Assembly: GCF_902829295.1 (NCBI RefSeq)
Contig: NZ_CADEPL010000055.1
Location: forward strand, 1 to 64,000
Direction: 5' to 3'
Length of the DNA: 64,000 nucleotides
Source of the DNA: Vogesella oryzae
GTDB taxonomy: Bacteria > Pseudomonadota > Gammaproteobacteria > Burkholderiales > Chromobacteriaceae
This document shows positions 1 to 64,000 of this stretch, one piece after another (the stretch's first letter is position 1; every line of letters begins with the position of its first letter). The translations under genes and the position numbers were made by a program. The notes beneath the pieces are model-generated. The model was given only the letters and a program-made list of their open reading frames with translations, had not been told where the DNA came from and made no database searches.

Positions 1-133
1 CGCCAGTTGTTTATAAGACCCCCCCGCCTGGCCACGGCCGCGGCCTCCCCCCGCTTGGTGGCTGCGGCTGCCCCCCCTGCCCGCCAACCCTGCCCTGCCG
101 GCCGGCCTGAACGCCTGATCCCGCCATAGCCAC

Positions 134-168
134 CGTTGGCCGCATTGCCGCAGGGCATGCGGCCAACT
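134..168. terminator. Hairpin built from two inverted copies of the dispersed motif
   Basis: GTTGGCCGCA at 135-144 pairs perfectly with TGCGGCCAAC at 158-167 across a 13-base loop. There is no long T run after it. It could terminate a gene lying outside the window, in the way paired uptake sequences do in Neisseria. Its role here is inferred. Confidence 0.45.
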
Positions 169-184
169 TGCTTTGCAGCATGGT

Positions 185-214
185 TTGCCCGCGCTTTGGC
201 CGGCAACGTACAAT
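185..214 (+). promoter_or_regulatory. Candidate sigma-70 promoter of gltX
   Basis: TTGCCC at 185-190 and TACAAT at 209-214 are separated by 18 bases, about 38 bases before the gltX start codon. The -10 is good and the -35 is moderate. No competing promoter is obvious. Confidence 0.45.
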
Positions 215-252
215 AGCCGCCTTTACCGATCTTCACAGTTCAGGCGTAGACC

Positions 253-1638
253 ATGATCCGCACCCGTTTTGCCCCCAGCCCCACCGGTTTCCTGCACATC
301 GGTGGCGTGCGCACCGCGCTGTTTTCCTGGGCGTTCGCCCGCAAGAATGCCGGCACCTTCGTGCTGCGCATCGAAGACACCGATCTGGAGCGCTCCACTC
401 CGGAGTCGGTAAAAGCGATTCTGGATGGCATGCACTGGGTAGGCCTGGACTACGACGAAGGCCCGTTCTACCAGACCCAGCGCTTTGACCGTTACAAGGA
501 CGTGATTCAGCAGCTGCTGGCCAGCGGCCACGCCTACCACTGCTACATGAGCAAGGAAGAGCTGGATGCACTGCGCGCACAGCAGGAAGCCAACGGCGAG
601 AAGCCGCGCTACAACCGCGTGTGGCGTCCGGAAGCCGGTAAGACCCTGCCGGCGATTCCGGCCGACGTACAGCCGGTGGTGCGCTTCAAGAACCCGATCG
701 GCGGTTCGGTGGTGTGGGAGGACGCGGTAAAAGGCCGCATCGAGATCAGCAACGACGAGCTGGACGACCTGATCATCGCCCGCCCGGACGGCAGCCCCAC
801 CTACAACTTCTGCGTGGTGGTGGACGACTGGGACATGAACATCACCCACGTGATCCGCGGTGACGACCACGTGAACAACACCCCGCGCCAGATCAACATC
901 CTTAAGGCGCTGGATGCCCCGCTGCCGGTGTACGCGCACCTGCCGATGATTCTCAACGAGAACGGCAACAAGATGTCCAAGCGCCGCGACGCGGTGAGTG
1001 TGGTCGATTACGCCGCCAAAGGCATCCTGCCGGAAGCGCTGCTGAACTACCTGGCACGCCTGGGCTGGGGCCACGGCGACGAGGAATTCTTCAACATGGA
1101 GCAGTTCGTGGAATGGTTCAGCCTGGAGGCGGTAAGCCCGTCCGCCAGCCGCTTCAACCACGAAAAATTCATGTGGCTGAACGCGCAGCACATCAAGGCC
1201 GCCGACAACCAGCGCCTGGCCGGGCTGATTGCCGACCGCCTGGCTGCGGCCAACGTGGATACCAGCCACGGCCCCGCCCTGGCCGACGTGGTGGCGCTGG
1301 TGAAGGAGCGCATCCAGGACCTGAACGCACTGGCACAGGAAGTGGACTACTTCTACGCCAAGCGCGAGCCGCAGGCCGCCGACGTGGAAAAGCACCTGTC
1401 CGGTGACAGCCGCGAACGCATGCTGCGTTTTGCCGACAAGCTGGCCGCACTGGACAGCTGGACTGCCGAGAGCATCCACGAACTGTTCAAGCCATTCTGC
1501 GCCGAGGAAGGCATCAAGATGGGCCAGCTGGGCATGCCGCTGCGCGTGCTGGTATGCGGTACCACCCAGACACCGTCGGTGGATGCGGTGCTGGCACTGA
1601 TCGGCAAGGATGAAGTGTTGCACCGCCTGCGCGCCTGA
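253..1638 (+). CDS. gltX: Glutamyl-tRNA synthetase
   Basis: Charges tRNA(Glu) with glutamate in the cytoplasm. The 461-residue protein has the class I synthetase HIGH-type motif near residues 8-18 ([11 protein letters not shown]) and the KMSKR loop near residue 240, followed by the helical anticodon-binding part. Length matches the usual 460-470 residues. The start is the ATG at 253, because the conserved [11 protein letters not shown] begins immediately after it. It stands alone, with a candidate promoter upstream and a rho-independent terminator just after the stop. One dispersed GCGGCCAAC word lies within the gene at 1246. Confidence 0.98.
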
Positions 1639-1660
1639 TACGGCCTGCTGGCATCACACA

Positions 1661-1684
1661 ACCCCGGTGCGTGCCGGGGTTTTT
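1661..1684 (+). terminator. Rho-independent terminator of gltX
   Basis: ACCCCGG at 1661-1667 pairs with CCGGGGT at 1674-1680 across a six-base loop and runs into TTTT. It lies 22 bases after the gltX stop. Confidence 0.85.
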
Positions 1685-1732
1685 GTTTGCCTGCTGTAAG
1701 GGCGGGTGAGGCTGTGTTGTCGCATCGTCAAG

Positions 1733-1765
1733 AAAAAACCGGCAACGCGATGGGCGTTGCCGGTT
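1733..1765 (-). terminator. Rho-independent terminator of rlmD
   Basis: AACCGGCAACGC at 1737-1748 pairs with GCGTTGCCGGTT at 1754-1765. Read on the minus strand the stem is followed by a run of T (the A run at 1733-1738). It lies just beyond the rlmD stop codon. Confidence 0.85.
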
Positions 1766-1797
1766 GTTGAAGTTTCCTGCCGTCGAGTGGGCGGTGC

Positions 1798-3390
1798 TTA
1801 CTCGCCCTGCGCCTCGCTGTTGCCGCCTTCGGCCTGGCGTGCTTCATAAGCGGCACGTTTGTCGGCGTTGGCCTGGGTGCGGGCGTGGAACTCGGCAGTG
1901 CGGGCGGCCTTGGCGGCCAACCTTTCGGCCTTTTCCGCGGCCTGCTGCTCGGCCAGCGTGGCTTCGCGCTCCAGACGGGCAGCGATGGCGATTTCACGGG
2001 CGGCGGCGCGCTGCGCTTCTTCCTCGGCTTCCATCGCTTCCAGTTCGGCGCGGGTCTTGCACGGGCCGGTCTTTTCGAACCAGGCGACGGACTCGACGTG
2101 CGCGGTGTGCGGGAACATGTTAACGATGCCGGCGGATTTCAACGTGTAGCCCTTGGTATGTACCAGTACGCCAGCGTCGCGTGCCAGGGTGGACGGGTTA
2201 CAGGACACGTACACGATGCGCTGCGGCGCGGTTTCCTCGGTAATGGCTTTTACCAGCTGGATGGCGCCGTCGCGTGGCGGGTCGATCAGCATCTTGTCGA
2301 ACTTGCCCAGCGCGGCGAACGATTCCTCGGTCACCTCGAACAGGTTGGCCATCTCGTAGCTCACCTTGTGCTGCAGCTGGTTGTGGGTGGCGTTTTCCAC
2401 CGCGCGCTTCACCAGTGCCTCGCTGCCTTCCATGCCGTGTACGTCGGCACCGCTACGCGCGATCGGCAGGGTGAAGTTGCCGATACCGCAGAACATGTCG
2501 GCAATGCGTTCGCCGGCCTTGGGTTCCAGCAGGCGCAGTGCGCGGCTGACCATCACGTTGTTGATTTCCGGGTTCACCTGGGTGAATTCGGTGGGGTAGT
2601 ACGGCATTTCCACGCTGAAATCGCGCAGGCGGTAGGTCAGCTTGGGCGCGTCCAGCGGGTAGATCGGGTAGCAGGTATCCGGTCCTTTGGGCTGCAGCCA
2701 GATCTGCAGCGGGCGCTTGGGTTGCGAGTATTGATCGGAGAACTTCTTCAGAATGTCGAAGTCAGCATCAGTAATGGCTTCCATATTGCGGAATACCAGG
2801 ATGTCGACTTCGGCACCTACCGCTACTTCTACCTGCGGCATGCGATTGTTGATCGACAGCTTGATGATCATTTCGCGCAGCGGCACGATCAGATCCGAGA
2901 TGTGCTTGGGCAGTACGCGGCATTCGCGCATGTCGGCAATGAAGCTGGAGCGCTTTTCGTGGAAGCCGACCAGCACGCCGCCTTTCTTCTCCACCAGGCG
3001 GGCGGACAGGCGGGCGCGATGGCGATAGCCCCAGGTCGGGCCTGCAATCGGGGTCATGACCACTTGCGGTTTTACCTTGCCCAGCCGGGTGAGGTTGTCT
3101 TCCAGTACGCGCTGCTTGATGGCGACCTGGGCACTGAACTCGACATGCTGCATCGAACAGCCGCCGCACACACCGAAGTGCGGGCAGGCCGGTTCGGCGC
3201 GCATATAACTTTCCTTGATAATATCGACGGCAACAGCGTTTTCGTAGCTGGGCTTTTTGCGGAAGCTGCTATAGCTCACGGTTTCGTAGGGCAGGGCCCC
3301 TTCGATGAACAGGGTTTTGCCGTCTACGTGGGCAACCCCGCGGCCTTCGTGGTCCAGTGATTCGATATGGGCAAGCTGCTGTTGAGTCAT
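1798..3390 (-). CDS. rlmD: 23S rRNA (uracil(1939)-C5)-methyltransferase RlmD
   Basis: Methylates U1939 of 23S rRNA using S-adenosylmethionine. An N-terminal TRAM domain (about residues 1-60) is followed by the iron-sulfur cysteines in [10 protein letters not shown], then the methyltransferase domain with DPPRDG and the catalytic-Cys motif [12 protein letters not shown]. The ATG at 3390 is chosen; an in-frame TTG at 3405 would add five residues. After the catalytic domain the protein carries an extra tail of about 80 residues rich in Ala, Glu and Arg, predicted helical or coiled, which the usual 430-450-residue family members lack. Transcribed alone. Confidence 0.95.
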
Positions 3391-3516
3391 TGTTTTGTAA
3401 GTCAAAATGCTAGGGCAAAGACGATGATTGTCGCAGAAACCACCGCAAAACGCACGGTGCCGGCGGCTGTCGATCGCAATGCAACAAACGAGGGGTCATC
3501 TGCTACCATCACGGCC

Positions 3517-4416
3517 ATGCAAATCTTGTTATCTATTCCATCCCTGTGGCGTGTCGGGCTGCTCTGCGGGCTGCTGGCGGGCTATGCTGCGCCGGCGCTG
3601 GCGGTCGATCCGGAGCCGGATGTGGCGATTGCCGATCAGGGGCAGCATCTGGTGGTTAACCTGCCACAAACCCGTGTCTATCTGTACCAGGACGGCTTGC
3701 TGCTCAGAACCTATCCGATAGCGGTAGGCAAGCAGCTGACCCAGACGCCTACCGGCAATTACAGTATTACCGGCATTTACCGCGACCCGACCTGGCATAT
3801 TCCCAAGTCAATCCAGGACGAGATGGTGAAACAGGGCAAGCCGCTGCAGACCGAAATTCCGCCGGGGCCGGATAATCCGCTTGGCAAGGTGTTTATCCGC
3901 TTTGGCGAGCCGCGGCTGGGCCTGGGCTTTCACGGCACCAATCAGCCAGCGAGTGTGCCCGGGGTGCGCAGTCATGGCTGTGTGCGTCTGCGCAACGAGA
4001 ATGCGCTGGCGCTGGCGGACTGGGTGAATGTCGGGGCGTTGGTAACCATTGCCTATCAGCCATTGGTGCTCAATGAAGATGAGGCAGGCGAACTGTGGCT
4101 GACGGCGTATCGTGATGTCTATGGCATGAAAGACCCTTCTTATCGCTATCTGGCCAATACCCTGCTTTCCTGGCAGCAGGAAAAGGGGCGGGTATTGCAT
4201 GGTGCGCGGGTGGATCGGGCGATTCGTGAGCGCAAGGGGGTGCCGGTGTGTCTGTCTTGCAAGGATGCCGAGAAAGCGGTGGTAACGGGTAGTTTGATGG
4301 CCAAGCGCTGGCTGAGTATCGATAGCGGTGGGGTGCCAGAAGATGCCGAGTCGGTGCGGCCGGCTGGTGGTCACTTCAGCCCGAAATTCCCACGTAGCAT
4401 GCCGAGTGTCAGCTAA
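3517..4416 (+). CDS. Periplasmic L,D-transpeptidase (YkuD domain)
   Basis: Cross-links peptidoglycan, or attaches proteins to it, through meso-diaminopimelate. The 299-residue protein begins with a signal peptide ending near AAPALA. The YkuD domain spans about residues 45-190, with the catalytic signature HGTNQ followed by SHGCVRL, where the Cys is the nucleophile. A C-terminal region of about 100 residues of unclear role follows. An in-frame ATG exists upstream at 3367, but the ATG at 3517 begins directly with the signal peptide and is preferred. It is divergent from rlmD and ends at a clear terminator. Which L,D-transpeptidase subgroup it belongs to cannot be told. Confidence 0.9.
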   Translation: MQILLSIPSLWRVGLLCGLLAGYAAPALAVDPEPDVAIADQGQHLVVNLPQTRVYLYQDGLLLRTYPIAVGKQLTQTPTGNYSITGIYRDPTWHIPKSIQDEMVKQGKPLQTEIPPGPDNPLGKVFIRFGEPRLGLGFHGTNQPASVPGVRSHGCVRLRNENALALADWVNVGALVTIAYQPLVLNEDEAGELWLTAYRDVYGMKDPSYRYLANTLLSWQQEKGRVLHGARVDRAIRERKGVPVCLSCKDAEKAVVTGSLMAKRWLSIDSGGVPEDAESVRPAGGHFSPKFPRSMPSVS

Positions 4417-4425
4417 TCCGCTTGC

Positions 4426-4455
4426 GCCCCGCCAGTGCGGGGTGCTTTGTTTTTG
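4426..4455 (+). terminator. Terminator of the L,D-transpeptidase gene
   Basis: GCCCCGC at 4426-4432 and GCGGGG at 4437-4442 form a stem with a CAGT loop, followed by a T-rich stretch. Confidence 0.75.
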
Positions 4456-4466
4456 CTGTTGAAATG

Positions 4467-4500
4467 CAAAAAAGCTGCAGACAATGTCTGCAGCTTTTTA
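4467..4500 (-). terminator. Terminator of the tRNA-Leu operon
   Basis: A long perfect stem (GCTGCAGACA against TGTCTGCAGC) is flanked by A runs on the left and T runs on the right, so it can work in both directions. It lies immediately beyond the last tRNA-Leu on the minus strand. Confidence 0.8.
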
Positions 4501-4503
4501 TGC

Positions 4504-4590
4504 TGGTGCCCAGGAGAAGACTCGAACTTCCACAGTGTTGCCACCGCTAGGACCTGAACCTAGTGCGTCTACCAATTCCGCCACCTGGGC
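4504..4590 (-). tRNA. tRNA-Leu (anticodon CAG), copy 4 in transcription order
   Basis: An 87-nucleotide class II tRNA with encoded CCA. On the minus strand it begins GCCCAGGTGGCGG, has the long variable arm typical of leucine tRNAs, a TTCGAGT T-loop and the anticodon loop TTCAGGT. The anticodon CAG (complement of 4554-4556) reads CTG, the dominant leucine codon in this genome. The sequence appears identical to the three other copies. Confidence 0.95.
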
Positions 4591-4643
4591 TAAAACCTGA
4601 TTGTGTATTGCTGATGTGAGGACACCAACAACAAGAAACTTGT

Positions 4644-4730
4644 TGGTGCCCAGGAGAAGACTCGAACTTCCACAGTGTTGCCACCGCTAGGACCTGAACC
4701 TAGTGCGTCTACCAATTCCGCCACCTGGGC
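4644..4730 (-). tRNA. tRNA-Leu (anticodon CAG), copy 3 in transcription order
   Basis: Same 87-nucleotide sequence as its neighbours, with encoded CCA and anticodon CAG. The 53-base spacer to the next downstream copy is not conserved between units, so the array is a set of duplicated tRNA genes and not a larger repeat. Confidence 0.95.
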
Positions 4731-4769
4731 ACATCGCAAATTTTTATCCGGAGGGCATCAGCGTAGTGC

Positions 4770-4856
4770 TGGTGCCCAGGAGAAGACTCGAACTTCCACA
4801 GTGTTGCCACCGCTAGGACCTGAACCTAGTGCGTCTACCAATTCCGCCACCTGGGC
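4770..4856 (-). tRNA. tRNA-Leu (anticodon CAG), copy 2 in transcription order
   Basis: Identical in sequence to the other copies, with acceptor stem GCCCAGG/CCTGGGC and encoded CCA. The spacer to the next downstream copy is 39 bases. Confidence 0.95.
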
Positions 4857-4885
4857 CTTCCGGATTGTTACAGCTAGCAAAGTAG

Positions 4886-4972
4886 TGGTGCCCAGGAGAA
4901 GACTCGAACTTCCACAGTGTTGCCACCGCTAGGACCTGAACCTAGTGCGTCTACCAATTCCGCCACCTGGGC
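4886..4972 (-). tRNA. tRNA-Leu (anticodon CAG), first copy after the promoter
   Basis: Promoter-proximal member of the four-gene array, identical in sequence to the others. A 29-base spacer follows it. A near-consensus minus-strand promoter lies about 60-90 bases upstream (5033-5060). Confidence 0.95.
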
Positions 4973-5032
4973 TTTGCTTTGCTGTATCATCGATGCGTTG
5001 CTTTTTCGCTGCAGCACATCGAAGAAGCACGC

Positions 5033-5060
5033 ATTATAAAGAACTTTTTGAGTGTGTCAA
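5033..5060 (-). promoter_or_regulatory. Strong sigma-70 promoter of the tRNA-Leu operon
   Basis: On the minus strand TTGACA (5060-5055) and TATAAT (5038-5033) are both perfect consensus hexamers with a 16-base spacer. A G+C-rich discriminator (GCGTGC) follows the -10, as in stable-RNA promoters under stringent control. The -35 ends on the first base of the rnr start codon on the other strand, so tRNA and rnr transcription initiate back to back. Confidence 0.85.
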
Positions 5061-7675
5061 TGGCTACCAAGCGAAGAAACAGTAAAAATACCCCTTTGCG
5101 CCTGCAAGATCCGCATCTTGCCCGCGAAAAAGCCAAGTACGACAATCCCTTACCTAGCCGCGAGTTTGTGCTCGAGGTTCTCGAAAAAAATGGCGTGCCG
5201 ATGCATGCCGAAGAGTTGGCCGCAGTTTTCCCTATTTACGACAATGAGCTCGACCTGTTCGAGCGCCGCCTGCGCGCCATGGAGCGTGCCGGCCAGATTC
5301 TCATCAACCGCAAGGGCGATATCTGCGTTGCGCAGAAACTGGACCTGATTCCCTGCCGCGTCAGCGGTCACCGTGACGGCTTCGGCTTCGCGATGCGCGA
5401 GGCCGCCGATGGCGACGATATCTTCCTGCCCGAGCGCGAGATGCGCAAAGTGATGCATGGCGACCGGGTCATGGTGCGCGTGGCCGGTGTCGATCGCCGC
5501 GGCCGCCAGGAAGGCCGTATTGCCGAAATTATCGAACGCAACACCACCCGCCTGATCGCCCGCATCTACAAAGAGCGCGGGGTATGGTTTGTGGTGCCGG
5601 AAGACCGTCGCATCAATCACGAGATGCTGGTGGAAGCCGGTGGCGAGGACGGCGCCAAAGATGGCCAGGTGGTGATGGTCGACATCATCGACTATCCGGA
5701 CGAGCATCGTCAGGCCATCGTCAAGGTCAGTGAAGTGCTGGGCGACTATGCCGATCCGGGTATGGAAATCGAGATTGCGCTGCGCAAGCACGACCTGCCG
5801 CACGTGTTCTCCGACGATGCACTGGCGCAAGCCAAGGCTACCAGCCAGAAAGTGGGCAAGCGCGACATCAAGGATCGTGTCGATCTGCGCGATCTGCCGC
5901 TGGTGACCATCGACGGCGAAACCGCGCGCGACTTCGACGATGCGGTCTATGCCGAGAAAAGCGGCAAGGGCTATCGCCTGATCGTGGCGATTGCCGATGT
6001 CAGTCACTATGTGCGTCCGGGCGATGCGCTGGATATTGATGCCCGCGAACGCAGCACCTCGGTGTACTTCCCGCGCCGGGTGATTCCGATGTTGCCGGAG
6101 GAGCTGTCCAACGGCATCTGCTCGCTGAATCCGGATGTCGATCGCTTGTGCATGGTCTGCGATATGCAGATTTCCGCGCGCGGCAAGGTGAAAAAGTACC
6201 AGTTCTACCCGGCGGTGATGCGCTCTCAGCACCGTTTCACCTACACCCAAGTGTGGCAGCTGCTGTCGGAAAATGGCGAACACAAGCTCAAGCCGCAGCT
6301 GGAAACGCTGTATGCCTTGTTCCAGCAGTTGCTGGAGCAGCGCAAGAAGCGCGGCGCGGTGGACTTCGATACCACCGAAACGCAGATGCTATTCGACGAC
6401 AATGGCAAGATCAGCCAGATCGTGCCGGTGGTGCGCAACGACGCGCACCGCCTGATCGAGGAATGCATGCTGGCGGCCAACGTTTGCGCCGCCGAATTCA
6501 TCCTCAAGCACGAGCACAAGGGCCTGTTCCGCGTGCATGAAGGCCCGACGCCGGAGAAGCTGGAGCAGCTGCAATCCTTCCTGCGTCTGAAAGGCCTGCA
6601 GCTGGGCGGCGGCGACAAGCCGACCACCAAGGACTATGCCGCACTGGCCGATGCCGTACGCGAGCGCCCGGATGCACCGATGATCCAGACCATGCTGTTG
6701 CGCTCCATGCAGCAGGCGGTGTACCAGCCGGCCAACCTCGGCCACTTCGGTCTGTCCTACGACGCCTACACCCATTTCACTTCGCCGATCCGCCGCTATC
6801 CGGACTTGCTGGTGCATCGCACTATCAAGGCCATTTTGCTGGACAAGAAGTACAAGCCGGGCAAGTGGGAACAGCTGGGCATGCATTGCTCGATGGCCGA
6901 GCGCCGCGCCGACGATGCCAGCCGCGATGTGCAGTCCTGGCTCAAGACCTATTACATGCGCGACAAGGTGGGCGAAGTGTTCACCGGCAAGATCAGCGCG
7001 GTGGCCGGTTTCGGTATCTTCGTGCTGCTGGATGGCCTGTACGTGGAAGGCATGGTGCACATCTCCGAACTGGGCAAGGATTACTTCCATTTCCACAAGG
7101 AGCAGCAGGCCATCATCGGCGAGAAGAGCGGCCTGAAATACCAGCTGGGGGATGTTGTCACCATCAAGGTGATGCGTGCCGATCTGGATAGCGCGCAAGT
7201 GGACTTTGCGCTGGTCGGGGTTGGCCGCGATGCTGCCGCGCAGGGCGGCGATGTTGCCACCACTGGGCGCCGCCACGGTCGTGATGACAAGTCGGCACAC
7301 AAGCCGGCAGGCAAGGGGCGTGACCAGCGCCGCCAGCCTGCGGCGAAGGCCGCGCCGCAACCGGCCGGCAAGGTTGCCACCAAGCCGGCAAGCAAGGCTG
7401 CGGCCAACGTTGCGGCCAAACCGGTAGCCAAGCCGGCGGCAGCAAGTGCAGTCGCACCGGAGCAGCCTCCGGTTACCGAGGCGCCTGCAGCCAAGCCGCC
7501 GCGCCGTAGCCCGGCCAAGCGCACTCCCGCCGCAGAAACGCCCGTCGCCGAGCTGCCGGCGGCCAAACCCGCCAGCCGTCGCCGCAGCCCGGCCAAACCG
7601 GCGGTTGAGCCCGCGCCACAGCCGGAGCCAACGCCGCCAGCGGCGCCACGCGCCCGCCGCAGCCGCCGTAGCTGA
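5060..7675 (+). CDS. rnr: Ribonuclease R
   Basis: 3'-5' exoribonuclease of the RNB family, processive on structured RNA. The 871-residue protein has an N-terminal winged-helix region, cold-shock-type OB domains, the RNB domain with the metal-site motif ARDFDDAV, and an S1 domain (GKISAVAGFGIFVLLDG) near residues 640-720. A tail of about 110 residues rich in Lys, Ala, Pro and Arg follows. The start at 5060 (MATKRRNSKN) is chosen over the upstream ATG at 4979, which would read through the tRNA promoter. The Shine-Dalgarno sequence is weak. rlmB, often next to rnr, lies about 10 kb downstream here. Confidence 0.97.
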   Translation: MATKRRNSKNTPLRLQDPHLAREKAKYDNPLPSREFVLEVLEKNGVPMHAEELAAVFPIYDNELDLFERRLRAMERAGQILINRKGDICVAQKLDLIPCRVSGHRDGFGFAMREAADGDDIFLPEREMRKVMHGDRVMVRVAGVDRRGRQEGRIAEIIERNTTRLIARIYKERGVWFVVPEDRRINHEMLVEAGGEDGAKDGQVVMVDIIDYPDEHRQAIVKVSEVLGDYADPGMEIEIALRKHDLPHVFSDDALAQAKATSQKVGKRDIKDRVDLRDLPLVTIDGETARDFDDAVYAEKSGKGYRLIVAIADVSHYVRPGDALDIDARERSTSVYFPRRVIPMLPEELSNGICSLNPDVDRLCMVCDMQISARGKVKKYQFYPAVMRSQHRFTYTQVWQLLSENGEHKLKPQLETLYALFQQLLEQRKKRGAVDFDTTETQMLFDDNGKISQIVPVVRNDAHRLIEECMLAANVCAAEFILKHEHKGLFRVHEGPTPEKLEQLQSFLRLKGLQLGGGDKPTTKDYAALADAVRERPDAPMIQTMLLRSMQQAVYQPANLGHFGLSYDAYTHFTSPIRRYPDLLVHRTIKAILLDKKYKPGKWEQLGMHCSMAERRADDASRDVQSWLKTYYMRDKVGEVFTGKISAVAGFGIFVLLDGLYVEGMVHISELGKDYFHFHKEQQAIIGEKSGLKYQLGDVVTIKVMRADLDSAQVDFALVGVGRDAAAQGGDVATTGRRHGRDDKSAHKPAGKGRDQRRQPAAKAAPQPAGKVATKPASKAAANVAAKPVAKPAAASAVAPEQPPVTEAPAAKPPRRSPAKRTPAAETPVAELPAAKPASRRRSPAKPAVEPAPQPEPTPPAAPRARRSRRS

Positions 7676-7685
7676 TCGCCACCGG

Positions 7686-7713
7686 ACCGCAGCCTTGTGC
7701 TGCGGTTTTTTTT
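7686..7713 (+). terminator. Rho-independent terminator of rnr
   Basis: ACCGCAGC at 7686-7693 pairs with GCTGCGGT at 7699-7706 and is followed by eight T residues. Confidence 0.88.
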
Positions 7714-7861
7714 GTCACTTGGCACCGCTGCCGCTGCTGCCAGGGTAGTCCGTCTGGCTGCCATGCCTTCGGCGATAGCACGCCAGCGCCAGCAAAATGG
7801 CCAAATGCGGCAATACTTGGGGTGTACAACGCCTGTCGCCAGGCGCAGCCATGGAGGAGTC

Positions 7862-8620
7862 ATGAAACGCAAGTCACCGCGTCGCTTGCTTCGGCGCCGT
7901 TTGCAGCTGTTGCTGCAGCAAATCCGCAGTGCGCTGCCACAGCTGGCCGATACCGCCGTGCCGGAGGCGCTGCACGCCTTGCGCATTGCCCTGCGACAGT
8001 TACGCAGCCTGCTGCGGGTGTTGCAGGCGCTGCCGCAAGGCGAGCTGCTGCCCGCCTTGTCGTTGCAGTTGGCCGCATTTACCCGTGCCAGCAACGACTG
8101 GCGCGACCGCGAAGTGCGCCTGCAGCAGTTGCAGTTGCTGGCGCAGCAGGCCGATAGCCAGCGCTTTGCTGCCTGGCGCCGGCACGAGGCTTTTGCCATC
8201 GGTGCCGGAAAGTTGCAGCTGGCGCGCCAGCAGGGCGAACTGGAGCCGCTGCTGCTGGCCATCGAACAGGCATGCCTGCCGCCGCTGCGCAACAAGTCCG
8301 TCGTTCTGCGGCGGCAGGTGCGGCGGGCGCTGCGAGACAGTCGCCAGCGTTACCGCGAGGCCAGGCGCCGCTGGCAGCAACAGCCGGATAATGACCGTAG
8401 GGTGCATAAAGTGCGCTTGCTGGCCAAGCGGCTGCGCTACCAGGTGGAGGTGTGCCAAGGGCTGCTGGCTAAACGCTGGCAACGGCGTGCCGAGCGTGCC
8501 CGTGCTGACCAGCAGCAGCTGGGCGAGTTGCGCGACCGGCAGCTGCTGCTGCAAAGCCTGCGCCGCGATGCGGTGCCGCTACCGGCGGCATTGCGGCGGC
8601 AGCTGGGGCTGGCGGACTAG
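7862..8620 (+). CDS. CHAD domain-containing protein
   Basis: A 252-residue helical protein with CHAD hallmarks: a conserved histidine with basic residues in HALRIALRQLRSLLRVL near residue 38, and HKVRLLAKRLRYQVEV near residue 180. CHAD domains bind inorganic polyphosphate and are often found with polyphosphate granules or CYTH enzymes; here the domain stands alone. It is highly basic and rich in Leu, Gln and Arg, with no signal peptide or membrane segment. The ATG at 7862 follows a strong GGAGG site, so the longer in-frame extension is rejected. It may be transcribed independently, since it lies after the rnr terminator. Confidence 0.85.
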   Translation: MKRKSPRRLLRRRLQLLLQQIRSALPQLADTAVPEALHALRIALRQLRSLLRVLQALPQGELLPALSLQLAAFTRASNDWRDREVRLQQLQLLAQQADSQRFAAWRRHEAFAIGAGKLQLARQQGELEPLLLAIEQACLPPLRNKSVVLRRQVRRALRDSRQRYREARRRWQQQPDNDRRVHKVRLLAKRLRYQVEVCQGLLAKRWQRRAERARADQQQLGELRDRQLLLQSLRRDAVPLPAALRRQLGLAD

Positions 8621-8652
8621 CTGGCGGCCAACCTTGTCGCCGCTGGCGGCCC

Positions 8653-9336
8653 TCAGGCGGGCTTGCTGTCTTTTTTCTCCAGTCCCGGTTCCATCTTGGG
8701 TTTTGGCTTGGGTTTGCTCTTGCGTGCCAACGTGCTGGGCTGCCCCTTCTGGATGCGGTGCAGGCGGCGGCGAATCTCGTCGCTATCCATCCAGATATCC
8801 TCGCCCTTGAAGATGCGCTCCAGTTCCTCGTCGGCGAGGAAGGGCTTGCAGACGTGGCGCATCACCTTGTCGAACCACTTACCGCTGGCCAGTACCTGCG
8901 CCTGCTGTTCGTTGCCCTTGCCGATTGATGCCGACGAGTAGTTGTGGAACATCAGCTGGCAGGTGTCGTGCAGGATCAGTTCGTCGCCGGCGAGGAACAG
9001 CAGCGCGCCCATCGAATAGGCGCGGGCTTCCAGGATGGTGACCACGTGTGCCGGGCTGGCGGCGATGTTGTTGATGATCTGCAGCCCGGTATCGAAGTTG
9101 CCGCCCGGCGTGTTCAGATGCAGAAAGATCACATCGGTATTGTTGGCGCTGCGCAGGGTATACAGCAGATCGGTGTAGTGGATCGGGTCGCCGATTTCGC
9201 CTGACAGGTAGAACGAAATCTGCCGTACCGTGCCCTGGGCCTCGTAACGGCGAAAGCGCGGGATGACTTCTTCGTCATCATCATCATCATCATCATGCTG
9301 GCGGGGCAGGTTGCTGAGGCGGTGGCGGGACATGGC
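8653..9336 (-). CDS. ClpP-like serine protease with poly-aspartate N-terminus
   Basis: A member of the ClpP/crotonase-fold peptidases. The 227-residue protein shows the nucleophile region RAYSMGALLFLAGD, the histidine region LMFHNYSSAS and an acidic motif (GEDIWMDSDE) where ClpP has its catalytic Asp, so the triad looks intact. Unlike ClpP it has a charged N-terminus with seven consecutive Asp and two Glu near residues 17-25, and a Lys/Pro-rich C-terminal tail. The ATG at 9336 follows a GAGGAG site. It has no ClpX or ClpA partner nearby and is distinct from housekeeping ClpP. Its substrate is unknown. Confidence 0.8.
   Translation of the reverse strand, partial: AMSRHRLSNLPRQHDDDDDDDEEVIPRFRRYEAQGTVRQISFYLSGEIGDPIHYTDLLYTLRSANNTDVIFLHLNTPGGNFDTGLQIINNIAASPAHVVTILEARAYSMGALLFLAGDELILHDTCQLMFHNYSSASIGKGNEQQAQVLASGKWFDKVMRHVCKPFLADEELERIFKGEDIWMDSDEIRRRLHRIQKGQPSTLARKSKPKPKPKMEPGLEKKDSKPA
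9276..9296. repeat. (CAT)7 trinucleotide microsatellite
   Basis: Seven perfect CAT units encode the poly-Asp run of the ClpP-like protein on the minus strand. Slippage would change the number of Asp residues without shifting the frame. Confidence 0.9.
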
Positions 9337-9468
9337 GGCTCCTCTTGTTCGGGCATGGCGCCCGGGGCTGTTCATGTCTTGATGGTAGCTGCTGCAGCCT
9401 GCTCTTGCTGCCGGCATGCTGTGGCCAAGCGGTGCCGGCGGTCATGGCGGGCCGCCGGAAAACGGGTG

Positions 9469-10074
9469 TCACATATCGAGCTTGCTGATCTTGGTGCCTT
9501 CCAGCGTCAGGTTGGCCATCAGCCCGGCATTGGTCATCACGAAGCCGATTACCGGTTGTTGCGCGGTATTGAGATCGACATCGCCATTCGCGCCGATTTT
9601 CACCAGCGCCACCGAGGCATCCACGCCGGCGGTCCAGCCGTTGCCGCGACGGAAGCGGTCCAGCGCGTCCTGGGTCATGAACAGGAAAATGACGGCCTTG
9701 GACTGGGCGCCCAGTTGCCAGCCCAGCGAACCGCTAACCGTCTGGTAGTAGCCGGCAGGTTGGCCGCCAACCCGCAGCGCACCCTTGCCATACTCGGCGC
9801 CAACCACCAGGCCGGCAGCCAGTACCGAGGGGAAAATCAGCACGCCGCGTGCCTTGGCCACCAGCTCGCGGGAGCCGCGGGCATTCTGGTACAGGCGTGG
9901 CAGCGTGGCATCGTAGCCGGCGTCGATCTCCTGCTTCAGGCTGGCGATATTGCCGGCGGTGGCATTCGGCGCCGCCTTGCTGGTGGTCATGTAGCCGCCG
10001 CCTGTCGAGGTGCAGCCGCTGCCCAGCAACGCCGCGACGCTCCCCAGGATAAGCAGGGATAGTTTCAGTTTCAT
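9469..10074 (-). CDS. SYLF/YSC84 domain lipoprotein
   Basis: A 201-residue exported protein with a lipoprotein signal peptide (lipobox near LLGSGC) followed by a SYLF domain, recognisable by AKARGVLIFPSVLAAGLVVG and the GYYQTVSGSLGWQLGAQ region. SYLF (YSC84, DUF500) domains bind lipids in eukaryotes; the bacterial role is unclear. The ATG at 10074 lies eight bases after GGAGG and starts with a typical MKLKLSLL leader. It is on the same strand as the ClpP-like gene but 130 bases from it, so an operon is uncertain. Confidence 0.85.
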   Translation of the reverse strand: MKLKLSLLILGSVAALLGSGCTSTGGGYMTTSKAAPNATAGNIASLKQEIDAGYDATLPRLYQNARGSRELVAKARGVLIFPSVLAAGLVVGAEYGKGALRVGGQPAGYYQTVSGSLGWQLGAQSKAVIFLFMTQDALDRFRRGNGWTAGVDASVALVKIGANGDVDLNTAQQPVIGFVMTNAGLMANLTLEGTKISKLDM

Positions 10075-10185
10075 CGGGTCCTCCATTCTGCGACTTGCGC
10101 CGCACTACTGCTGGTAACGGGCAGCGTGTTGCCCAGACCTTAGTTATAGGCCCGGCGGCGGCGCAAGGCGCGGTGGAGAGTCCCG

Positions 10186-10662
10186 TTAGCGGGTGTGATG
10201 ACCGGTTGGCCGCGCCGTCTGGCGGCGTTGCCACAGTGCGGCCAACATCAGCACCACCACCAGCAGATTGAGCACGAAGGAGCCAATGCTGATGCTGTTG
10301 GGGTGATGCAGCAGTTCGAGCACTTCGAACGGTAGATAAATGGCGCCGCTGGCGGCGGCCAGCACCTCGGCCCAGGCCGCTTCGCGGTACAGGCCGTAGG
10401 CTTCGGCAAACCGCAGCGAGGAGTAGGCGGCGGCGCCCAGCGCGATCAGCAGCAGCTTGCCATTGAGCTGCTGGGCGGCGGTGATGAAGATGCTGGGATA
10501 GTGGGCGGCCGGATTCAGGTGGGCATGCTCGACCAGGCGGATGGCCAGATCGTGCAAGTCCTTGTGCAGCAACAGGAGCAGGCCGGAGGCGCCGGCCAGC
10601 GCCAGCAGCCCCTTGAAGGCTTCGAAGGCGGCTACCGCACGGATGGCCTGGCGTGTCTGCAT
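10186..10662 (-). CDS. DUF2127 family inner-membrane protein
   Basis: A 158-residue protein with about four hydrophobic segments (near residues 14-33, 68-82, 95-115 and 125-145) and the DUF2127 pattern AVAAFEAFKGLLALAG near the N-terminus and EVLAAASGAIYLPFE in the second half. No catalytic function is known for the family. It follows mfd on the same strand after about 70 bases and could be a downstream member of its transcript. Confidence 0.75.
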   Translation of the reverse strand: MQTRQAIRAVAAFEAFKGLLALAGASGLLLLLHKDLHDLAIRLVEHAHLNPAAHYPSIFITAAQQLNGKLLLIALGAAAYSSLRFAEAYGLYREAAWAEVLAAASGAIYLPFEVLELLHHPNSISIGSFVLNLLVVVLMLAALWQRRQTARPTGHHTR

Positions 10663-10735
10663 GGCAAATGTCTCTGCGCTTGATGTGGAAAATACTGACC
10701 GGTACCGGCGCGTAAAGTGCCGGGCCGGTCGCTTA

Positions 10736-14143
<3,408 letters not shown>

Positions 14144-14159
14144 TCGCAAAGAGGCGGGT

Positions 14160-14165
14160 ATTATA
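14160..14165 (-). promoter_or_regulatory. Candidate -10 element of mfd
   Basis: A perfect TATAAT on the minus strand would start transcription near 14153, leaving a leader of only 10-35 bases depending on the start codon used. No convincing -35 is found at normal spacing. Confidence 0.4.
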
Positions 14166-14318
14166 GTGCGGCGCCGTGATCCAGGCTGCGCAAGACAGCC
14201 GACACAACACATACAGCTTCCGGCGCTTACCCGTGTACTGCATTTACTGACGTTGCCATCACTGCCCCCAGCCGCAGGTTGCCGGGGTACGGGTAGTTTT
14301 TACTTGAAGCGGGGAGAC

Positions 14319-17300
14319 GTGGACAAATCCACTGCAAGCGCGTTGAGCGCGATGATCATTTTTGTCGGTGGCATGCTGCTGTGGCCGGGAGACTGGCAGC
14401 ATCCGCTATTGCCGGGCGCCTTCATTGCCCATGCCGCGATGGCATGGCGCTTTGCCGCCGGCCGCTTCCAGGTAGTGTGGTGGTGGGGGCTGCCGGCAAC
14501 TGCCGTGGCGCTGCTGACCATGCCGCTGGAGCCGGCGCTGCTGTGGTCGGCCTCGTTCGGTGTCATGTTGCTGGGGCTGCATGTCATGCTGCCGGCCAGC
14601 CATTTCCGTCTTGATTCCCTGACTGCACTCGGCAAGCTGTTGCTGTGCCTGCTGTTGCCGGCGCTGCTGGTCAATGCCCTGCTGTGGCCGCTGCTGACGG
14701 TGACCGAGGCTTTGCGCGGCTTGCTGCTGCTGTGGTTGTCACTGTCCTTGCTGGTGCCCTTGCTGTATGCCGGTGTTCCGGCCGCCCTGGCGCGGCGCGA
14801 ACTGCTGGGGCTGCTGTCGCTGCAGGCGGTGCTGGCCGGCGTACTGTGGTGGATCGGGCGTGGCAATTGCGCCACGACTTGCCAGCTGGTGTTGCTGCCA
14901 TTGCTGTTTCTGGCCGCGATCCGCGCCGGTTTGGTCGGCGTCGCCGGCAGCGGCACGCTGTATCTGTTCATTTTCTCGTTGCCTGTGTTGCTGGGCGGTC
15001 TGGTGTGGGGTGTCGCCGCCGATCTCGGCAATACGCTGGGGCTGTTGCTGTTCGGCCTGCTGGCACTGGCGGTGGCGGTGTTCGGTGAAGGCTATCGCCG
15101 CCGCGAACGCTTGCTGCACGACGTGCAGGCGCGCTTCGAGTCGCTGCTCAACCAGAGCACCAGCCTGATGACGCTGAAAGACCCGGATGGCCGCTATCTG
15201 CTGGTGAACCTGAACTTTGCCCGCCTGCTGGGGCTACCGCAGCAGTTCTTCAAGGGTCGCAGCGCGCGCGAGTTGTTCGCGCCGGACGAGGCCGCGGTGA
15301 TCATCCGCCATGACCAGCAGGTGATGAGCAGCCTGGAGTCGCGCCAGTTCGAGCAGTCGATCACCGTCGGCGGTCGCCATTACCTGATGCTGTCCAGCGT
15401 GTTCCCGCTGTTCGACAGCGACGGCCTGCCGGCAGGGGTAGGCAGTATCTCGGTGGACATCAGCCAGCGCGCCGAGGAAGAGCGCCAGCGGCAGGAGGCG
15501 ATGGACCAGTACCGCGCGGTGGTGGAGCAGTCGCTGGTGGGGATTTACATCACCCAGCACGAGAAGCTGCTGTACGTGAACCCGAAGCTGGCCGCCATGG
15601 CCGGCTACCAGCCGGAAGAAGTCAGCGGCCGCAGTATCGAAGAGATGCTGATGCCGGGCGAGGATGGGCGCATTCGCGCCCAGATCCGCCGCCGCATCCG
15701 CGAGAACATCCAGGTGATGCACTACACCACGCGCATCCGTCATCGCGATGGCAGTGCGGTCGATGTCGAGGTGCACAGCCGGCTGTTCGATTACAACGGC
15801 GACAAGGCCATCATCGGCGTGATGATGGATATCTCCGACCGCATTGCGGCCAACGCCGAGCTGCGGCTGGCCGCCACGGTGTTCGACAATGCCACCGAAG
15901 GCATTCTGGTCACCGATGGCGAAGGCCGCATCGTGATGGTGAACCAGGCGTTCACCCGCATCACCGGTTTTACCCAGGATCTGGCGATCGGCCGCGTATC
16001 GCGCATGTTGCGGGTGGCCAACCGCGAGCGTAACCGCGGGCTGCAGGAGGCGCTGGAGCGCGATGGCCACTGGAAGGGCGAGTTGTTCGATCGCCGCAGG
16101 AATGGCGACCCGTACATTGCCGAGCTGTCGATCAGCGCGGTGCGCGATCCGTTCGGCCAGCTGTCGCACTACGTCGGCGTGTTCTCCGACATTACCGGCC
16201 GCAAGCAGGCCGAGGATCGCTTGCAGTTCCTCGCCAGCCACGACCCGCTCACCCGGCTGCCCAACCGCAGCGCGCTGATCGAAGCTATCGATACCGCCAT
16301 TCTGGAGGCGGGGGACATCGAGCCGCGACTGGCGCTGATGTTCATCGATCTCGACCGCTTCAAGCTGATCAACGACTCCTTCGGCCATCAGGCCGGCGAC
16401 GAGGTGCTGCACGAAATCGCCGCGCGGCTGACGCAGTCCACCGAACGCTTCGGCCTGGTAGCGCGGCTGGGGGGCGACGAGTTCACGCTGGTGGTGCGCG
16501 ATTTTGACGACCACGGCAATCTGGGGCGCATGGCGGAGGAAGTGTTGGCCGCACTGGCGCGGCCGATCCGCATCGAAGAGCACGAGGTGTTTGTCAGCGG
16601 CAGTATCGGCATCAGCGTCTATCCCAACGACGGCGTGGAGGCGGCATCGCTGCTGAAGAACGCCGATGCGGCGATGTACCGTGCCAAGGAAGCCGGCAAG
16701 AACACCTACCAGTTCTTCGATGCGCAGATGAACGCGCAGACTTTCGAGCGGCTGCTGATGGAAAGCGGTCTGCGCCAGGCGCTGGAGCGGCAGGAGTTCG
16801 AACTGCACTACCAGCCGCAGGTGTCGTGCGACGGTGGCCGGCTGGAAGGGGTGGAGGCATTGATACGCTGGCGCCATCCGCATCTGGGGCTGGTGCCGCC
16901 GGGGCGCTTTATCCCGCTGGCGGAGGAAACCGGCCTGATCAAGCCAATCGGCGCCTGGGTGCTGCGCGAGGCCTGTCACCAGATGGTGGCGTGGGACAAG
17001 ATGGGGCTGTGTGTGCCGCGGCTGGCGGTGAACCTGTCGGCGCGGCAGTTCGAGCAGCAGACCCTGCTGAACGAGGTCAACGACGTGCTGGCGGTCACCG
17101 GGTTGGCCGCCTCGCGTCTGGAGCTGGAAATCACCGAAAGCATGCTGATGCACAATCCGCAGGAGGCGGTATCGCTGCTGCGCGAGCTGAAGGCCTTGGG
17201 GGTGAAGCTGTCGATCGACGACTTCGGTACCGGCTACTCGTCGCTGTCCACGCTCAAGCGTTACCCGCTGGACTATCTCAAGGTCGACCGCTCCTTTGTC

Positions 17301-17540
17301 GAGGGCCTGCCCGGCGACGAGGACAGCGCGGCGATTACCGAGGCCATCATCGCCATGGCGCGCAAGCTCAAGTTCACCGTGATTGCCGAAGGGGTGGAAA
17401 CCGCGGCGCAGAGCGTTTTCCTCGCCAACGCCGGCTGCGCCATCCTGCAAGGCTACTATTACAGCCGGCCGCTGCCGGTGGCGATGCTGGAGCAATGGTT
17501 GGCCGCACGGCAGATGAATCTCAGCGAAGTGGCGCACTAG
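14319..17540 (+). CDS. Membrane-anchored PAS-GGDEF-EAL c-di-GMP signalling protein
   Basis: About 1073 residues. The N-terminal 270 residues are strongly hydrophobic (about 8 membrane segments, MASE-like), followed by three PAS domains, a GGDEF domain with intact GGDEF, and an EAL domain. The EAL domain retains EALIRW, NLSARQF, ELEITES, DDFGTGYSS, the VDRSF lysine region and AEGVET, so both cyclase and phosphodiesterase activity are possible. No RxxD inhibitory site precedes GGDEF. The start is uncertain: GTG at 14319 after GGGGAG (tight spacing) or ATG at 14352. Upstream ATGs would overlap mfd antisense and are rejected. Divergent from mfd and followed by rlmB. Confidence 0.92.
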   Translation: MDKSTASALSAMIIFVGGMLLWPGDWQHPLLPGAFIAHAAMAWRFAAGRFQVVWWWGLPATAVALLTMPLEPALLWSASFGVMLLGLHVMLPASHFRLDSLTALGKLLLCLLLPALLVNALLWPLLTVTEALRGLLLLWLSLSLLVPLLYAGVPAALARRELLGLLSLQAVLAGVLWWIGRGNCATTCQLVLLPLLFLAAIRAGLVGVAGSGTLYLFIFSLPVLLGGLVWGVAADLGNTLGLLLFGLLALAVAVFGEGYRRRERLLHDVQARFESLLNQSTSLMTLKDPDGRYLLVNLNFARLLGLPQQFFKGRSARELFAPDEAAVIIRHDQQVMSSLESRQFEQSITVGGRHYLMLSSVFPLFDSDGLPAGVGSISVDISQRAEEERQRQEAMDQYRAVVEQSLVGIYITQHEKLLYVNPKLAAMAGYQPEEVSGRSIEEMLMPGEDGRIRAQIRRRIRENIQVMHYTTRIRHRDGSAVDVEVHSRLFDYNGDKAIIGVMMDISDRIAANAELRLAATVFDNATEGILVTDGEGRIVMVNQAFTRITGFTQDLAIGRVSRMLRVANRERNRGLQEALERDGHWKGELFDRRRNGDPYIAELSISAVRDPFGQLSHYVGVFSDITGRKQAEDRLQFLASHDPLTRLPNRSALIEAIDTAILEAGDIEPRLALMFIDLDRFKLINDSFGHQAGDEVLHEIAARLTQSTERFGLVARLGGDEFTLVVRDFDDHGNLGRMAEEVLAALARPIRIEEHEVFVSGSIGISVYPNDGVEAASLLKNADAAMYRAKEAGKNTYQFFDAQMNAQTFERLLMESGLRQALERQEFELHYQPQVSCDGGRLEGVEALIRWRHPHLGLVPPGRFIPLAEETGLIKPIGAWVLREACHQMVAWDKMGLCVPRLAVNLSARQFEQQTLLNEVNDVLAVTGLAASRLELEITESMLMHNPQEAVSLLRELKALGVKLSIDDFGTGYSSLSTLKRYPLDYLKVDRSFVEGLPGDEDSAAITEAIIAMARKLKFTVIAEGVETAAQSVFLANAGCAILQGYYYSRPLPVAMLEQWLAARQMNLSEVAH

Positions 17541-17590
17541 ATGCGGTTCGCGGGTAAAATGCGCGGTTCACTGATTGATGGCGCGACCCC

Positions 17591-18337
17591 ATGAGCAACA
17601 AAAAACTGATCCACGGCTTCCACGCCGTCAATGCCCGCCTGTGGCAAAACCCGAAAAGCGTGCTGGAAGTATTTCTGGCCGGCGGCCGTCAGGACGCCCG
17701 GGCGCAGGCCGTGCTGGAGAAGGCCGCCAGCGAGAATGTGAAGGCGCATATCGTCGACAAGGCGCGGCTGGACAGCATGACCGGCAATGCCCGTCACCAG
17801 GGCGTGGTGGCGATGATCGACGCCAACCAGAACTTCGTGACGCTGGATGACGTGCTGGACAACCTGGCCGAGCCGCCGCTGTTGCTGATCCTCGATGGCG
17901 TTACCGATCCGCACAACCTCGGCGCCTGCCTGCGCGTGGCCGACGCCATGGGCGCGCACGCGGTGATCGCGCCCAAGGACCGCTCCGCCACGCTGAATGC
18001 CACCGTGTCCAAGGTGGCGTGCGGCGCCGCCGAAGTGGTGCCCTACATTACCGTCACCAATCTGGCACGCACGCTGCGCGACCTGAAGGACGCCGGAGTG
18101 TGGATTGCCGGCACCACCATGGAAGCCGACACCGACCTGTACCACTTCGATGCTGCCGGCCCGCTGGCCTGGGTGATGGGCGCCGAAGGCGAGGGCATGC
18201 GCCGTCTGACCCGCGAACATTGCGACGTGCTGGTGTCGATTCCGATGTTCGGCACGGTGGAAAGTCTCAATGTGTCGGTATCGTCCGGCATGGTGCTATC
18301 AGAAAGCCGCCGTCAGCGCGTGCTGAAGGCCGGCTAG
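17591..18337 (+). CDS. rlmB: 23S rRNA (guanosine(2251)-2'-O)-methyltransferase RlmB
   Basis: SpoU-family knotted methyltransferase that modifies G2251 in the ribosomal P-site loop. The 248-residue protein has the N-terminal L30e-like substrate-binding domain ([11 protein letters not shown]) and the SpoU motifs [21 protein letters not shown] and [15 protein letters not shown]. Length and start agree with the family. It lies 50 bases after the GGDEF-EAL gene on the same strand, so co-transcription is possible. Confidence 0.95.
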
Positions 18338-18349
18338 CGACGGCCCTTG

Positions 18350-18378
18350 GTTGGCCGCAGGCATTCGCTGCGGCCTTG
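18350..18378. terminator. Motif-containing hairpin between convergent genes
   Basis: TTGGCCGCAG at 18351-18360 pairs with CTGCGGCC at 18368-18375 across a seven-base loop. It lies between the stops of rlmB and the HD-GYP gene, which converge. One arm is the dispersed word; there is no T run. Confidence 0.45.
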
Positions 18379-18382
18379 CGTG

Positions 18383-19384
18383 TCAGGCTTGTTCTGCCCA
18401 GCGCGCCTGGATGGCCAGAATTGCCGGCAGCTGGGCACAGAACAGCTCGGCCAGCCGCGGATCAAAATGCTTGCCGGCCTGGTCGCGGACATAGGCGATG
18501 GCCTCGTCCACCGGCCACGCCGGCTTGTATGGCCGTACGCTGGTCAGCGCATCGAAGACGTCGGCAATGGCGACGATGCGCGCCTCCAGCGGAATGGCTT
18601 CGCCGGCCAGACCATGCGGGTAACCGCTGCCATCCCATTTCTCGTGATGATACTCGGCCACCCGGCGTGCCATTTGCAGCAGGCTGGAGCTGTCTTCGCC
18701 GATGATGCGGGCGCCGATGGCGGTGTGCTGGCGCATCAGCACCCATTCCGCGTCGTCCAGTTTGCCCTTTTTCTGCAGGATGGCATCCGGCACGCCGATC
18801 TTGCCGATGTCGTGCATCGGCGCGGCATGCAGTAATTCATCCGCCAGTTCCTCTCCCAGCCCTGCCGCCAGGGCCAGTACCCGCGAATAGTGGCTCATGC
18901 GGATCACGTGCAGCCCGGTTTCGTTGTCCTTGTATTCTGCCGCCATGCCCAGACGCTGGATGATCTGCAGGCGGGTGGCCCGCAGTTCGTCCGCCCTTAC
19001 CAGCGACAGATGGGTCTTGACGCGCGCCCGCACGATGGCGGGGCTCACCGGCTTGCTGATGTAGTCCACCGCGCCGGCGGCAAAGCCTTCCGCCTCGTCG
19101 CTGGCATCCGCCAGCGCGGTGACGAAGATCACCGGAATGGCGGCCGTGGCGGCAGCGGTTTTCAGCTGGCGGCAGACTTCCAGCCCGGTCATGCCGGGCA
19201 TCATTACGTCCAGCAGGATCAGCCGCGGCTGCTCGCTGTGGGCCAGCGCCAGTGCCTTGTCGCCATCGCGGGCGAACAGCAGCCGGTAATCCTGCTGCAG
19301 GATGGCGCGCAGAATCTGCAGGTTGGTGGGCTCGTCGTCGACCAGCAGCAGCGTGGGGCGGGTATCGGTAGGGGTCTGGCTCAC
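18383..19384 (-). CDS. Response regulator with HD-GYP domain
   Basis: A 333-residue two-domain protein. The N-terminal receiver (residues 10-130) has LLVDDEP, the phospho-Asp in LLDVMMPGMTGLEV, and the Lys of YISKP. The HD-GYP domain (residues 150-330) has HDIGKIGVP, the HHEKWDGSGYP signature and DVFDALTSVRPYK, so its c-di-GMP phosphodiesterase site looks complete. Its ATG overlaps the stop of the upstream hybrid kinase by four bases, indicating translational coupling. The kinase is therefore the likely phosphodonor, linking sensing to c-di-GMP breakdown. Confidence 0.95.
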   Translation of the reverse strand: MSQTPTDTRPTLLLVDDEPTNLQILRAILQQDYRLLFARDGDKALALAHSEQPRLILLDVMMPGMTGLEVCRQLKTAAATAAIPVIFVTALADASDEAEGFAAGAVDYISKPVSPAIVRARVKTHLSLVRADELRATRLQIIQRLGMAAEYKDNETGLHVIRMSHYSRVLALAAGLGEELADELLHAAPMHDIGKIGVPDAILQKKGKLDDAEWVLMRQHTAIGARIIGEDSSSLLQMARRVAEYHHEKWDGSGYPHGLAGEAIPLEARIVAIADVFDALTSVRPYKPAWPVDEAIAYVRDQAGKHFDPRLAELFCAQLPAILAIQARWAEQA

Positions 19385-22300
19385 GATGCGGTTCCAGCGG
19401 CGCGGTCCAGCTGTGCCTCTATCGCGGCCAGCTGGGTCAGTGCCTGTTCAAAGTCGAAGTTATCCACTGCCTGTTGCAGCGGGGCCAACAATGCTTCCGG
19501 TAGTTGCTGCGCCAGCGTGCTGAGGCTGGCGTCGTCAATTTCGCCGTGCCGGCAGGCGTTTGCCAGCGCTTGCAGCAGCGGCCGCACCTCCGCTGTCAGC
19601 GCTTGCGGTGCGGGCTTGGCGCTTTGCGCCGGCTCGCTATCGGCAGGCAAGGCGGCCGCGATGGCGCCCAGTTCGCCGGCAATGGCGGCCAACTGCGCCT
19701 CATCACAGTGGCCTTGTGTCTCGATGGCGGCCAACAGGGCGCCCAGCTGCTGCAGTCCCAGGTTGGCCGCAGCGCCTTTGACGCGGTGGGCGGTGGCTGG
19801 CAGCTGCTCGCCGCTGCTCTGGCGCAGACTGTCAGCCAGTGAAGCATAGTCGGCAATGAAGCGCCGCAGTTGTGCCAGTAAGGCATCACGACTTCCCCAG
19901 CGCTGGCTGGCACGCGCCCAGTCGATGCTGGCCGGTCTGCTGCGCACGTCATCGGTCGGGCGCGCTGCGCTGCTGGCGGTGGTCAATTGCAGCACCCGGG
20001 CAATTTCGGCGTACAGCAGCGGCAGGTCTACCGGCTTGGAGGCAAAGCCGTTCATGCCGGCCGCGCTGGCTTCGCGGCGGTCTTTTTCCAGCACGCTGGC
20101 GGTCAGCGCGATTACTGGCGTAGTGGCCAACCGGTGTTGCTGTTCATGGGCGCGCATGCGGCGCGTAGCCGCCAGGCCGTCCAGACGTGGCATCTGGATA
20201 TCCATCAGCACCACGTCAAACGCTTGCTGCTGAAAGCGTTCGCAGGCTTCCGCGCCGTCAGCCGCGGTCAGTACACGGTGACCGTCGCGGCTGAGCGCCA
20301 GTTGCAGCAGCTCCAGGTTTTGCGGGACGTCGTCGGCGACCAGGATGTTGAGCGGTGGCAGCGTGTCCGTGCTGGCGGGCGCCGGCAAGCGTTCGCCGCG
20401 GGCTTCCGGCAGCGGCAGGCTGACAATGAAGCTGCTGCCCACGCCGGGCAGGCTGGTGGCATGGATGTCGCCCCCCATCAGCTCGACCAGTTGCCGGGCG
20501 ATGGTGGTGCCGAGCCCGGTACCGCCAAAACGGCGTGCCATGCTGGCATCGGCCTGGGTAAACGGCGCAAAGATATGCGGCAGCCGTTCCGGCGCGATGC
20601 CGATGCCGGTATCGATCACGCTCAGTTGCAGTCGGCCCTGCTGCTGGCGTAGCTGCAGGGTGACGCTGCCGCGTTCGGTGAACTTCACCGCGTTGCCCAG
20701 CAGGTTGATCAGGATCTGGCGCAGGCGGAGCGCATCGCCATGGAAACCGTCTGCCAGTTCGGGCGGATAGTCCAGTTGCAATGACAATCCTTTCTGGTTT
20801 GCCTGCAGTTGCAGTGCGGCCAACACCTGCTGGCATAGCTCGCGCAACGAAAAGTCGCGGTTTTCCAGTTCGATGGCGCCGCGTTCCAGCTTGGCGGTGT
20901 CGAGGATGTCGTTGAGCAGCCCCAGCAGCGCGCGTGCCGACTGGCGCACGGTGTTCAGGTGATGGCGCTGTTCGTCGTCCAGCCGGCTGCCCAGCAGCAG
21001 TTCGGTAAAGCCGATGATGGCGTTCATCGGGGTGCGGATTTCATGGCTCATATTGGCCAGGAACATACCCTTGGCGCTGGCGGCCTGCTCGGCCTTGTCG
21101 CGCGCCAGCAGCAGGTCGTGTTCCATCGCCTTGCGCTCGGTCAGGTCGCTGGCCAGCTTGACGACTTTCCACGGTTTGCCGTCGGCATCGAGAATGGGGT
21201 TGTAGCTGGCGTGAATCCAGAAGCTATGGCCGTCTTTTGCCCGGCGGCAGTATTCGCCCTTTATGAACTCCCCGTGTCGCAGCGTGGCCCAGAAGGTCTG
21301 GTAATCGGCACTGTCGGCCTCTGCCGGCAGGCACAGGCGGCGGTGATGTTGGCCGCGCAGTTCTTCCAGCGAGTAGCCGCTCAGGCGCAGGAAGTTGTCG
21401 TTGGCGTCGAGGATGCTGCCATCCAGGTCGAACTCCACCACCGCCATTGCCTGGCGCATGGCCTGCACGATGCCTTCGAATTCGGCGTTGCGCAGCTTGG
21501 AACGGGTGACATCGATGATCACGCCATCTATCCACAACGCGTCGCCATTGTCGTCATACACGCCGCTGGCACTTTCCGATACCCAGCGTTCGCCGCCGTC
21601 GCGGTGCAGGATGCGGTACTCCAGTACATAGGGGCGATGCTCGGCCAGCGCCTGCTCCACTTCCGTGCGCACCCTGTCCAGATCGTCGGGATGGATGATG
21701 CTGACAACGCTCAGCTTGCCTTGCAGGAAAAACGATTTTTCCCAGCCGGTCAGGGTTTCCACCGCGTCGCTGACAAACAGTTTGCTCCAGTCGTGGTCTA
21801 CCCGGCTGCGAAAGGCGACACCGGGAATGTTGCCGATCAGGGTGCGGTACTGGGTTTCGCGGGCGCGCAGTTCCCGCTCCATCGCCTTGTGTTCGCTGAT
21901 GTCGGTGATGAAGCCGACAAACATCGGCTGGCCGGAGGTTTCGGCGCGGCCAACCGCCAGCCGCACCGGCAGCAGGCTGCCATCGCGGCGCAGGGCGGTG
22001 ACTTCGCGCCCCTGGCCGATGATCTTGGCCTCGCCGGTTTTCAGGTAGTTGGCCAGATAGCCATCGTGGTTGCCGCGATAGGGCTCCGGCATCAGCCGCT
22101 TGATGTTCAGGCCGATCAGTTCGCTTTTCTGCCAGCCGAACAGGCGCTCGGCAGACGGGTTCAGGTCCTGGATCAGCCCCTGATGGTTGATGGTGATGAT
22201 GCCGTCCACCGCGGTGCTGACGATGGCGCGCAGTCGCTGCTCGCTGTCCAGCTTCTGGTTGTACAGGTGGCGGTAACGCAGGTAGGCGTTGCCGGCCAGG

Positions 22301-23040
22301 ACAAACACGCTGCTGACCACGGTGATCAGCGCCACCGCCAGTGCCAGCACGGTATTGTTGTTCATGCCGCTGACGTAAGCGGGGTCGGGGCTGCCAATGA
22401 AGCGGGCCGCGGCCATGCCGGTGTAGTGCATGCCGGCAATGGCCAGTCCCATGACCAGCCCGCCCAGCATGATGGCCTGATTCACCGAGAAGCGGCCGCC
22501 GCGGCGCAGGCCGAAACGTATCCACAGCGACAGCATGGCCAGTACCACGGCGACCAGTATCGAAGCGGCAAACCATCGCGGGTCGTAACGCAACAGCGGC
22601 GCCATCTGCATGGCCGCCATTCCGCTGTAATGCATGGTGCCAATGCCGGCGCCTACCAGCACGCCACCGGTGACCAGTTGCAGGTGCGTGATGTCGCGGT
22701 GGGAAATCAGGCCCAGCGCTACCCGGGAGGCGAGTATGGCCGGCAGCAGCGACAGCAGGGTCAGGGTGAAGTCGTACTTCACCGTCGTGCAGATATCAAA
22801 GGCCAGCATGCCGATGAAATGCATGGCCCAGATGCCGCCACCCAGGGCCAGCGAGCCAGACAGCAGGGCGGTTTGCCGGATGCTGCCAGAGCTGGCAATG
22901 CGTGCAAAACCGGCTACCTGCAATGCCATGGTGGATGACAGCACGGCGATCAGCAGCGACAGGGTCACCAGCCAGGGATTGTAGTTACCCAGCAACAGCG
23001 GGGTGGCGGCGCCGTCGCGCAGCAGAAAGATGTCGAACAT
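19381..23040 (-). CDS. MHYT-PAS hybrid sensor histidine kinase (HisKA-HATPase-REC-Hpt)
   Basis: 1219 residues. The N-terminal 260 residues form an MHYT integral-membrane sensor with repeated MHFIGM, MHYSGM and MHYTGM motifs. Three PAS domains follow, then HisKA with the phospho-His in [14 protein letters not shown] (near residue 666), an ATPase domain, a receiver with [11 protein letters not shown] (near 945) and a C-terminal Hpt domain with [11 protein letters not shown] (near 1083). This is a complete internal phosphorelay ending in Hpt, suited to passing phosphate to the adjacent HD-GYP regulator. MHYT domains have been proposed to bind copper and sense diatomic gases. Divergent from the copper operon. 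Confidence 0.95.
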
Positions 23041-23127
23041 GGCGGTCTGGCGTGGGGTGGGGTACCCATCTTAGCGTGTCGGTAGCGGCGGGTTAACTGG
23101 GAAATGCAGCTGAAGCACCTCTGGTCA

Positions 23128-23146
23128 TATACCTTGTGGGGGTATA
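23128..23146. promoter_or_regulatory. CsoR-type operator of the copper operon
   Basis: TATACC at 23128-23133 and GGTATA at 23141-23146 form a perfect six-base inverted repeat with a seven-base G-rich centre, the layout of CsoR-family operators. It overlaps a TATAAG -10-like element at 23143-23148 and lies about 30 bases before the multicopper oxidase start. The CsoR gene is in the operon it would control. Confidence 0.72.
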
Positions 23147-23177
23147 AGATGGGGTGATCGGATTTCAGGAGGACAGC

Positions 23178-24689
23178 ATGCAACGTCGCGATTTTCTACA
23201 GTTGGCCGCCGCAGGCAGCGCCAGTTGGCTGGCGGCACACGTCATGGCAGACGAGTTGCCGATGGTGGTAGCAGGTACCGATCACGCCGCAATGGGACAC
23301 AGCATGCCGCAGATGGCGAGTCCAGTGACTGGCGGAGGCATGCCGCCGCTGCCGGCCGGAGAACCGCTGCCGGCTTTGCCGCGACTGGGCAATGAAACGC
23401 TGGACGCCGGCAAGTTCCGCGCCGCGCTGACGGCGGCACCGGTCGATGCCGCGCTGTGGGGCGATGCGCGCCAGACCACGTTCTGGGCCTATAACGGCAG
23501 TCTGCCTGGCCCGTTGATCGAACTGTGGGAAGGCGACGACGTGGATATTTCGTTTGCCAACCAGCTGGCGCAGCCGACCACCATCCACTGGCACGGCATG
23601 CCGGTACCGGCCGAGCAGGATGGCAATCCGCATGATCCGGTCGCCCCGGGGGGGCGCCGGCAATACCGTTTCACGCTGCCGGAAGGCAGTGCCGCCAGCT
23701 ACTGGTATCACCCGCATCCGCATGGCCACACTGCGGAGCAGGCGTTTCGTGGTCTGGCCGGCGCGGTGATCGTGCGCAGCAAGCACGACCCGCTACGGCA
23801 TCTGCCGGAACAGCATCTGCTGTTGTCCGACCTCAAGCTGGATGCCGCTGGCCAGGTGGCGGCCAACGATATGGCCGACATGCACGATGGCCGCGAAGGG
23901 CAGTATGTGCTGATCAACGGTGCCTGGCAGCCGATGATTCCGCTGGCACAGGGCGAGCGCCAGCGCTGGCGTATCTGGAATGCCACCAGCAGCCGCATTT
24001 TCAAGCTGGCACTGCCGGCACACGATGTCTTGCTGGTGGGGACTGATGGTGGCCTGCTGGAACAGGGCCATCCGGTCGAGAGCGTACTGCTGCCGCCGGG
24101 CGGACGTGTCGAGCTGGTGGTAACCGGTCGCTTCCGTGCTGGTGCGCAGGCCGGGCTGATCAGCCAGCCCTACCGTCGCGGCAAGATGATGCATCCGGAG
24201 CAGGCGACGGACGAAGTGCTGGCCAGCATCATGCAGCATGGCATGAAGCCGACACTGGCTCTGCCGGCACGCTTGCGCCCGCTGCCGCCACTGGGCGAGC
24301 CGGGCTTCCGTCGTCGTATTGAGCTGTCGGAAAACATGGCCGACCCCAAGGCCATGTTCCTGATCAATGGCCGCAGCTACGACATGAACCGTATCGACGG
24401 CACCGGCAAGGTTGGCCGCATCGAGGAGTGGGAAGTGCAGGGCAATGCCCATATGGATCACCCGTTCCACCTGCACGGCACCCAGTTCCAGGTGCTGGCG
24501 CGTACCGTGGACGGGGTATGGGAAGACGAACCGTTCCTGGCCTGGCGCGATGTGGTGAATGTGGCGGCAAACGAATCGGTACGCTTGCGCTTTGTCCAAT
24601 CATTGCCGGGGCTGCGTATGCTGCATTGCCATATCCTGGAGCATGAAGATCAGGGCATGATGGCGCAGATCGATTTTCTGGCGGAGTAA
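23178..24689 (+). CDS. Tat-exported multicopper oxidase (copper tolerance)
   Basis: Oxidises Cu(I), and possibly phenolics, in the periplasm. The 503-residue protein has a twin-arginine signal ([13 protein letters not shown]) and all four copper motifs: HWHGMP, HPHPHGH, HPFHLHG and [13 protein letters not shown]. The N-terminal region after the signal is rich in Met and His ([12 protein letters not shown]), as in copper-resistance oxidases. The start at 23178 follows an AGGAGG site at ideal distance. It is the first gene of a three-gene operon with csoR and copZ. It resembles CueO/CopA-type enzymes; the exact subgroup is not resolved. Confidence 0.92.
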
Positions 24690-24691
24690 CC

Positions 24692-24994
24692 ATGACGGAT
24701 CAACACGAGGATTGCTGTAGCCACAAGCAGGTGGTGCAGCCGGACAAGACGGCATTGCTCAAGCGGCTGGCACGGCTGGAGGGCCAGGTGCGCGGCGTGG
24801 CCGGCATGATCGAGTCCGACCGCTACTGCGTGGATGTGCTGACGCAGATCGCCGCCGCCCGCTCGGCTCTCGACGCGGTGGCGCAGCAGCTGCTGGAAAA
24901 CCACCTCAAGGGCTGTGTGACGCGGGCGATGCAGGAAGGCGATAGCGAGCAGGCGATCGCCGAAGTGATGCAGTTATTGAAAAAGATGCGCTGA
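24692..24994 (+). CDS. csoR: CsoR/FrmR-family copper-sensing repressor
   Basis: A 100-residue all-helical DUF156 repressor. Cys46, His71 and Cys75 (RYC, then NHLKGC) form the C-H-C copper(I) ligand set that separates CsoR from formaldehyde or nickel sensors of the family. The N-terminus carries an extra Cys/His-rich stretch (HEDCCSH). It begins two bases after the multicopper oxidase stop, so it is translationally coupled. It is expected to bind the inverted repeat at 23128-23146 and release it on Cu(I) binding. Confidence 0.9.
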
Positions 24995-25020
24995 GAGGCG
25001 CTGGCACTAGGAGTGGAATC

Positions 25021-25227
25021 ATGACGCAACAAGTACTGAAAGTGGATGGCATGACCTGCGGTGGCTGCGCCAATGGCGTGAAAAATGCGCTGCAGGCGGT
25101 AGCCGGCGTGGATGCGGTCAGCGTGGATCTGGCCAGCAAGGCTGTGACCGTGGATTTCCACGGCGACGCACAGCCGGCGGCGTGGAAACAGGCGATCGAG
25201 GATGCCGGTTACGATCTGATCGGCTGA
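25021..25227 (+). CDS. copZ: CopZ-like copper chaperone (HMA domain)
   Basis: A 68-residue ferredoxin-like metal-binding protein with MTCGGCANGV near residues 10-19, the CxxC Cu(I) site. Such chaperones carry copper in the cytoplasm to P-type ATPases or to CsoR. It ends the copper operon and has its own Shine-Dalgarno site (AGGAG). No CopA-type ATPase gene is present in the window. Confidence 0.9.
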   Translation: MTQQVLKVDGMTCGGCANGVKNALQAVAGVDAVSVDLASKAVTVDFHGDAQPAAWKQAIEDAGYDLIG

Positions 25228-25275
25228 TTTGCCACAGTGCCGAGACGTGGTGCGAGCCGCAGGCAGCGGATTCGT

Positions 25276-25304
25276 TTGCCTGCTTGCGGCCAACTGCGTA
25301 TAAT
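25276..25304 (+). promoter_or_regulatory. Sigma-70 promoter of the rpsF operon
   Basis: TTGCCT at 25276-25281 and perfect TATAAT at 25299-25304 are separated by 17 bases. A copy of the dispersed GCGGCCAAC word occupies the spacer (25286-25294). Confidence 0.75.
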
Positions 25305-25322
25305 CCGCTGGTTTTAACCCTT

Positions 25323-25352
25323 GCCCTCCGGCTATCGCGCATGACGGGGGGC
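25323..25352 (+). promoter_or_regulatory. Possible S6:S18-binding leader of rpsF
   Basis: Just before rpsF the transcript can form a stem from GCCCTCCG and the G-rich stretch ending GGGGGC, with a CCG near the internal loop. S6:S18 heterodimers repress rpsF operons in many bacteria by binding a leader with a conserved CCG in a bulged hairpin. Position and composition fit, but the fold is judged by eye. Confidence 0.4.
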
Positions 25353-25374
25353 TTTATAGCCACAAGGAGTTCAC

Positions 25375-25743
25375 ATGCGGCATTACGAAATCGTGTTCAT
25401 CGTCCATCCGGATCAGAGCGAACAGGTTGGCGCCATGGTTGAGCGTTACAAGGGCATGGTCCTGAACGCTAACGGCGTTATCCATCGTCTGGAAGACTGG
25501 GGCCGTCGTCAACTGGCTTACCCGATCCAGAAGGTTCACAAAGCTCACTACGTTCTGATGAACGTTGAGTGCGCTCCGGAAACCCTGGCCGAGATCGAGC
25601 ACGCCTTCAAATTCAACGACGCCGTTCTGCGTCACCTGACCATCAAGATGAATCGTGCTATCACCGAAGCATCCCCGATGATGAAGGACGAGAAGGCCAA
25701 GAACCTGCTGGAAGGCAACGCCGAAGCAGAAGTTTCCGCCTAA
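25375..25743 (+). CDS. rpsF: 30S ribosomal protein S6
   Basis: A 122-residue small-subunit protein that pairs with S18. The N-terminus [18 protein letters not shown] and the internal [20 protein letters not shown] are characteristic. A strong AAGGAG site precedes the ATG. It is first in the order rpsF-priB-rpsR-rplI, the classic proteobacterial arrangement. Confidence 0.98.
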
Positions 25744-25761
25744 TCGGGCGTTACTGCATCC

Positions 25762-26061
25762 TTGCAGAACCGACTTGAACTGACCGCTACGGTCGAACGC
25801 GAAGACAGTCTGAGATACACCCCCGCCGGCTTGCCGGTGCTGGAAATGTGGCTCAGACACCAGTCCCGGCAAAGCGCTGCCAACCTGGAACGCGATGTGG
25901 TCTGTGAAATACAGGCTGTATTGCTGGGGGATGCGGCCAAAAAATTTGCCGGCAGGCTGGCAGGCAATACGGTGCAGTGCGCCGGCTTCCTGAGTCAGCG
26001 CAGTTTGCGTAATCCGCGGTTGGTTCTACACATCGAATACGTTGAATTTGTAAAAGGTTAA
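25762..26061 (+). CDS. priB: Primosomal replication protein N (PriB)
   Basis: A 99-residue single-stranded-DNA-binding OB-fold protein of the replication-restart primosome. The start [24 protein letters not shown] is typical of betaproteobacterial PriB. The only suitable start is TTG at 25762, 16 bases after the rpsF stop, so translation is probably coupled to rpsF. Its position between rpsF and rpsR is conserved in the group. Confidence 0.92.
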
Positions 26062-26065
26062 TCAA

Positions 26066-26293
26066 ATGGCTCGTCAACTCTTCAAGCGCAAGAAGTTCTG
26101 CCGCTTCACGGCAGAAGGTATCAAGGAAATCGACTACAAATCCGTTGATCTCCTGAAAGACTTCATCGCCGAAAACGGCAAAATCATCCCGGCTCGTATC
26201 ACCGGCACCAAGACTGGCTACCAGCGCCAGCTGTCCGAAGCCATCAAGCGCGCGCGCTTCCTGGCCTTCCTGCCGTACACCGACCAGCACTAA
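26066..26293 (+). CDS. rpsR: 30S ribosomal protein S18
   Basis: A 75-residue protein beginning [18 protein letters not shown], with the conserved [19 protein letters not shown] block. It partners S6 on the 30S platform. It lies four bases after priB. Confidence 0.98.
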
Positions 26294-26316
26294 TCACGGG
26301 ATAAGGATACGACAAG

Positions 26317-26766
26317 ATGCAAATCATTCTGCTCGAACAAGTAGCCAACCTGGGCGTTCTGGGTGACGTTGTTAAAGTGAAGAACGGCTACGCCCGTAAC
26401 TTCCTGATCCCGACCGGTAAAGCCAAGCGCGCTACCGAAGCCAACCTGAAAGAGTTCGAAGCTCGCCGCGCTGAACTGGAAGCCAAACAGGCTGCCATTC
26501 TGGCCGATGCCAAAGCTCGTGCTGAAAAGCTGGTTGATGCTTCCTTCACCATCGCTCAGAAAGCCGGCGTTGACGGCCGTCTGTTCGGTTCCGTAACCAA
26601 CGTTGACATCGCCGATGCTATTACTGCTGCTGGCGTTGAAGTGAAGCGTTTCGAAGTTCGTCTGCCGAACGGCCCGCTGAAGGCCATCGGTGAATACGAT
26701 CTGGAAATCGCTCTGCACCACGACGTGGTTGCTGCTGTGAAGATCGTGGTTGTTTCCGCTGCCTAA
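26317..26766 (+). CDS. rplI: 50S ribosomal protein L9
   Basis: A 149-residue two-domain protein. The N-terminal part [19 protein letters not shown] binds rRNA; a long connecting helix and a C-terminal domain follow. It is the last gene of the operon, with a strong terminator 25 bases later. Confidence 0.98.
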
Positions 26767-26789
26767 TCGCAGACCGGCTGACAATCCGC

Positions 26790-26816
26790 AAAAAAGCCGC
26801 CTTCGGGCGGCTTTTT
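26790..26816 (+). terminator. Terminator of the rpsF-rplI operon
   Basis: AAAAAGCCGCC and GGCGGCTTTTT form a perfect stem capped by the stable TTCG tetraloop and continue into TTTGTTTG. Confidence 0.95.
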
Positions 26817-26907
26817 GTTTGTTCACCGGCCTGCGGCCAACGTTGTTATGTCGCACTGCACAAAACCAATGTCCTGTTTCTGAACGCAAAATAAGCTGCG
26901 TGCCGGG

Positions 26908-26925
26908 ATAATGTATACACATTAT
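26908..26925. promoter_or_regulatory. Perfect operator-like palindrome upstream of a small membrane gene
   Basis: ATAATGT and ACATTAT are perfect inverted arms around ATAC. The site ends about four bases before the Shine-Dalgarno sequence of the gene at 26940. The size and symmetry fit a dimeric repressor site. No regulator can be assigned. Confidence 0.4.
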
Positions 26926-26939
26926 TCAAGGAGCAGATC

Positions 26940-27122
26940 ATGCAAACCCTGTTGGCCCTGGTGCTGCTGTATTTCTTTGTGTTGCCGTTGCTGGGCGGTG
27001 TGCTGGCTTTTTTTGCCGGTGCCGTGCGTGCGCGCCTGGCCAGAGAGGGCAAGCCGCTGGCCGGTTGGCATCCGCTGAACCCGTATTACGCGCAATCCCC
27101 TTATCATTTCGGCAAGCACTGA
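26940..27122 (+). CDS. Small single-span membrane protein, function unknown
   Basis: A 60-residue protein with one strongly hydrophobic segment at residues 3-28 (LLALVLLYFFVLPLLGGVLA), then a basic stretch (RARLAREGK) and an aromatic/Pro-rich tail (HPLNPYYAQSPYHF). A good AAGGAG site and a dedicated terminator make it a credible gene. It would insert with the basic stretch inside. I do not recognise a family. Confidence 0.6.
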   Translation: MQTLLALVLLYFFVLPLLGGVLAFFAGAVRARLAREGKPLAGWHPLNPYYAQSPYHFGKH

Positions 27123-27144
27123 GTTCTGCCGCGCCTTACACTGT

Positions 27145-27171
27145 AGCCCCGCCATGCGGGGCTTTTGTTTT
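27145..27171 (+). terminator. Terminator of the small membrane protein gene
   Basis: AGCCCCGC at 27145-27152 pairs with GCGGGGCT at 27156-27163, followed by a long T-rich run. Confidence 0.85.
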
Positions 27172-27208
27172 TTTGCGGCCAACGTGTTCGCTGGCCGGAG
27201 GAGGGCGC

Positions 27209-28333
27209 ATGAGGTGTGTACTGGCACCGGATTCATTCAAGGGCAGTCTGGCGGCACCGGAGGTGGCGGCAGCGGTGGCCAGCGGCCTACGGCGCGTGCG
27301 GCCTGACATCGAGCTGGATATCTGTCCGATGGCCGATGGCGGCGAAGGTACCCTGCTGGCGCTGGCCACTGCCGGTGTCGGGACGCTGCAGACGGCGGTG
27401 GCAACTGATGCCGAAGGACGGTCGCGACAAGTACAGTGGCTGCGAAGCGAGCAACTTGCGGTACTGGAAGTAGCGCAGGTAGTCGGGCTGCCGGACGTTG
27501 GCCGCAGTAGCCTGGCCGAGCGGCACAGTGGTGGCGTCGGCGAGTTGCTGCGCCTGATGCTGGATCATGGTTGCCGACGTGTGGCGATCGCCTTGGGCGG
27601 TTCCAGCACCAATGACGGCGGTGCCGGCCTGCTGGCTGCCCTGGGCGGCGTGTGGCGTGATGGCAATGGCCAGCCACTGCCGCCTTTGCCGGCAAGTTGG
27701 CCGCCGGCAGTCTACTTTGATGAGAGCGGGCTTGACCCGCGGCTGGATGCGCTTGAGCTTGAAGTCTGGTCGGACGTCGGCAACCCGCTGTGCGGTCCGG
27801 CGGGGGCCAGCGCGGTATTCGGGCCGCAGAAGGGCCTGGCGGCAGGGCAGCTGGCGCAATTTGATGCCGCCTTGGCAACACTGGCGCAAGCCTTGCTGCG
27901 GCAAAAGCCGGGACTGTCGCTGGCGGTGGCCGGTGGTGGCGCGGCCGGTGGTATGGGCTTTGCGCTGCAATGGCTGGGCGCCGGGCAGCGCTCGGGTGCT
28001 GCAGCGGTCGCAGCGGCGGCCGGCCTTGCGGCGCGCATGGCCGCGGCTGACTGGGTGATTACCGGTGAGGGGCGCAGCGACAGCCAGACGCTGCATGGCA
28101 AGGCGCCGGCACTGGTGGCGCAACTGGCGCGCGAGGCGGGGGTGCCGGTCAGCCTGCTATCCGGCGCGGTGGAAGACAACCCCGTGCTGGCCGCCTGTTT
28201 TGATGGCTGCTTCTCGTTGTGTCCGCAGCCGGCCACGCTGGCGGAAGCGATGCAGCACGCGGCAATTTGGCTGGCGCGGGTGGCAGAACAGATGTTGCGG
28301 CTAAGGTTGGCCGCAAGGAGACCGACATGCTGA
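27209..28333 (+). CDS. Glycerate kinase (GarK/GlxK family)
   Basis: Phosphorylates D-glycerate with ATP, feeding glycerate from glyoxylate or sugar-acid breakdown into glycolysis. The 374-residue protein begins VLAPDSFKGSLAAPEVA and has MADGGEGT, GGSSTNDGGAG and GEGRSDSQTLHGKAP, the family signatures. The ATG at 27209 follows GGAGGAGGG; the earlier in-frame ATG at 27065 is not credible because it lies inside the small membrane gene and its terminator. The 3' end overlaps the macro-domain gene by seven bases. Whether the product is 2- or 3-phosphoglycerate cannot be told. Confidence 0.93.
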   Translation: MRCVLAPDSFKGSLAAPEVAAAVASGLRRVRPDIELDICPMADGGEGTLLALATAGVGTLQTAVATDAEGRSRQVQWLRSEQLAVLEVAQVVGLPDVGRSSLAERHSGGVGELLRLMLDHGCRRVAIALGGSSTNDGGAGLLAALGGVWRDGNGQPLPPLPASWPPAVYFDESGLDPRLDALELEVWSDVGNPLCGPAGASAVFGPQKGLAAGQLAQFDAALATLAQALLRQKPGLSLAVAGGGAAGGMGFALQWLGAGQRSGAAAVAAAAGLAARMAAADWVITGEGRSDSQTLHGKAPALVAQLAREAGVPVSLLSGAVEDNPVLAACFDGCFSLCPQPATLAEAMQHAAIWLARVAEQMLRLRLAARRPTC

Positions 28334-28863
28334 CTCGCAAACACGGGGTCACCATCGAATTATGGCGCGGCGACATCACCCGTCTGGAAGTGGATGTGAT
28401 CGTCAATGCGGCCAACAATGGCCTGCGCGGCGGCGGTGGCGTGGATGGCGCCATTCACCGCGCGGCGGGGCCGGAGCTGTTGCAGGCCTGCATGCACATC
28501 GGCCATTGCCCGACTGGCGAAGTGCGCCTGACGCCGGGCTTCCGCCTGCCATGCCGCTTTGTGTTTCATACCGTCGGGCCGGTGTGGCGCGGTGGCGATG
28601 AGGGCGAGGAACTCTTGCTGGCGCGTTGTTACCGCAGCTGCCTGCAATTGGCGGCAGATAATGCGGTACACAGTATTGCCTTCCCGGCGATCAGCTGCGG
28701 GGTGTATGGCTATCCGGCATTGTCGGCCATGAATATCGCCTGGCAACAGATCGGTGACTGGCTGGAGGAGGGGCATCAGCATAGTCTGCAGCGCATAGTG
28801 CTGGTGGCTTATGACGATGCCGTCTGGCATGCCGGTTGTCGGGTGATGCCCGGCATCAGCTGA
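28327..28863 (+). CDS. Macro domain protein (O-acetyl-ADP-ribose deacetylase type)
   Basis: A 178-residue macro domain of the MacroD/YmdB type, with the ADP-ribose-binding motifs IVNAANNGLRGGGGVDGAIH and ISCGVYGYP. Such enzymes hydrolyse O-acetyl-ADP-ribose and remove mono-ADP-ribose from proteins. The ATG at 28327 follows AAGGAG inside the end of the glycerate kinase gene, so the two are translated together. No sirtuin or ADP-ribosyltransferase gene is nearby. Confidence 0.9.
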   Translation: MLTRKHGVTIELWRGDITRLEVDVIVNAANNGLRGGGGVDGAIHRAAGPELLQACMHIGHCPTGEVRLTPGFRLPCRFVFHTVGPVWRGGDEGEELLLARCYRSCLQLAADNAVHSIAFPAISCGVYGYPALSAMNIAWQQIGDWLEEGHQHSLQRIVLVAYDDAVWHAGCRVMPGIS

Positions 28864-28976
28864 TACGGCGGATAGGAAAAAACTTAGCAGCAATCGGTAT
28901 TAGCTAAGCTTGCTGCGGCTGTTTAGAATTATCGAGAATAACGGATTGGCCGTTAACAGGATTGGAGAATAAGCAC

Positions 28977-29909
28977 ATGCGCATTGCTGCAACCGTAACT
29001 GACCTGATTGGCAATACCCCGCTGGTTCGTCTGAATCGTGTCACTGCCGGTGTTGGCGCGACCGTGGTGGCCAAGCTGGAGTTTTTCAACCCGGCCCACA
29101 GCGTGAAAGACCGTATCGCGGTGTCGATGATCGATGCGGCGGAAGCGGCCGGCAAGATCGGGCCGGATACCGTGATCGTGGAGCCGACCTCCGGCAATAC
29201 CGGTATCGGTCTGGCGATGGTGTGTGCCGCCCGCGGTTACAAGCTGGTGATTACCATGCCGGAAACCATGAGCCGCGAGCGTCGCCAGCTGCTGCGCGCC
29301 TATGGCGCCGAACTGGTGCTGACCCCGGGGCCGGACGGTATGGGTGGAGCCATTGCCAAGGCCAAGGAGATTGTGGACAGCAATCCGGATACCCATTTCA
29401 TGCCGCAGCAGTTCGAGAACCCGGCCAACCCGGAAGTGCATCGTCGCACCACCGCCGAAGAAGTCTGGAACGATACCGATGGCCAGGTCGATATCTTCGT
29501 GGCCGGTGTGGGTACCGGCGGCACCATTACCGGTGTCGGTGAAGTGCTGAAGGTCCGCAAACCCGGCGTGCAGATCGTGGCGGTCGAGCCTGATGCCTCG
29601 CCGGTACTGTCCGGTGGCCAGAAAGGCCCGCACCCGATCCAGGGCATCGGTGCCGGCTTCGTGCCGCCTATCCTCAATACTGCGGTCTACGACGAAGTTA
29701 TCCGCGTCAAGAACGAGGATGCATTCACTACTGCACGCGCGATGGCATCGCAGGAAGGCATCCTGACCGGCATTTCCTCCGGCGCGGCGGTATGGGCGGC
29801 GCTGGAATTGGCCAAGCGCCCGGAAAACGCCGGCAAACTGATCGTGGTGGTGATTCCGTCCTTCGGCGAGCGTTACCTGTCGACACCGCTGTTCGAGCAT
29901 CTGGCCTGA
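28977..29909 (+). CDS. cysK: Cysteine synthase A (O-acetylserine sulfhydrylase)
   Basis: PLP enzyme making cysteine from O-acetylserine and sulfide. The 310-residue protein has the PLP-lysine motif [11 protein letters not shown] near residue 40, the substrate loop [12 protein letters not shown] and the phosphate-binding [11 protein letters not shown]. Length and motifs fit CysK better than CysM, though the two are close. The ATG at 28977 follows a GGAG site. The 110-base upstream region is AT-rich and contains an inverted CTTAGC/GCTAAG pair (28883-28906) of unknown role. Confidence 0.93.
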
Positions 29910-29940
29910 CAATTAGTCAAACCGCGCTACAATAACGGCC

Positions 29941-30384
29941 ATGAACAGACTATTCATGGCCGTTTTGCTTGGCGCGCTCGCTGGCTGCGCCAACTTGCCC
30001 CAATTCTCGTTCCCTTCCTCTGCGCCTGCTTCCCGCACCGCCAATGCTGCCGATGCGCTGTTGACCGAGGCGGACCGCCTAGCCGACAAGGTTGGCCGCG
30101 GCGAAATCAACCGTGTCGATGCCGCCGAGAAGCTGGGCGAGATGCGGATCAAGCTGGTCGGGCGCAATCTGGTGGATGACGACGTCTACCGGCTCTACTA
30201 CCAGATTTCGCAGCTGCGCGATGCCGGCAAACTCGATGGCGACAGCGCCCGCAAGCAGATGGAAGACCGCCTGAAATACTGGCAGCGGCGCTGGCCCGGC
30301 CTGCAGAACAAGCCAGCCAACCCTGCTTTCACCCAGTTCATGTTCAAGGTCTACGGCCTGTCGCCACTTCCGGTCAATAAATGA
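29941..30384 (+). CDS. Small lipoprotein, function unknown
   Basis: A 147-residue protein with a lipoprotein signal (lipobox LAGC at residues 13-16), a Ser/Pro/Ala linker, and a helical domain rich in charged residues ending in KVYGLSPLPVNK. I do not recognise the domain. Its last codons overlap the next ATG by four bases, so it is coupled to the YchJ-like gene. Start choice is secure because the lipobox fits. Confidence 0.75.
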   Translation: MNRLFMAVLLGALAGCANLPQFSFPSSAPASRTANAADALLTEADRLADKVGRGEINRVDAAEKLGEMRIKLVGRNLVDDDVYRLYYQISQLRDAGKLDGDSARKQMEDRLKYWQRRWPGLQNKPANPAFTQFMFKVYGLSPLPVNK

Positions 30385-30794
30385 AAAAGCACAGCAAACC
30401 GGCGGCTGTGGACAATTGTCCCTGCGGCCAACCTTTGCCGTATACCAGCTGTTGCGGCAGGTTTCATCGTGGGGAGTTGCCGGCCACGGCCGAGCAGCTG
30501 ATGCGTTCGCGCTACTGTGCCTATGTGCTGGCTGACGAGAGCTACCTGCTAACTAGCTGGGCCAGCAGCACGCGACCGCAGACGCTGGACCTGGCTGCCG
30601 ATGCCGCGGTGAAGTGGCTGGGCTTGCAGGTGCAGCAAACCACTGCCGGGCAGGCTGCCGACCAGACCGGCACGGTGCGGTTTGTTGCCCGTTACAAGCT
30701 GGCGGGCCGTGCTTACCGACTGCAGGAAAACAGCCGTTTTATCCGCGAAGACGGTGCCTGGCGTTATCTGGATGGCGACGTTGACGAGGGCTGA
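30381..30794 (+). CDS. YchJ family protein (UPF0225)
   Basis: A 137-residue protein with an N-terminal SEC-C-like metal motif (CPCGQPLPYTSCCGRFH) and the YchJ core PATAEQLMRSRYCAYVL, ending in ENSRFIREDGAWRYLDG. Family members are small proteins of unknown biochemical role with an NTF2-like fold. The Cys set probably binds zinc. Translationally coupled to the lipoprotein gene before it. Confidence 0.88.
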   Translation: MKKHSKPAAVDNCPCGQPLPYTSCCGRFHRGELPATAEQLMRSRYCAYVLADESYLLTSWASSTRPQTLDLAADAAVKWLGLQVQQTTAGQAADQTGTVRFVARYKLAGRAYRLQENSRFIREDGAWRYLDGDVDEG

Positions 30795-30886
30795 TTGCCC
30801 GTTATCAAGCTATAACCAATTGTGCCTTGGCTTCTCTCACTGGTGTGCCATGCTGGTGTTGAACACTTTTCACCAGGAGGCCCGTC

Positions 30887-31195
30887 ATGACCGATGTTCT
30901 CTACGATTTTGTCAAACAGCTGGAAGCGCATCGTGCCGATGGCAAGGATCTGGCTCCGTTGCTGCATGCCCCGGCAGTAAGGCAGTTATCCGTTCCGCTT
31001 TGTCACGAGTGCTGTACGGAGCTGCGCGCCATGGCTGCCGTGTTCCAGTGTGATGAGGCCCAGCTGGCCGGGGCCATTCTGCGTGGCGCGCTGCGGCACA
31101 TGCAGGCGCATCTGGACGAGGATCTGGATGAACTGGCGACCATAGCCAGCCAGCTGGTCGATAGTCCCTGCCAGAAAGCCAGCGAATCCATCTGA
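30887..31195 (+). CDS. Conserved-looking helical protein, function unknown
   Basis: A 102-residue, acidic, apparently all-helical protein with four Cys residues, including CHECC near residues 40-44, and a mid-region that could be a CHC-type metal site. No signal peptide or membrane segment is present. A strong AGGAGG site and a long terminator hairpin after the stop support expression. I cannot assign a family. It stands 92 bases after the YchJ-like gene. Confidence 0.65.
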   Translation: MTDVLYDFVKQLEAHRADGKDLAPLLHAPAVRQLSVPLCHECCTELRAMAAVFQCDEAQLAGAILRGALRHMQAHLDEDLDELATIASQLVDSPCQKASESI

Positions 31196-31211
31196 TGGAT
31201 CACAAACAGCA

Positions 31212-31243
31212 ATGAAGAAGGCGCCCGCGGGCGCCTTCTTCAT
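31212..31243. terminator. Bidirectional terminator between convergent genes
   Basis: A perfect 32-base palindrome (ATGAAGAAGGCGCCC and its complement) lies between the stops of the 102-residue gene (+) and ohrR (-). T content on either side is modest. Confidence 0.75.
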
Positions 31244-31687
31244 TTATGGTTGGCTGCTACCTTGCAACAGGCGCGTCAGCTGATGCAGGGTGTCGCGCAA
31301 TTGCGCGCTGTGCTCGCCGCCGGCATCGCCAAAGCGACAGGAAAGCGTGGCAGGAATGACCGCTGCCTGTTCTTCAAGCGCCTTGCCGGTCTGGGTGAGG
31401 TGGATCAGCACACTGCGTTCATCGTCCTTGCTGCGCTGGCGTTGCAGCAGACCAGCGCTTTCCAGCCGTTTCAGTAGCGGGGTGAGGGTGCCGGAATCCA
31501 GCTGTAGCCGTTCGCCCAATCGCTTGACGGTGATGCCGTCCTGCTCCCACAGCACCAGTAACGCCAGATATTGCGGGTAGGTCAGCCCCAGTGGTGCCAG
31601 CAGTGGCTGGTAAACCTGGGTCATCGCACGGCTGGCAGCATAGAGGGCAAAGCACAGCTGCCGGTCCAGTTGCAGCTGCGGTTTCAT
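31244..31687 (-). CDS. OhrR-type MarR-family peroxide-sensing repressor
   Basis: A 147-residue winged-helix repressor. LDRQLCFALYAASRAM carries the N-terminal reactive Cys (about residue 12) of OhrR proteins, followed by the MarR DNA-binding domain (GERLQLDSGTLTPLLKRLE). OhrR regulators release DNA when this Cys is oxidised by organic peroxides. The ATG at 31687 overlaps the stop of the glutathione peroxidase gene by four bases, so the pair is an operon. A matching operator lies upstream of the peroxidase gene at 32215-32237. No ohr gene is in the window. Confidence 0.88.
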   Translation of the reverse strand: MKPQLQLDRQLCFALYAASRAMTQVYQPLLAPLGLTYPQYLALLVLWEQDGITVKRLGERLQLDSGTLTPLLKRLESAGLLQRQRSKDDERSVLIHLTQTGKALEEQAAVIPATLSCRFGDAGGEHSAQLRDTLHQLTRLLQGSSQP

Positions 31688-32160
31688 AGCAGTGCCTTGA
31701 TGTGCTCGGCCAGTGCCTGAGGCTTGGTGAGCGAACCGTAGCGGCCAACGACATGGCCATGGCGATCCACCAGAAACTTGGTGAAATTCCACTTGATGCT
31801 GCGGCTACCCAGAATGCCGGCCTGCTGTTGCTTGAGGTGTTGCCATAGCGGGTGGGCCTGCGGGCCGTTGACGTCGATCTTTTCGCTCATCAGAAAACTG
31901 ACGCCATAGTTTTTCTGGCAGAACGCGCCGATTTCAGCGGCGCTGCCAGGCTCCTGCTTGCCAAACTGGTTGCACGGAAAGCCAATGATGACGAGGCCTT
32001 CGTCGGCAAACTGGCGGTGCAGTTGCTCCAGTTCCGCGTACTGCGGGGTAAAACCGCAGGCGCTGGCGGTGTTGACCAGCAGCAGCACCTTGTCCTGATA
32101 GTCGGCCAGGTTGATATCCTGACCTGCCAGATTGTGCAGCGGGTAGTGATAGAGACTCAT
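31684..32160 (-). CDS. Glutathione peroxidase (cysteine type)
   Basis: Reduces peroxides with thiols. The 158-residue protein has the peroxidatic Cys in NTASACGFTPQY, then GFPCNQFG and KWNFTKFL, which give the Cys-Gln-Trp-Asn catalytic set. There is no selenocysteine. The ATG at 32160 begins the conserved MSLYHYPL; the in-frame upstream extension would run through the operator. First gene of an operon with the OhrR-type repressor. Confidence 0.93.
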   Translation of the reverse strand: MSLYHYPLHNLAGQDINLADYQDKVLLLVNTASACGFTPQYAELEQLHRQFADEGLVIIGFPCNQFGKQEPGSAAEIGAFCQKNYGVSFLMSEKIDVNGPQAHPLWQHLKQQQAGILGSRSIKWNFTKFLVDRHGHVVGRYGSLTKPQALAEHIKALL

Positions 32161-32214
32161 GGTGGTATCCGGTACCAGTTTGAAGGGATGTCGGTCATTG
32201 TAATAAATATTGTG

Positions 32215-32237
32215 TGCAATTAAATTGTTTAATTGTA
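32215..32237. promoter_or_regulatory. OhrR-like operator upstream of glutathione peroxidase
   Basis: TGCAATTAAATTGTT at 32215-32229 matches the Bacillus OhrR site TACAATTAAATTGTA, as I recall it, at 13 of 15 positions. The perfect inverted repeat CAATTAAA-TTG-TTTAATTG (32217-32235) overlaps it, so two half-sites are shared. It is 55-75 bases before the peroxidase start. Confidence 0.65.
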
Positions 32238-32391
32238 TTTTGGGTAAAAAAAGAGCGATGCGGCAAGGGGGAACCACAACGCTCAGGAAGAAACGGCTTG
32301 CTGTGCCCAAGCCGGCAATAAGGCTGACCGACTCTGACTTTCATCCTAGAACAGCGCGTCCAAAATGCGAGCGGGAAACGCCGGTGCAATG

Positions 32392-32420
32392 AAAAAAGCG
32401 GCCAGCTGGCCGCTTTTTTT
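32392..32420 (-). terminator. Terminator of dcd
   Basis: AAAAAAGCGGCC and GGCCGCTTTTTT form a perfect stem with an AGCT centre. It works in both directions and lies just beyond the dcd stop. Confidence 0.9.
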
Positions 32421-32431
32421 GCTGTCCGCTG

Positions 32432-33001
32432 TTACGGGCGGGGCAGGGTCACACCGACCTGGCCCATGTACTTGCCGGCGCGGTCCTTGTAGGACACATC
32501 GCAGATTTCATCCGACTCGAAGAACAGCACCTGGGCCACGCCTTCGTTGGCATAGATCTTGGCAGGCAGCGGCGTGGTGTTGGAGAACTCCAGCGTTACG
32601 TAGCCTTCCCACTCCGGTTCGAACGGCGTGACATTGACGATGATGCCGCAGCGGGCATAGGTCGACTTGCCCAGGCAAACCGTCAGTACCGAACGCGGAA
32701 TGCGGAAGTATTCCACGGTCCGGGCCAGCGCGAAGCTGTTCGGCGGAATGATGCAGTAGCCCTTGCCGGAGACTTCCACGAAAGAATCCGGGTCAAAGTT
32801 TTTCGGGTCGACGATGGTGCTGTTGATATTGGTGAACACCTTGAACTCGTCGGCACAGCGGATATCGTAGCCATAGCTGGAGGTGCCGAAGGAAATTACC
32901 TTCTGCCCGTCGACATTCTTCACCTGGTCGTAGACGAAGGGCTCGATCATGCCCTGTTCTTCCGCCATGCGGCGGATCCACTTGTCCGATTTGATAGTCA
33001 T
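32432..33001 (-). CDS. dcd: dCTP deaminase
   Basis: Converts dCTP to dUTP for thymidylate synthesis. The 189-residue protein begins [19 protein letters not shown] and has the active-site region [25 protein letters not shown] and the C-terminal [11 protein letters not shown]. Full length and typical. Transcribed alone, divergent from bfr. Confidence 0.97.
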
Positions 33002-33165
33002 CGTCTGTTCTGCATTCTGTAAGCGCGGGAATCGGCAGATTGTACTGGCTCCAATCTGGCTGCGCCACCAGGGGTGGTGGTGGCCGGGTAAAGGACACAG
33101 ACATCTTTCCGGCGCTGGTCTAGAATCCGGACACAGTCGTCACGATAAAAAGACAAGGACCCCCT

Positions 33166-33654
33166 ATGCAAGGCTCTCCCAAAATCATCGATCTGCTGAA
33201 CGAACTGCTGGCAGAGGAACTGTCGGCTGCCGACCAGTATTTCATTCACGCCGAGATGTATAAGGACTGGGGGCTGCACAAGCTGTTCGAACGTATCGAT
33301 CACGAACGCGAGGACGAACTGGAGCATGCCCGCAGCCTGATTGCCCGCATTCTGTTCCTGGGCGGTCGGCCGGATGTGGCCAAGCGGGTGCCGATTGCCG
33401 TCGGCGAGGATGTGCCCGCCATGCTGCGCAATGACCTGGACGTGGAATACCGCGTGGCCAAGGCGCTGAAGAGCGTGATCGCCGTTTGCGAGAAAGAGCG
33501 GGACTATGTGACCCGCGACGGCTTGATGGTGCTGCTGGAAGAAACCGAAAACGATCATGCCCACTGGCTGGAACAGCAGCTCAAACTGATCGAACTGACC
33601 GGTCTTGCCAATTACCAGCAATCGCAGCTGGCTGGTAACGGCAGTATCAGCTAA
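33166..33654 (+). CDS. bfr: Bacterioferritin lacking the haem-ligand methionine
   Basis: A 162-residue four-helix iron-storage protein. Aligned by eye with E. coli Bfr, the ferroxidase ligands Glu18, Glu51, His54, Glu94 and the later Glu/His pair (Glu128, His131) are all present. The axial haem ligand Met52 is Leu52 (DELEHA in place of DEMKHA), so this subunit probably cannot bind inter-subunit haem. There is also one inserted residue in the last helix motif. A good AAGGA site precedes the ATG. Candidate promoter: TAGAAT at 33121. Confidence 0.9.
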   Translation: MQGSPKIIDLLNELLAEELSAADQYFIHAEMYKDWGLHKLFERIDHEREDELEHARSLIARILFLGGRPDVAKRVPIAVGEDVPAMLRNDLDVEYRVAKALKSVIAVCEKERDYVTRDGLMVLLEETENDHAHWLEQQLKLIELTGLANYQQSQLAGNGSIS

Positions 33655-33693
33655 AGCTGGTCTGGAAGTGCCGTGTTGCCAATCTGACCGCAC

Positions 33694-33724
33694 GCCCTGC
33701 ATGCATCGGCACGCAGGGTTTTTT
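33694..33724 (+). terminator. Terminator of bfr
   Basis: GCCCTGC and GCAGGGT form the stem, with a 12-base loop that can pair further, followed by TTTTTTA. Confidence 0.75.
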
Positions 33725-33806
33725 ATTGCCTTCGATTTGAAATAATTGAAACACACGTCACGCCGCTTTCTGTTAAACCTGATGGTAAAAAAACAGGGAG
33801 ACAGCA

Positions 33807-34547
33807 ATGGACGACAGGCATGCCGTGTTGATCGTGGATGACGAGGCTGACATCCGCGACTGGTTGGCCGAGCTGCTACAGGATTGCGGCTATGCAGTAG
33901 TGGGGGCGGCCAACGGTTGCCAGATGCAGGCGGCGTTACAGCAGCATGCTTTCGCGCTAGTCGTGTTGGACCTGCGGCTGAAGGGCGAGGATGGCTTGCA
34001 GCTGGCGCGCACGCTGCGAGCGCAGTCGGCAGTGCCCATCATCATGATGAGTGGTAAGGGCGACGAGGCTGACCGTGTACTGGGGCTGGAGCTGGCCGCC
34101 GACGACTACCTGACCAAGCCATTTTCCGGGCGTGAATTTCTGGCCCGCGTCCGCGCCGCGCTGCGTCGCGCCACAGAACTGTCGCTGCCCATGTTGCGCA
34201 AGCAGGGTGAGGCGCACGAATGTTACTGCTTTCACGACTGGATTCTGGACACCACCGCCCGCGAGCTGCGCCATAACCGCGGCGGCGAGCCGTGCCCGCT
34301 CACCCAGGGCGAGTACGCGTTGCTGGCGGCGCTGGTGCGCCATCCCGGCCGGGTGTGGAGCCGCGAACAGTTATTGGAACAGACCCGGGGCATGGATACC
34401 GAGGTGTTTGACCGCACCATTGATGTACTGATCCTGCGCCTGCGCCGCAAAATCGAGCCCAACCCGCGTCTGCCGGCGCTGATCTGCACCGAGCGGGGTA
34501 TCGGTTATGTGTTTCGCGCCAGTGTCAGCAAGGCCCATGCCGAATGA
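33807..34547 (+). CDS. OmpR-family response regulator
   Basis: A 246-residue regulator: receiver domain (residues 5-120) with IVDDEAD, the phospho-Asp in LDLRLKGEDG (near residue 54) and YLTKPF, then a winged-helix DNA-binding domain with GEYALLAALVRHPGRVWSREQLLE. The Shine-Dalgarno site is GGGAG. Its stop overlaps the kinase start by four bases. It lies just upstream of the alpha-glucoside transport operon on the same strand and is a candidate regulator of it; this is inference from position. Confidence 0.95.
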   Translation: MDDRHAVLIVDDEADIRDWLAELLQDCGYAVVGAANGCQMQAALQQHAFALVVLDLRLKGEDGLQLARTLRAQSAVPIIMMSGKGDEADRVLGLELAADDYLTKPFSGREFLARVRAALRRATELSLPMLRKQGEAHECYCFHDWILDTTARELRHNRGGEPCPLTQGEYALLAALVRHPGRVWSREQLLEQTRGMDTEVFDRTIDVLILRLRRKIEPNPRLPALICTERGIGYVFRASVSKAHAE

Positions 34548-37129
34548 TACCGACCCTACTGCGACAGCTGCGTACACAGCCCATCCGCGCCCGGCTGCAG
34601 GCGGCGTTCGTGTTGCTGTTCGCGCTGATGCTGGTGGTGATCGTGGTCAGTATCAGCGCCATGCGCAATACACAGGAGACACTGACCAGCTTCCGCGAGG
34701 AGGTGATGCCGGAACTGGCGCGTGTGCTGGAGCTGGCAGAGAAGGTGTCGCAGATCGCTGCCATTGCACCGACGCTGGCCGATAGTTATGCACCGGAAAC
34801 GATGTCGAATGACATCAACCGGTTGCAGGCACTTACCCGCGAAATCCGTCAGCTATCGCAGAGCCTGCCGCCCGAGGCCGACCGGCAACTGGCGGTCAGC
34901 AGCATGCTGGAAGGCGCCGAGCGCGACTTGTCGCAGCTGTTGTTGCTGTCTGCACAGCGCCGCAGTAGCCAGCAGATACTCAACACCTATATGGCCCGCC
35001 TCGATGAACTGGGTGGCAGGTTGGCCGCACAGCACGCCGAACAGGCGCGGCGGGCGCCAACGCTGATTCCGCTATGGCAGACGCTACTGGCAGTGCCGTT
35101 ATCGCGTGACCGTGCCCGGCTTGGCGAGCTGGAAGCCAGCGCCGAAGCGCTAATGCTGGCCATGGCGCGCCGTGGTGAAACCGCCCAGTTACCCGACTGG
35201 CTGGTGGTGGAACTGGAAGTGATGGTGCAGGCGCCGCAGAACCTGTTCGAGCAGCAGCGCGCATTGACCGAAAGCGGCGAGCGCATTGCCGTGCTGCTGC
35301 AGCTGTACCGCAGTAATGCCGAGCACCTCAGCTACCGCACGGCCGGCTATGTGCAAGCCATCCGCCAGCACGCCGATGACCGCAGTGGCCAGATGGCGGC
35401 CGAGCTCCGTTCCGGCAGCAGCAGCGCCTTGTTACTGGCCGCCATCGGCGTGGTAGTGGCCATGCTGGCAGCCGCCTACGTGCGCCGCGTGGCGCAGCGC
35501 ATGCAGGCTATCTCCAGTGTGATGAGCCGACTGGCGGGTGGCGATACCGAGCAGCTGACACCGGCTACCGAGCAGGCCGACGAAATCGGCGATCTGGCGC
35601 GCGCGTTTCAGGTTTTTCGTGACAACCTGCTGGAAAAGCAGCGCTTGTCACACGGTATCGAAGCGCAGCGCCGGCTGTTGCAGACGGTCTTCCGCAGCAT
35701 GCACGACGGCCTGTCGGTGTACGACGAAGACGGCAAGCTGATGGTGTGGAACCCGCAGTTTCCGGCCCAGCTGGGCATGACGCCCGATTGCCTGTACAGC
35801 GGCATGCCGTATACCGCGCTGCGAGCCGCCATGCCGGCCGGTACCCGCTGGGAGGCGGTGGCCGGCGATACTGTGGCACGGCCGGACGACAGCCATCGCA
35901 TTGCCAGTCACGCCGAGCTGCACCTGCCGGGCGGCCGCGTGCTGGAGTTCATGAGCCATGCCATGCCGGAAGGTGGCTGGGTGGCCGTATGCCGCGACGT
36001 GTCGGCGCGCCGCGCTGCCGAGGCGCAGCTTCAGCAGATGCAGAAAATGGAAGTGCTGGGCCAGCTCACCGGCGGCGTGGCACACGACTTCAACAATATC
36101 CTGATCGCCATCCTGGGCAACCTGGAGCTGCTGGAGCAGCGTGCCGACCTGCCGGCCGAGGCGCGGCAGCGGTTGGAGCGGGCACAGGCTGCGGCCAACA
36201 AGGCGGCGGCGCTGACGCGGCGGCTGCTGGCCTTTGCCCGCCGGCAGCCCTTGTGTACAGAACGGGTGGACGTGGGCGACATGCTGTACGAGATGCTGGA
36301 CCTGGTGGAATACAGCGTCAGCGACGGCATTCGCGTCAGCGTGGACGCGCCGGAAGGCATGGCGGTGCAGGTGGACCGCGGCCAGCTGGAAAACGCCATC
36401 CTCAACCTGGCCCTCAATGCCGCGCAGGCGATGGGCGAGCACGGCAGCCTGCAGCTGCGGGTTAGCCGCATCCAGCGCGATGGTCGCGACTGGGTGGCCA
36501 TCAATGTGCAGGATGACGGGCCGGGCATCCCGCCCGATGTGTTGCCGCACGTGCTGGAGCCGTTCTTCACCACCAAGGCGCAGGGCAAGGGCAGCGGGCT
36601 GGGGCTGTCCATCGTCTACGGTTTTGTGAAGCAGAGCGGTGGCGAGCTGGCCATCCACAGTCGGCAGGGCGAGGGTACCACGGTGTGTATCGAGCTGCCG
36701 GCCAGCGCCGGCCAGCACAGCCCGCAAGCCTGCGCCAGCGCGCTGCCGGCTGTACTGCCGGCCCGTCACGTGCTGCTGGTGGAAGACGACGCCGACGTGC
36801 GCGACACCGCACAGCAGCAGTTGGCCGCATTGGGCGCCCGCGTCAGCGTGTTTGCCAGCGAGGCGGCGCTGTTGGGCTGGCTGGCCGCGGGGGGCAAGGC
36901 CGACCTGGTGCTGTCCGACGTCATGTTGGGCGAGGGCGGTGATGGTGTGCGCTTGTACCGCACGCTGCAGGCGTCCTACCCCGCGCTGCCGGTGGTGCTC
37001 ACCTCTGGACTGCCGCCCGAACACCACGCCCGCCGCAGCGACTGGCCGGCGGGCGTGCCGTTCCTCGCCAAGCCTTACCGCCGCGACGATCTGGCGTGCC
37101 TGCTGGCCTGGGAACCGGCGGCGCGGTGA
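34544..37129 (+). CDS. Membrane hybrid sensor histidine kinase
   Basis: 861 residues: a membrane segment near residues 20-40, a helical periplasmic domain of about 260 residues, a second membrane segment near 295-315, HAMP, one PAS domain (HDGLSVYDEDGKL), HisKA with VAHDFNNIL (phospho-His near residue 513), HATPase with NAILNLALNAAQAM and DDGPGIPP, and a C-terminal receiver with LVLSDVML. The periplasmic architecture resembles TorS-type or nitrate-type sensors of small ligands or binding proteins. Coupled to the OmpR-type regulator. An additional Hpt protein would be needed for a full relay, and none is encoded here. Confidence 0.92.
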   Translation: MIPTLLRQLRTQPIRARLQAAFVLLFALMLVVIVVSISAMRNTQETLTSFREEVMPELARVLELAEKVSQIAAIAPTLADSYAPETMSNDINRLQALTREIRQLSQSLPPEADRQLAVSSMLEGAERDLSQLLLLSAQRRSSQQILNTYMARLDELGGRLAAQHAEQARRAPTLIPLWQTLLAVPLSRDRARLGELEASAEALMLAMARRGETAQLPDWLVVELEVMVQAPQNLFEQQRALTESGERIAVLLQLYRSNAEHLSYRTAGYVQAIRQHADDRSGQMAAELRSGSSSALLLAAIGVVVAMLAAAYVRRVAQRMQAISSVMSRLAGGDTEQLTPATEQADEIGDLARAFQVFRDNLLEKQRLSHGIEAQRRLLQTVFRSMHDGLSVYDEDGKLMVWNPQFPAQLGMTPDCLYSGMPYTALRAAMPAGTRWEAVAGDTVARPDDSHRIASHAELHLPGGRVLEFMSHAMPEGGWVAVCRDVSARRAAEAQLQQMQKMEVLGQLTGGVAHDFNNILIAILGNLELLEQRADLPAEARQRLERAQAAANKAAALTRRLLAFARRQPLCTERVDVGDMLYEMLDLVEYSVSDGIRVSVDAPEGMAVQVDRGQLENAILNLALNAAQAMGEHGSLQLRVSRIQRDGRDWVAINVQDDGPGIPPDVLPHVLEPFFTTKAQGKGSGLGLSIVYGFVKQSGGELAIHSRQGEGTTVCIELPASAGQHSPQACASALPAVLPARHVLLVEDDADVRDTAQQQLAALGARVSVFASEAALLGWLAAGGKADLVLSDVMLGEGGDGVRLYRTLQASYPALPVVLTSGLPPEHHARRSDWPAGVPFLAKPYRRDDLACLLAWEPAAR

Positions 37130-37268
37130 GCGATGTTGCAATTGTTAATGGCATCGGCATGAAAATGAAATTGCGCATTAATGTCTCCGCGTTTACATGG
37201 CAGGGCGACGGCACCCAGCCGGCCTCCAGGGCCGCTGGTGTGCGGCCAACAACACAACGAGGAGACAC

Positions 37269-38543
37269 ATGATGAAATACAGCCTGATCAGTGCTGCCGT
37301 GATGATGACCCTGGCTGCCGGTGCCCAGGCCGCCCCGCTGAAGATTTCCTGCGGTGCCGTGGGCCAGGAGCTGGAGCTGTGCAAACAGTCGGTAGCGGAG
37401 TGGAGCAAGAAAACCGGTAACGACGTGCAGGTGGTATCCACCCCCAACGATTCCAACGAGCGCCTGGCGCTGTACCAGCAGATCCTCGGCAGCGGCTCCG
37501 ACAAGATCGACGTGTTCCAGATCGACGTGGTGTGGCCCGGCATTCTGGCCAACCATCTGCTGGACCTGAAGCCGTACACCAACGGTGCCGAGAAGCAGCA
37601 CTTTGCCGGCATCGTCAGCAACAACACCATTGGCGGCCGCCTGCTGGCCATGCCGTGGTTTACCGATGCCGGCGTGTTGTACTACCGCAAGGACCTGCTG
37701 GAAAAATACAAGCAGCCGGTACCCAGGACCTGGGAAGAGCTGACCGCCAGCGCCAGGAAGATCCAGGACGCCGAGCGCGCTGCCGGCAACGACAAGATGT
37801 GGGGCTTTGTGTGGCAGGGCCGTGCCTACGAAGGGCTGAGCTGCGACGCGCTGGAATGGGTAGTGAGCTACAAGGGCGGCACCATCATTGACGCGGCCAG
37901 CGGTAAAGCCACCATCAATAACCCGCAAGCGGTGAAGGCGCTGACCACCGCCGCCGGCTGGGTGGGCAGCATCACGCCGAAGGCGGTATTGAACTACGGC
38001 GAAGAAGAAGCACGCGGCGTGTTCCAGGCCGGCAACGCGGTGTTCATGCGCAACTGGCCGTACGCCTGGGCGCTGGCGCAAAAGCCGGATAGCGCGGTGA
38101 ACGGCAAGGTCGGCGTGGTGGCGCTACCCAAGGGCGGCGCCGACGGCCGCAACGCCGCCACCCTGGGCGGCTGGCAGCTGGCGGTGTCCAAGTACTCCAA
38201 GAACCAGAAGCTGGCCGCCGAGCTGGTGACCTACCTCACCAGCAGCAGCGTGCAGAAAATGCGCGCCATCAACGGTGCCTACAACCCCACCATCGCCGCG
38301 TTGTACCGCGACCCGGAAGTGCTGAAAGCCAACCCGTTCTTTGGCGAGCTGTACAACACCTTCACCAGCGCCGTGGGCCGCCCGTCGTCGGTATCGGCCG
38401 CCCGCTACAACCAGGTCAGCAACCAGTTCTGGAATGCCACCCACGAGGTGTTGTCCGGCAAGAGCGACGCCAAGACCTCGCTGGCGCAGCTGGACGCCCA
38501 GCTGAAGCGCCTGGCGCCGCAAGGTTTCAGCGCCGCCAAGTAA
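37269..38543 (+). CDS. Sugar ABC transporter periplasmic binding protein (AglE/ThuE-like)
   Basis: A 424-residue secreted protein with a signal peptide ending AAGAQA, followed by a family-1 solute-binding fold (SCGAVGQELELC, then STPNDSNERLALYQQIL). The sequence style fits binding proteins for trehalose, maltose or sucrose. Two in-frame ATGs (37269, 37272) follow GAGGAG. The operon order of binding protein, two permeases, alpha-glucosidase, ATPase matches the rhizobial aglEFGAK operon. A weak promoter-like TTGCGC-N17-TACATG lies at 37171-37199. The ligand is not proven. Confidence 0.9.
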   Translation: MMKYSLISAAVMMTLAAGAQAAPLKISCGAVGQELELCKQSVAEWSKKTGNDVQVVSTPNDSNERLALYQQILGSGSDKIDVFQIDVVWPGILANHLLDLKPYTNGAEKQHFAGIVSNNTIGGRLLAMPWFTDAGVLYYRKDLLEKYKQPVPRTWEELTASARKIQDAERAAGNDKMWGFVWQGRAYEGLSCDALEWVVSYKGGTIIDAASGKATINNPQAVKALTTAAGWVGSITPKAVLNYGEEEARGVFQAGNAVFMRNWPYAWALAQKPDSAVNGKVGVVALPKGGADGRNAATLGGWQLAVSKYSKNQKLAAELVTYLTSSSVQKMRAINGAYNPTIAALYRDPEVLKANPFFGELYNTFTSAVGRPSSVSAARYNQVSNQFWNATHEVLSGKSDAKTSLAQLDAQLKRLAPQGFSAAK

Positions 38544-38623
38544 GCCCCTGCCTGTCCTGACCGGGGCAGCCCCGGCTGCGGCCAACCCTGGCCGTAGCAG
38601 GCGCCGGCCTCGCGGAGAATCCT

Positions 38624-39562
<939 letters not shown>

Positions 39563-39563
39563 G

Positions 39564-40400
39564 ATGCTGCCCAAACGTTTGCAGGCCACCGACCTGGCCT
39601 ATTACCTGTTGCTGCCGCTGGTGCTGGCGTTTTCGCTGTACCCGTTTGCCTACGCCATCGCTACCTCGTTCAAGCAGGGCAGTGCGCTGTTCTCCAGCGA
39701 TTTCTGGCCCAAAAGCTGGAGCGCGGCCAACTACGTGGCGGTGTTCGCCGAGCAGCCGTTCGGCCAGAACCTGCTGAACTCGGTGCTGGTAGCGGGCGGC
39801 GTGGTGCTGCTGTCGCTGACCGTGTCGCTGCTGGCGGCCTACGCGCTGGGGCGGGTGCAGTTCCGTGGCCGCGGCGTGCTGATGATGACCATCCTCGGCG
39901 TGTCGATGTTTCCGCAGGTGGCCATCCTGTCCGGCCTGTTCGAGCTGATCTCCTGGCTGGGTCTGTACGACAGCCTGTGGGCGCTGGTGCTGTCCGATCT
40001 GATCTTTACGCTGCCGTTTACGGTGTGGGTGCTGGTGACCTTTATGCGCGAGCTGCCACGCGAGCTGGAAGAGGCGGCGCTGATGGACGGCGCCGGCGTG
40101 CTGACGGTGATCTTCCGCATCTTCCTGCCGCTGCTGTGGCCGGCGGTGGCGGCTACCTCCTTGCTGGCCTTCATCGCGGCGTGGAACGAGTTTTTGTTTG
40201 CGCTCACCTTCACGCTGTCCGGCGAGCAGCGCACGGTGCCGGTGGCCATCGCGCTGATCAGCGGCGCCAGCAGTTACGAACTGCCGTGGGGCAACATTAT
40301 GGCCGCCTCGGTGATTGTCACCGTGCCGCTGATCGTGCTGGTGCTGATTTTCCAGCGCCAGATCGTGTCGGGCCTGACTGCCGGCGCGGTAAAAGGCTGA
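39564..40400 (+). CDS. Sugar ABC transporter permease (MalG-type)
   Basis: A 278-residue inner-membrane protein with six membrane helices and the EAA loop [21 protein letters not shown]. Partner of the MalF-type permease. The C-terminus ends [15 protein letters not shown], a common ending for this group. A 166-base AT-richer gap follows before the glucosidase gene and could hold a secondary promoter, although I see no clear hexamers. Confidence 0.93.
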
Positions 40401-40566
40401 TTTAACTTTCCATAAGATGCCTGTTTATTACCAGGAAAACCTATTTTCTGCTCGCCGGCATCAAATAACCCGTCGCCAGCTATTCAGCAAATGACGCAGG
40501 GTGTCATGGCGACCCCGGATATTATTTCGTGCTTATCGCGGCATTTGTAGCCAAGGAATGAATACG

Positions 40567-42183
40567 ATGCAAAAGAATCAACACTGGTGGCAAAACACCG
40601 TGATTTACCAGATTTATCCGCGCAGTTACCAGGACAGTAATGGTGATGGTATTGGTGATCTCCCGGGTATTACCCGCCGCCTGCCGCATATTGCGCAACT
40701 GGGCGCCGAGGCGATCTGGATTTCGCCATTCTTTACTTCGCCGATGGCCGATTTCGGTTACGACGTTTCCGATTACTGCGATGTGGACCCGATGTTCGGC
40801 ACGCTGGACGATTTCCGCGCCCTGGTTGGCCGCGCCCATGAACTGGGGCTGAAAGTGCTGATCGACCTGGTGCTTAGCCATACCTCCGACCAGCACCCGT
40901 GGTTTGCCGAAAGCCGCGCCAGCCGCGACAACGCCCGCGCCGACTGGTACGTGTGGGCCGACCCGCGCGCCGATGGCACGCCGCCCAACAACTGGCTCAG
41001 CATTTTTGGCGGCAGCGCCTGGCAGTGGGATGCCCGTCGCGGCCAGTACTACCTGCACAATTTCCTCACCAGCCAGCCGGACCTCAACTTCCACCAGCCG
41101 GCGGTGCAGGACGCGGTGCTGGACGTGGCGCGCTTCTGGCTGCAGCTGGGGGTGGATGGCTTCCGGCTGGATACCGTCAACTTCTACACCCACGACGCGC
41201 AGCTGCGTGACAACCCGCCGCAGCCGGCTGGCAGCTACGCCGGCGGCGTGCCGCGCAGCAACCCGTACGCCTTCCAGCGCCACCTGTACGACAAGACGCA
41301 ACCGGAAAACCTGACCTTCATCCGCCGCCTGCGCCGCCTGTGCGACGAGTTCAGCGCCATCACCGTGGGGGAGATCGGCGACGATTTGCAGTACCAGACG
41401 CTATGCGACTACACCGCCGGCAGCGATCTGCTGCACATGGCCTACGTGTTCACGCTGCTGACCGACGATTGCCACCCGCGCTACCTGCACCGCGTGCTGC
41501 AGGAGTACGTGGCCGAGGCCGGTGACGCCACCGTGTGCTGGGCGCTATCCAACCACGACAACATCCGCGTGGTCAGCCGTTGGGCGGCGCTGGGCGGCAG
41601 CGAGGCGGCGCGCGCCCGCGTGTTTGCCATGCTGCTGCTGGCGCTGCCGGGGCCGGTGTGCATTTACCAGGGCGAGGAGCTGGGCTGGCCGGAAGCGGAG
41701 ATCAGCTACGAACAGCTGCAAGACCCGTACGCCAAGGTGCTGTGGCCCGAGTTCAAAGGCCGCGACGGTTGCCGCACGCCGATGGCGTGGGACGACAGCG
41801 CCGACGGCGGCTTCGGCAGCGCGCAGCCGTGGCTGCCGCTGTGGCCGGCGCACCGTGCTGCGGCGGTGGCACAACAGTCGGCACAGGCTGACAGCACGCT
41901 GGCGTTCTGGCGGCAGTTGCTGGCCTGGCGCCGTCAGCAGCCGGCCTTGCACGGTGGCGATTTCGTGCTGGGCGCGGCCGACGACAGTCTGCTGCGCTTT
42001 GGCCGCAGCGGTCATGGCCAGCAGCTGCAGTGTGTGTTCAACCTGGGTAGCACGGCGGCCAACCTGCCGCTGCCGGCAGGCGCCAGCGTGCTGCTGCATA
42101 GCGACGGTAGCCAGGCTGCCGGACAAGTCATCGAACTGGCGCCGATGTCGGCTGCCTTCATCCAGCTGGCCGTGGAGGGCTGA
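40567..42183 (+). CDS. Alpha-glucosidase (GH13)
   Basis: Cytoplasmic enzyme that hydrolyses alpha-glucosides delivered by the transporter. The 538-residue protein begins WWQNTVIYQIYPRSYQDSNGDGIGDL and has the GH13 catalytic set: nucleophile Asp in GFRLDTVNF, acid/base Glu in TVGEIGDD and transition-state Asp in SNHDNIRV. No signal peptide. ATG at 40567 is preferred because AAGGA lies nine bases before it; ATG at 40558 is too close. It resembles AglA-type enzymes acting on sucrose, maltose, turanose or trehalulose. Substrate not determined from sequence. Confidence 0.93.
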   Translation: MQKNQHWWQNTVIYQIYPRSYQDSNGDGIGDLPGITRRLPHIAQLGAEAIWISPFFTSPMADFGYDVSDYCDVDPMFGTLDDFRALVGRAHELGLKVLIDLVLSHTSDQHPWFAESRASRDNARADWYVWADPRADGTPPNNWLSIFGGSAWQWDARRGQYYLHNFLTSQPDLNFHQPAVQDAVLDVARFWLQLGVDGFRLDTVNFYTHDAQLRDNPPQPAGSYAGGVPRSNPYAFQRHLYDKTQPENLTFIRRLRRLCDEFSAITVGEIGDDLQYQTLCDYTAGSDLLHMAYVFTLLTDDCHPRYLHRVLQEYVAEAGDATVCWALSNHDNIRVVSRWAALGGSEAARARVFAMLLLALPGPVCIYQGEELGWPEAEISYEQLQDPYAKVLWPEFKGRDGCRTPMAWDDSADGGFGSAQPWLPLWPAHRAAAVAQQSAQADSTLAFWRQLLAWRRQQPALHGGDFVLGAADDSLLRFGRSGHGQQLQCVFNLGSTAANLPLPAGASVLLHSDGSQAAGQVIELAPMSAAFIQLAVEG

Positions 42184-42185
42184 TC

Positions 42186-43307
42186 ATGAGCGAAATCCGA
42201 CTGCAAGGTATTCATAAGCGCTTTGGTGGCAACCCCATCCTGGCCGACATCAACCTCACCATCGCACCGGGCGAGTTCTGCGTGTTCATCGGCCCGTCCG
42301 GTTGTGGCAAGTCCACGCTGCTGCGGCTGATCGCCGGCCTGGACGACGCCAGTGGCGGCGAGCTGTACATCGACGGCCGCTGCGTTAACGAGGTGCCGCC
42401 GGCGCAACGCGATGTGGCGATGGTGTTCCAGAGCTACGCGCTGTACCCGCACATGACGGTGTACGACAACATGGCCTTCGGCCTGCGCCACCTGAAGCTG
42501 GGCAAAACCGAGATCGAACGCCGCGTGCGCAGCGCCGCCGAGTCGCTGCACCTTACTGCGCTGCTGGACCGCAAGCCGGGCGCATTGTCTGGCGGCCAGC
42601 GCCAGCGGGTGGCCATCGGGCGCGCCATCGTGCGGCAGCCCAAGGTGTTTCTGTTTGACGAGCCGCTGTCCAACCTGGACGCCTCGCTGCGCGTGAAGAC
42701 GCGGGTGGAGATTGCCCGTCTGCACCGCGCGCTGGGGAGCGCCAGCATGGTGTATGTGACGCACGACCAGGTGGAGGCGATGACGCTGGCCGACAAGATC
42801 GTGCTGCTCAAGCCGCTGGCCGGACAGGAGGGAGTGCCCAGTATTGCCCAGGTGGGCCACCCGCTGGAGCTGTACCACCACCCGAAGAACCGCTTCGTGG
42901 CCGGTTTCATCGGCTCGCCGGGCATGAACTTCTTTCCTGCCGGGGTGAGCATGGCGCGCAGCGACGGCCTGCAATGCCAGGCGGGCAGCGCCACCGTGCT
43001 GGCGGAGGTGAATGCGGCGGGGCTGGTGGCCGGCAGTGCGGTGACGCTGGGCATCCGCCCCGAGCATGTGCAGGTGGGAGAGGGTAGCCTGCTGGGCCGC
43101 ATTACCCATCTGGAGCACCTGGGCGAACACAGCTACGCCTATCTGGATAGCGATCTGTCTCCGGCGCCGTTAGTTGTGAAGCTGACTGCTCAGGGCGCTG
43201 TTATCGGCGACAGCCTGCGCTTTACGCTCCCGGCCGATCGCGTGCATGTGTTCGATGCCGCCGACGAGGCGCTGCCACGGCTGGCGGCCAACCTGGCCGC
43301 GGCCTGA
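42186..43307 (+). CDS. Sugar ABC transporter ATP-binding protein (MalK/UgpC family)
   Basis: A 373-residue ATPase with Walker A GPSGCGKST, signature LSGGQRQRVAIGRAI, Walker B VFLFDEPLSNLDAS, the H-loop (THDQVEAMT) and a C-terminal TOBE/OB regulatory domain. It drives the two permeases upstream. It starts two bases after the glucosidase stop and closes the operon. Confidence 0.95.
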   Translation: MSEIRLQGIHKRFGGNPILADINLTIAPGEFCVFIGPSGCGKSTLLRLIAGLDDASGGELYIDGRCVNEVPPAQRDVAMVFQSYALYPHMTVYDNMAFGLRHLKLGKTEIERRVRSAAESLHLTALLDRKPGALSGGQRQRVAIGRAIVRQPKVFLFDEPLSNLDASLRVKTRVEIARLHRALGSASMVYVTHDQVEAMTLADKIVLLKPLAGQEGVPSIAQVGHPLELYHHPKNRFVAGFIGSPGMNFFPAGVSMARSDGLQCQAGSATVLAEVNAAGLVAGSAVTLGIRPEHVQVGEGSLLGRITHLEHLGEHSYAYLDSDLSPAPLVVKLTAQGAVIGDSLRFTLPADRVHVFDAADEALPRLAANLAAA

Positions 43308-43337
43308 GTCAGCCGGCGGCGGTTTCGTTTTTCCCGG

Positions 43338-43366
43338 ATAAAGGCATCGCAAGGTGCCTTTATTTA
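43338..43366 (+). terminator. Terminator of the alpha-glucoside operon
   Basis: ATAAAGGCA at 43338-43346 pairs with TGCCTTTAT at 43355-43363, followed by TTATTTA. Confidence 0.7.
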
Positions 43367-43549
43367 TTTATGCAATATTTCAATTATTAATATCCGGTTT
43401 TGATTGTGAATATTATTTTGTTGCTGGTAACCAATTCATTTTAAAAAAATTCAGGCATTGTTTTGTAATTTGTTGGCTACATTATTGTCACCGTTTTAAA
43501 TGGCCATCACCGGTGGAACGCCGGAAAATAAACATAAACGGAGACAAGT
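43367..43549. other. AT-rich porin leader region
   Basis: About 180 bases of strongly AT-rich sequence, unlike its surroundings, which must carry the porin promoter. Several TTG- and TAT-like hexamers are present but none is spaced well enough to name. A CACCGGTG palindrome lies near 43508-43515. Confidence 0.5.
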
Positions 43550-44515
43550 ATGATCCAGAATAAAAACATCCTGCTGCTGGTTGGCATTCTGATGACTGGC
43601 CACGCTTTTGCCCTGGATGGCGATATCAAGCTTACCGGCAAGATTGAAGTCGGTATGGCATCGAAAAAAGAAAACGGTATTACTAATCGTGCGGTGGAAG
43701 ATGGTGGTTCCGAATTGGATGTGGTGGGCAGTGCCGATATCGGTAATGGTTTGAAAGCGCTGCTGCAGGTAAATACCGATATCAAACTGGATAATAATAA
43801 GGGTACCGATTATTTCGCCAATGGCGATACCTTTGTCGGTCTGCAGGGTGATTTCGGTACCGTGAAACTGGGCCGGGGCATCAATGCCTACGGTGACGGC
43901 TACTTCAAGGCCAATCTGTACGCCTACGACGTAGGCCCGGATCGTGGCGATATCGCCAGCGGTGGTGGTTCTGGCCGTGGCGCCTTCAAATACGAAGCGC
44001 CCAACCTGAATGGCCTGGCGCTGTCGTTCAGCTACTCGCCGGGTGAAGACAAGACCACCACCCAGCCGCGCGCGACCGACGCCTGGGCGGCCAGCGGCAC
44101 CTACGAGCAAGGCATGTTCGGTGCCCGACTGTCGGTTGGCCAGCAGAAAGTAGCTGCCGGCGGTACGCTGAAAGACACGCTGCTGGCGTTCAAAGTGATG
44201 CCGGCTGCCGGTCTGACCCTGGCGACCGAGTTCAACAACTCCAAGAATGTCAGCGGCCCGATGCAAAAGAGCGTGGGAGTGTACGCCGAGTACAAGCCGC
44301 AGCGTGTCGGCGTACGTGCCGGCTACATCAACACCAACGACTACGGCTATGTGAATGGCGGCAAGCACAAGGTGAGTCTGCTGGGTGCCGATTACGATTT
44401 GTCCAGCAAGGAAAGCCGTTTCCAGACCAGCCTGTTAGTCGAATTCAAGTCTGACAAGAAGAACGGTAACCCGCGAGACAATTCGCTGTTTGCTGGTGTG
44501 CACATCGGCTTTTGA
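43550..44515 (+). CDS. Outer-membrane porin (betaproteobacterial general porin family)
   Basis: A 321-residue beta-barrel with a signal peptide ending GHAFA. Mature-protein features include DGDIKLTGKIEVG at the start, FVGLQGDFGTVKLGRGINAY and the C-terminal aromatic strand ending HIGF, the Bam recognition signature. It forms a trimeric diffusion channel in this family. It lies between the sugar ABC operon and a sugar kinase, so it may serve sugar entry. AT-rich codon choice at its 5' end differs from its neighbours. Confidence 0.92.
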   Translation: MIQNKNILLLVGILMTGHAFALDGDIKLTGKIEVGMASKKENGITNRAVEDGGSELDVVGSADIGNGLKALLQVNTDIKLDNNKGTDYFANGDTFVGLQGDFGTVKLGRGINAYGDGYFKANLYAYDVGPDRGDIASGGGSGRGAFKYEAPNLNGLALSFSYSPGEDKTTTQPRATDAWAASGTYEQGMFGARLSVGQQKVAAGGTLKDTLLAFKVMPAAGLTLATEFNNSKNVSGPMQKSVGVYAEYKPQRVGVRAGYINTNDYGYVNGGKHKVSLLGADYDLSSKESRFQTSLLVEFKSDKKNGNPRDNSLFAGVHIGF

Positions 44516-44561
44516 TGCCGTTGTGCATGGCAGCGTGTGCTGCCGGCTCCAGAGGTCCTGG

Positions 44562-44588
44562 CCTGCCGTCCTGCGGCAGGTTTTTTTT
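44562..44588 (+). terminator. Terminator of the porin gene
   Basis: CCTGCCG at 44562-44568 pairs with CGGCAGG at 44574-44580, followed by eight T residues. It lies just before the kinase Shine-Dalgarno site, so readthrough would be needed for co-expression. Confidence 0.88.
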
Positions 44589-44603
44589 CATGCAGGAGAC
44601 GCA

Positions 44604-45539
44604 ATGACACAGCCCTTACCGGCCTTGCTCTGTTTTGGCGAGGCCTTGACCGACATGATCATCCAGTCTGATGACCGCTGGCTGTCGCGCCCCGGCGGCG
44701 CGCCGTGGAACGTGGCACGCATCCTGGCTGGCTGGGGGCTACCGGCTGCCTTTGCCGGCAGCATCAGCCGTGACTGCTTTGGCGACGCGCTGCTGGCCGC
44801 CAGTGCCGAGGCCGGACTGGATTTGCGCTACCTGCAGCAAGTTGACGCCGCGCCCCTGCTGGCCATGGTGTACAGCACACAGCAGCCGCGCTACTTCTTT
44901 GTGGGCGACAACAGTGCTGACCTGCACTTCGATGCGGCCAACCTGCCGCAGGATTGGCGGCAAGCGGCGCGCTGGGCGCTGTTCGGCGGCATCAGCCTGG
45001 CCCGCCAGCCGCTGGCGGGGCATTTGCTGGCGCAGGCCCGGCAACTTAAGGCCGCCGGCACCCGCATCGCCTACGACCCGAATTTCCGTGTGGTGATGGA
45101 TGCCGGCTACGATGGCATGTTGCGCGAGATGGTGATGCTGGCCGACGTGATCAAGGTGTCCGACGAAGACCTGGTCGGCCTGTTCCGCCACGATGATCAG
45201 GCGGCAGCGCTGGCCACATTGCGGCAGTGGAACCCGCAGGCGTGGCTGCTGTACACGCAAGGAGCCGCCGGCGCGCAGCTGTGGATCGGGGAACATGTAT
45301 GGCAACTGGCACCACCGCCGGTGGCGGTGGTGGATACAGTGGGGGCAGGGGATGCCAGCATGGCCGGCTTGCTGGCCAGCCTGTGGCAGACACCGCAGGC
45401 GGTGCCGATGCGGCATCTGGCGACCGCAGTGGCCAGTGGCTGTGCCGCGTGTGGCGTAGCCGGGGCTGCCATTCCGCCGTGGAGCACGGTGGTCAGTTTG
45501 TTGACAGGCCTGGTGCCGCAGGTGCAGCAGTTGCGCTAG
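44604..45539 (+). CDS. PfkB-family carbohydrate kinase (probable fructokinase)
   Basis: A 311-residue ribokinase-fold kinase with the N-terminal signature RPGGAPWNVARILAGWG and the C-terminal anion hole and catalytic base DTVGAGDASMAG. The pattern FGEALTDMI at the start and PGGAPWNVA favour fructokinase over ribokinase. AGGAG precedes the ATG at 44604. In this setting it would phosphorylate the fructose released from an alpha-glucoside such as sucrose. Substrate is inferred. Confidence 0.87.
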   Translation: MTQPLPALLCFGEALTDMIIQSDDRWLSRPGGAPWNVARILAGWGLPAAFAGSISRDCFGDALLAASAEAGLDLRYLQQVDAAPLLAMVYSTQQPRYFFVGDNSADLHFDAANLPQDWRQAARWALFGGISLARQPLAGHLLAQARQLKAAGTRIAYDPNFRVVMDAGYDGMLREMVMLADVIKVSDEDLVGLFRHDDQAAALATLRQWNPQAWLLYTQGAAGAQLWIGEHVWQLAPPPVAVVDTVGAGDASMAGLLASLWQTPQAVPMRHLATAVASGCAACGVAGAAIPPWSTVVSLLTGLVPQVQQLR

Positions 45540-45564
45540 AAGGGTTCTCTGCAAAACCAACAAC

Positions 45565-45586
45565 AAGGCCGCCTGCGGGCGGCCTT
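45565..45586. terminator. Bidirectional terminator between the kinase and mscL
   Basis: AAGGCCGCC and GGCGGCCTT form a perfect stem with a TGCG loop between two convergent genes. Confidence 0.85.
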
Positions 45587-45600
45587 TGTCATGAGCCGGA

Positions 45601-46062
45601 TCAGTCCAGCTGCGAGGTGCAGCATGGGCAGCGGCTGGCTTTCAGCGGAATGCTGGACAGGCAGTAGCGGCATTCCTTGCTGGTGACTTCGGCCGGCGCT
45701 TCGGCTTTCTCTTCGCGTTTCAGGCGGTTGATGACTTTCACCAGCATGAAGATGGCAAATGCCACGATGGTGAAGCTCACCAGCGCGTTGATGAACAGGC
45801 CGATGTTGAGGGTAACGGCACCGGCTTCCTTGGCTGCCGCTACCGAGGCGTACGGCGCGGCGGCCTTGGCGCCTTCCTTCAATACCAGGAACAGGTTGGC
45901 AAAGTCGACATTGCCGACCAGCAGGCCGATGGGCGGCATGATCACGTCGTCTACCAGCGATTTGACGATGGCACCGAACGCGCCGCCGATAACCACACCG
46001 ACAGCCAGATCGATGACATTGCCGCGCATGGCAAATTCGCGGAACTCCTTGATGATGGACAT
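45601..46062 (-). CDS. mscL: Large-conductance mechanosensitive channel with cysteine-rich tail
   Basis: Pentameric emergency valve opening on membrane tension. The 153-residue protein begins [30 protein letters not shown] and has the two MscL membrane helices (about 15-45 and 85-110). After the usual cytoplasmic helix it carries an extra C-terminal element with CRYC and CPCC, spaced like a zinc ribbon, which typical MscL (about 136 residues) lacks. The ATG at 46062 is chosen from the conserved start; the long in-frame upstream extension is not coding. Confidence 0.95.
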
Positions 46063-46199
46063 ATAGCCCCCCTTGTTTTTGATGGTGGATGGATAGTGCC
46101 GCCAGTATCGGCAAATTTGCTGCAAATTTGAAGCCTGGATGGCGAAAGCCGCGCGGCGGCGTTGATTCCGGGTCGGCGCCTTGCGGGCTGCTGACAATA

Positions 46200-46228
46200 A
46201 AAAACCCCGGTTAGCGAACCGGGGTTTT
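46200..46228 (-). terminator. Terminator of the lactate permease gene
   Basis: AAAACCCCGGTT and AACCGGGGTTTT form a perfect 12-base stem with an AGCG loop. It is bidirectional and lies just beyond the permease stop. Confidence 0.9.
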
Positions 46229-46244
46229 GCTGGCAGACGGGGTG

Positions 46245-47912
<1,668 letters not shown>

Positions 47913-48185
47913 GTTTCTCTCCTTGTTGTATCGGATGCGGCGTTGCTTGTCCTTGTTGGCAAGCGGGTTTTGTTGCGCACGGCCGGACTGTAGCGGGAGA
48001 GAAAATGCTTGTCTGTTGGGGCTGCCCCTTGCGGGGAAACCCTTAACTGCGCCGAAAAGCGGCGATTATTAGCCGATCGCGCACGTCTGCAGCCGGCTTG
48101 GCTGCAGACTGGCAGCAAGGGGCGCCGGATGTGACAAGGCCCGGCTTAGCCGGGCCTTGGACGGGGAGGGTAATGCGGCCAACGT
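47913..48185. other. Intergenic region with two hairpins between lldP and lpxH
   Basis: 273 bases without a gene. It must carry the lldP promoter. TCTGCAGCC/GGCTGCAGA (48086-48108) is a perfect nine-base stem. CAAGGCCCGGC/GCCGGGCCTTG (48135-48159) is a perfect eleven-base stem with a TTA loop, close to the lpxH stop and probably its terminator although it lacks a T run. A dispersed-word copy lies at 48175. Confidence 0.6.
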
Positions 48186-48920
48186 TCAGTGATGCGGCAG
48201 TGCCAGTGGATGGGCGCTGAGGCCGACGCTGTCCAGCCGCAGGTAGCCGCCGTGGCCGTCGTGCCAGTCGGCAATCACCCAGCGCTCGCGCTCTTCGCCG
48301 TTGACGCGGTGCTCGTGGCGCGCCGGACGGTGGGTGTGACCGTGGATCAGGGTGGCACCGGGGTAGCGTGCCAGCAGCGCCTCGATGGCGGCCGGGGTGA
48401 CATCGCTGATCTCGCTCGGGCCTTGGGTCTGTTTTTTCTGCTCGCTCATGCCGCGCACCTGGCGGGCAATGGCATGGCGCTCGGCCAGCGACTTCTGCAG
48501 GAACGCGGCCTGCCATGCCGGCTGGCGCACCATGGCGCGGAATTGCTGGTAGGGCGCATCGTCGGTGCATTCGCCGTCGCCGTGAACCAGCAGATAGTCG
48601 CGGCCATATGCCTTCAGCAAATGCGGTTCTTCCAGCAGGGTGGCACCACTGGCGGCGGCAAAGCCCGGCCCCAGCAGGAAGTCGCGATTGCCGCGCATCA
48701 CGAACAGCGGGGTGACGGCGGAAAAGTCGCGCATCGCCGCCAGCATGGTATCGCTGAATGCCTGCCGGTCGTCGTCACCCACCCAGTATTCGAACAGGTC
48801 GCCCAGGATGTAGAGTGCATCGATCTTGCCGCGCCACTCGGCCAGGGTGCGGGTGAACAGCTCGCCCAGCCAGCTGGCTTCGTCATGCAGGTGCAGATCG
48901 GAAATGAAATGGATGGCCAT
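48186..48920 (-). CDS. lpxH: UDP-2,3-diacylglucosamine diphosphatase
   Basis: Calcineurin-like phosphoesterase of lipid A synthesis that makes lipid X from UDP-2,3-diacylglucosamine. The 244-residue protein has the metal motifs ISDLHLHDE, ILGDLFEYWVGDD, RGNRDFLLG and HGHTHRP. The ATG at 48920 begins the fold directly. It lies 53 bases after ppiB on the same strand and may share its transcript. Confidence 0.95.
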   Translation of the reverse strand: MAIHFISDLHLHDEASWLGELFTRTLAEWRGKIDALYILGDLFEYWVGDDDRQAFSDTMLAAMRDFSAVTPLFVMRGNRDFLLGPGFAAASGATLLEEPHLLKAYGRDYLLVHGDGECTDDAPYQQFRAMVRQPAWQAAFLQKSLAERHAIARQVRGMSEQKKQTQGPSEISDVTPAAIEALLARYPGATLIHGHTHRPARHEHRVNGEERERWVIADWHDGHGGYLRLDSVGLSAHPLALPHH

Positions 48921-48973
48921 GATCAGTCGTCAAAAAGGGCCGCACAAGGCGGCCCGTGGTCGGCACAAGCGGC

Positions 48974-49471
48974 TTAGCCCTGGATGATCTCGGCTTTTTC
49001 GATGACTACCGGAGTCAGCGGCACGTCCTGGTGGCCGCCGGCACGACCGGTTGCCACGGTCTTGATGCGGTCAACCACGTCCTGGCCTTGCACTACCTGG
49101 CCGAATACGCAGTAGCCCCAGCCCTGCATGGTTTCGGCGCGGAAATCGAGGAAGTCGTTATCGGCGACGTTGATGAAGAACTGGGCGCTGGCGGAATGCG
49201 GGTCCGGGGTGCGGGCCATGGCAATGGTGTAGGTCTTGTTGGAGACACCGTTGTTGGCTTCGTTCTTGATGGTGTCGCGGGTGTCTTTCTGTTCCATGTC
49301 GGCAGTGAAACCGCCGCCCTGGATCATGAAGCCATTGATTACGCGATGAAAGATGGTGCCGTTGTAGTGGCCATCCAGTACGTATTGCTCGAAGTTGGCG
49401 ACGGTTTTCGGCGCCTTGTCGGCAAACATTTCCAGCACGATGTCACCGTGGTTGGTGCTCAGCTTGATCAT
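48974..49471 (-). CDS. ppiB: Cytoplasmic peptidyl-prolyl cis-trans isomerase B (cyclophilin)
   Basis: A 165-residue cyclophilin beginning [24 protein letters not shown]. It has the catalytic [13 protein letters not shown] and the [19 protein letters not shown] motif. No signal peptide, so cytoplasmic. It lies 21 bases downstream of the periplasmic paralogue; the two probably arose by duplication and form an operon with lpxH. Confidence 0.95.
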
Positions 49472-49492
49472 GAGTCTATCCTTAAGTGTTGC

Positions 49493-50056
49493 TCAGGGTT
49501 TGTAGGTAGCTTTGGTAATGATGACCGGCTCCAGCGGCACATCCTGCATGCCGCCAATGTAGCCGGTGCGTACCTTGGAAATCCGGTTTACGACGTCCAT
49601 GCCGGCAATGACCTTGCCAAAGACGGTATAGCCCCAGCCTTCCGGAGTCTTGCTGCGGAAGTCGAGGAAGTCGTTGTTCACCAGATTGATGAAGAACTGC
49701 GAGGTGGCGGAATTCGGGTTCGGCGTGCGTGCCATAGCGATACTGCCGATCACGTTTTTCAGGCCGTTGTCTGCCTCGATCATTACCGGCGCGCGAGTCG
49801 GCTTCTGTTCCAGGTTGCCATTCTGCACCGTGAAGCCGCCGCCCTGGATCATGAAGCCATCAATCACGCGATGGAACAGGGTGTTGCTGTAGTGGCCGGC
49901 TTTGACGTAGGCCACGAAGTTTTCCACCGTCTTTGGCGCTTTGGCCGGATTCAGCTCGATGGTGATCGGGCCCTTGTTGGTGGTCAGTTCCACGGTCGGA
50001 ACGGCCTGCGCCGCCAGCGGCAGCAGCAACAATAGTGATGTCAGCAGTTTTTTCAT
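49493..50056 (-). CDS. ppiA: Periplasmic peptidyl-prolyl cis-trans isomerase A (cyclophilin)
   Basis: A 187-residue cyclophilin with a signal peptide (MKKLLTSLLLLLPLAAQA) and the core FHRVIDGFMIQGG and AMARTPNPNSATSQFFINL. It assists protein folding in the periplasm. The ATG at 50056 starts the signal peptide directly; an in-frame extension to 50146 is not credible. Its divergent neighbour is flgP. Confidence 0.94.
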   Translation of the reverse strand: MKKLLTSLLLLLPLAAQAVPTVELTTNKGPITIELNPAKAPKTVENFVAYVKAGHYSNTLFHRVIDGFMIQGGGFTVQNGNLEQKPTRAPVMIEADNGLKNVIGSIAMARTPNPNSATSQFFINLVNNDFLDFRSKTPEGWGYTVFGKVIAGMDVVNRISKVRTGYIGGMQDVPLEPVIITKATYKP

Positions 50057-50152
50057 GCGCGGCAATCCGGGGTGTGCAATGGGCGGGAGTTTAGCATGCT
50101 CGTTGCCGGGCGGCAGCCGTTGCCGGCCTTGAAGCGCTGCTTGCAAATAGCC

Positions 50153-50179
50153 TCAAGCTTTGTGAACCGGAGCCGATAA
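50153..50179 (+). promoter_or_regulatory. FliA (sigma-28) promoter of flgPT
   Basis: TCAAGCTT at 50153-50160 matches the sigma-28 -35 consensus TAAAGTTT at 6 of 8 positions. GCCGATAA at 50172-50179 matches the -10 consensus exactly, with the expected 11-base spacer. It lies about 46 bases before the flgP start. Confidence 0.78.
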
Positions 50180-50225
50180 AGCAGACACGCTGTACAACAA
50201 TATAGATAGCTTGCGGAGCTGCACC

Positions 50226-50945
50226 ATGAACTTAATCAGACTGTTACCAGGCCTGCTGGCCCTTACCGCGCTGACTGCCTGCGCCTCTACTCCTGCAGCG
50301 CAGGCAGAAGGCCAGCAATGGATGGTAGTGGCTGCCGCACCGGCACCTGCGGCCAACGTTGAAGAGGCGCCGGCGGTGGCTGGCAGCCACGAACAGCTGG
50401 GTATTGCCCGCCAGCCGGTCATGACCCAGAACGGGGTAATGATGGGGGGCGGTTATGTCGGGCCGTTGTCCGATCCGCCGGCACCGAAAGCCGAAACCTA
50501 TAACGCCCTGCGCATCCGCGTGATTGGCCGCGGCGCACCGCCGTCCGGCAAGGATCTGTCGCCGGTGCAGCGTCGCCTGCTGGCGATGCGCGCCGCGCAA
50601 CTGGATGCCTATCGCGCCATTGCCGAACAGGTGCAGGGCTTCAAATTGTCCGGTAACAGCTCGGTAGGCAATCTGGTGGCCAGCAACGACAGCTTCCGCG
50701 TCTATGTCGATGCCTATCTGCGTGGCGTGCGCTTGCTGTCCACCGAGTTCAAGCCGGATGGCAGTAGCGAGAGCATTGCCGAGATGGTGCTGGACGAGGG
50801 CTTCTTCAAAGCTTACCGTACGGCTCTGGCGACCACCGGCAATGTGGCCACCGCGGCCCGTGTCCTGCCGGCCAGCGATGGCAGCAAGCTTGGCTGTACT
50901 GACAGCGGCTGCGTGTATGGCGGGGACTTCTACGTTGCACACTGA
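50226..50945 (+). CDS. flgP: FlgP-like LPP20 lipoprotein
   Basis: A 239-residue outer-membrane lipoprotein with lipobox LTAC at residues 16-19 and an LPP20 domain (LAMRAAQLDAYRAIAEQVQGF). In Vibrio, FlgP surrounds the flagellar basal body with FlgO and FlgT as part of the outer H ring. The ATG at 50226 follows GGAG. The next gene is FlgT-like and the promoter is of FliA type, which supports the flagellar assignment. A partner FlgO gene is not seen in the window. Confidence 0.8.
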   Translation: MNLIRLLPGLLALTALTACASTPAAQAEGQQWMVVAAAPAPAANVEEAPAVAGSHEQLGIARQPVMTQNGVMMGGGYVGPLSDPPAPKAETYNALRIRVIGRGAPPSGKDLSPVQRRLLAMRAAQLDAYRAIAEQVQGFKLSGNSSVGNLVASNDSFRVYVDAYLRGVRLLSTEFKPDGSSESIAEMVLDEGFFKAYRTALATTGNVATAARVLPASDGSKLGCTDSGCVYGGDFYVAH

Positions 50946-50951
50946 GACATA

Positions 50952-52256
50952 ATGCAAACATCCAGTCTGTTACGCGCCGCCTTCGGGGCGGCGTTTGTTT
51001 TGCTGGCTGCACCGGCAGTCATGGCCGAGGTATATCAAGCCGAGGGCATGGCCTCGCTGGAGGCCGGCCCGTTGGCCGCGCGGCAAGCCGCCATCGAAGA
51101 CGCCTTGCGCCAGATCGCGATGACCCGCCAGGGCGGCGTGCAAGGCAGCAGCGAAGTAAACAATGGCACGGTGACGGCAGAGAGCCTGATGCTTGGCCCG
51201 GTATCGTTGCCGGGCAAGACGCAGGTAATCAGCGAAAGCCGTCGCGATGGCTTGCTGTTTGTCACCGTGCAGCTGGACACCGATCCGCCGGCAACGCCGG
51301 CAGAGGCGGCTTCCAGCACCGACAAGGCCAGCGCTGCCTGCCAGCGCTCCACGCTGCCACCCGGGCGCTTCCTGGCACGGCGACTGGTTACCACCTATTT
51401 TTCTGTCGAGCAGCCGCAGCAGGCATCGGATCTGGGCAATATTTCTACCTGGTTTCCGAGTGAACTGGTGCGGCGACTCAACCGCCAGCGCGATGTGCAG
51501 GCGCTGGATGCCGGCAATGTGACGCTGTTTCCGGATGGCAAGGTGCAGGACCCGTGGCAGGCCACTGATGCGGTGCGCGATGTTGGCCGCAGGGAGGGTG
51601 TGCAGTTCGTGCTGGCCGGACGCATTATCGATAACGCCATTACCCGCAACGAGCCGCGGGCGACGATGTTCGGCAATGTTAACGATATGCAGCAAGGCGT
51701 GTACTACACCGGGCCGTTTGCCGGCTTGCTGGGGCTGTCGGTGCGGCAGGTGCCGGTAGAGCGACGGCTGGGGGTGGAGTACTGGCTGTATGACGCGATC
51801 AGTGGCGGGGTGCTGCTGCGCGATGTGGTGAATCGCGAAGCACGCGGTGATGTCCATGTCGATTCGGCGCGGCTGTTCGATACCGCTGTTCTGGCACAAA
51901 CCGACTACGGCCGTCTGATCGACCAGACGCTTGGCGGCATTGCCGACAAGGTGCGCGACACCATGCAGTGTTTGCCGTTTACCACCCGTGTCGCGCGGGT
52001 AGAGGGCGACCGTGTCTTTCTGGCGGCCGGCGCGCTGGATGGTCTGGCGGTACGTGATCGGTTGCTGCTGTACAAGCCGCGACCGGCTACCGAAGTACGG
52101 CGTCTGGATGGTCAGGTGCTGGGTGTGCCGGAACAGGTGATTGGTGATCTGGAAATCGAGCAGGTGCAGCCGCGTTTTGCCGTGGCCCGGTTACGCAATA
52201 ACCGTCAGCAGGCGACAGCGGGGGATTGGGTACGGTTTCCGGTTCGGCCCAACTAA
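50952..52256 (+). CDS. flgT: Flagellar H-ring protein FlgT
   Basis: A 434-residue periplasmic protein with a signal peptide ending AVMA. The N-terminal domain YQAEGMASLEAGPLAARQAAIEDALRQ, the middle domain with FVLAGRIID, and the C-terminal domain (LPFTTRVARVEGDRVFLAAG) match FlgT of Vibrio, which builds the H ring around LP rings and recruits stator components. It starts six bases after the flgP stop. A separately placed flagellar structural cluster starts near 60.4 kb. Confidence 0.85.
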   Translation: MQTSSLLRAAFGAAFVLLAAPAVMAEVYQAEGMASLEAGPLAARQAAIEDALRQIAMTRQGGVQGSSEVNNGTVTAESLMLGPVSLPGKTQVISESRRDGLLFVTVQLDTDPPATPAEAASSTDKASAACQRSTLPPGRFLARRLVTTYFSVEQPQQASDLGNISTWFPSELVRRLNRQRDVQALDAGNVTLFPDGKVQDPWQATDAVRDVGRREGVQFVLAGRIIDNAITRNEPRATMFGNVNDMQQGVYYTGPFAGLLGLSVRQVPVERRLGVEYWLYDAISGGVLLRDVVNREARGDVHVDSARLFDTAVLAQTDYGRLIDQTLGGIADKVRDTMQCLPFTTRVARVEGDRVFLAAGALDGLAVRDRLLLYKPRPATEVRRLDGQVLGVPEQVIGDLEIEQVQPRFAVARLRNNRQQATAGDWVRFPVRPN

Positions 52257-52268
52257 TTCGCGCAGTTG

Positions 52269-52297
52269 TTGATAGTAGTTCTTGTTACGATTATACT
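52269..52297 (+). promoter_or_regulatory. Sigma-70 promoter of fbpABC, possibly Fur-controlled
   Basis: TTGATA at 52269-52274 and TATACT at 52292-52297 have a 17-base spacer. The stretch GATAGTAGTTCTTGTTACG overlapping the spacer matches the Fur consensus at about 10 of 19 positions by eye, so iron control is plausible but weakly supported. Confidence 0.6.
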
Positions 52298-52338
52298 TTT
52301 CGCGTTTGTAACGGTTTGTAGCGCGAAAGGGACGGGTT

Positions 52339-53331
52339 GTGAGCAAGAAACTGGTAATGATGGCAGTGCTGGCTGCCATGAGCAGCGCGGCGCTGGCGGA
52401 AGAAATCACGGTATATACCGCGCGTGCCGAACAGCTGATCAAGCCCATTCTGGGCGTGTTCGAGCAGGAAACCGGCATCAAGGTCAATGTGGTCAGCGGT
52501 GGCGAAGGCCCGTTGATGGAGCGCCTGAAAGCCGAAGGCTCCAACTCGCCGGCCGATATTTTCATGACCGTGGATGCCGGCAATCTGTGGCAGGCCAACA
52601 ACCTGGGGCTGTTCCAGCCGGTGAAGTCCGCCGCGCTGGCGGCCAACGTCCCGGCGCACCTGCGCGATCCGGGCAATAACTGGTTTGGCCTGTCAGTACG
52701 CGCCCGCACCATTTTCTACAACAAGCAGACCGTTAAGCCGGAGCAGCTGTCCAGTTACGAAGATCTGGCCAGCCCGAAATGGAAGGGCAAGCTGTGTCTG
52801 CGTACCGCCAAGAAGGTGTACAACCAGTCGCTGGTCGGCACCATGATCGGCAATTACGGTGTGGAGAAAACCGAGCGTATTGTCAAAGGCTGGGTCGATA
52901 ACCTGGCGGCACCGGTCTTCCCGGACGACACCAAGATGCTGGAGGCCATTGGCGCCGGCCAGTGCGATGTCGGTATTGCCAACACCTATTACTTCGGTCG
53001 CCTGTTGAAAAAAGAGCCCAACCTGCCGGTGGGGCTGTTCTGGGCTAACCAGAAGCTGGATGGCGTGCACGTGAACGTATCCGGTGCCGGTGTTACCAAA
53101 CATGCCAAGAACGCCAAGGGCGCGGTGAAACTGCTGGAGTGGCTGTCGGCCGAGAAGGCGCAGAAGCTGTTCGCCGACATCGACATGGAGTTCCCGGCCA
53201 ACCCGAAAGTGGCACCGAATCCGGTGGTGGCGTCGTGGGGCAAGCCGAAGCAGGATCTGATCAACGTGTCCGAAGCCGGCTCCAAGCAGGCGCAGGCCGT
53301 GATGCTGATGGATCGTGTTGGCTACAAGTAA
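52339..53331 (+). CDS. fbpA: Periplasmic ferric iron-binding protein (FbpA/FutA family)
   Basis: A 330-residue binding protein beginning at GTG 52339, with a signal peptide ending AALA and the mature start [18 protein letters not shown]. Paired tyrosines ([11 protein letters not shown]) near residue 220 are the usual Fe(III) ligands. A purine-rich Shine-Dalgarno site (AAAGGGA) precedes the GTG. First gene of a classical fbpABC iron importer. Confidence 0.92.
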
Positions 53332-53416
53332 GCAATAGCCAATCTGGCCGGCAAGGGGAGTTCGCTGCCCTTGTCGGCTTTTCGCTTTCCGGCTTGTCAA
53401 CGGAGTTGCGTACGCA

Positions 53417-55096
53417 ATGCAGTTAGAAAAATCCCTGCCGAGCACTCGGCACTCGCCGCCGCCCGGCGCAGCCATGCCCGCCGGTATCCGCCGGCGCCTG
53501 GCAATCTGGCCCGCTCGACTGCTGGTGCTGGCGATCAGTCTGTTTACCGTAGTGCCGCTGGCGGTGGTGATGACTTCCTCGCTCAGCCCCGATCCCGCCA
53601 TCTGGCAGCATTTGCTGGAATTTGCCTTGCCCGAGTTGCTGCGTAATACGCTGCTGATGCTGCTGGGGGTAACTGCCGGCGTGCTGCTGATCGGCGTATC
53701 ACTGGCCTGGCTGGTGGCGGTGTACCAGTTTCCCGGCCGGCGCTTCTTCAGCTGGGCACTGATGCTGCCGCTGGCGATGCCGGCCTATGTGCTGGCCTTT
53801 GCCCAGGTGGGGATTTTTGAATTTACCGGGCCGATACAGACGCTGTTGCGCCCCCACTTCGACAATATGCGCTGGTTCCCGGAGATTCGTAGCACCACGG
53901 GTTTGCTGCTGGTGATGTCGCTGGCGTTCTACCCCTATGTCTACCTGCTGGCGCGCAACGCTTTCGCCACCATGGGACGACGTGCGCTGGAAGTGGGGCA
54001 GAGCCTGGGGCTGTCGCCGCGGCAGGGTTTCTGGCGCATTGCGCTGCCGATGGCACGGCCGTGGATCATGGGGGGGGTGTTGCTGGTGGTGATGGAAAGC
54101 CTGGCCGATTTCGGCACCGTGGCGGTATTCAACTACGACACCTTTACCACCGCCATCTACAAGGCGTGGTTCGCGCTGTTCTCGCTGGACACCGCCAAGC
54201 AACTGGCCTCGCTGCTGGTGGTGATGGTGTTCGTGCTGTTGCTGCTGGAACAGTACAGCCGCGGCCGCCGTGCCTATTCGCAGGCCGGCCGTACTGCACC
54301 TGCTCCACGGTTGCCTTTGACGGGCTGGCGCGGCTGGGCGGCGAGTGGTATCGCCAGCCTGGTGCTGCTGCTGGCCTTCGTGCTGCCCCTGCTGCAACTG
54401 GGCTACTGGGCGTCGCGTGATTTTGCCAATCAGTTCAGTGCCGATTTCATCGTGTATGCCTGGCGGTCGGTGTTGCTGTCATTGTTGGCCGCAGTGCTGG
54501 TGACGCTGATCGCGCTGGTACTGGCTTATCTGGTGCGCCGCGATGGCGGCGCCATCGTCAGGCTGGCGGCTCGCGTGGCGACGATAGGCTACGCCATTCC
54601 CGGTACCGTGCTGGCGGTGGGGGTGTTCGTGCCGGTAGCGTGGCTGGACAATCAGCTGATTGCCCTGCTTGGCCTCGGCGGCGAGGTGACGGCGGTGTTC
54701 AAGGGAACCTTGCTGGCGATGCTGCTGGCCTTTATGGCCCGGTTTCTGGCGGTAGGGCATTCGGCGGTGGATGCTGCGATGAACCGCATTACCCGCAGTC
54801 ACGACGAGGCAGCACGCAATCTGGGGGTGTCCGGGTGGGCGTTGTTGTATCGGGTCTATTTGCCGCTGCTGTCGGGCGGACTGTTCACCGCGATGCTGAT
54901 GGTGTTTGTCGACGTGATGAAGGAAATGCCGATCACGCTGATGACGCGGCCGTTCGGCTGGGACACGCTGTCGGTGCGGGTCTACAACATGACCAGCGAA
55001 GGCATGTGGGATCAGGCGGCGCTGCCGGCCATCGCCATTGTGCTGGTGGGGCTGTTGCCAACCATTTTGCTGTCGCGTCAACGGGATGTTGCCTGA
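53417..55096 (+). CDS. fbpB: Ferric iron ABC transporter permease (FbpB)
   Basis: A 559-residue fused two-half permease with about 12 membrane helices. Each half has an EAA-type loop: residues near 195 (LEVGQSLGLSPRQGFWRIALP) and near 470 (RNLGVSGWALLYRVYLPLL). It contacts FbpC. Its stop shares bases with the FbpC start (TGATG). A G8 run occurs at 54070-54077 within coding sequence. Confidence 0.93.
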   Translation: MQLEKSLPSTRHSPPPGAAMPAGIRRRLAIWPARLLVLAISLFTVVPLAVVMTSSLSPDPAIWQHLLEFALPELLRNTLLMLLGVTAGVLLIGVSLAWLVAVYQFPGRRFFSWALMLPLAMPAYVLAFAQVGIFEFTGPIQTLLRPHFDNMRWFPEIRSTTGLLLVMSLAFYPYVYLLARNAFATMGRRALEVGQSLGLSPRQGFWRIALPMARPWIMGGVLLVVMESLADFGTVAVFNYDTFTTAIYKAWFALFSLDTAKQLASLLVVMVFVLLLLEQYSRGRRAYSQAGRTAPAPRLPLTGWRGWAASGIASLVLLLAFVLPLLQLGYWASRDFANQFSADFIVYAWRSVLLSLLAAVLVTLIALVLAYLVRRDGGAIVRLAARVATIGYAIPGTVLAVGVFVPVAWLDNQLIALLGLGGEVTAVFKGTLLAMLLAFMARFLAVGHSAVDAAMNRITRSHDEAARNLGVSGWALLYRVYLPLLSGGLFTAMLMVFVDVMKEMPITLMTRPFGWDTLSVRVYNMTSEGMWDQAALPAIAIVLVGLLPTILLSRQRDVA

Positions 55097-56139
55097 TGAG
55101 TTTGCTTGAATTGGTATCGGTGTCGCAGTGCTATGGCGACAAGAAAATCATCGACCAGCTGTCGTTAGCGCTGGAGGCCGGCGAAATCGGCTGCCTGCTG
55201 GGCAGTTCCGGCTGTGGCAAGACCACGGTGCTGCGCTGTATTGCCGGGTTTGAGCCGCTGCTGGACGGCGAAATCCGTCTGGACGGGCGTGGCATTGCCA
55301 GTGCTGCGGCCAACGTGCCGGCGCATCAACGCGAAATCGGCATGGTGTTTCAGGACTACGCGCTGTTTCCGCATTTGTCGGTAGTGGAGAACGTCGGCTT
55401 TGGCCTGGGCGGCCTGTCGCGTAGTGCACGCGCGCGCCGTGTGGCCGCCATGCTGGAGGTGGTAGGGTTGGCCGCATACGGTAAGGCCTATCCGCACGAG
55501 TTGTCCGGCGGCCAGCAGCAGCGGGTGGCGCTGGCACGCGCGCTGGCACCGCAACCGCGCTTGCTGTTGCTGGATGAGCCGTTTTCCAATCTGGATGTCG
55601 ACCTGCGCGAGCGCTTGTCACGCGAGGTGCGCGAGATTCTGAAGTCGCAAGGCACGACCGCCATTCTGGTGACGCACGATCAGCACGAAGCCTTTGCCAT
55701 GGCTGACAAGGTGGGAGTGATGGCGCAGGGCCGGTTGCAGCAATGGGCTTCGCCCTACGAGCTGTACCACGAGCCGCAGACGCGTTATGTGGCTGACTTC
55801 ATCGGCCAGGGAGCCTTCGTGCCGGGCCGGGTGACCGGGCCGCGCTGTGTCGCGCTGGAGCTGGGCGAGTACTGCAGTGCGGTGCCGCGACAGTTTGTGG
55901 TCGGGGATGATGTCGACGTGCTGTTGCGGCCAGACGACGTGGTGCATGACGATGGCAGCGAGGTGAAGGCGCTGGTGCTGGGCAAAGTGTTCCGTGGTTC
56001 GGAATTTCTTTACACCCTGCAGCTGGCATCCGGTCGCAGCGTGCTGGCGCTGGTGCCCAGTCATCACAATCACGCCATTGGTGAAGCCATCGGCATCCGG
56101 CTGGAGCTGGAGCATCTGATTGCGTTTCGCCAGCAGTAA
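55096..56139 (+). CDS. fbpC: Ferric iron ABC transporter ATP-binding protein (FbpC)
   Basis: A 347-residue ATPase with Walker A GSSGCGKTTVL, signature LSGGQQQRVALARAL, Walker B LLLLDEPFSNLDVD, and a C-terminal TOBE-like domain. The ATG at 55096 overlaps the permease stop by one base. It powers Fe(III) import with FbpA and FbpB. Confidence 0.94.
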   Translation: MSLLELVSVSQCYGDKKIIDQLSLALEAGEIGCLLGSSGCGKTTVLRCIAGFEPLLDGEIRLDGRGIASAAANVPAHQREIGMVFQDYALFPHLSVVENVGFGLGGLSRSARARRVAAMLEVVGLAAYGKAYPHELSGGQQQRVALARALAPQPRLLLLDEPFSNLDVDLRERLSREVREILKSQGTTAILVTHDQHEAFAMADKVGVMAQGRLQQWASPYELYHEPQTRYVADFIGQGAFVPGRVTGPRCVALELGEYCSAVPRQFVVGDDVDVLLRPDDVVHDDGSEVKALVLGKVFRGSEFLYTLQLASGRSVLALVPSHHNHAIGEAIGIRLELEHLIAFRQQ

Positions 56140-56148
56140 TCTGGCGAC

Positions 56149-56182
56149 AAAAAAATGGCCGCCTCTGGAATGAGGGCGGCCA
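56149..56182. terminator. Bidirectional terminator between fbpC and pbpG
   Basis: TGGCCGCC at 56156-56163 pairs with GGCGGCCA at 56175-56182. An A run at 56149-56155 provides the T tract on the minus strand, and T-rich sequence follows on the plus strand. Confidence 0.8.
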
Positions 56183-56208
56183 CTTTCTTTACTGCCGGCA
56201 CTGGGGCA

Positions 56209-57063
56209 TCAGCCCGACAGCCAGGTGTTGGGGTGTGCTTCAAGCCAGTTCTTGATCGACTTGGCATCGTTCACACGGGCGGCGGAACCATTGGCATCCA
56301 GCAGCACCATGATCATGCGCTGGCTGCCTACCATGGTCTGCATCACCAGACAGCGGCCGGCTTCCTCGATATAGCCGGTCTTGGACAGGCCGATGTCCCA
56401 CTCGCCCTCACGAACCAGCGGGTTGCTGTTCTTGTAATGCAGCACGCGGGTCGCGGTGGGATGGGCGTAGTATTCTGCCGTGGTGGTGAACTGGCGGATC
56501 AGCGGGTAGTTGGCGGCGGCCTTCACCATGCGCACCAGATCCATCGCGGTGGAGGTATTGCGCACGTCCAGGCCGGTGGCATCGTGGAACACGGTGTTGG
56601 TCATGCCAAGCGACCTGGCTTTGCGGTTCATCTGCGCGATAAACGCCGCCTTGCCGCCCGGGTAGGTTCGCGCCAGCGAGGCGGCGGCACGGTTCTCCGA
56701 CGACATCAGTGCCAGCAGCAACATTTCGCGGCGGGTCAGCGTGGAGCCGACAGCCAGACGCGAGCTGGTGTTTTTCAGACGGTCGATCTCGTCATCCGTG
56801 ATCGTGATCGGCGCATCCATAGACGGATTGGCATCCAGCGTCACCATCGCCGTCATCAGTTTGGTGATGGAGGCGAACGGCTGAATCTGGTTGGCGTTCT
56901 TTTCGTAGACCAGTTGGCCGGTCTGGGCGTCCACGACGGCTACCGCGTGCGAACTCAGGCGCGGGGAGGGGGTCATGGCGGCAAGGGTGACCGGTTCGGC
57001 GGCGCCCGCCATCAGCGGGGTGCCAGCCAGGCAAACCAGCATGGCCAGTGTTCTGAGCATCAT
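56209..57063 (-). CDS. pbpG: D-alanyl-D-alanine endopeptidase (PBP7 type)
   Basis: A 284-residue periplasmic penicillin-binding protein of the S11 family. Signal peptide ends near AGAA. The catalytic motifs are SITK (Ser65, Lys68), SEN and KTG (LSKTGYIEE). It trims or remodels peptidoglycan cross-links; PBP7 is an endopeptidase, PBP5-like enzymes are carboxypeptidases, and the short length with no C-terminal amphipathic anchor favours PBP7. The ATG at 57063 follows GGAG. Confidence 0.9.
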   Translation of the reverse strand: MMLRTLAMLVCLAGTPLMAGAAEPVTLAAMTPSPRLSSHAVAVVDAQTGQLVYEKNANQIQPFASITKLMTAMVTLDANPSMDAPITITDDEIDRLKNTSSRLAVGSTLTRREMLLLALMSSENRAAASLARTYPGGKAAFIAQMNRKARSLGMTNTVFHDATGLDVRNTSTAMDLVRMVKAAANYPLIRQFTTTAEYYAHPTATRVLHYKNSNPLVREGEWDIGLSKTGYIEEAGRCLVMQTMVGSQRMIMVLLDANGSAARVNDAKSIKNWLEAHPNTWLSG

Positions 57064-57206
57064 GTAATGACTCCGATGCGAAGATGTTGCGATTCGATAT
57101 CTCAATTTTAAATTGAAATAAACCAGTTGTGCGGACGAAATTGCGCTGCAAGCCATGATTGACGCGGATTTCGGCTACAATCCGCGTGACAAATGAGTGA
57201 GATGCC

Positions 57207-59222
57207 ATGGTTGTTACCTATCCCGGCAGCCCGTTCCGGCTGCACCAGCCTTTTCCCCCCGCGGGTGATCAGCCGACGGCGATTGCCAGTCTGGTCGAAG
57301 GGCTGTCCGACGGCCTGAGCTACCAGACCTTGCTGGGCGTCACCGGTTCCGGCAAAACCTACACCATGGCCAACGTGATTGCGCAGACCGGCCGGCCGGC
57401 CATTGTCATGGCGCACAACAAGACGTTGGCCGCACAGCTTTACAGCGAAATGCGCGAGTTCTTTCCGGAGAACGCCGTCGAGTATTTCGTCTCCTACTAC
57501 GACTATTACCAGCCGGAAGCTTACGTTCCCAGCCGCGATCTGTTCATCGAGAAAGACTCCAGCATCAACGAGCATATCGAGCAGATGCGGTTGTCGGCGA
57601 CCAAGAGCATTCTGGAACGGCCAGACTGCGTGATCGTGGCCACCGTGTCAGCGATCTACGGTATCGGTGACCCTACCGAATACCACCAGATGATTTTGCA
57701 CCTGAAAGAAGGTGAGACCACGCCGCAGCGCGAGATCATCAGCCGGCTGACGGCCATGCAGTACGACCGCAACGATATGGATTTCGCCCGCGGTACTTTC
57801 CGCGTGCGCGGCGACGTGATCGATATCTTCCCGGCGGAAAGCAACGACACCGCGCTGCGGGTGAGCCTGTTTGACGACGAAGTCGAGACGCTGACGCTGT
57901 TCGATCCACTGACCGGTGTCACCAAGCAAAGAGTTGGCCGCTATACGGTTTATCCGGGCAGTCACTATGTGACGCCGCGCGATACCGTGCTGCGTGCCTG
58001 CGAGAAGATCAAGACCGAGCTGCGCGAGCGCATCGAGTGGTATCACAAGGAAGGCAAGCTGGTAGAGGCGCAGCGTATCGAGCAGCGCACGCGCTTCGAT
58101 CTGGAAATGCTGTACGAGATGGGCTTCTGCAAGGGCATTGAGAATTACTCGCGGCATTTCTCCGGTCGCGCGCCCGGCGAAGCGCCGCCGACGCTGATCG
58201 ACTATCTGCCCAAGAACGCGCTGATGTTCATCGATGAAAGCCATGTCACCGTGCCGCAGGTTGGGGCGATGTACAAGGGCGATGCCGCGCGCAAGCAGAA
58301 TCTGGTGGATTACGGCTTCCGCCTGCCATCCGCGGTGGATAACCGGCCGCTGAAATTCCATGAATTCGAAAAACTGATACCGCAGGCCATTTTTGTGTCC
58401 GCCACACCGTCTGATTACGAGGCCAAGCATGCCGGCCAGGTAGTGGAGCAGGTGGTGCGGCCAACGGGGCTGGTGGATCCGGTAATCGTGATTCGTCCGG
58501 TGTCCACCCAGGTAGACGACCTGCTGTCGGAAATCCATCTGCGCATCGAGCGCGGCGAGCGGGTACTGGTTACCACGCTGACCAAGCGCATGGCGGAGCA
58601 GCTGGCGGATTACTACACCGAGCACGGCATCAAGGTGCGCTACCTGCACTCCGACATCGACACCGTGGAGCGGGTGGAAATCATCCGCGACCTGCGGCTG
58701 GGGATGTTCGATGTGCTGATCGGCATCAACCTGCTACGCGAGGGGCTGGATATTCCAGAGGTAAGCCTGGTGGCGATTCTCGATGCCGACAAGGAAGGCT
58801 TTTTGCGCAGCGAGCGCAGCCTGATCCAGACCATCGGCCGCGCCGCGCGCAACCTCAACGGCTTGGCGCTATTGTACGCCGATCGCATCACCGACAGCAT
58901 GCGGCGCGCCATCGACGAAACCGAGCGTCGCCGTAGCAAGCAGCTGGCCTTCAATGCCGAGCACGGCATCGTGCCGCAAGGTATCAACAAGAAGATCAAG
59001 GACATCATCGACGGCGTGTATCACGACAAGGCGGCTGACCGGAAGGCATTGGCCGAAGATGCACGCATCGCGATGATGGATGAAAAAACGCTGGCCAAGG
59101 AAATTAAGCGCCTGGAAAAAGCCATGCTGGAGGCTGCGCGCAATCTGGAGTTCGAGCAGGCGGCAAAGCTGCGTGACGAGCTGAAGGCGCTGAAAGAGAA
59201 AGCCTGGTTCAGTGAGTTGTGA
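57207..59222 (+). CDS. uvrB: Excinuclease ABC subunit B
   Basis: Damage-verification helicase of nucleotide excision repair. The 671-residue protein has Walker [15 protein letters not shown], the beta-hairpin region [16 protein letters not shown] (MFIDESHVT), the helicase motif [12 protein letters not shown] and a C-terminal UVR domain ([17 protein letters not shown]) that binds UvrC. It works with UvrA and, on transcribed strands, with Mfd. Confidence 0.98.
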
Positions 59223-59244
59223 TACCGCAAGGCAAGGGAAAATC

Positions 59245-59715
59245 ATGGCGCGCAAAATACGGGTGCTAATGGTGTGCATGGGCAATATCTGCCGTTCGCC
59301 GACCATGGAAGGCGTGATGCGCGCCCGATTGCAGCACTACGGACTGGAGACGCTGGTGGAGGTGGATTCCGCTGGCACGCACGACTACCACGTTGGCCGC
59401 GCGCCGGACCCGCGTAGTGTGGCGGCTGCCGCACGGCGGGGTTATGACCTGAGTGCGTTGCGCGCCCGGCAGGTCTCGCCGGCGGACTTTGCCGAATTCG
59501 ACTACCTGCTGGCGGCCGATTGCGACAACCTTGCCAATCTGGAGCGGGTGCGTGGCGGTCGAGGCGTGGCGCCGAAGCTGCTATTGTCGATATTGGGGCA
59601 ACCGGCAGAGGTGCCGGATCCTTACTATGGCGGGCCGCAAGGCTTCGAGCAGGTGCTGGACCTGGTCGAGGAAGCCTGCGATGCCTGGTGCCGCCGCCTG
59701 CAGCAGTCGTTGTAA
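59245..59715 (+). CDS. Low-molecular-weight protein-tyrosine phosphatase
   Basis: A 156-residue cytoplasmic phosphatase with the P-loop CMGNICRS (Cys-x5-Arg-Ser) near residue 12 and the general-acid loop VPDPYYGG near residue 125. The ATG at 59245 follows AAGGGA. It lies 22 bases after uvrB and could be co-transcribed. Whether it acts on tyrosine kinases of exopolysaccharide synthesis or on small substrates is unknown. Confidence 0.93.
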   Translation: MARKIRVLMVCMGNICRSPTMEGVMRARLQHYGLETLVEVDSAGTHDYHVGRAPDPRSVAAAARRGYDLSALRARQVSPADFAEFDYLLAADCDNLANLERVRGGRGVAPKLLLSILGQPAEVPDPYYGGPQGFEQVLDLVEEACDAWCRRLQQSL

Positions 59716-59745
59716 TCCAAGATGTCGTCGTCACGAGAGAACGCC

Positions 59746-60441
59746 ATGTCGCAAACCAATAAGACGCTCGACAGCAAATCGATGTCGGTGGCCCCTAGCC
59801 ACTCCGCCGATGTGATCCTGCCTCGCCAGCCCGGCAGGATGGCACTGGGGCGGCAGCCGCTGATCGCGATCGGTTCTTCCACCGGAGGTACCGAGGCTTT
59901 ACGGGTGCTGTTGACCAGCTTGCCGGCCGAAATGCCGCCGATTGTGATTACCCAGCATATGCCGGAAATGTTTACCAAGTCGTTTGCGGCGCGGCTTGAT
60001 TCCTTATGCAAGCTGACAGTGAAAGAGGCGGACGATGGCGAGCGCCTGCTGCCGGGGACGGTCTACATCGCCCCGGGGCACTCGCATCTGCTGGTCAAGT
60101 CGACCAATGGCATCGGCTATGCTGTCTGTCTGCATCAGGGGCCGCCTGTTAACCGGCACAAACCTTCTGTTGATGTGCTGTTCCGCTCGGCGGCCAACGT
60201 TGCCGGCAAGCACTGTATCGGCGTGATCCTTACCGGCATGGGGCGCGATGGCGCGGCGGGTATGCTGGAATTGAAAGAAGCGGGGGCATTGAATATCGCG
60301 CAGGATGAGGCGTCTTGCGTGGTGTTTGGTATGCCCAAGGAAGCGATTGCCATGGGCGGGGTGCATGAAGTGCTGCCCCTGCAGGGAATCGCCAGTCGGT
60401 TGATGGCACTGTGTGCCAACCGTCAGGGAACTGGCGGCTGA
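59746..60441 (+). CDS. Stand-alone CheB-type methylesterase domain protein
   Basis: 231 residues with only the CheB methylesterase/glutamine deamidase domain. The catalytic triad motifs are [11 protein letters not shown] (Ser), VITQHMP (His) and [12 protein letters not shown] (Asp). A receiver domain, which would control activity in normal CheB, is absent and is replaced by a short, disordered N-terminus of about 40 residues. The start at 59746 follows GAGA; ATG at 59722 is an alternative. It lies directly upstream of an FlrC-type flagellar regulator with only eight bases between, so it belongs with flagella and chemotaxis. Confidence 0.85.
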
Positions 60442-60449
60442 AGGATGGA

Positions 60450-61808
60450 ATGCAGCAACAAATGAAACGCTTGCCTGTTTTGGTGGTTGAGGATGATGCC
60501 GATCTGCGTGAGGCGCTGGTCGATACACTGCTGTTGGCCGGCTTCCAGGTGGTGGAGGCGGCAGACGGTACAGCCGCGCTGGAGGTGTTGCAGCACGAGC
60601 CGGTCGGCCTGGTGATCTCGGATGCGCAGATGCAACCGATGGATGGTTATCAGTTGTTCTTTGCGATCAAGGACCGCTATCCGGGGCTGCCATTTGTGCT
60701 GATGACGGCTTATGGGGTGATCGAGCGTGCTGTCGAGTTGCTGCGTGCCGGTGCCAGTCACTACCTGCTGAAGCCGTTCGAACCGCAGCAACTGATCACC
60801 GAGGTGGAACGTTTTGTCCTGGATGTGCCGGAGGTGAGTGCCGAGACGCTGGTGGCGGAGTCGCCAGCAATGCGCAAACTGTTGTCGATTGCCAGCCGGG
60901 TTGCGCCCAGTGATGCCAGTGTTTTGATTAGTGGTCCCAGCGGTGCGGGTAAGGAGGTGCTGGCGCGTTTCATGCATCAACATTCTCGTCGCAAGGATGG
61001 TCCATTCATCGCGGTGAACTGTGCGGCGATCCCGGAGAATTTGCTGGAGTCGACACTGTTTGGTCATGAGAAGGGGGCGTTTACCGGCGCAACCGCCACC
61101 CTGCCGGGCAAATTCGAACAGGCACAAGGCGGGACGATTCTGCTGGATGAGATTACCGAGATGCCGTTGCCGCTGCAGGCGAAGCTGTTGCGGGTATTGC
61201 AGGAGCGCGAGGTGGAGCGGGTGGGGGCGACGCGTACCATCAAGCTGGATATCCGGGTGCTGGCAACGACCAACCGCGACATTCAGGCCGAGGTCGCTGC
61301 GGGTCGATTCCGGGAAGATTTGTATTTCCGCTTGAATGTTTTTCCGCTGCAACTGCCTGGCTTGGCCGCACGGCCAGAAGACATTCTGCCATTGGCACGG
61401 AAATTGCTGAAAAAGTACGCCGATGCAGTTGGAAAGCCGAATTTGATGCTTGGCAGCAGTGCCGAGCGAGAATTGACTGCCTATAGTTGGGAAGGTAACA
61501 TCCGCGAGCTAGATAATGTGATGCAGCGGGCGGCAATTCTTGCCGCCGGGACGGAGGTTTTTGCCGCCGATCTGATGCTGGAACCTGTCTCGCCCGAATC
61601 GTTTGTTACCTTGCCTGACAATGTGGCCGAGCATGCTGCTGTCGAGCAGGCGATGGATATGAAGTCCATCGAGAAAAAACACATTCTGGATGCGCTGGAA
61701 GCTGTTGGCGGAGTCAAAAAGCTGGCTGCAGAACGGCTTGGGATCAGCGAACGCACCTTGCGTTACAAGCTGCAGCGCTACCGGGAAGAAGATGGTGAGT
61801 CCGCCTGA
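60450..61808 (+). CDS. flrC: Sigma-54-dependent flagellar response regulator (FlrC/FleR type)
   Basis: A 452-residue activator: receiver domain (VVEDDADLRE, phospho-Asp in VISDAQMQPMDG), AAA+ domain with GPSGAGKEVL, the sigma-54 contact loop GAFTGA (near residue 209) and DEITEMPLPLQAKLLRVLQE, then a Fis-type helix-turn-helix (KLAAERLGISERTLRYKLQRYR). Immediately followed by fliE and fliF, as in FleQ/FleR-type hierarchies where it activates the middle genes. The usual partner kinase FlrB/FleS is not adjacent in this window. Confidence 0.9.
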   Translation: MQQQMKRLPVLVVEDDADLREALVDTLLLAGFQVVEAADGTAALEVLQHEPVGLVISDAQMQPMDGYQLFFAIKDRYPGLPFVLMTAYGVIERAVELLRAGASHYLLKPFEPQQLITEVERFVLDVPEVSAETLVAESPAMRKLLSIASRVAPSDASVLISGPSGAGKEVLARFMHQHSRRKDGPFIAVNCAAIPENLLESTLFGHEKGAFTGATATLPGKFEQAQGGTILLDEITEMPLPLQAKLLRVLQEREVERVGATRTIKLDIRVLATTNRDIQAEVAAGRFREDLYFRLNVFPLQLPGLAARPEDILPLARKLLKKYADAVGKPNLMLGSSAERELTAYSWEGNIRELDNVMQRAAILAAGTEVFAADLMLEPVSPESFVTLPDNVAEHAAVEQAMDMKSIEKKHILDALEAVGGVKKLAAERLGISERTLRYKLQRYREEDGESA

Positions 61809-61839
61809 AACCGGGCGGTAACAAACAGGTAGAATCAAC

Positions 61840-62160
61840 ATGTCTACGCAAGGCATTAACCAGTTGCTGGGTGAGTTGCAGGCGATGTCGGCGCTGGCTG
61901 CCGGCAAGCAGCCAGCGGCGCCAACCCAGACGCCGGAAGTTGACTTTTCCTCTGTGTTGCAATCAACTTTGGAACAAGTCAATCAAGTCCAGCAAACCTC
62001 CCAGGAACTGCAGAAGCGTTTTGAACTGGGGGAAGAAGGGGTCAACATCCAGGATGTGATGGTGACCATGCAGAAAGCCAGCCTGAGCTTCCAGACCATG
62101 GTGCAGGCTAGAAACAAACTGGTTTCGGCCTACCAGGAAATCATGAATACGCAAGTGTAG
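61840..62160 (+). CDS. fliE: Flagellar hook-basal body protein FliE
   Basis: A 106-residue protein joining the MS ring to the rod. It has a poorly conserved start and the conserved C-terminal half EEGVNIQDVMVTMQKASLSFQTMVQARNKLVSAYQEIMN. A purine-rich site precedes the ATG. First structural gene of the cluster. Confidence 0.95.
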   Translation: MSTQGINQLLGELQAMSALAAGKQPAAPTQTPEVDFSSVLQSTLEQVNQVQQTSQELQKRFELGEEGVNIQDVMVTMQKASLSFQTMVQARNKLVSAYQEIMNTQV

Positions 62161-62215
62161 CCCCGCTGTATGGTTTAGCATGCAGCGGTAAAATCAATAA
62201 CGAAACAACCTCTGT

Positions 62216-63946
62216 ATGGCTGATCTGGTAGACAACGCTACGCCTGCCTGGAGAGTGCGCCTTAATGAAATCACGGCGCGATTTAACGCTCTCCCAAATA
62301 ATCGCAAAATCCTCCTCTTCGCCGCGGTCGCCGCGGTGTTGTCTATTGCTATTGCCTTGATGGCATTCAACCGTGAACCGTCTTACAAAATTCTGTTTAC
62401 GGGTCTGGCCGACCGGGATGGCGGCCAGATAACGGCCTCCCTCCAGCAGATGAATATTCCTTACCAGCTTGGTGATGGCGGCGTTATTTCCGTGCCTAGC
62501 GACAAGGTATATGACGCCCGTCTGCGGCTGGCGTCGCAAGGTCTGCCAAAGGCCGGTGGCGTGGGTTTCGAACTGATGGATAAACAGAAGTTCGGCATCA
62601 GCCAGTTTGCTGAGCAGGTCAATTATCAACGCTCTATTGAAGGCGAGCTGGCGCGGACCATCGAGTCGGTGGCGGCGGTAGACAGTGCCCGAGTGCACCT
62701 GGCTATGCCCAAACAGAGTGTATTCGTCCGGGATCAGCAGTTGCCGACGGCATCGGTGATGCTGACACTACGTGGCGGTCGCATTCTTGATGCCGGCCAG
62801 ATTGCCGGTATCGTGCATCTAGTTTCCAGCTCGGTGCCGAATTTGCCGGTAAGCAATGTATCGATTGTCGATCAGGATGGTAATCTGCTGTCGGCGATCC
62901 CTGACCTGAACGGTAATGCCGGGATGGATCGCCGCCAGCTGGCATACATCCGCCAGATTGAAGCAGACTATGCCAAGCGTGTGGAAACCATTCTGGAGCC
63001 TATCTTCGGCAAAGGGAATGCCCGTGCCCAGGTCACTGCAACGGTCGATTTCTCCGAGGTAGAACAGACTTCCGAGACTTATCGTCCTAACTCCACGCCT
63101 AATCCCTCCGCTACCCGTAGCCAGCAGATCGTGGAATCGCTGGGCAAAGAGGCCAGCTTGCCATCCGGGGTGCCTGGGGCGCTAACCAATCAACCGCCCA
63201 GTGCTGCGTCGGCTCCATTGACGCTACCGCCTGGGGCCGCGCCAGGAACGGCAACCTTGTCCGGCTTGCCGATGAACAATACCTCCGGCGCGGTGCATCG
63301 GGAAATCACCACCAATTACGAAATCGACAAAACGATCCAGCACACCAAGTTGCCGCAGGGCAATATCAAGCGCCTGACGGCAGCAGTGGTGGTGAACTAC
63401 AAGATGGTGCCGGATGCGAATGGCGAGGCCAAGCCGACGCCGATGTCCGCGCGCGAGTTCCAGCAGATTAGCGATCTGGTAAAGGAGGCGGTTGGCTATA
63501 ATCAGGATCGTGGTGATTCGGTCAACGTAGTGAATGCCAGCTTTGCCGAAGCAGTCCCGGTGGCATCTGCCAAAGATCGTTTGGTCGAGTATGCCTCGGA
63601 GAATGCCGGCAATCTGGTTAAATATGGCCTGCTGTTGATTGCCGTGTTGTACCTGTTGTTTGGTGTGGTGCGCCCGATCATGCGTGACGTAGTCAAGCCG
63701 CCGGCACCAGTGGTGCCGGAAGGAGAGGAGGCAGCGGCAGCGGGTGGCCGACTGCTGGCTGTTGCCGGTGAAGAGGGCGAGGCTGTGGCTGCAGCTGGTT
63801 CAGAGGTGCCGTTTGATGCGCTGGATCCGAAAGAGCAGTCACGCCGTCAATACGAGGCCAACCTTCAGACCGCTCGAGACCTGGTGAAGGCCGATCCGCG
63901 TATGGCCGCCCAGATTATCAAGGAATGGATTGCCTCCGATGAGTGA
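62216..63946 (+). CDS. fliF: Flagellar MS-ring protein FliF
   Basis: A 576-residue membrane protein that forms the basal-body MS ring. The first membrane helix is at about residues 30-50 and the second at about 455-475, with the periplasmic ring-building domains between (SYKILFTGLADRDGGQI, DKQKFGISQFAEQVNYQRSIEGELART). The C-terminal FliG-binding helix follows. It overlaps fliG by eight bases. Confidence 0.97.
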   Translation: MADLVDNATPAWRVRLNEITARFNALPNNRKILLFAAVAAVLSIAIALMAFNREPSYKILFTGLADRDGGQITASLQQMNIPYQLGDGGVISVPSDKVYDARLRLASQGLPKAGGVGFELMDKQKFGISQFAEQVNYQRSIEGELARTIESVAAVDSARVHLAMPKQSVFVRDQQLPTASVMLTLRGGRILDAGQIAGIVHLVSSSVPNLPVSNVSIVDQDGNLLSAIPDLNGNAGMDRRQLAYIRQIEADYAKRVETILEPIFGKGNARAQVTATVDFSEVEQTSETYRPNSTPNPSATRSQQIVESLGKEASLPSGVPGALTNQPPSAASAPLTLPPGAAPGTATLSGLPMNNTSGAVHREITTNYEIDKTIQHTKLPQGNIKRLTAAVVVNYKMVPDANGEAKPTPMSAREFQQISDLVKEAVGYNQDRGDSVNVVNASFAEAVPVASAKDRLVEYASENAGNLVKYGLLLIAVLYLLFGVVRPIMRDVVKPPAPVVPEGEEAAAAGGRLLAVAGEEGEAVAAAGSEVPFDALDPKEQSRRQYEANLQTARDLVKADPRMAAQIIKEWIASDE

Positions 63947-64000
63947 TGCCGGTATCCGTCGCAGTTCTGTGCTGCTGTTCAGCTTGGGGCAGGCCGAGGC
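63939..64000 (+). CDS. fliG: Flagellar motor switch protein FliG, N-terminus (cut by the window edge)
   Basis: Only the first 20 or so codons are visible. The product begins MSDAGIRRSSVLLFSLGQAEA, matching the start of FliG in sequence style and in position after fliF. The rest lies outside the window. Confidence 0.8.
   Translation, partial: MSDAGIRRSSVLLFSLGQAE

What the first reader, a model, noticed from the sequence alone, without database searches (positions are those of the whole stretch)
135..60198. More than 60 copies of the word (T)GCGGCCAAC across 64 kb on both strands
Seen directly: the 9-mer occurs roughly once per kilobase, about equally on both strands, and in several reading frames and intergenic sites (examples 1246, 8624, 18350, 26833, 38578, 48175). 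At this base composition I estimate about one or two by chance. Neisseriaceae use dispersed 10-12-mers as DNA uptake sequences, but all described DUS dialects I know contain a CTG core, which this one lacks. It could be the uptake word of this lineage, an origin/terminus-polar word, or the target of a methylation system. The lack of strand bias argues against FtsK-type polar sequences and favours an uptake-type role. Coding use as Ala-Ala-Asn, Val-Gly-Arg and Leu-Ala-Ala (with the otherwise rare TTG) points to DNA-level selection.
Basis: partly seen in the sequence, partly recalled or inferred. Interest (0 to 1): 0.78.

Follow-up and report, generated by a model that had tools for sequence, protein, structure and literature searches.

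The report
DNA uptake words outside Neisseriaceae
A ten-letter DNA word sprinkled about once per kilobase through Vogesella genomes, with sister words in neighbouring genera, looks like a self-recognition tag for taking up DNA of one's own kind, in a bacterial family where such tags were thought to be missing.

Summary
In detail: 69 copies of GCGGCCAAC in the window, about 2 expected, and 3,490 in the 3.4-Mb genome, 79 for the reversed word. All 12 other genomes of the genus (Vogesella) have 2,312-3,461 copies; 88 more distant genomes at most 313. The excess survives synonymous-codon shuffling (381 vs 44.7), is densest between convergent genes, and close pairs are nearly always inverted (48 vs 4). 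Unexpectedly, sister genera carry their own version: TTCGGCCAAC in 8 and CTCGGCCAAC in 2 of 48 same-family genomes, with the shared core CGGCCAAC and similar anatomy. Chromobacterium has none. A fast-evolving minor pilin, one clear copy in each of 13 Vogesella, has Neisseria ComP, the known DUS receptor, as its closest solved relative. I read this as a DUS-type uptake system in Chromobacteriaceae with dialects, lacking the CTG core held universal. A 2013 survey found no obvious DUS in this group. Receptor binding and uptake bias are inferred, not shown. New variant of a known kind.

The parts
135..143 (-). word, intergenic, inverted pair with 159
159..167 (+). word, intergenic, inverted pair with 135
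1246..1254 (+). word, coding
1913..1921 (+). word, coding
5215..5223 (-). word, coding
6473..6481 (+). word, coding
7220..7228 (-). word, coding
7400..7408 (+). word, coding
8068..8076 (-). word, coding
8624..8632 (+). word, intergenic
9759..9767 (-). word, coding
10205..10213 (-). word, coding, inverted pair with 10238
10238..10246 (+). word, coding, inverted pair with 10205
11444..11452 (+). word in mfd
12836..12844 (-). word in mfd
13298..13306 (-). word in mfd
13760..13768 (+). word in mfd
15846..15854 (+). word, coding
16544..16552 (-). word, coding
17102..17110 (-). word, coding
17498..17506 (-). word, coding
18350..18358 (-). word, intergenic
19685..19693 (+). word, coding
19727..19735 (+). 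word, coding, inverted pair with 19762
19762..19770 (-). word, coding, inverted pair with 19727
20816..20824 (+). word, coding
21348..21356 (-). word, coding
21946..21954 (+). word, coding
23201..23209 (-). word, coding
23859..23867 (+). word, coding
24411..24419 (-). word, coding
25286..25294 (+). word, intergenic
26833..26841 (+). word, intergenic
27175..27183 (+). word, intergenic
27497..27505 (-). word, coding
27696..27704 (-). word, coding
28306..28314 (-). word, coding
28408..28416 (+). word, coding
30091..30099 (-). word, coding
30424..30432 (+). word, intergenic
31741..31749 (+). word, coding
33906..33914 (+). word, coding
35020..35028 (-). word, coding
36191..36199 (+). word, coding
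36820..36828 (-). word, coding
37242..37250 (+). word, intergenic
38578..38586 (+). word, intergenic
39723..39731 (+). word, coding
40825..40833 (-). word, coding
42055..42063 (+). word, coding
43284..43292 (+). word, coding
44934..44942 (+). word, coding
46446..46454 (-). word, coding
46521..46529 (-). word, coding
47328..47336 (+). word, coding
47694..47702 (-). word, coding
48175..48183 (+). word, intergenic
50349..50357 (+). word, coding
51071..51079 (-). word, coding
51582..51590 (-). word, coding
52639..52647 (+). word, coding
54484..54492 (-). word, coding
55306..55314 (+). word, coding
55467..55475 (-). word, coding
57425..57433 (-). word, coding
57933..57941 (-). word, coding
58457..58465 (+). 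word, coding
59392..59400 (-). word, coding
60190..60198 (+). word, coding

Best explanation
GCGGCCAAC, best read as TGCGGCCAACnT (GTTGGCCGCA on the other strand), is the DNA uptake sequence of the genus Vogesella. It is one dialect of a Chromobacteriaceae uptake system whose core is CGGCCAAC. Proposed mechanism: a ComP-like minor pilin of the type IV pilus binds the word in outside DNA, the pilus pulls the DNA in through PilQ, ComEC passes a strand inside, and it recombines. Because DNA with the word enters more often, copies that arise by mutation are spread and kept, so the word accumulates at about one per kb on both strands, most densely between genes, above all behind convergent genes, often as inverted pairs. 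Shown: the abundance, its independence of codon use, lack of polarity, 3'-end density and inverted pairs, clade-level dialects, and presence of a ComP relative, pilM/N/O/Q and ComEC genes. Inferred: that the pilin binds the word, that uptake is biased, and that the dialects share ancestry with each other and with Neisseria DUS.
For: Excess over shuffles, genome-wide and in 12 of 12 other genus genomes. Synonymous shuffle 381 vs 44.7; with junction dinucleotides kept 37.6; reversed control 10 vs 6.7 and 10.5; 148 of 167 Ala-Ala-Asn tripeptides are spelled with the word (20.4 expected), and that tripeptide is about three times commoner than Ala-Asn-Ala (53) or Asn-Ala-Ala (59). Density 3.09/kb intergenic vs 0.92 coding; convergent 6.93, co-directional 2.98, divergent 1.12 per kb; close pairs 48 inverted vs 4 direct. 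Balanced orientation, spacing more even than Poisson (p 0.017). Dialects TTCGGCCAAC (8 of 48 same-family genomes) and CTCGGCCAAC (2 of 48), nearly mutually exclusive, with similar anatomy in smaller samples; the same k-mer method finds a DUS-type word, GCTGCCTGAA, in the Neisseriaceae Stenoxybacter. ComP-like pilin: top solved relatives are Neisseria ComP (1.5e-6 alone; 2.9e-20 as profile); one clear copy in 13 of 13 Vogesella, beside aroB in 13 of 13; its tree follows the dialect groups with the fewest possible changes. pilM, N, O, Q, aroK, aroB beside it in the own genome, ComEC.
Against: No functional data. The Pfam ComP_DUS model is unspecific here: over its cut-off in 92 of 101 genomes, with or without words, and this genome's own candidate scores below it (18.6 vs 27.3 bits). 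ComP-like relatives also occur in Chromobacterium, which lacks the word. ComEC is present with or without the word and was not found in 2 of 13 Vogesella (G002, G009). 22 of the 48 inverted close pairs lie inside predicted genes, and few show a T run. Individual sites turn over: 18 of 38 conserved to the nearest species against 32% of random 9-mers, and 1 of 10 to V. fluminis; no Vogesella site coincides with a TT site in the small part compared. Resemblance to known DUS is only 7 of 10 at best (P about 0.03-0.04). Tree groups are also genera, so descent alone could explain.
Confidence: 0.85

Rival explanations
1. The word is the target of a genus-wide DNA methylation or nucleoid-protein system, kept at high copy for regulation or repair (compare cyanobacterial HIP1, recalled).
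For: Genus-wide, strand-neutral word at about 1/kb; it contains GGCC.
Against: In Vogesella no single-base variant outside the first base exceeds 3.6-fold enrichment against 57-fold for TGCGGCCAAC, so nine contiguous bases are specified. It is not palindromic. Dialects shift at the two bases before the core, and copies favour gene 3' ends and inverted pairs, as described for DUS. Methyltransferases were not searched for.
Confidence: 0.07
2. A recombination (Chi-like) or chromosome-segregation (KOPS-like) word.
For: High copy, chromosome-wide.
Against: Such words are strongly orientation-biased (recalled); here each of five stretches of 64-116 kb is balanced. Dialects and inverted pairs are not expected.
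Confidence: 0.03
3. A transcription-terminator or mobile repeat element (REP/MITE-like) that has spread.
For: 48 close pairs inverted vs 4 direct; 12 abut exactly as an 18-bp palindrome; 25 of the 48 lie between co-directional or convergent genes.
Against: 384 of 519 copies are inside genes, and the flanks are conserved only weakly beyond a few bases. Few of the pairs printed are followed by a clear T run. A mobile element would carry flanks along.
Confidence: 0.03
4. By-product of codon, amino-acid or mutational bias.
For: The word is GC-rich in a GC-rich genome; Ala-Ala-Asn is a common use; a mild excess over the reversed word is seen in many same-family genomes.
Against: Synonymous shuffles and reversed-word controls; at most 313 copies in 88 relatives outside the genus, many as GC-rich.
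Confidence: 0.01

Closest known systems
DNA uptake sequence (DUS) of Neisseriaceae with receptor ComP
   Same: 10-12-mer at about 1 per kb, both strands, intragenic and intergenic, inverted pairs, clade-specific dialects, ComP-type minor pilin encoded. Read as GTTGGCCGCA / GTTGGCCGAA it aligns without gaps to GCTGCCTGAA (6 and 7 of 10), A at +10 kept; the A/C difference at +9 between the two dialects is the one that separates kingDUS from king3DUS.
   Different: No CTG core (CCG at the aligned place), another family and GC-rich genomes; of the ComP cysteines only the C-terminal pair is kept.
Uptake signal sequence (USS) of Pasteurellaceae
   Same: About 9-bp word at high density with dialects; the Vogesella word happens to contain GCGG, the USS inner core (PMC12616744, passages).
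   Different: The other two dialects lack GCGG; no AT-rich downstream tracts around the Vogesella word; another class, and a different proposed receptor (ComN/PpdA).
HIP1 of cyanobacteria (recalled)
   Same: Very abundant short word, also in coding DNA.
   Different: HIP1 is palindromic; recalled, not compared here.

Membership tests
DUS of Neisseriaceae | CTG core at +6 to +8 | tested here: not met
   GTTGGCCGCA / GTTGGCCGAA / GTTGGCCGAG have CCG there; none of the three contains CTG or CAG (core from PMC3630211)
DUS of Neisseriaceae | A at +10 | tested here: inconclusive
   A in the TG and TT dialects, G in the CT dialect (words)
DUS-type uptake word | hundreds to thousands of copies, clade-specific dialects | tested here: met
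   in g6 only 1 of 10 genomes has the word
DUS-type uptake word | no strand polarity; inverted pairs, many at gene 3' ends | tested here: met
   25 of 48 inverted pairs between co-directional or convergent genes, 22 inside genes, 1 between divergent genes
DUS-type uptake word | DNA-level, not codon-level, selection | tested here: met
   synonymous shuffles
DUS-type uptake word | ComP-type receptor pilin encoded | tested here: met
   closest solved relatives are ComP; homology only. Own protein is below the Pfam ComP_DUS cut-off
ComP of Neisseria | two disulfides (PMC12061091, passages) | tested here: not met
   one invariant C-terminal Cys pair in 15 sequences; the Cys of FCIR in 2nba has no counterpart
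DUS-type uptake word | type IV pilus and DNA translocation genes | tested here: met
   pilM, N, O, Q recognised by eye next to the pilin gene; ComEC by profile
DUS-type uptake word | word raises uptake and transformation; receptor binds it | not testable with these tools
   needs bench work
USS of Pasteurellaceae | GCGG core in all dialects and AT-rich downstream tracts | tested here: not met
   TTCGGCCAAC and CTCGGCCAAC lack GCGG; flank composition of the Vogesella word
KOPS / Chi | orientation bias along a replichore (recalled) | tested here: not met

The most novel reading that the evidence does not exclude
ComP-guided, word-specific DNA uptake is older or wider than Neisseriaceae. Chromobacteriaceae run a parallel dialect system with a CCG-type core (GTTGGCCGMA), lost or never gained in Chromobacterium. 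Vogesella re-coined its word as its ComP changed and refilled its genome at new sites, so the CTG core is a local convention and not a requirement of ComP.
Probability: 0.6. Interest if true: 0.82.

Novelty: new variant of a known kind. Interest (0 to 1): 0.74.

Why it matters
Uptake words are described as a trait of two families, Neisseriaceae and Pasteurellaceae (PMC12616744, passages), and the DUS system was held to have arisen after the split from Chromobacterium, with an essential CTG core (PMC3630211, passages and one section). A third family with at least three dialects, diverged ComP relatives and several word-less genera is a natural experiment: how receptor and word co-evolve, how a dialect switches, and what is lost first. 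An earlier comP exchange in Neisseria could not show a switch of word specificity (PMC3868556, passages), so the question is open. The named hosts are, as far as I recall, mostly water or soil bacteria, so it can be tested outside human pathogens.

Tried and rejected
Pfam ComP_DUS hit as evidence of a receptor: rejected as unspecific. The first hit (L003) lies in a pilE-fimT-pilV type cluster and its solved relatives are major and PilE pilins, not ComP; the 81-bit hits in other Vogesella were judged to be PilE-type from the gene order of one locus, L111.

Conservation of individual sites as proof of selection: weak. Words 18/38, random 9-mers 32%, one-mismatch words 6/31 kept to the nearest species; 1 of 10 to V. 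fluminis; 5 of 11, 5 of 13, 5 of 9 and 5 of 13 to four others. Vogesella sites against TT sites of Gulbenkiania and Pseudogulbenkiania: none coincide in the small aligned part, but one mfd site (own 12056) bears the TT word in both Gulbenkiania and P. ferrooxidans.

Descent from DUS: suggestive only, P about 0.03-0.04 for the TT dialect and 0.16-0.17 for the other two by shuffling; orientation and alignment were chosen after seeing the words.

Other families of the order: 40 genomes, one stretch each (20 kb for 37, shorter for 3), no word with the CGGCCAAC core (0-4 copies each); a 20-kb stretch could miss a rarer word. Word-less genera were sampled with 40-80 kb per genome (20 kb for two g9 genomes): no word of this strength except CCCTACTCCC in one 20-kb stretch (G033), whose positions were not checked.

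Rows left out: the alignment uses 15 of the 30 ComP-like loci; the tree uses 26 of 30 (G001, G011, G029, G032 missing because my extraction picked another protein or found none; G001's protein was read afterwards and has the WPALP motif). The tree carries long-branch warnings (G021, G017, G000 and others), and the TT group alone needs 3 changes. My gene model missed the ComP-like gene itself, so some true coding copies may count as intergenic.

Full report
OBSERVATION. GCGGCCAAC occurs 69 times in the window, 36 + and 33 -, against 2.1 expected from dinucleotide shuffles, maximum 5 of 100. It is the commonest 9-mer of the window. The window is part of contig 55 of a 3,415,129-base, 58-contig genome with 1,734 + 1,756 copies; the word read backwards occurs 79 times.

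ORGANISM. The window's Mfd is 88% identical to that of Vogesella fluminis; Chromobacterium, Pseudogulbenkiania and Gulbenkiania follow at about 80%. The whole-genome counts of V. fluminis equal those of G012 in the unnamed same-genus set, so the genus g1 is Vogesella. In the same way g2 is Pseudogulbenkiania, g5 Gulbenkiania, g7 Chromobacterium.

DISTRIBUTION. All 12 other g1 genomes have 2,312 to 3,461 copies. The 48 genomes of other genera of the family have 77-313 (57 in one 61%-complete genome), and the 40 genomes of other families at most 187, where the reversed control reaches 171. In many same-family genomes the word still exceeds its reversed control 2- to 4-fold, so that control is not perfect.

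NOT A CODON EFFECT. A 460-kb sample (window plus 396 kb of four other contigs) holds 519 copies. With my own hexamer gene model, 384 are coding, 133 intergenic, 2 at edges: 0.92 and 3.09 per kb. In coding sequence 381 are seen against 44.7 (sd 6.3, maximum 61 of 100) after shuffling synonymous codons within genes and 37.6 when junction dinucleotides are kept; the reversed word gives 10 against 6.7 and 10.5. Of 167 Ala-Ala-Asn tripeptides 148 are spelled with the word (20.4 expected), and the tripeptide is about three times commoner than Ala-Asn-Ala (53) or Asn-Ala-Ala (59). Val-Gly-Arg: 57 of 74 (2.2 expected). Leu-Ala-Ala after G: 120 of 337 (18.1 expected). So the word appears to shape even protein sequence.

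ANATOMY. Beyond the nine bases there is T at -1 (63%), T at +11 (57%) and hardly any A at +12 (2%). Density is 6.93/kb between convergent genes, 2.98 between co-directional, 1.12 between divergent ones. Of 52 neighbouring copies within 60 bp, 48 are inverted and 4 direct; 12 abut as the 18-bp palindrome GCGGCCAACGTTGGCCGC. Of the 48 inverted pairs 14 lie between co-directional and 11 between convergent genes, 1 between divergent genes, and 22 inside predicted genes. Orientation is balanced in each of five contig stretches, 36/33, 51/55, 71/68, 56/62, 43/44, and 5-kb windows are more even than Poisson (variance 3.98, mean 5.67; p = 0.017). Frye et al. describe DUS in the same terms: permissive intergenic places and inverted pairs tied to terminators (PMC3630211, passages). 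In my list few pairs have a clear T run, so a terminator role is only partly supported.

DIALECTS. A k-mer search of 40 kb per genus, with no word given, showed that sister genera have their own word. The same method gave GCTGCCTGAA in Stenoxybacter, which is of the simDUS type (simDUS letters partly recalled), as a positive control. Whole-genome counts: TTCGGCCAAC 2,168 and 579 (g3), 1,851 (g10), 1,368 (G017, 1 of 10 genomes of g6), 1,245 (Gulbenkiania), 1,104, 893 and 183 (Pseudogulbenkiania); CTCGGCCAAC 1,940 and 1,590 (g4). The 13 Vogesella have 8-34 and 14-40 of these. The remaining 38 same-family genomes (19 of g7 Chromobacterium, 9 of g6, 6 of g8, 4 of g9) have at most 62 and 92, and the 40 genomes of other families at most 34 and 58. 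One g3 genome (G023) has 165 CTCGGCCAAC besides its 579 TT words. All three dialects share CGGCCAAC and an enriched T two bases after it. They share the anatomy as far as the smaller samples show: coding excess over synonymous shuffles 222 vs 27.9 (six other Vogesella), 75 vs 3.6 (TT), 31 vs 2.3 (CT), against 6 vs 7.0 for the Vogesella word in Chromobacterium; close pairs inverted:direct 37:0, 4:0, 2:0.

RECEPTOR CANDIDATE. Pfam ComP_DUS is not a usable marker here (92 of 101 genomes over cut-off). Eight prepilin-like genes were found in the genome, 7 over the cut-off. One, G000:C22:14321-14743, is a 141-aa pilin next to a FimT-like gene and beside aroB, aroK and pilQ, O, N, M (names read from sequence by eye except the pilins). 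It has one clear copy in each of 13 Vogesella, at 41-56% identity between the own copy and the other 12, while AroB beside it is 74-87% identical over the part held: a fast-evolving gene at a fixed place in the genus. Its best solved relatives are Neisseria ComP, 2m3k at 1.5e-6 and 5hz7 at 6.8e-6; a profile of 15 family members finds 2nba 2.9e-20, 2m3k 3.2e-19 and 5hz7 1.2e-18 ahead of other pilins, sharing the WPxLP motif and the C-terminal cysteine pair, not the other cysteines. The other candidate, L003, finds major and PilE pilins and not ComP. On a tree of 26 pilins the four groups (TG, TT, CT, no word) need 3 changes, the fewest possible, as low in 0 of 200 shuffles; TT alone is not one clade. 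Since groups are genera, this is expected of descent as well as of co-evolution. Word-less Chromobacterium has relatives of this pilin too. ComEC is found in 90 of 101 genomes including 11 of 13 Vogesella, so the machinery alone does not predict the word.

TURNOVER. To the nearest species 18 of 38 aligned words are kept exactly, against 32% of random 9-mers and 6 of 31 one-mismatch words; to V. fluminis 1 of 10, to four further species 5 of 9-13. Between Vogesella and the TT genera no site coincides in the part compared, though one mfd site is a TT word in both Gulbenkiania and P. ferrooxidans. Words come and go while the number stays: what biased uptake with recombination would give, and not what a word with a fixed local role would give (inference).

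RELATION TO KNOWN WORDS. Read on the other strand, GTTGGCCGAA aligns with simDUS GCTGCCTGAA at 7 of 10 places, with CCG where DUS has CTG; random and shuffled words reach that in 3-4%. The other two dialects reach 6 of 10 (16-17%). Kinship with DUS is possible, not shown. Because the CTG core, defining for DUS, is not met, I do not file the word as a DUS but as a DUS-type uptake word. Frye et al. found no obvious DUS in Lutiella nitroferrum 2002, Pseudogulbenkiania sp. NH8B, Laribacter and Chromobacterium, and no ComP in C. violaceum by BLAST, and placed the origin of DUS after the split. G013 has the counts of the record titled P. ferrooxidans 2002, which I take to be the same strain as Lutiella 2002 (recalled), and has 1,104 TT words. 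Library searches for the words, or for uptake sequences or transformation together with these taxa, gave nothing on point besides Frye et al. (subscription papers and preprints are not held).

VERDICT. The larger finding is a family of uptake-type dialects in Chromobacteriaceae with a ComP relative and a non-CTG core.

Noticed in passing
window 4504-4972: Four tandem tRNA-Leu (CAG) genes on the - strand.
   Followed up: no
L197, L198, L244, L245 (G017): A second word, TTCGGCAAAC, is enriched beside TTCGGCCAAC (10 vs 0.3 expected); perhaps a two-dialect genome, as reported for Simonsiella muelleri.
   Followed up: partly
L193, L194, L248 (g4): CTCGGCCAAG is enriched (11 vs 0.5 expected) beside CTCGGCCAAC.
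   Followed up: no
L246, L247 (G023, g3): This genome has 579 TTCGGCCAAC and 165 CTCGGCCAAC, a possible mixed or shifting dialect.
   Followed up: no
L274:7802-17453 (G088): 25 copies of ACCGTCTCGA, many at spacings that are multiples of 75; probably a repeat protein gene.
   Followed up: partly
L243 (G033, g9): CCCTACTCCC 11 times in 20 kb, about 0 expected; positions not checked.
   Followed up: no
L230-L232 (g6), L199-L200 and L233-L234 (g7): The palindrome TGCTGCAGCA is over-represented in word-less genomes (18 vs 2.1, 12 vs 0.4 expected).
   Followed up: no
L205-L206 (G021, g10): TGCTTAAGCA is over-represented (8 vs 0.1 expected).
   Followed up: no
L004:875-1423: A FimT/GspH-like pilin gene lies directly before the ComP-like pilin in Vogesella; FimT of Legionella is named among DNA-binding minor pilins (PMC12616744, passages).
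   Followed up: partly
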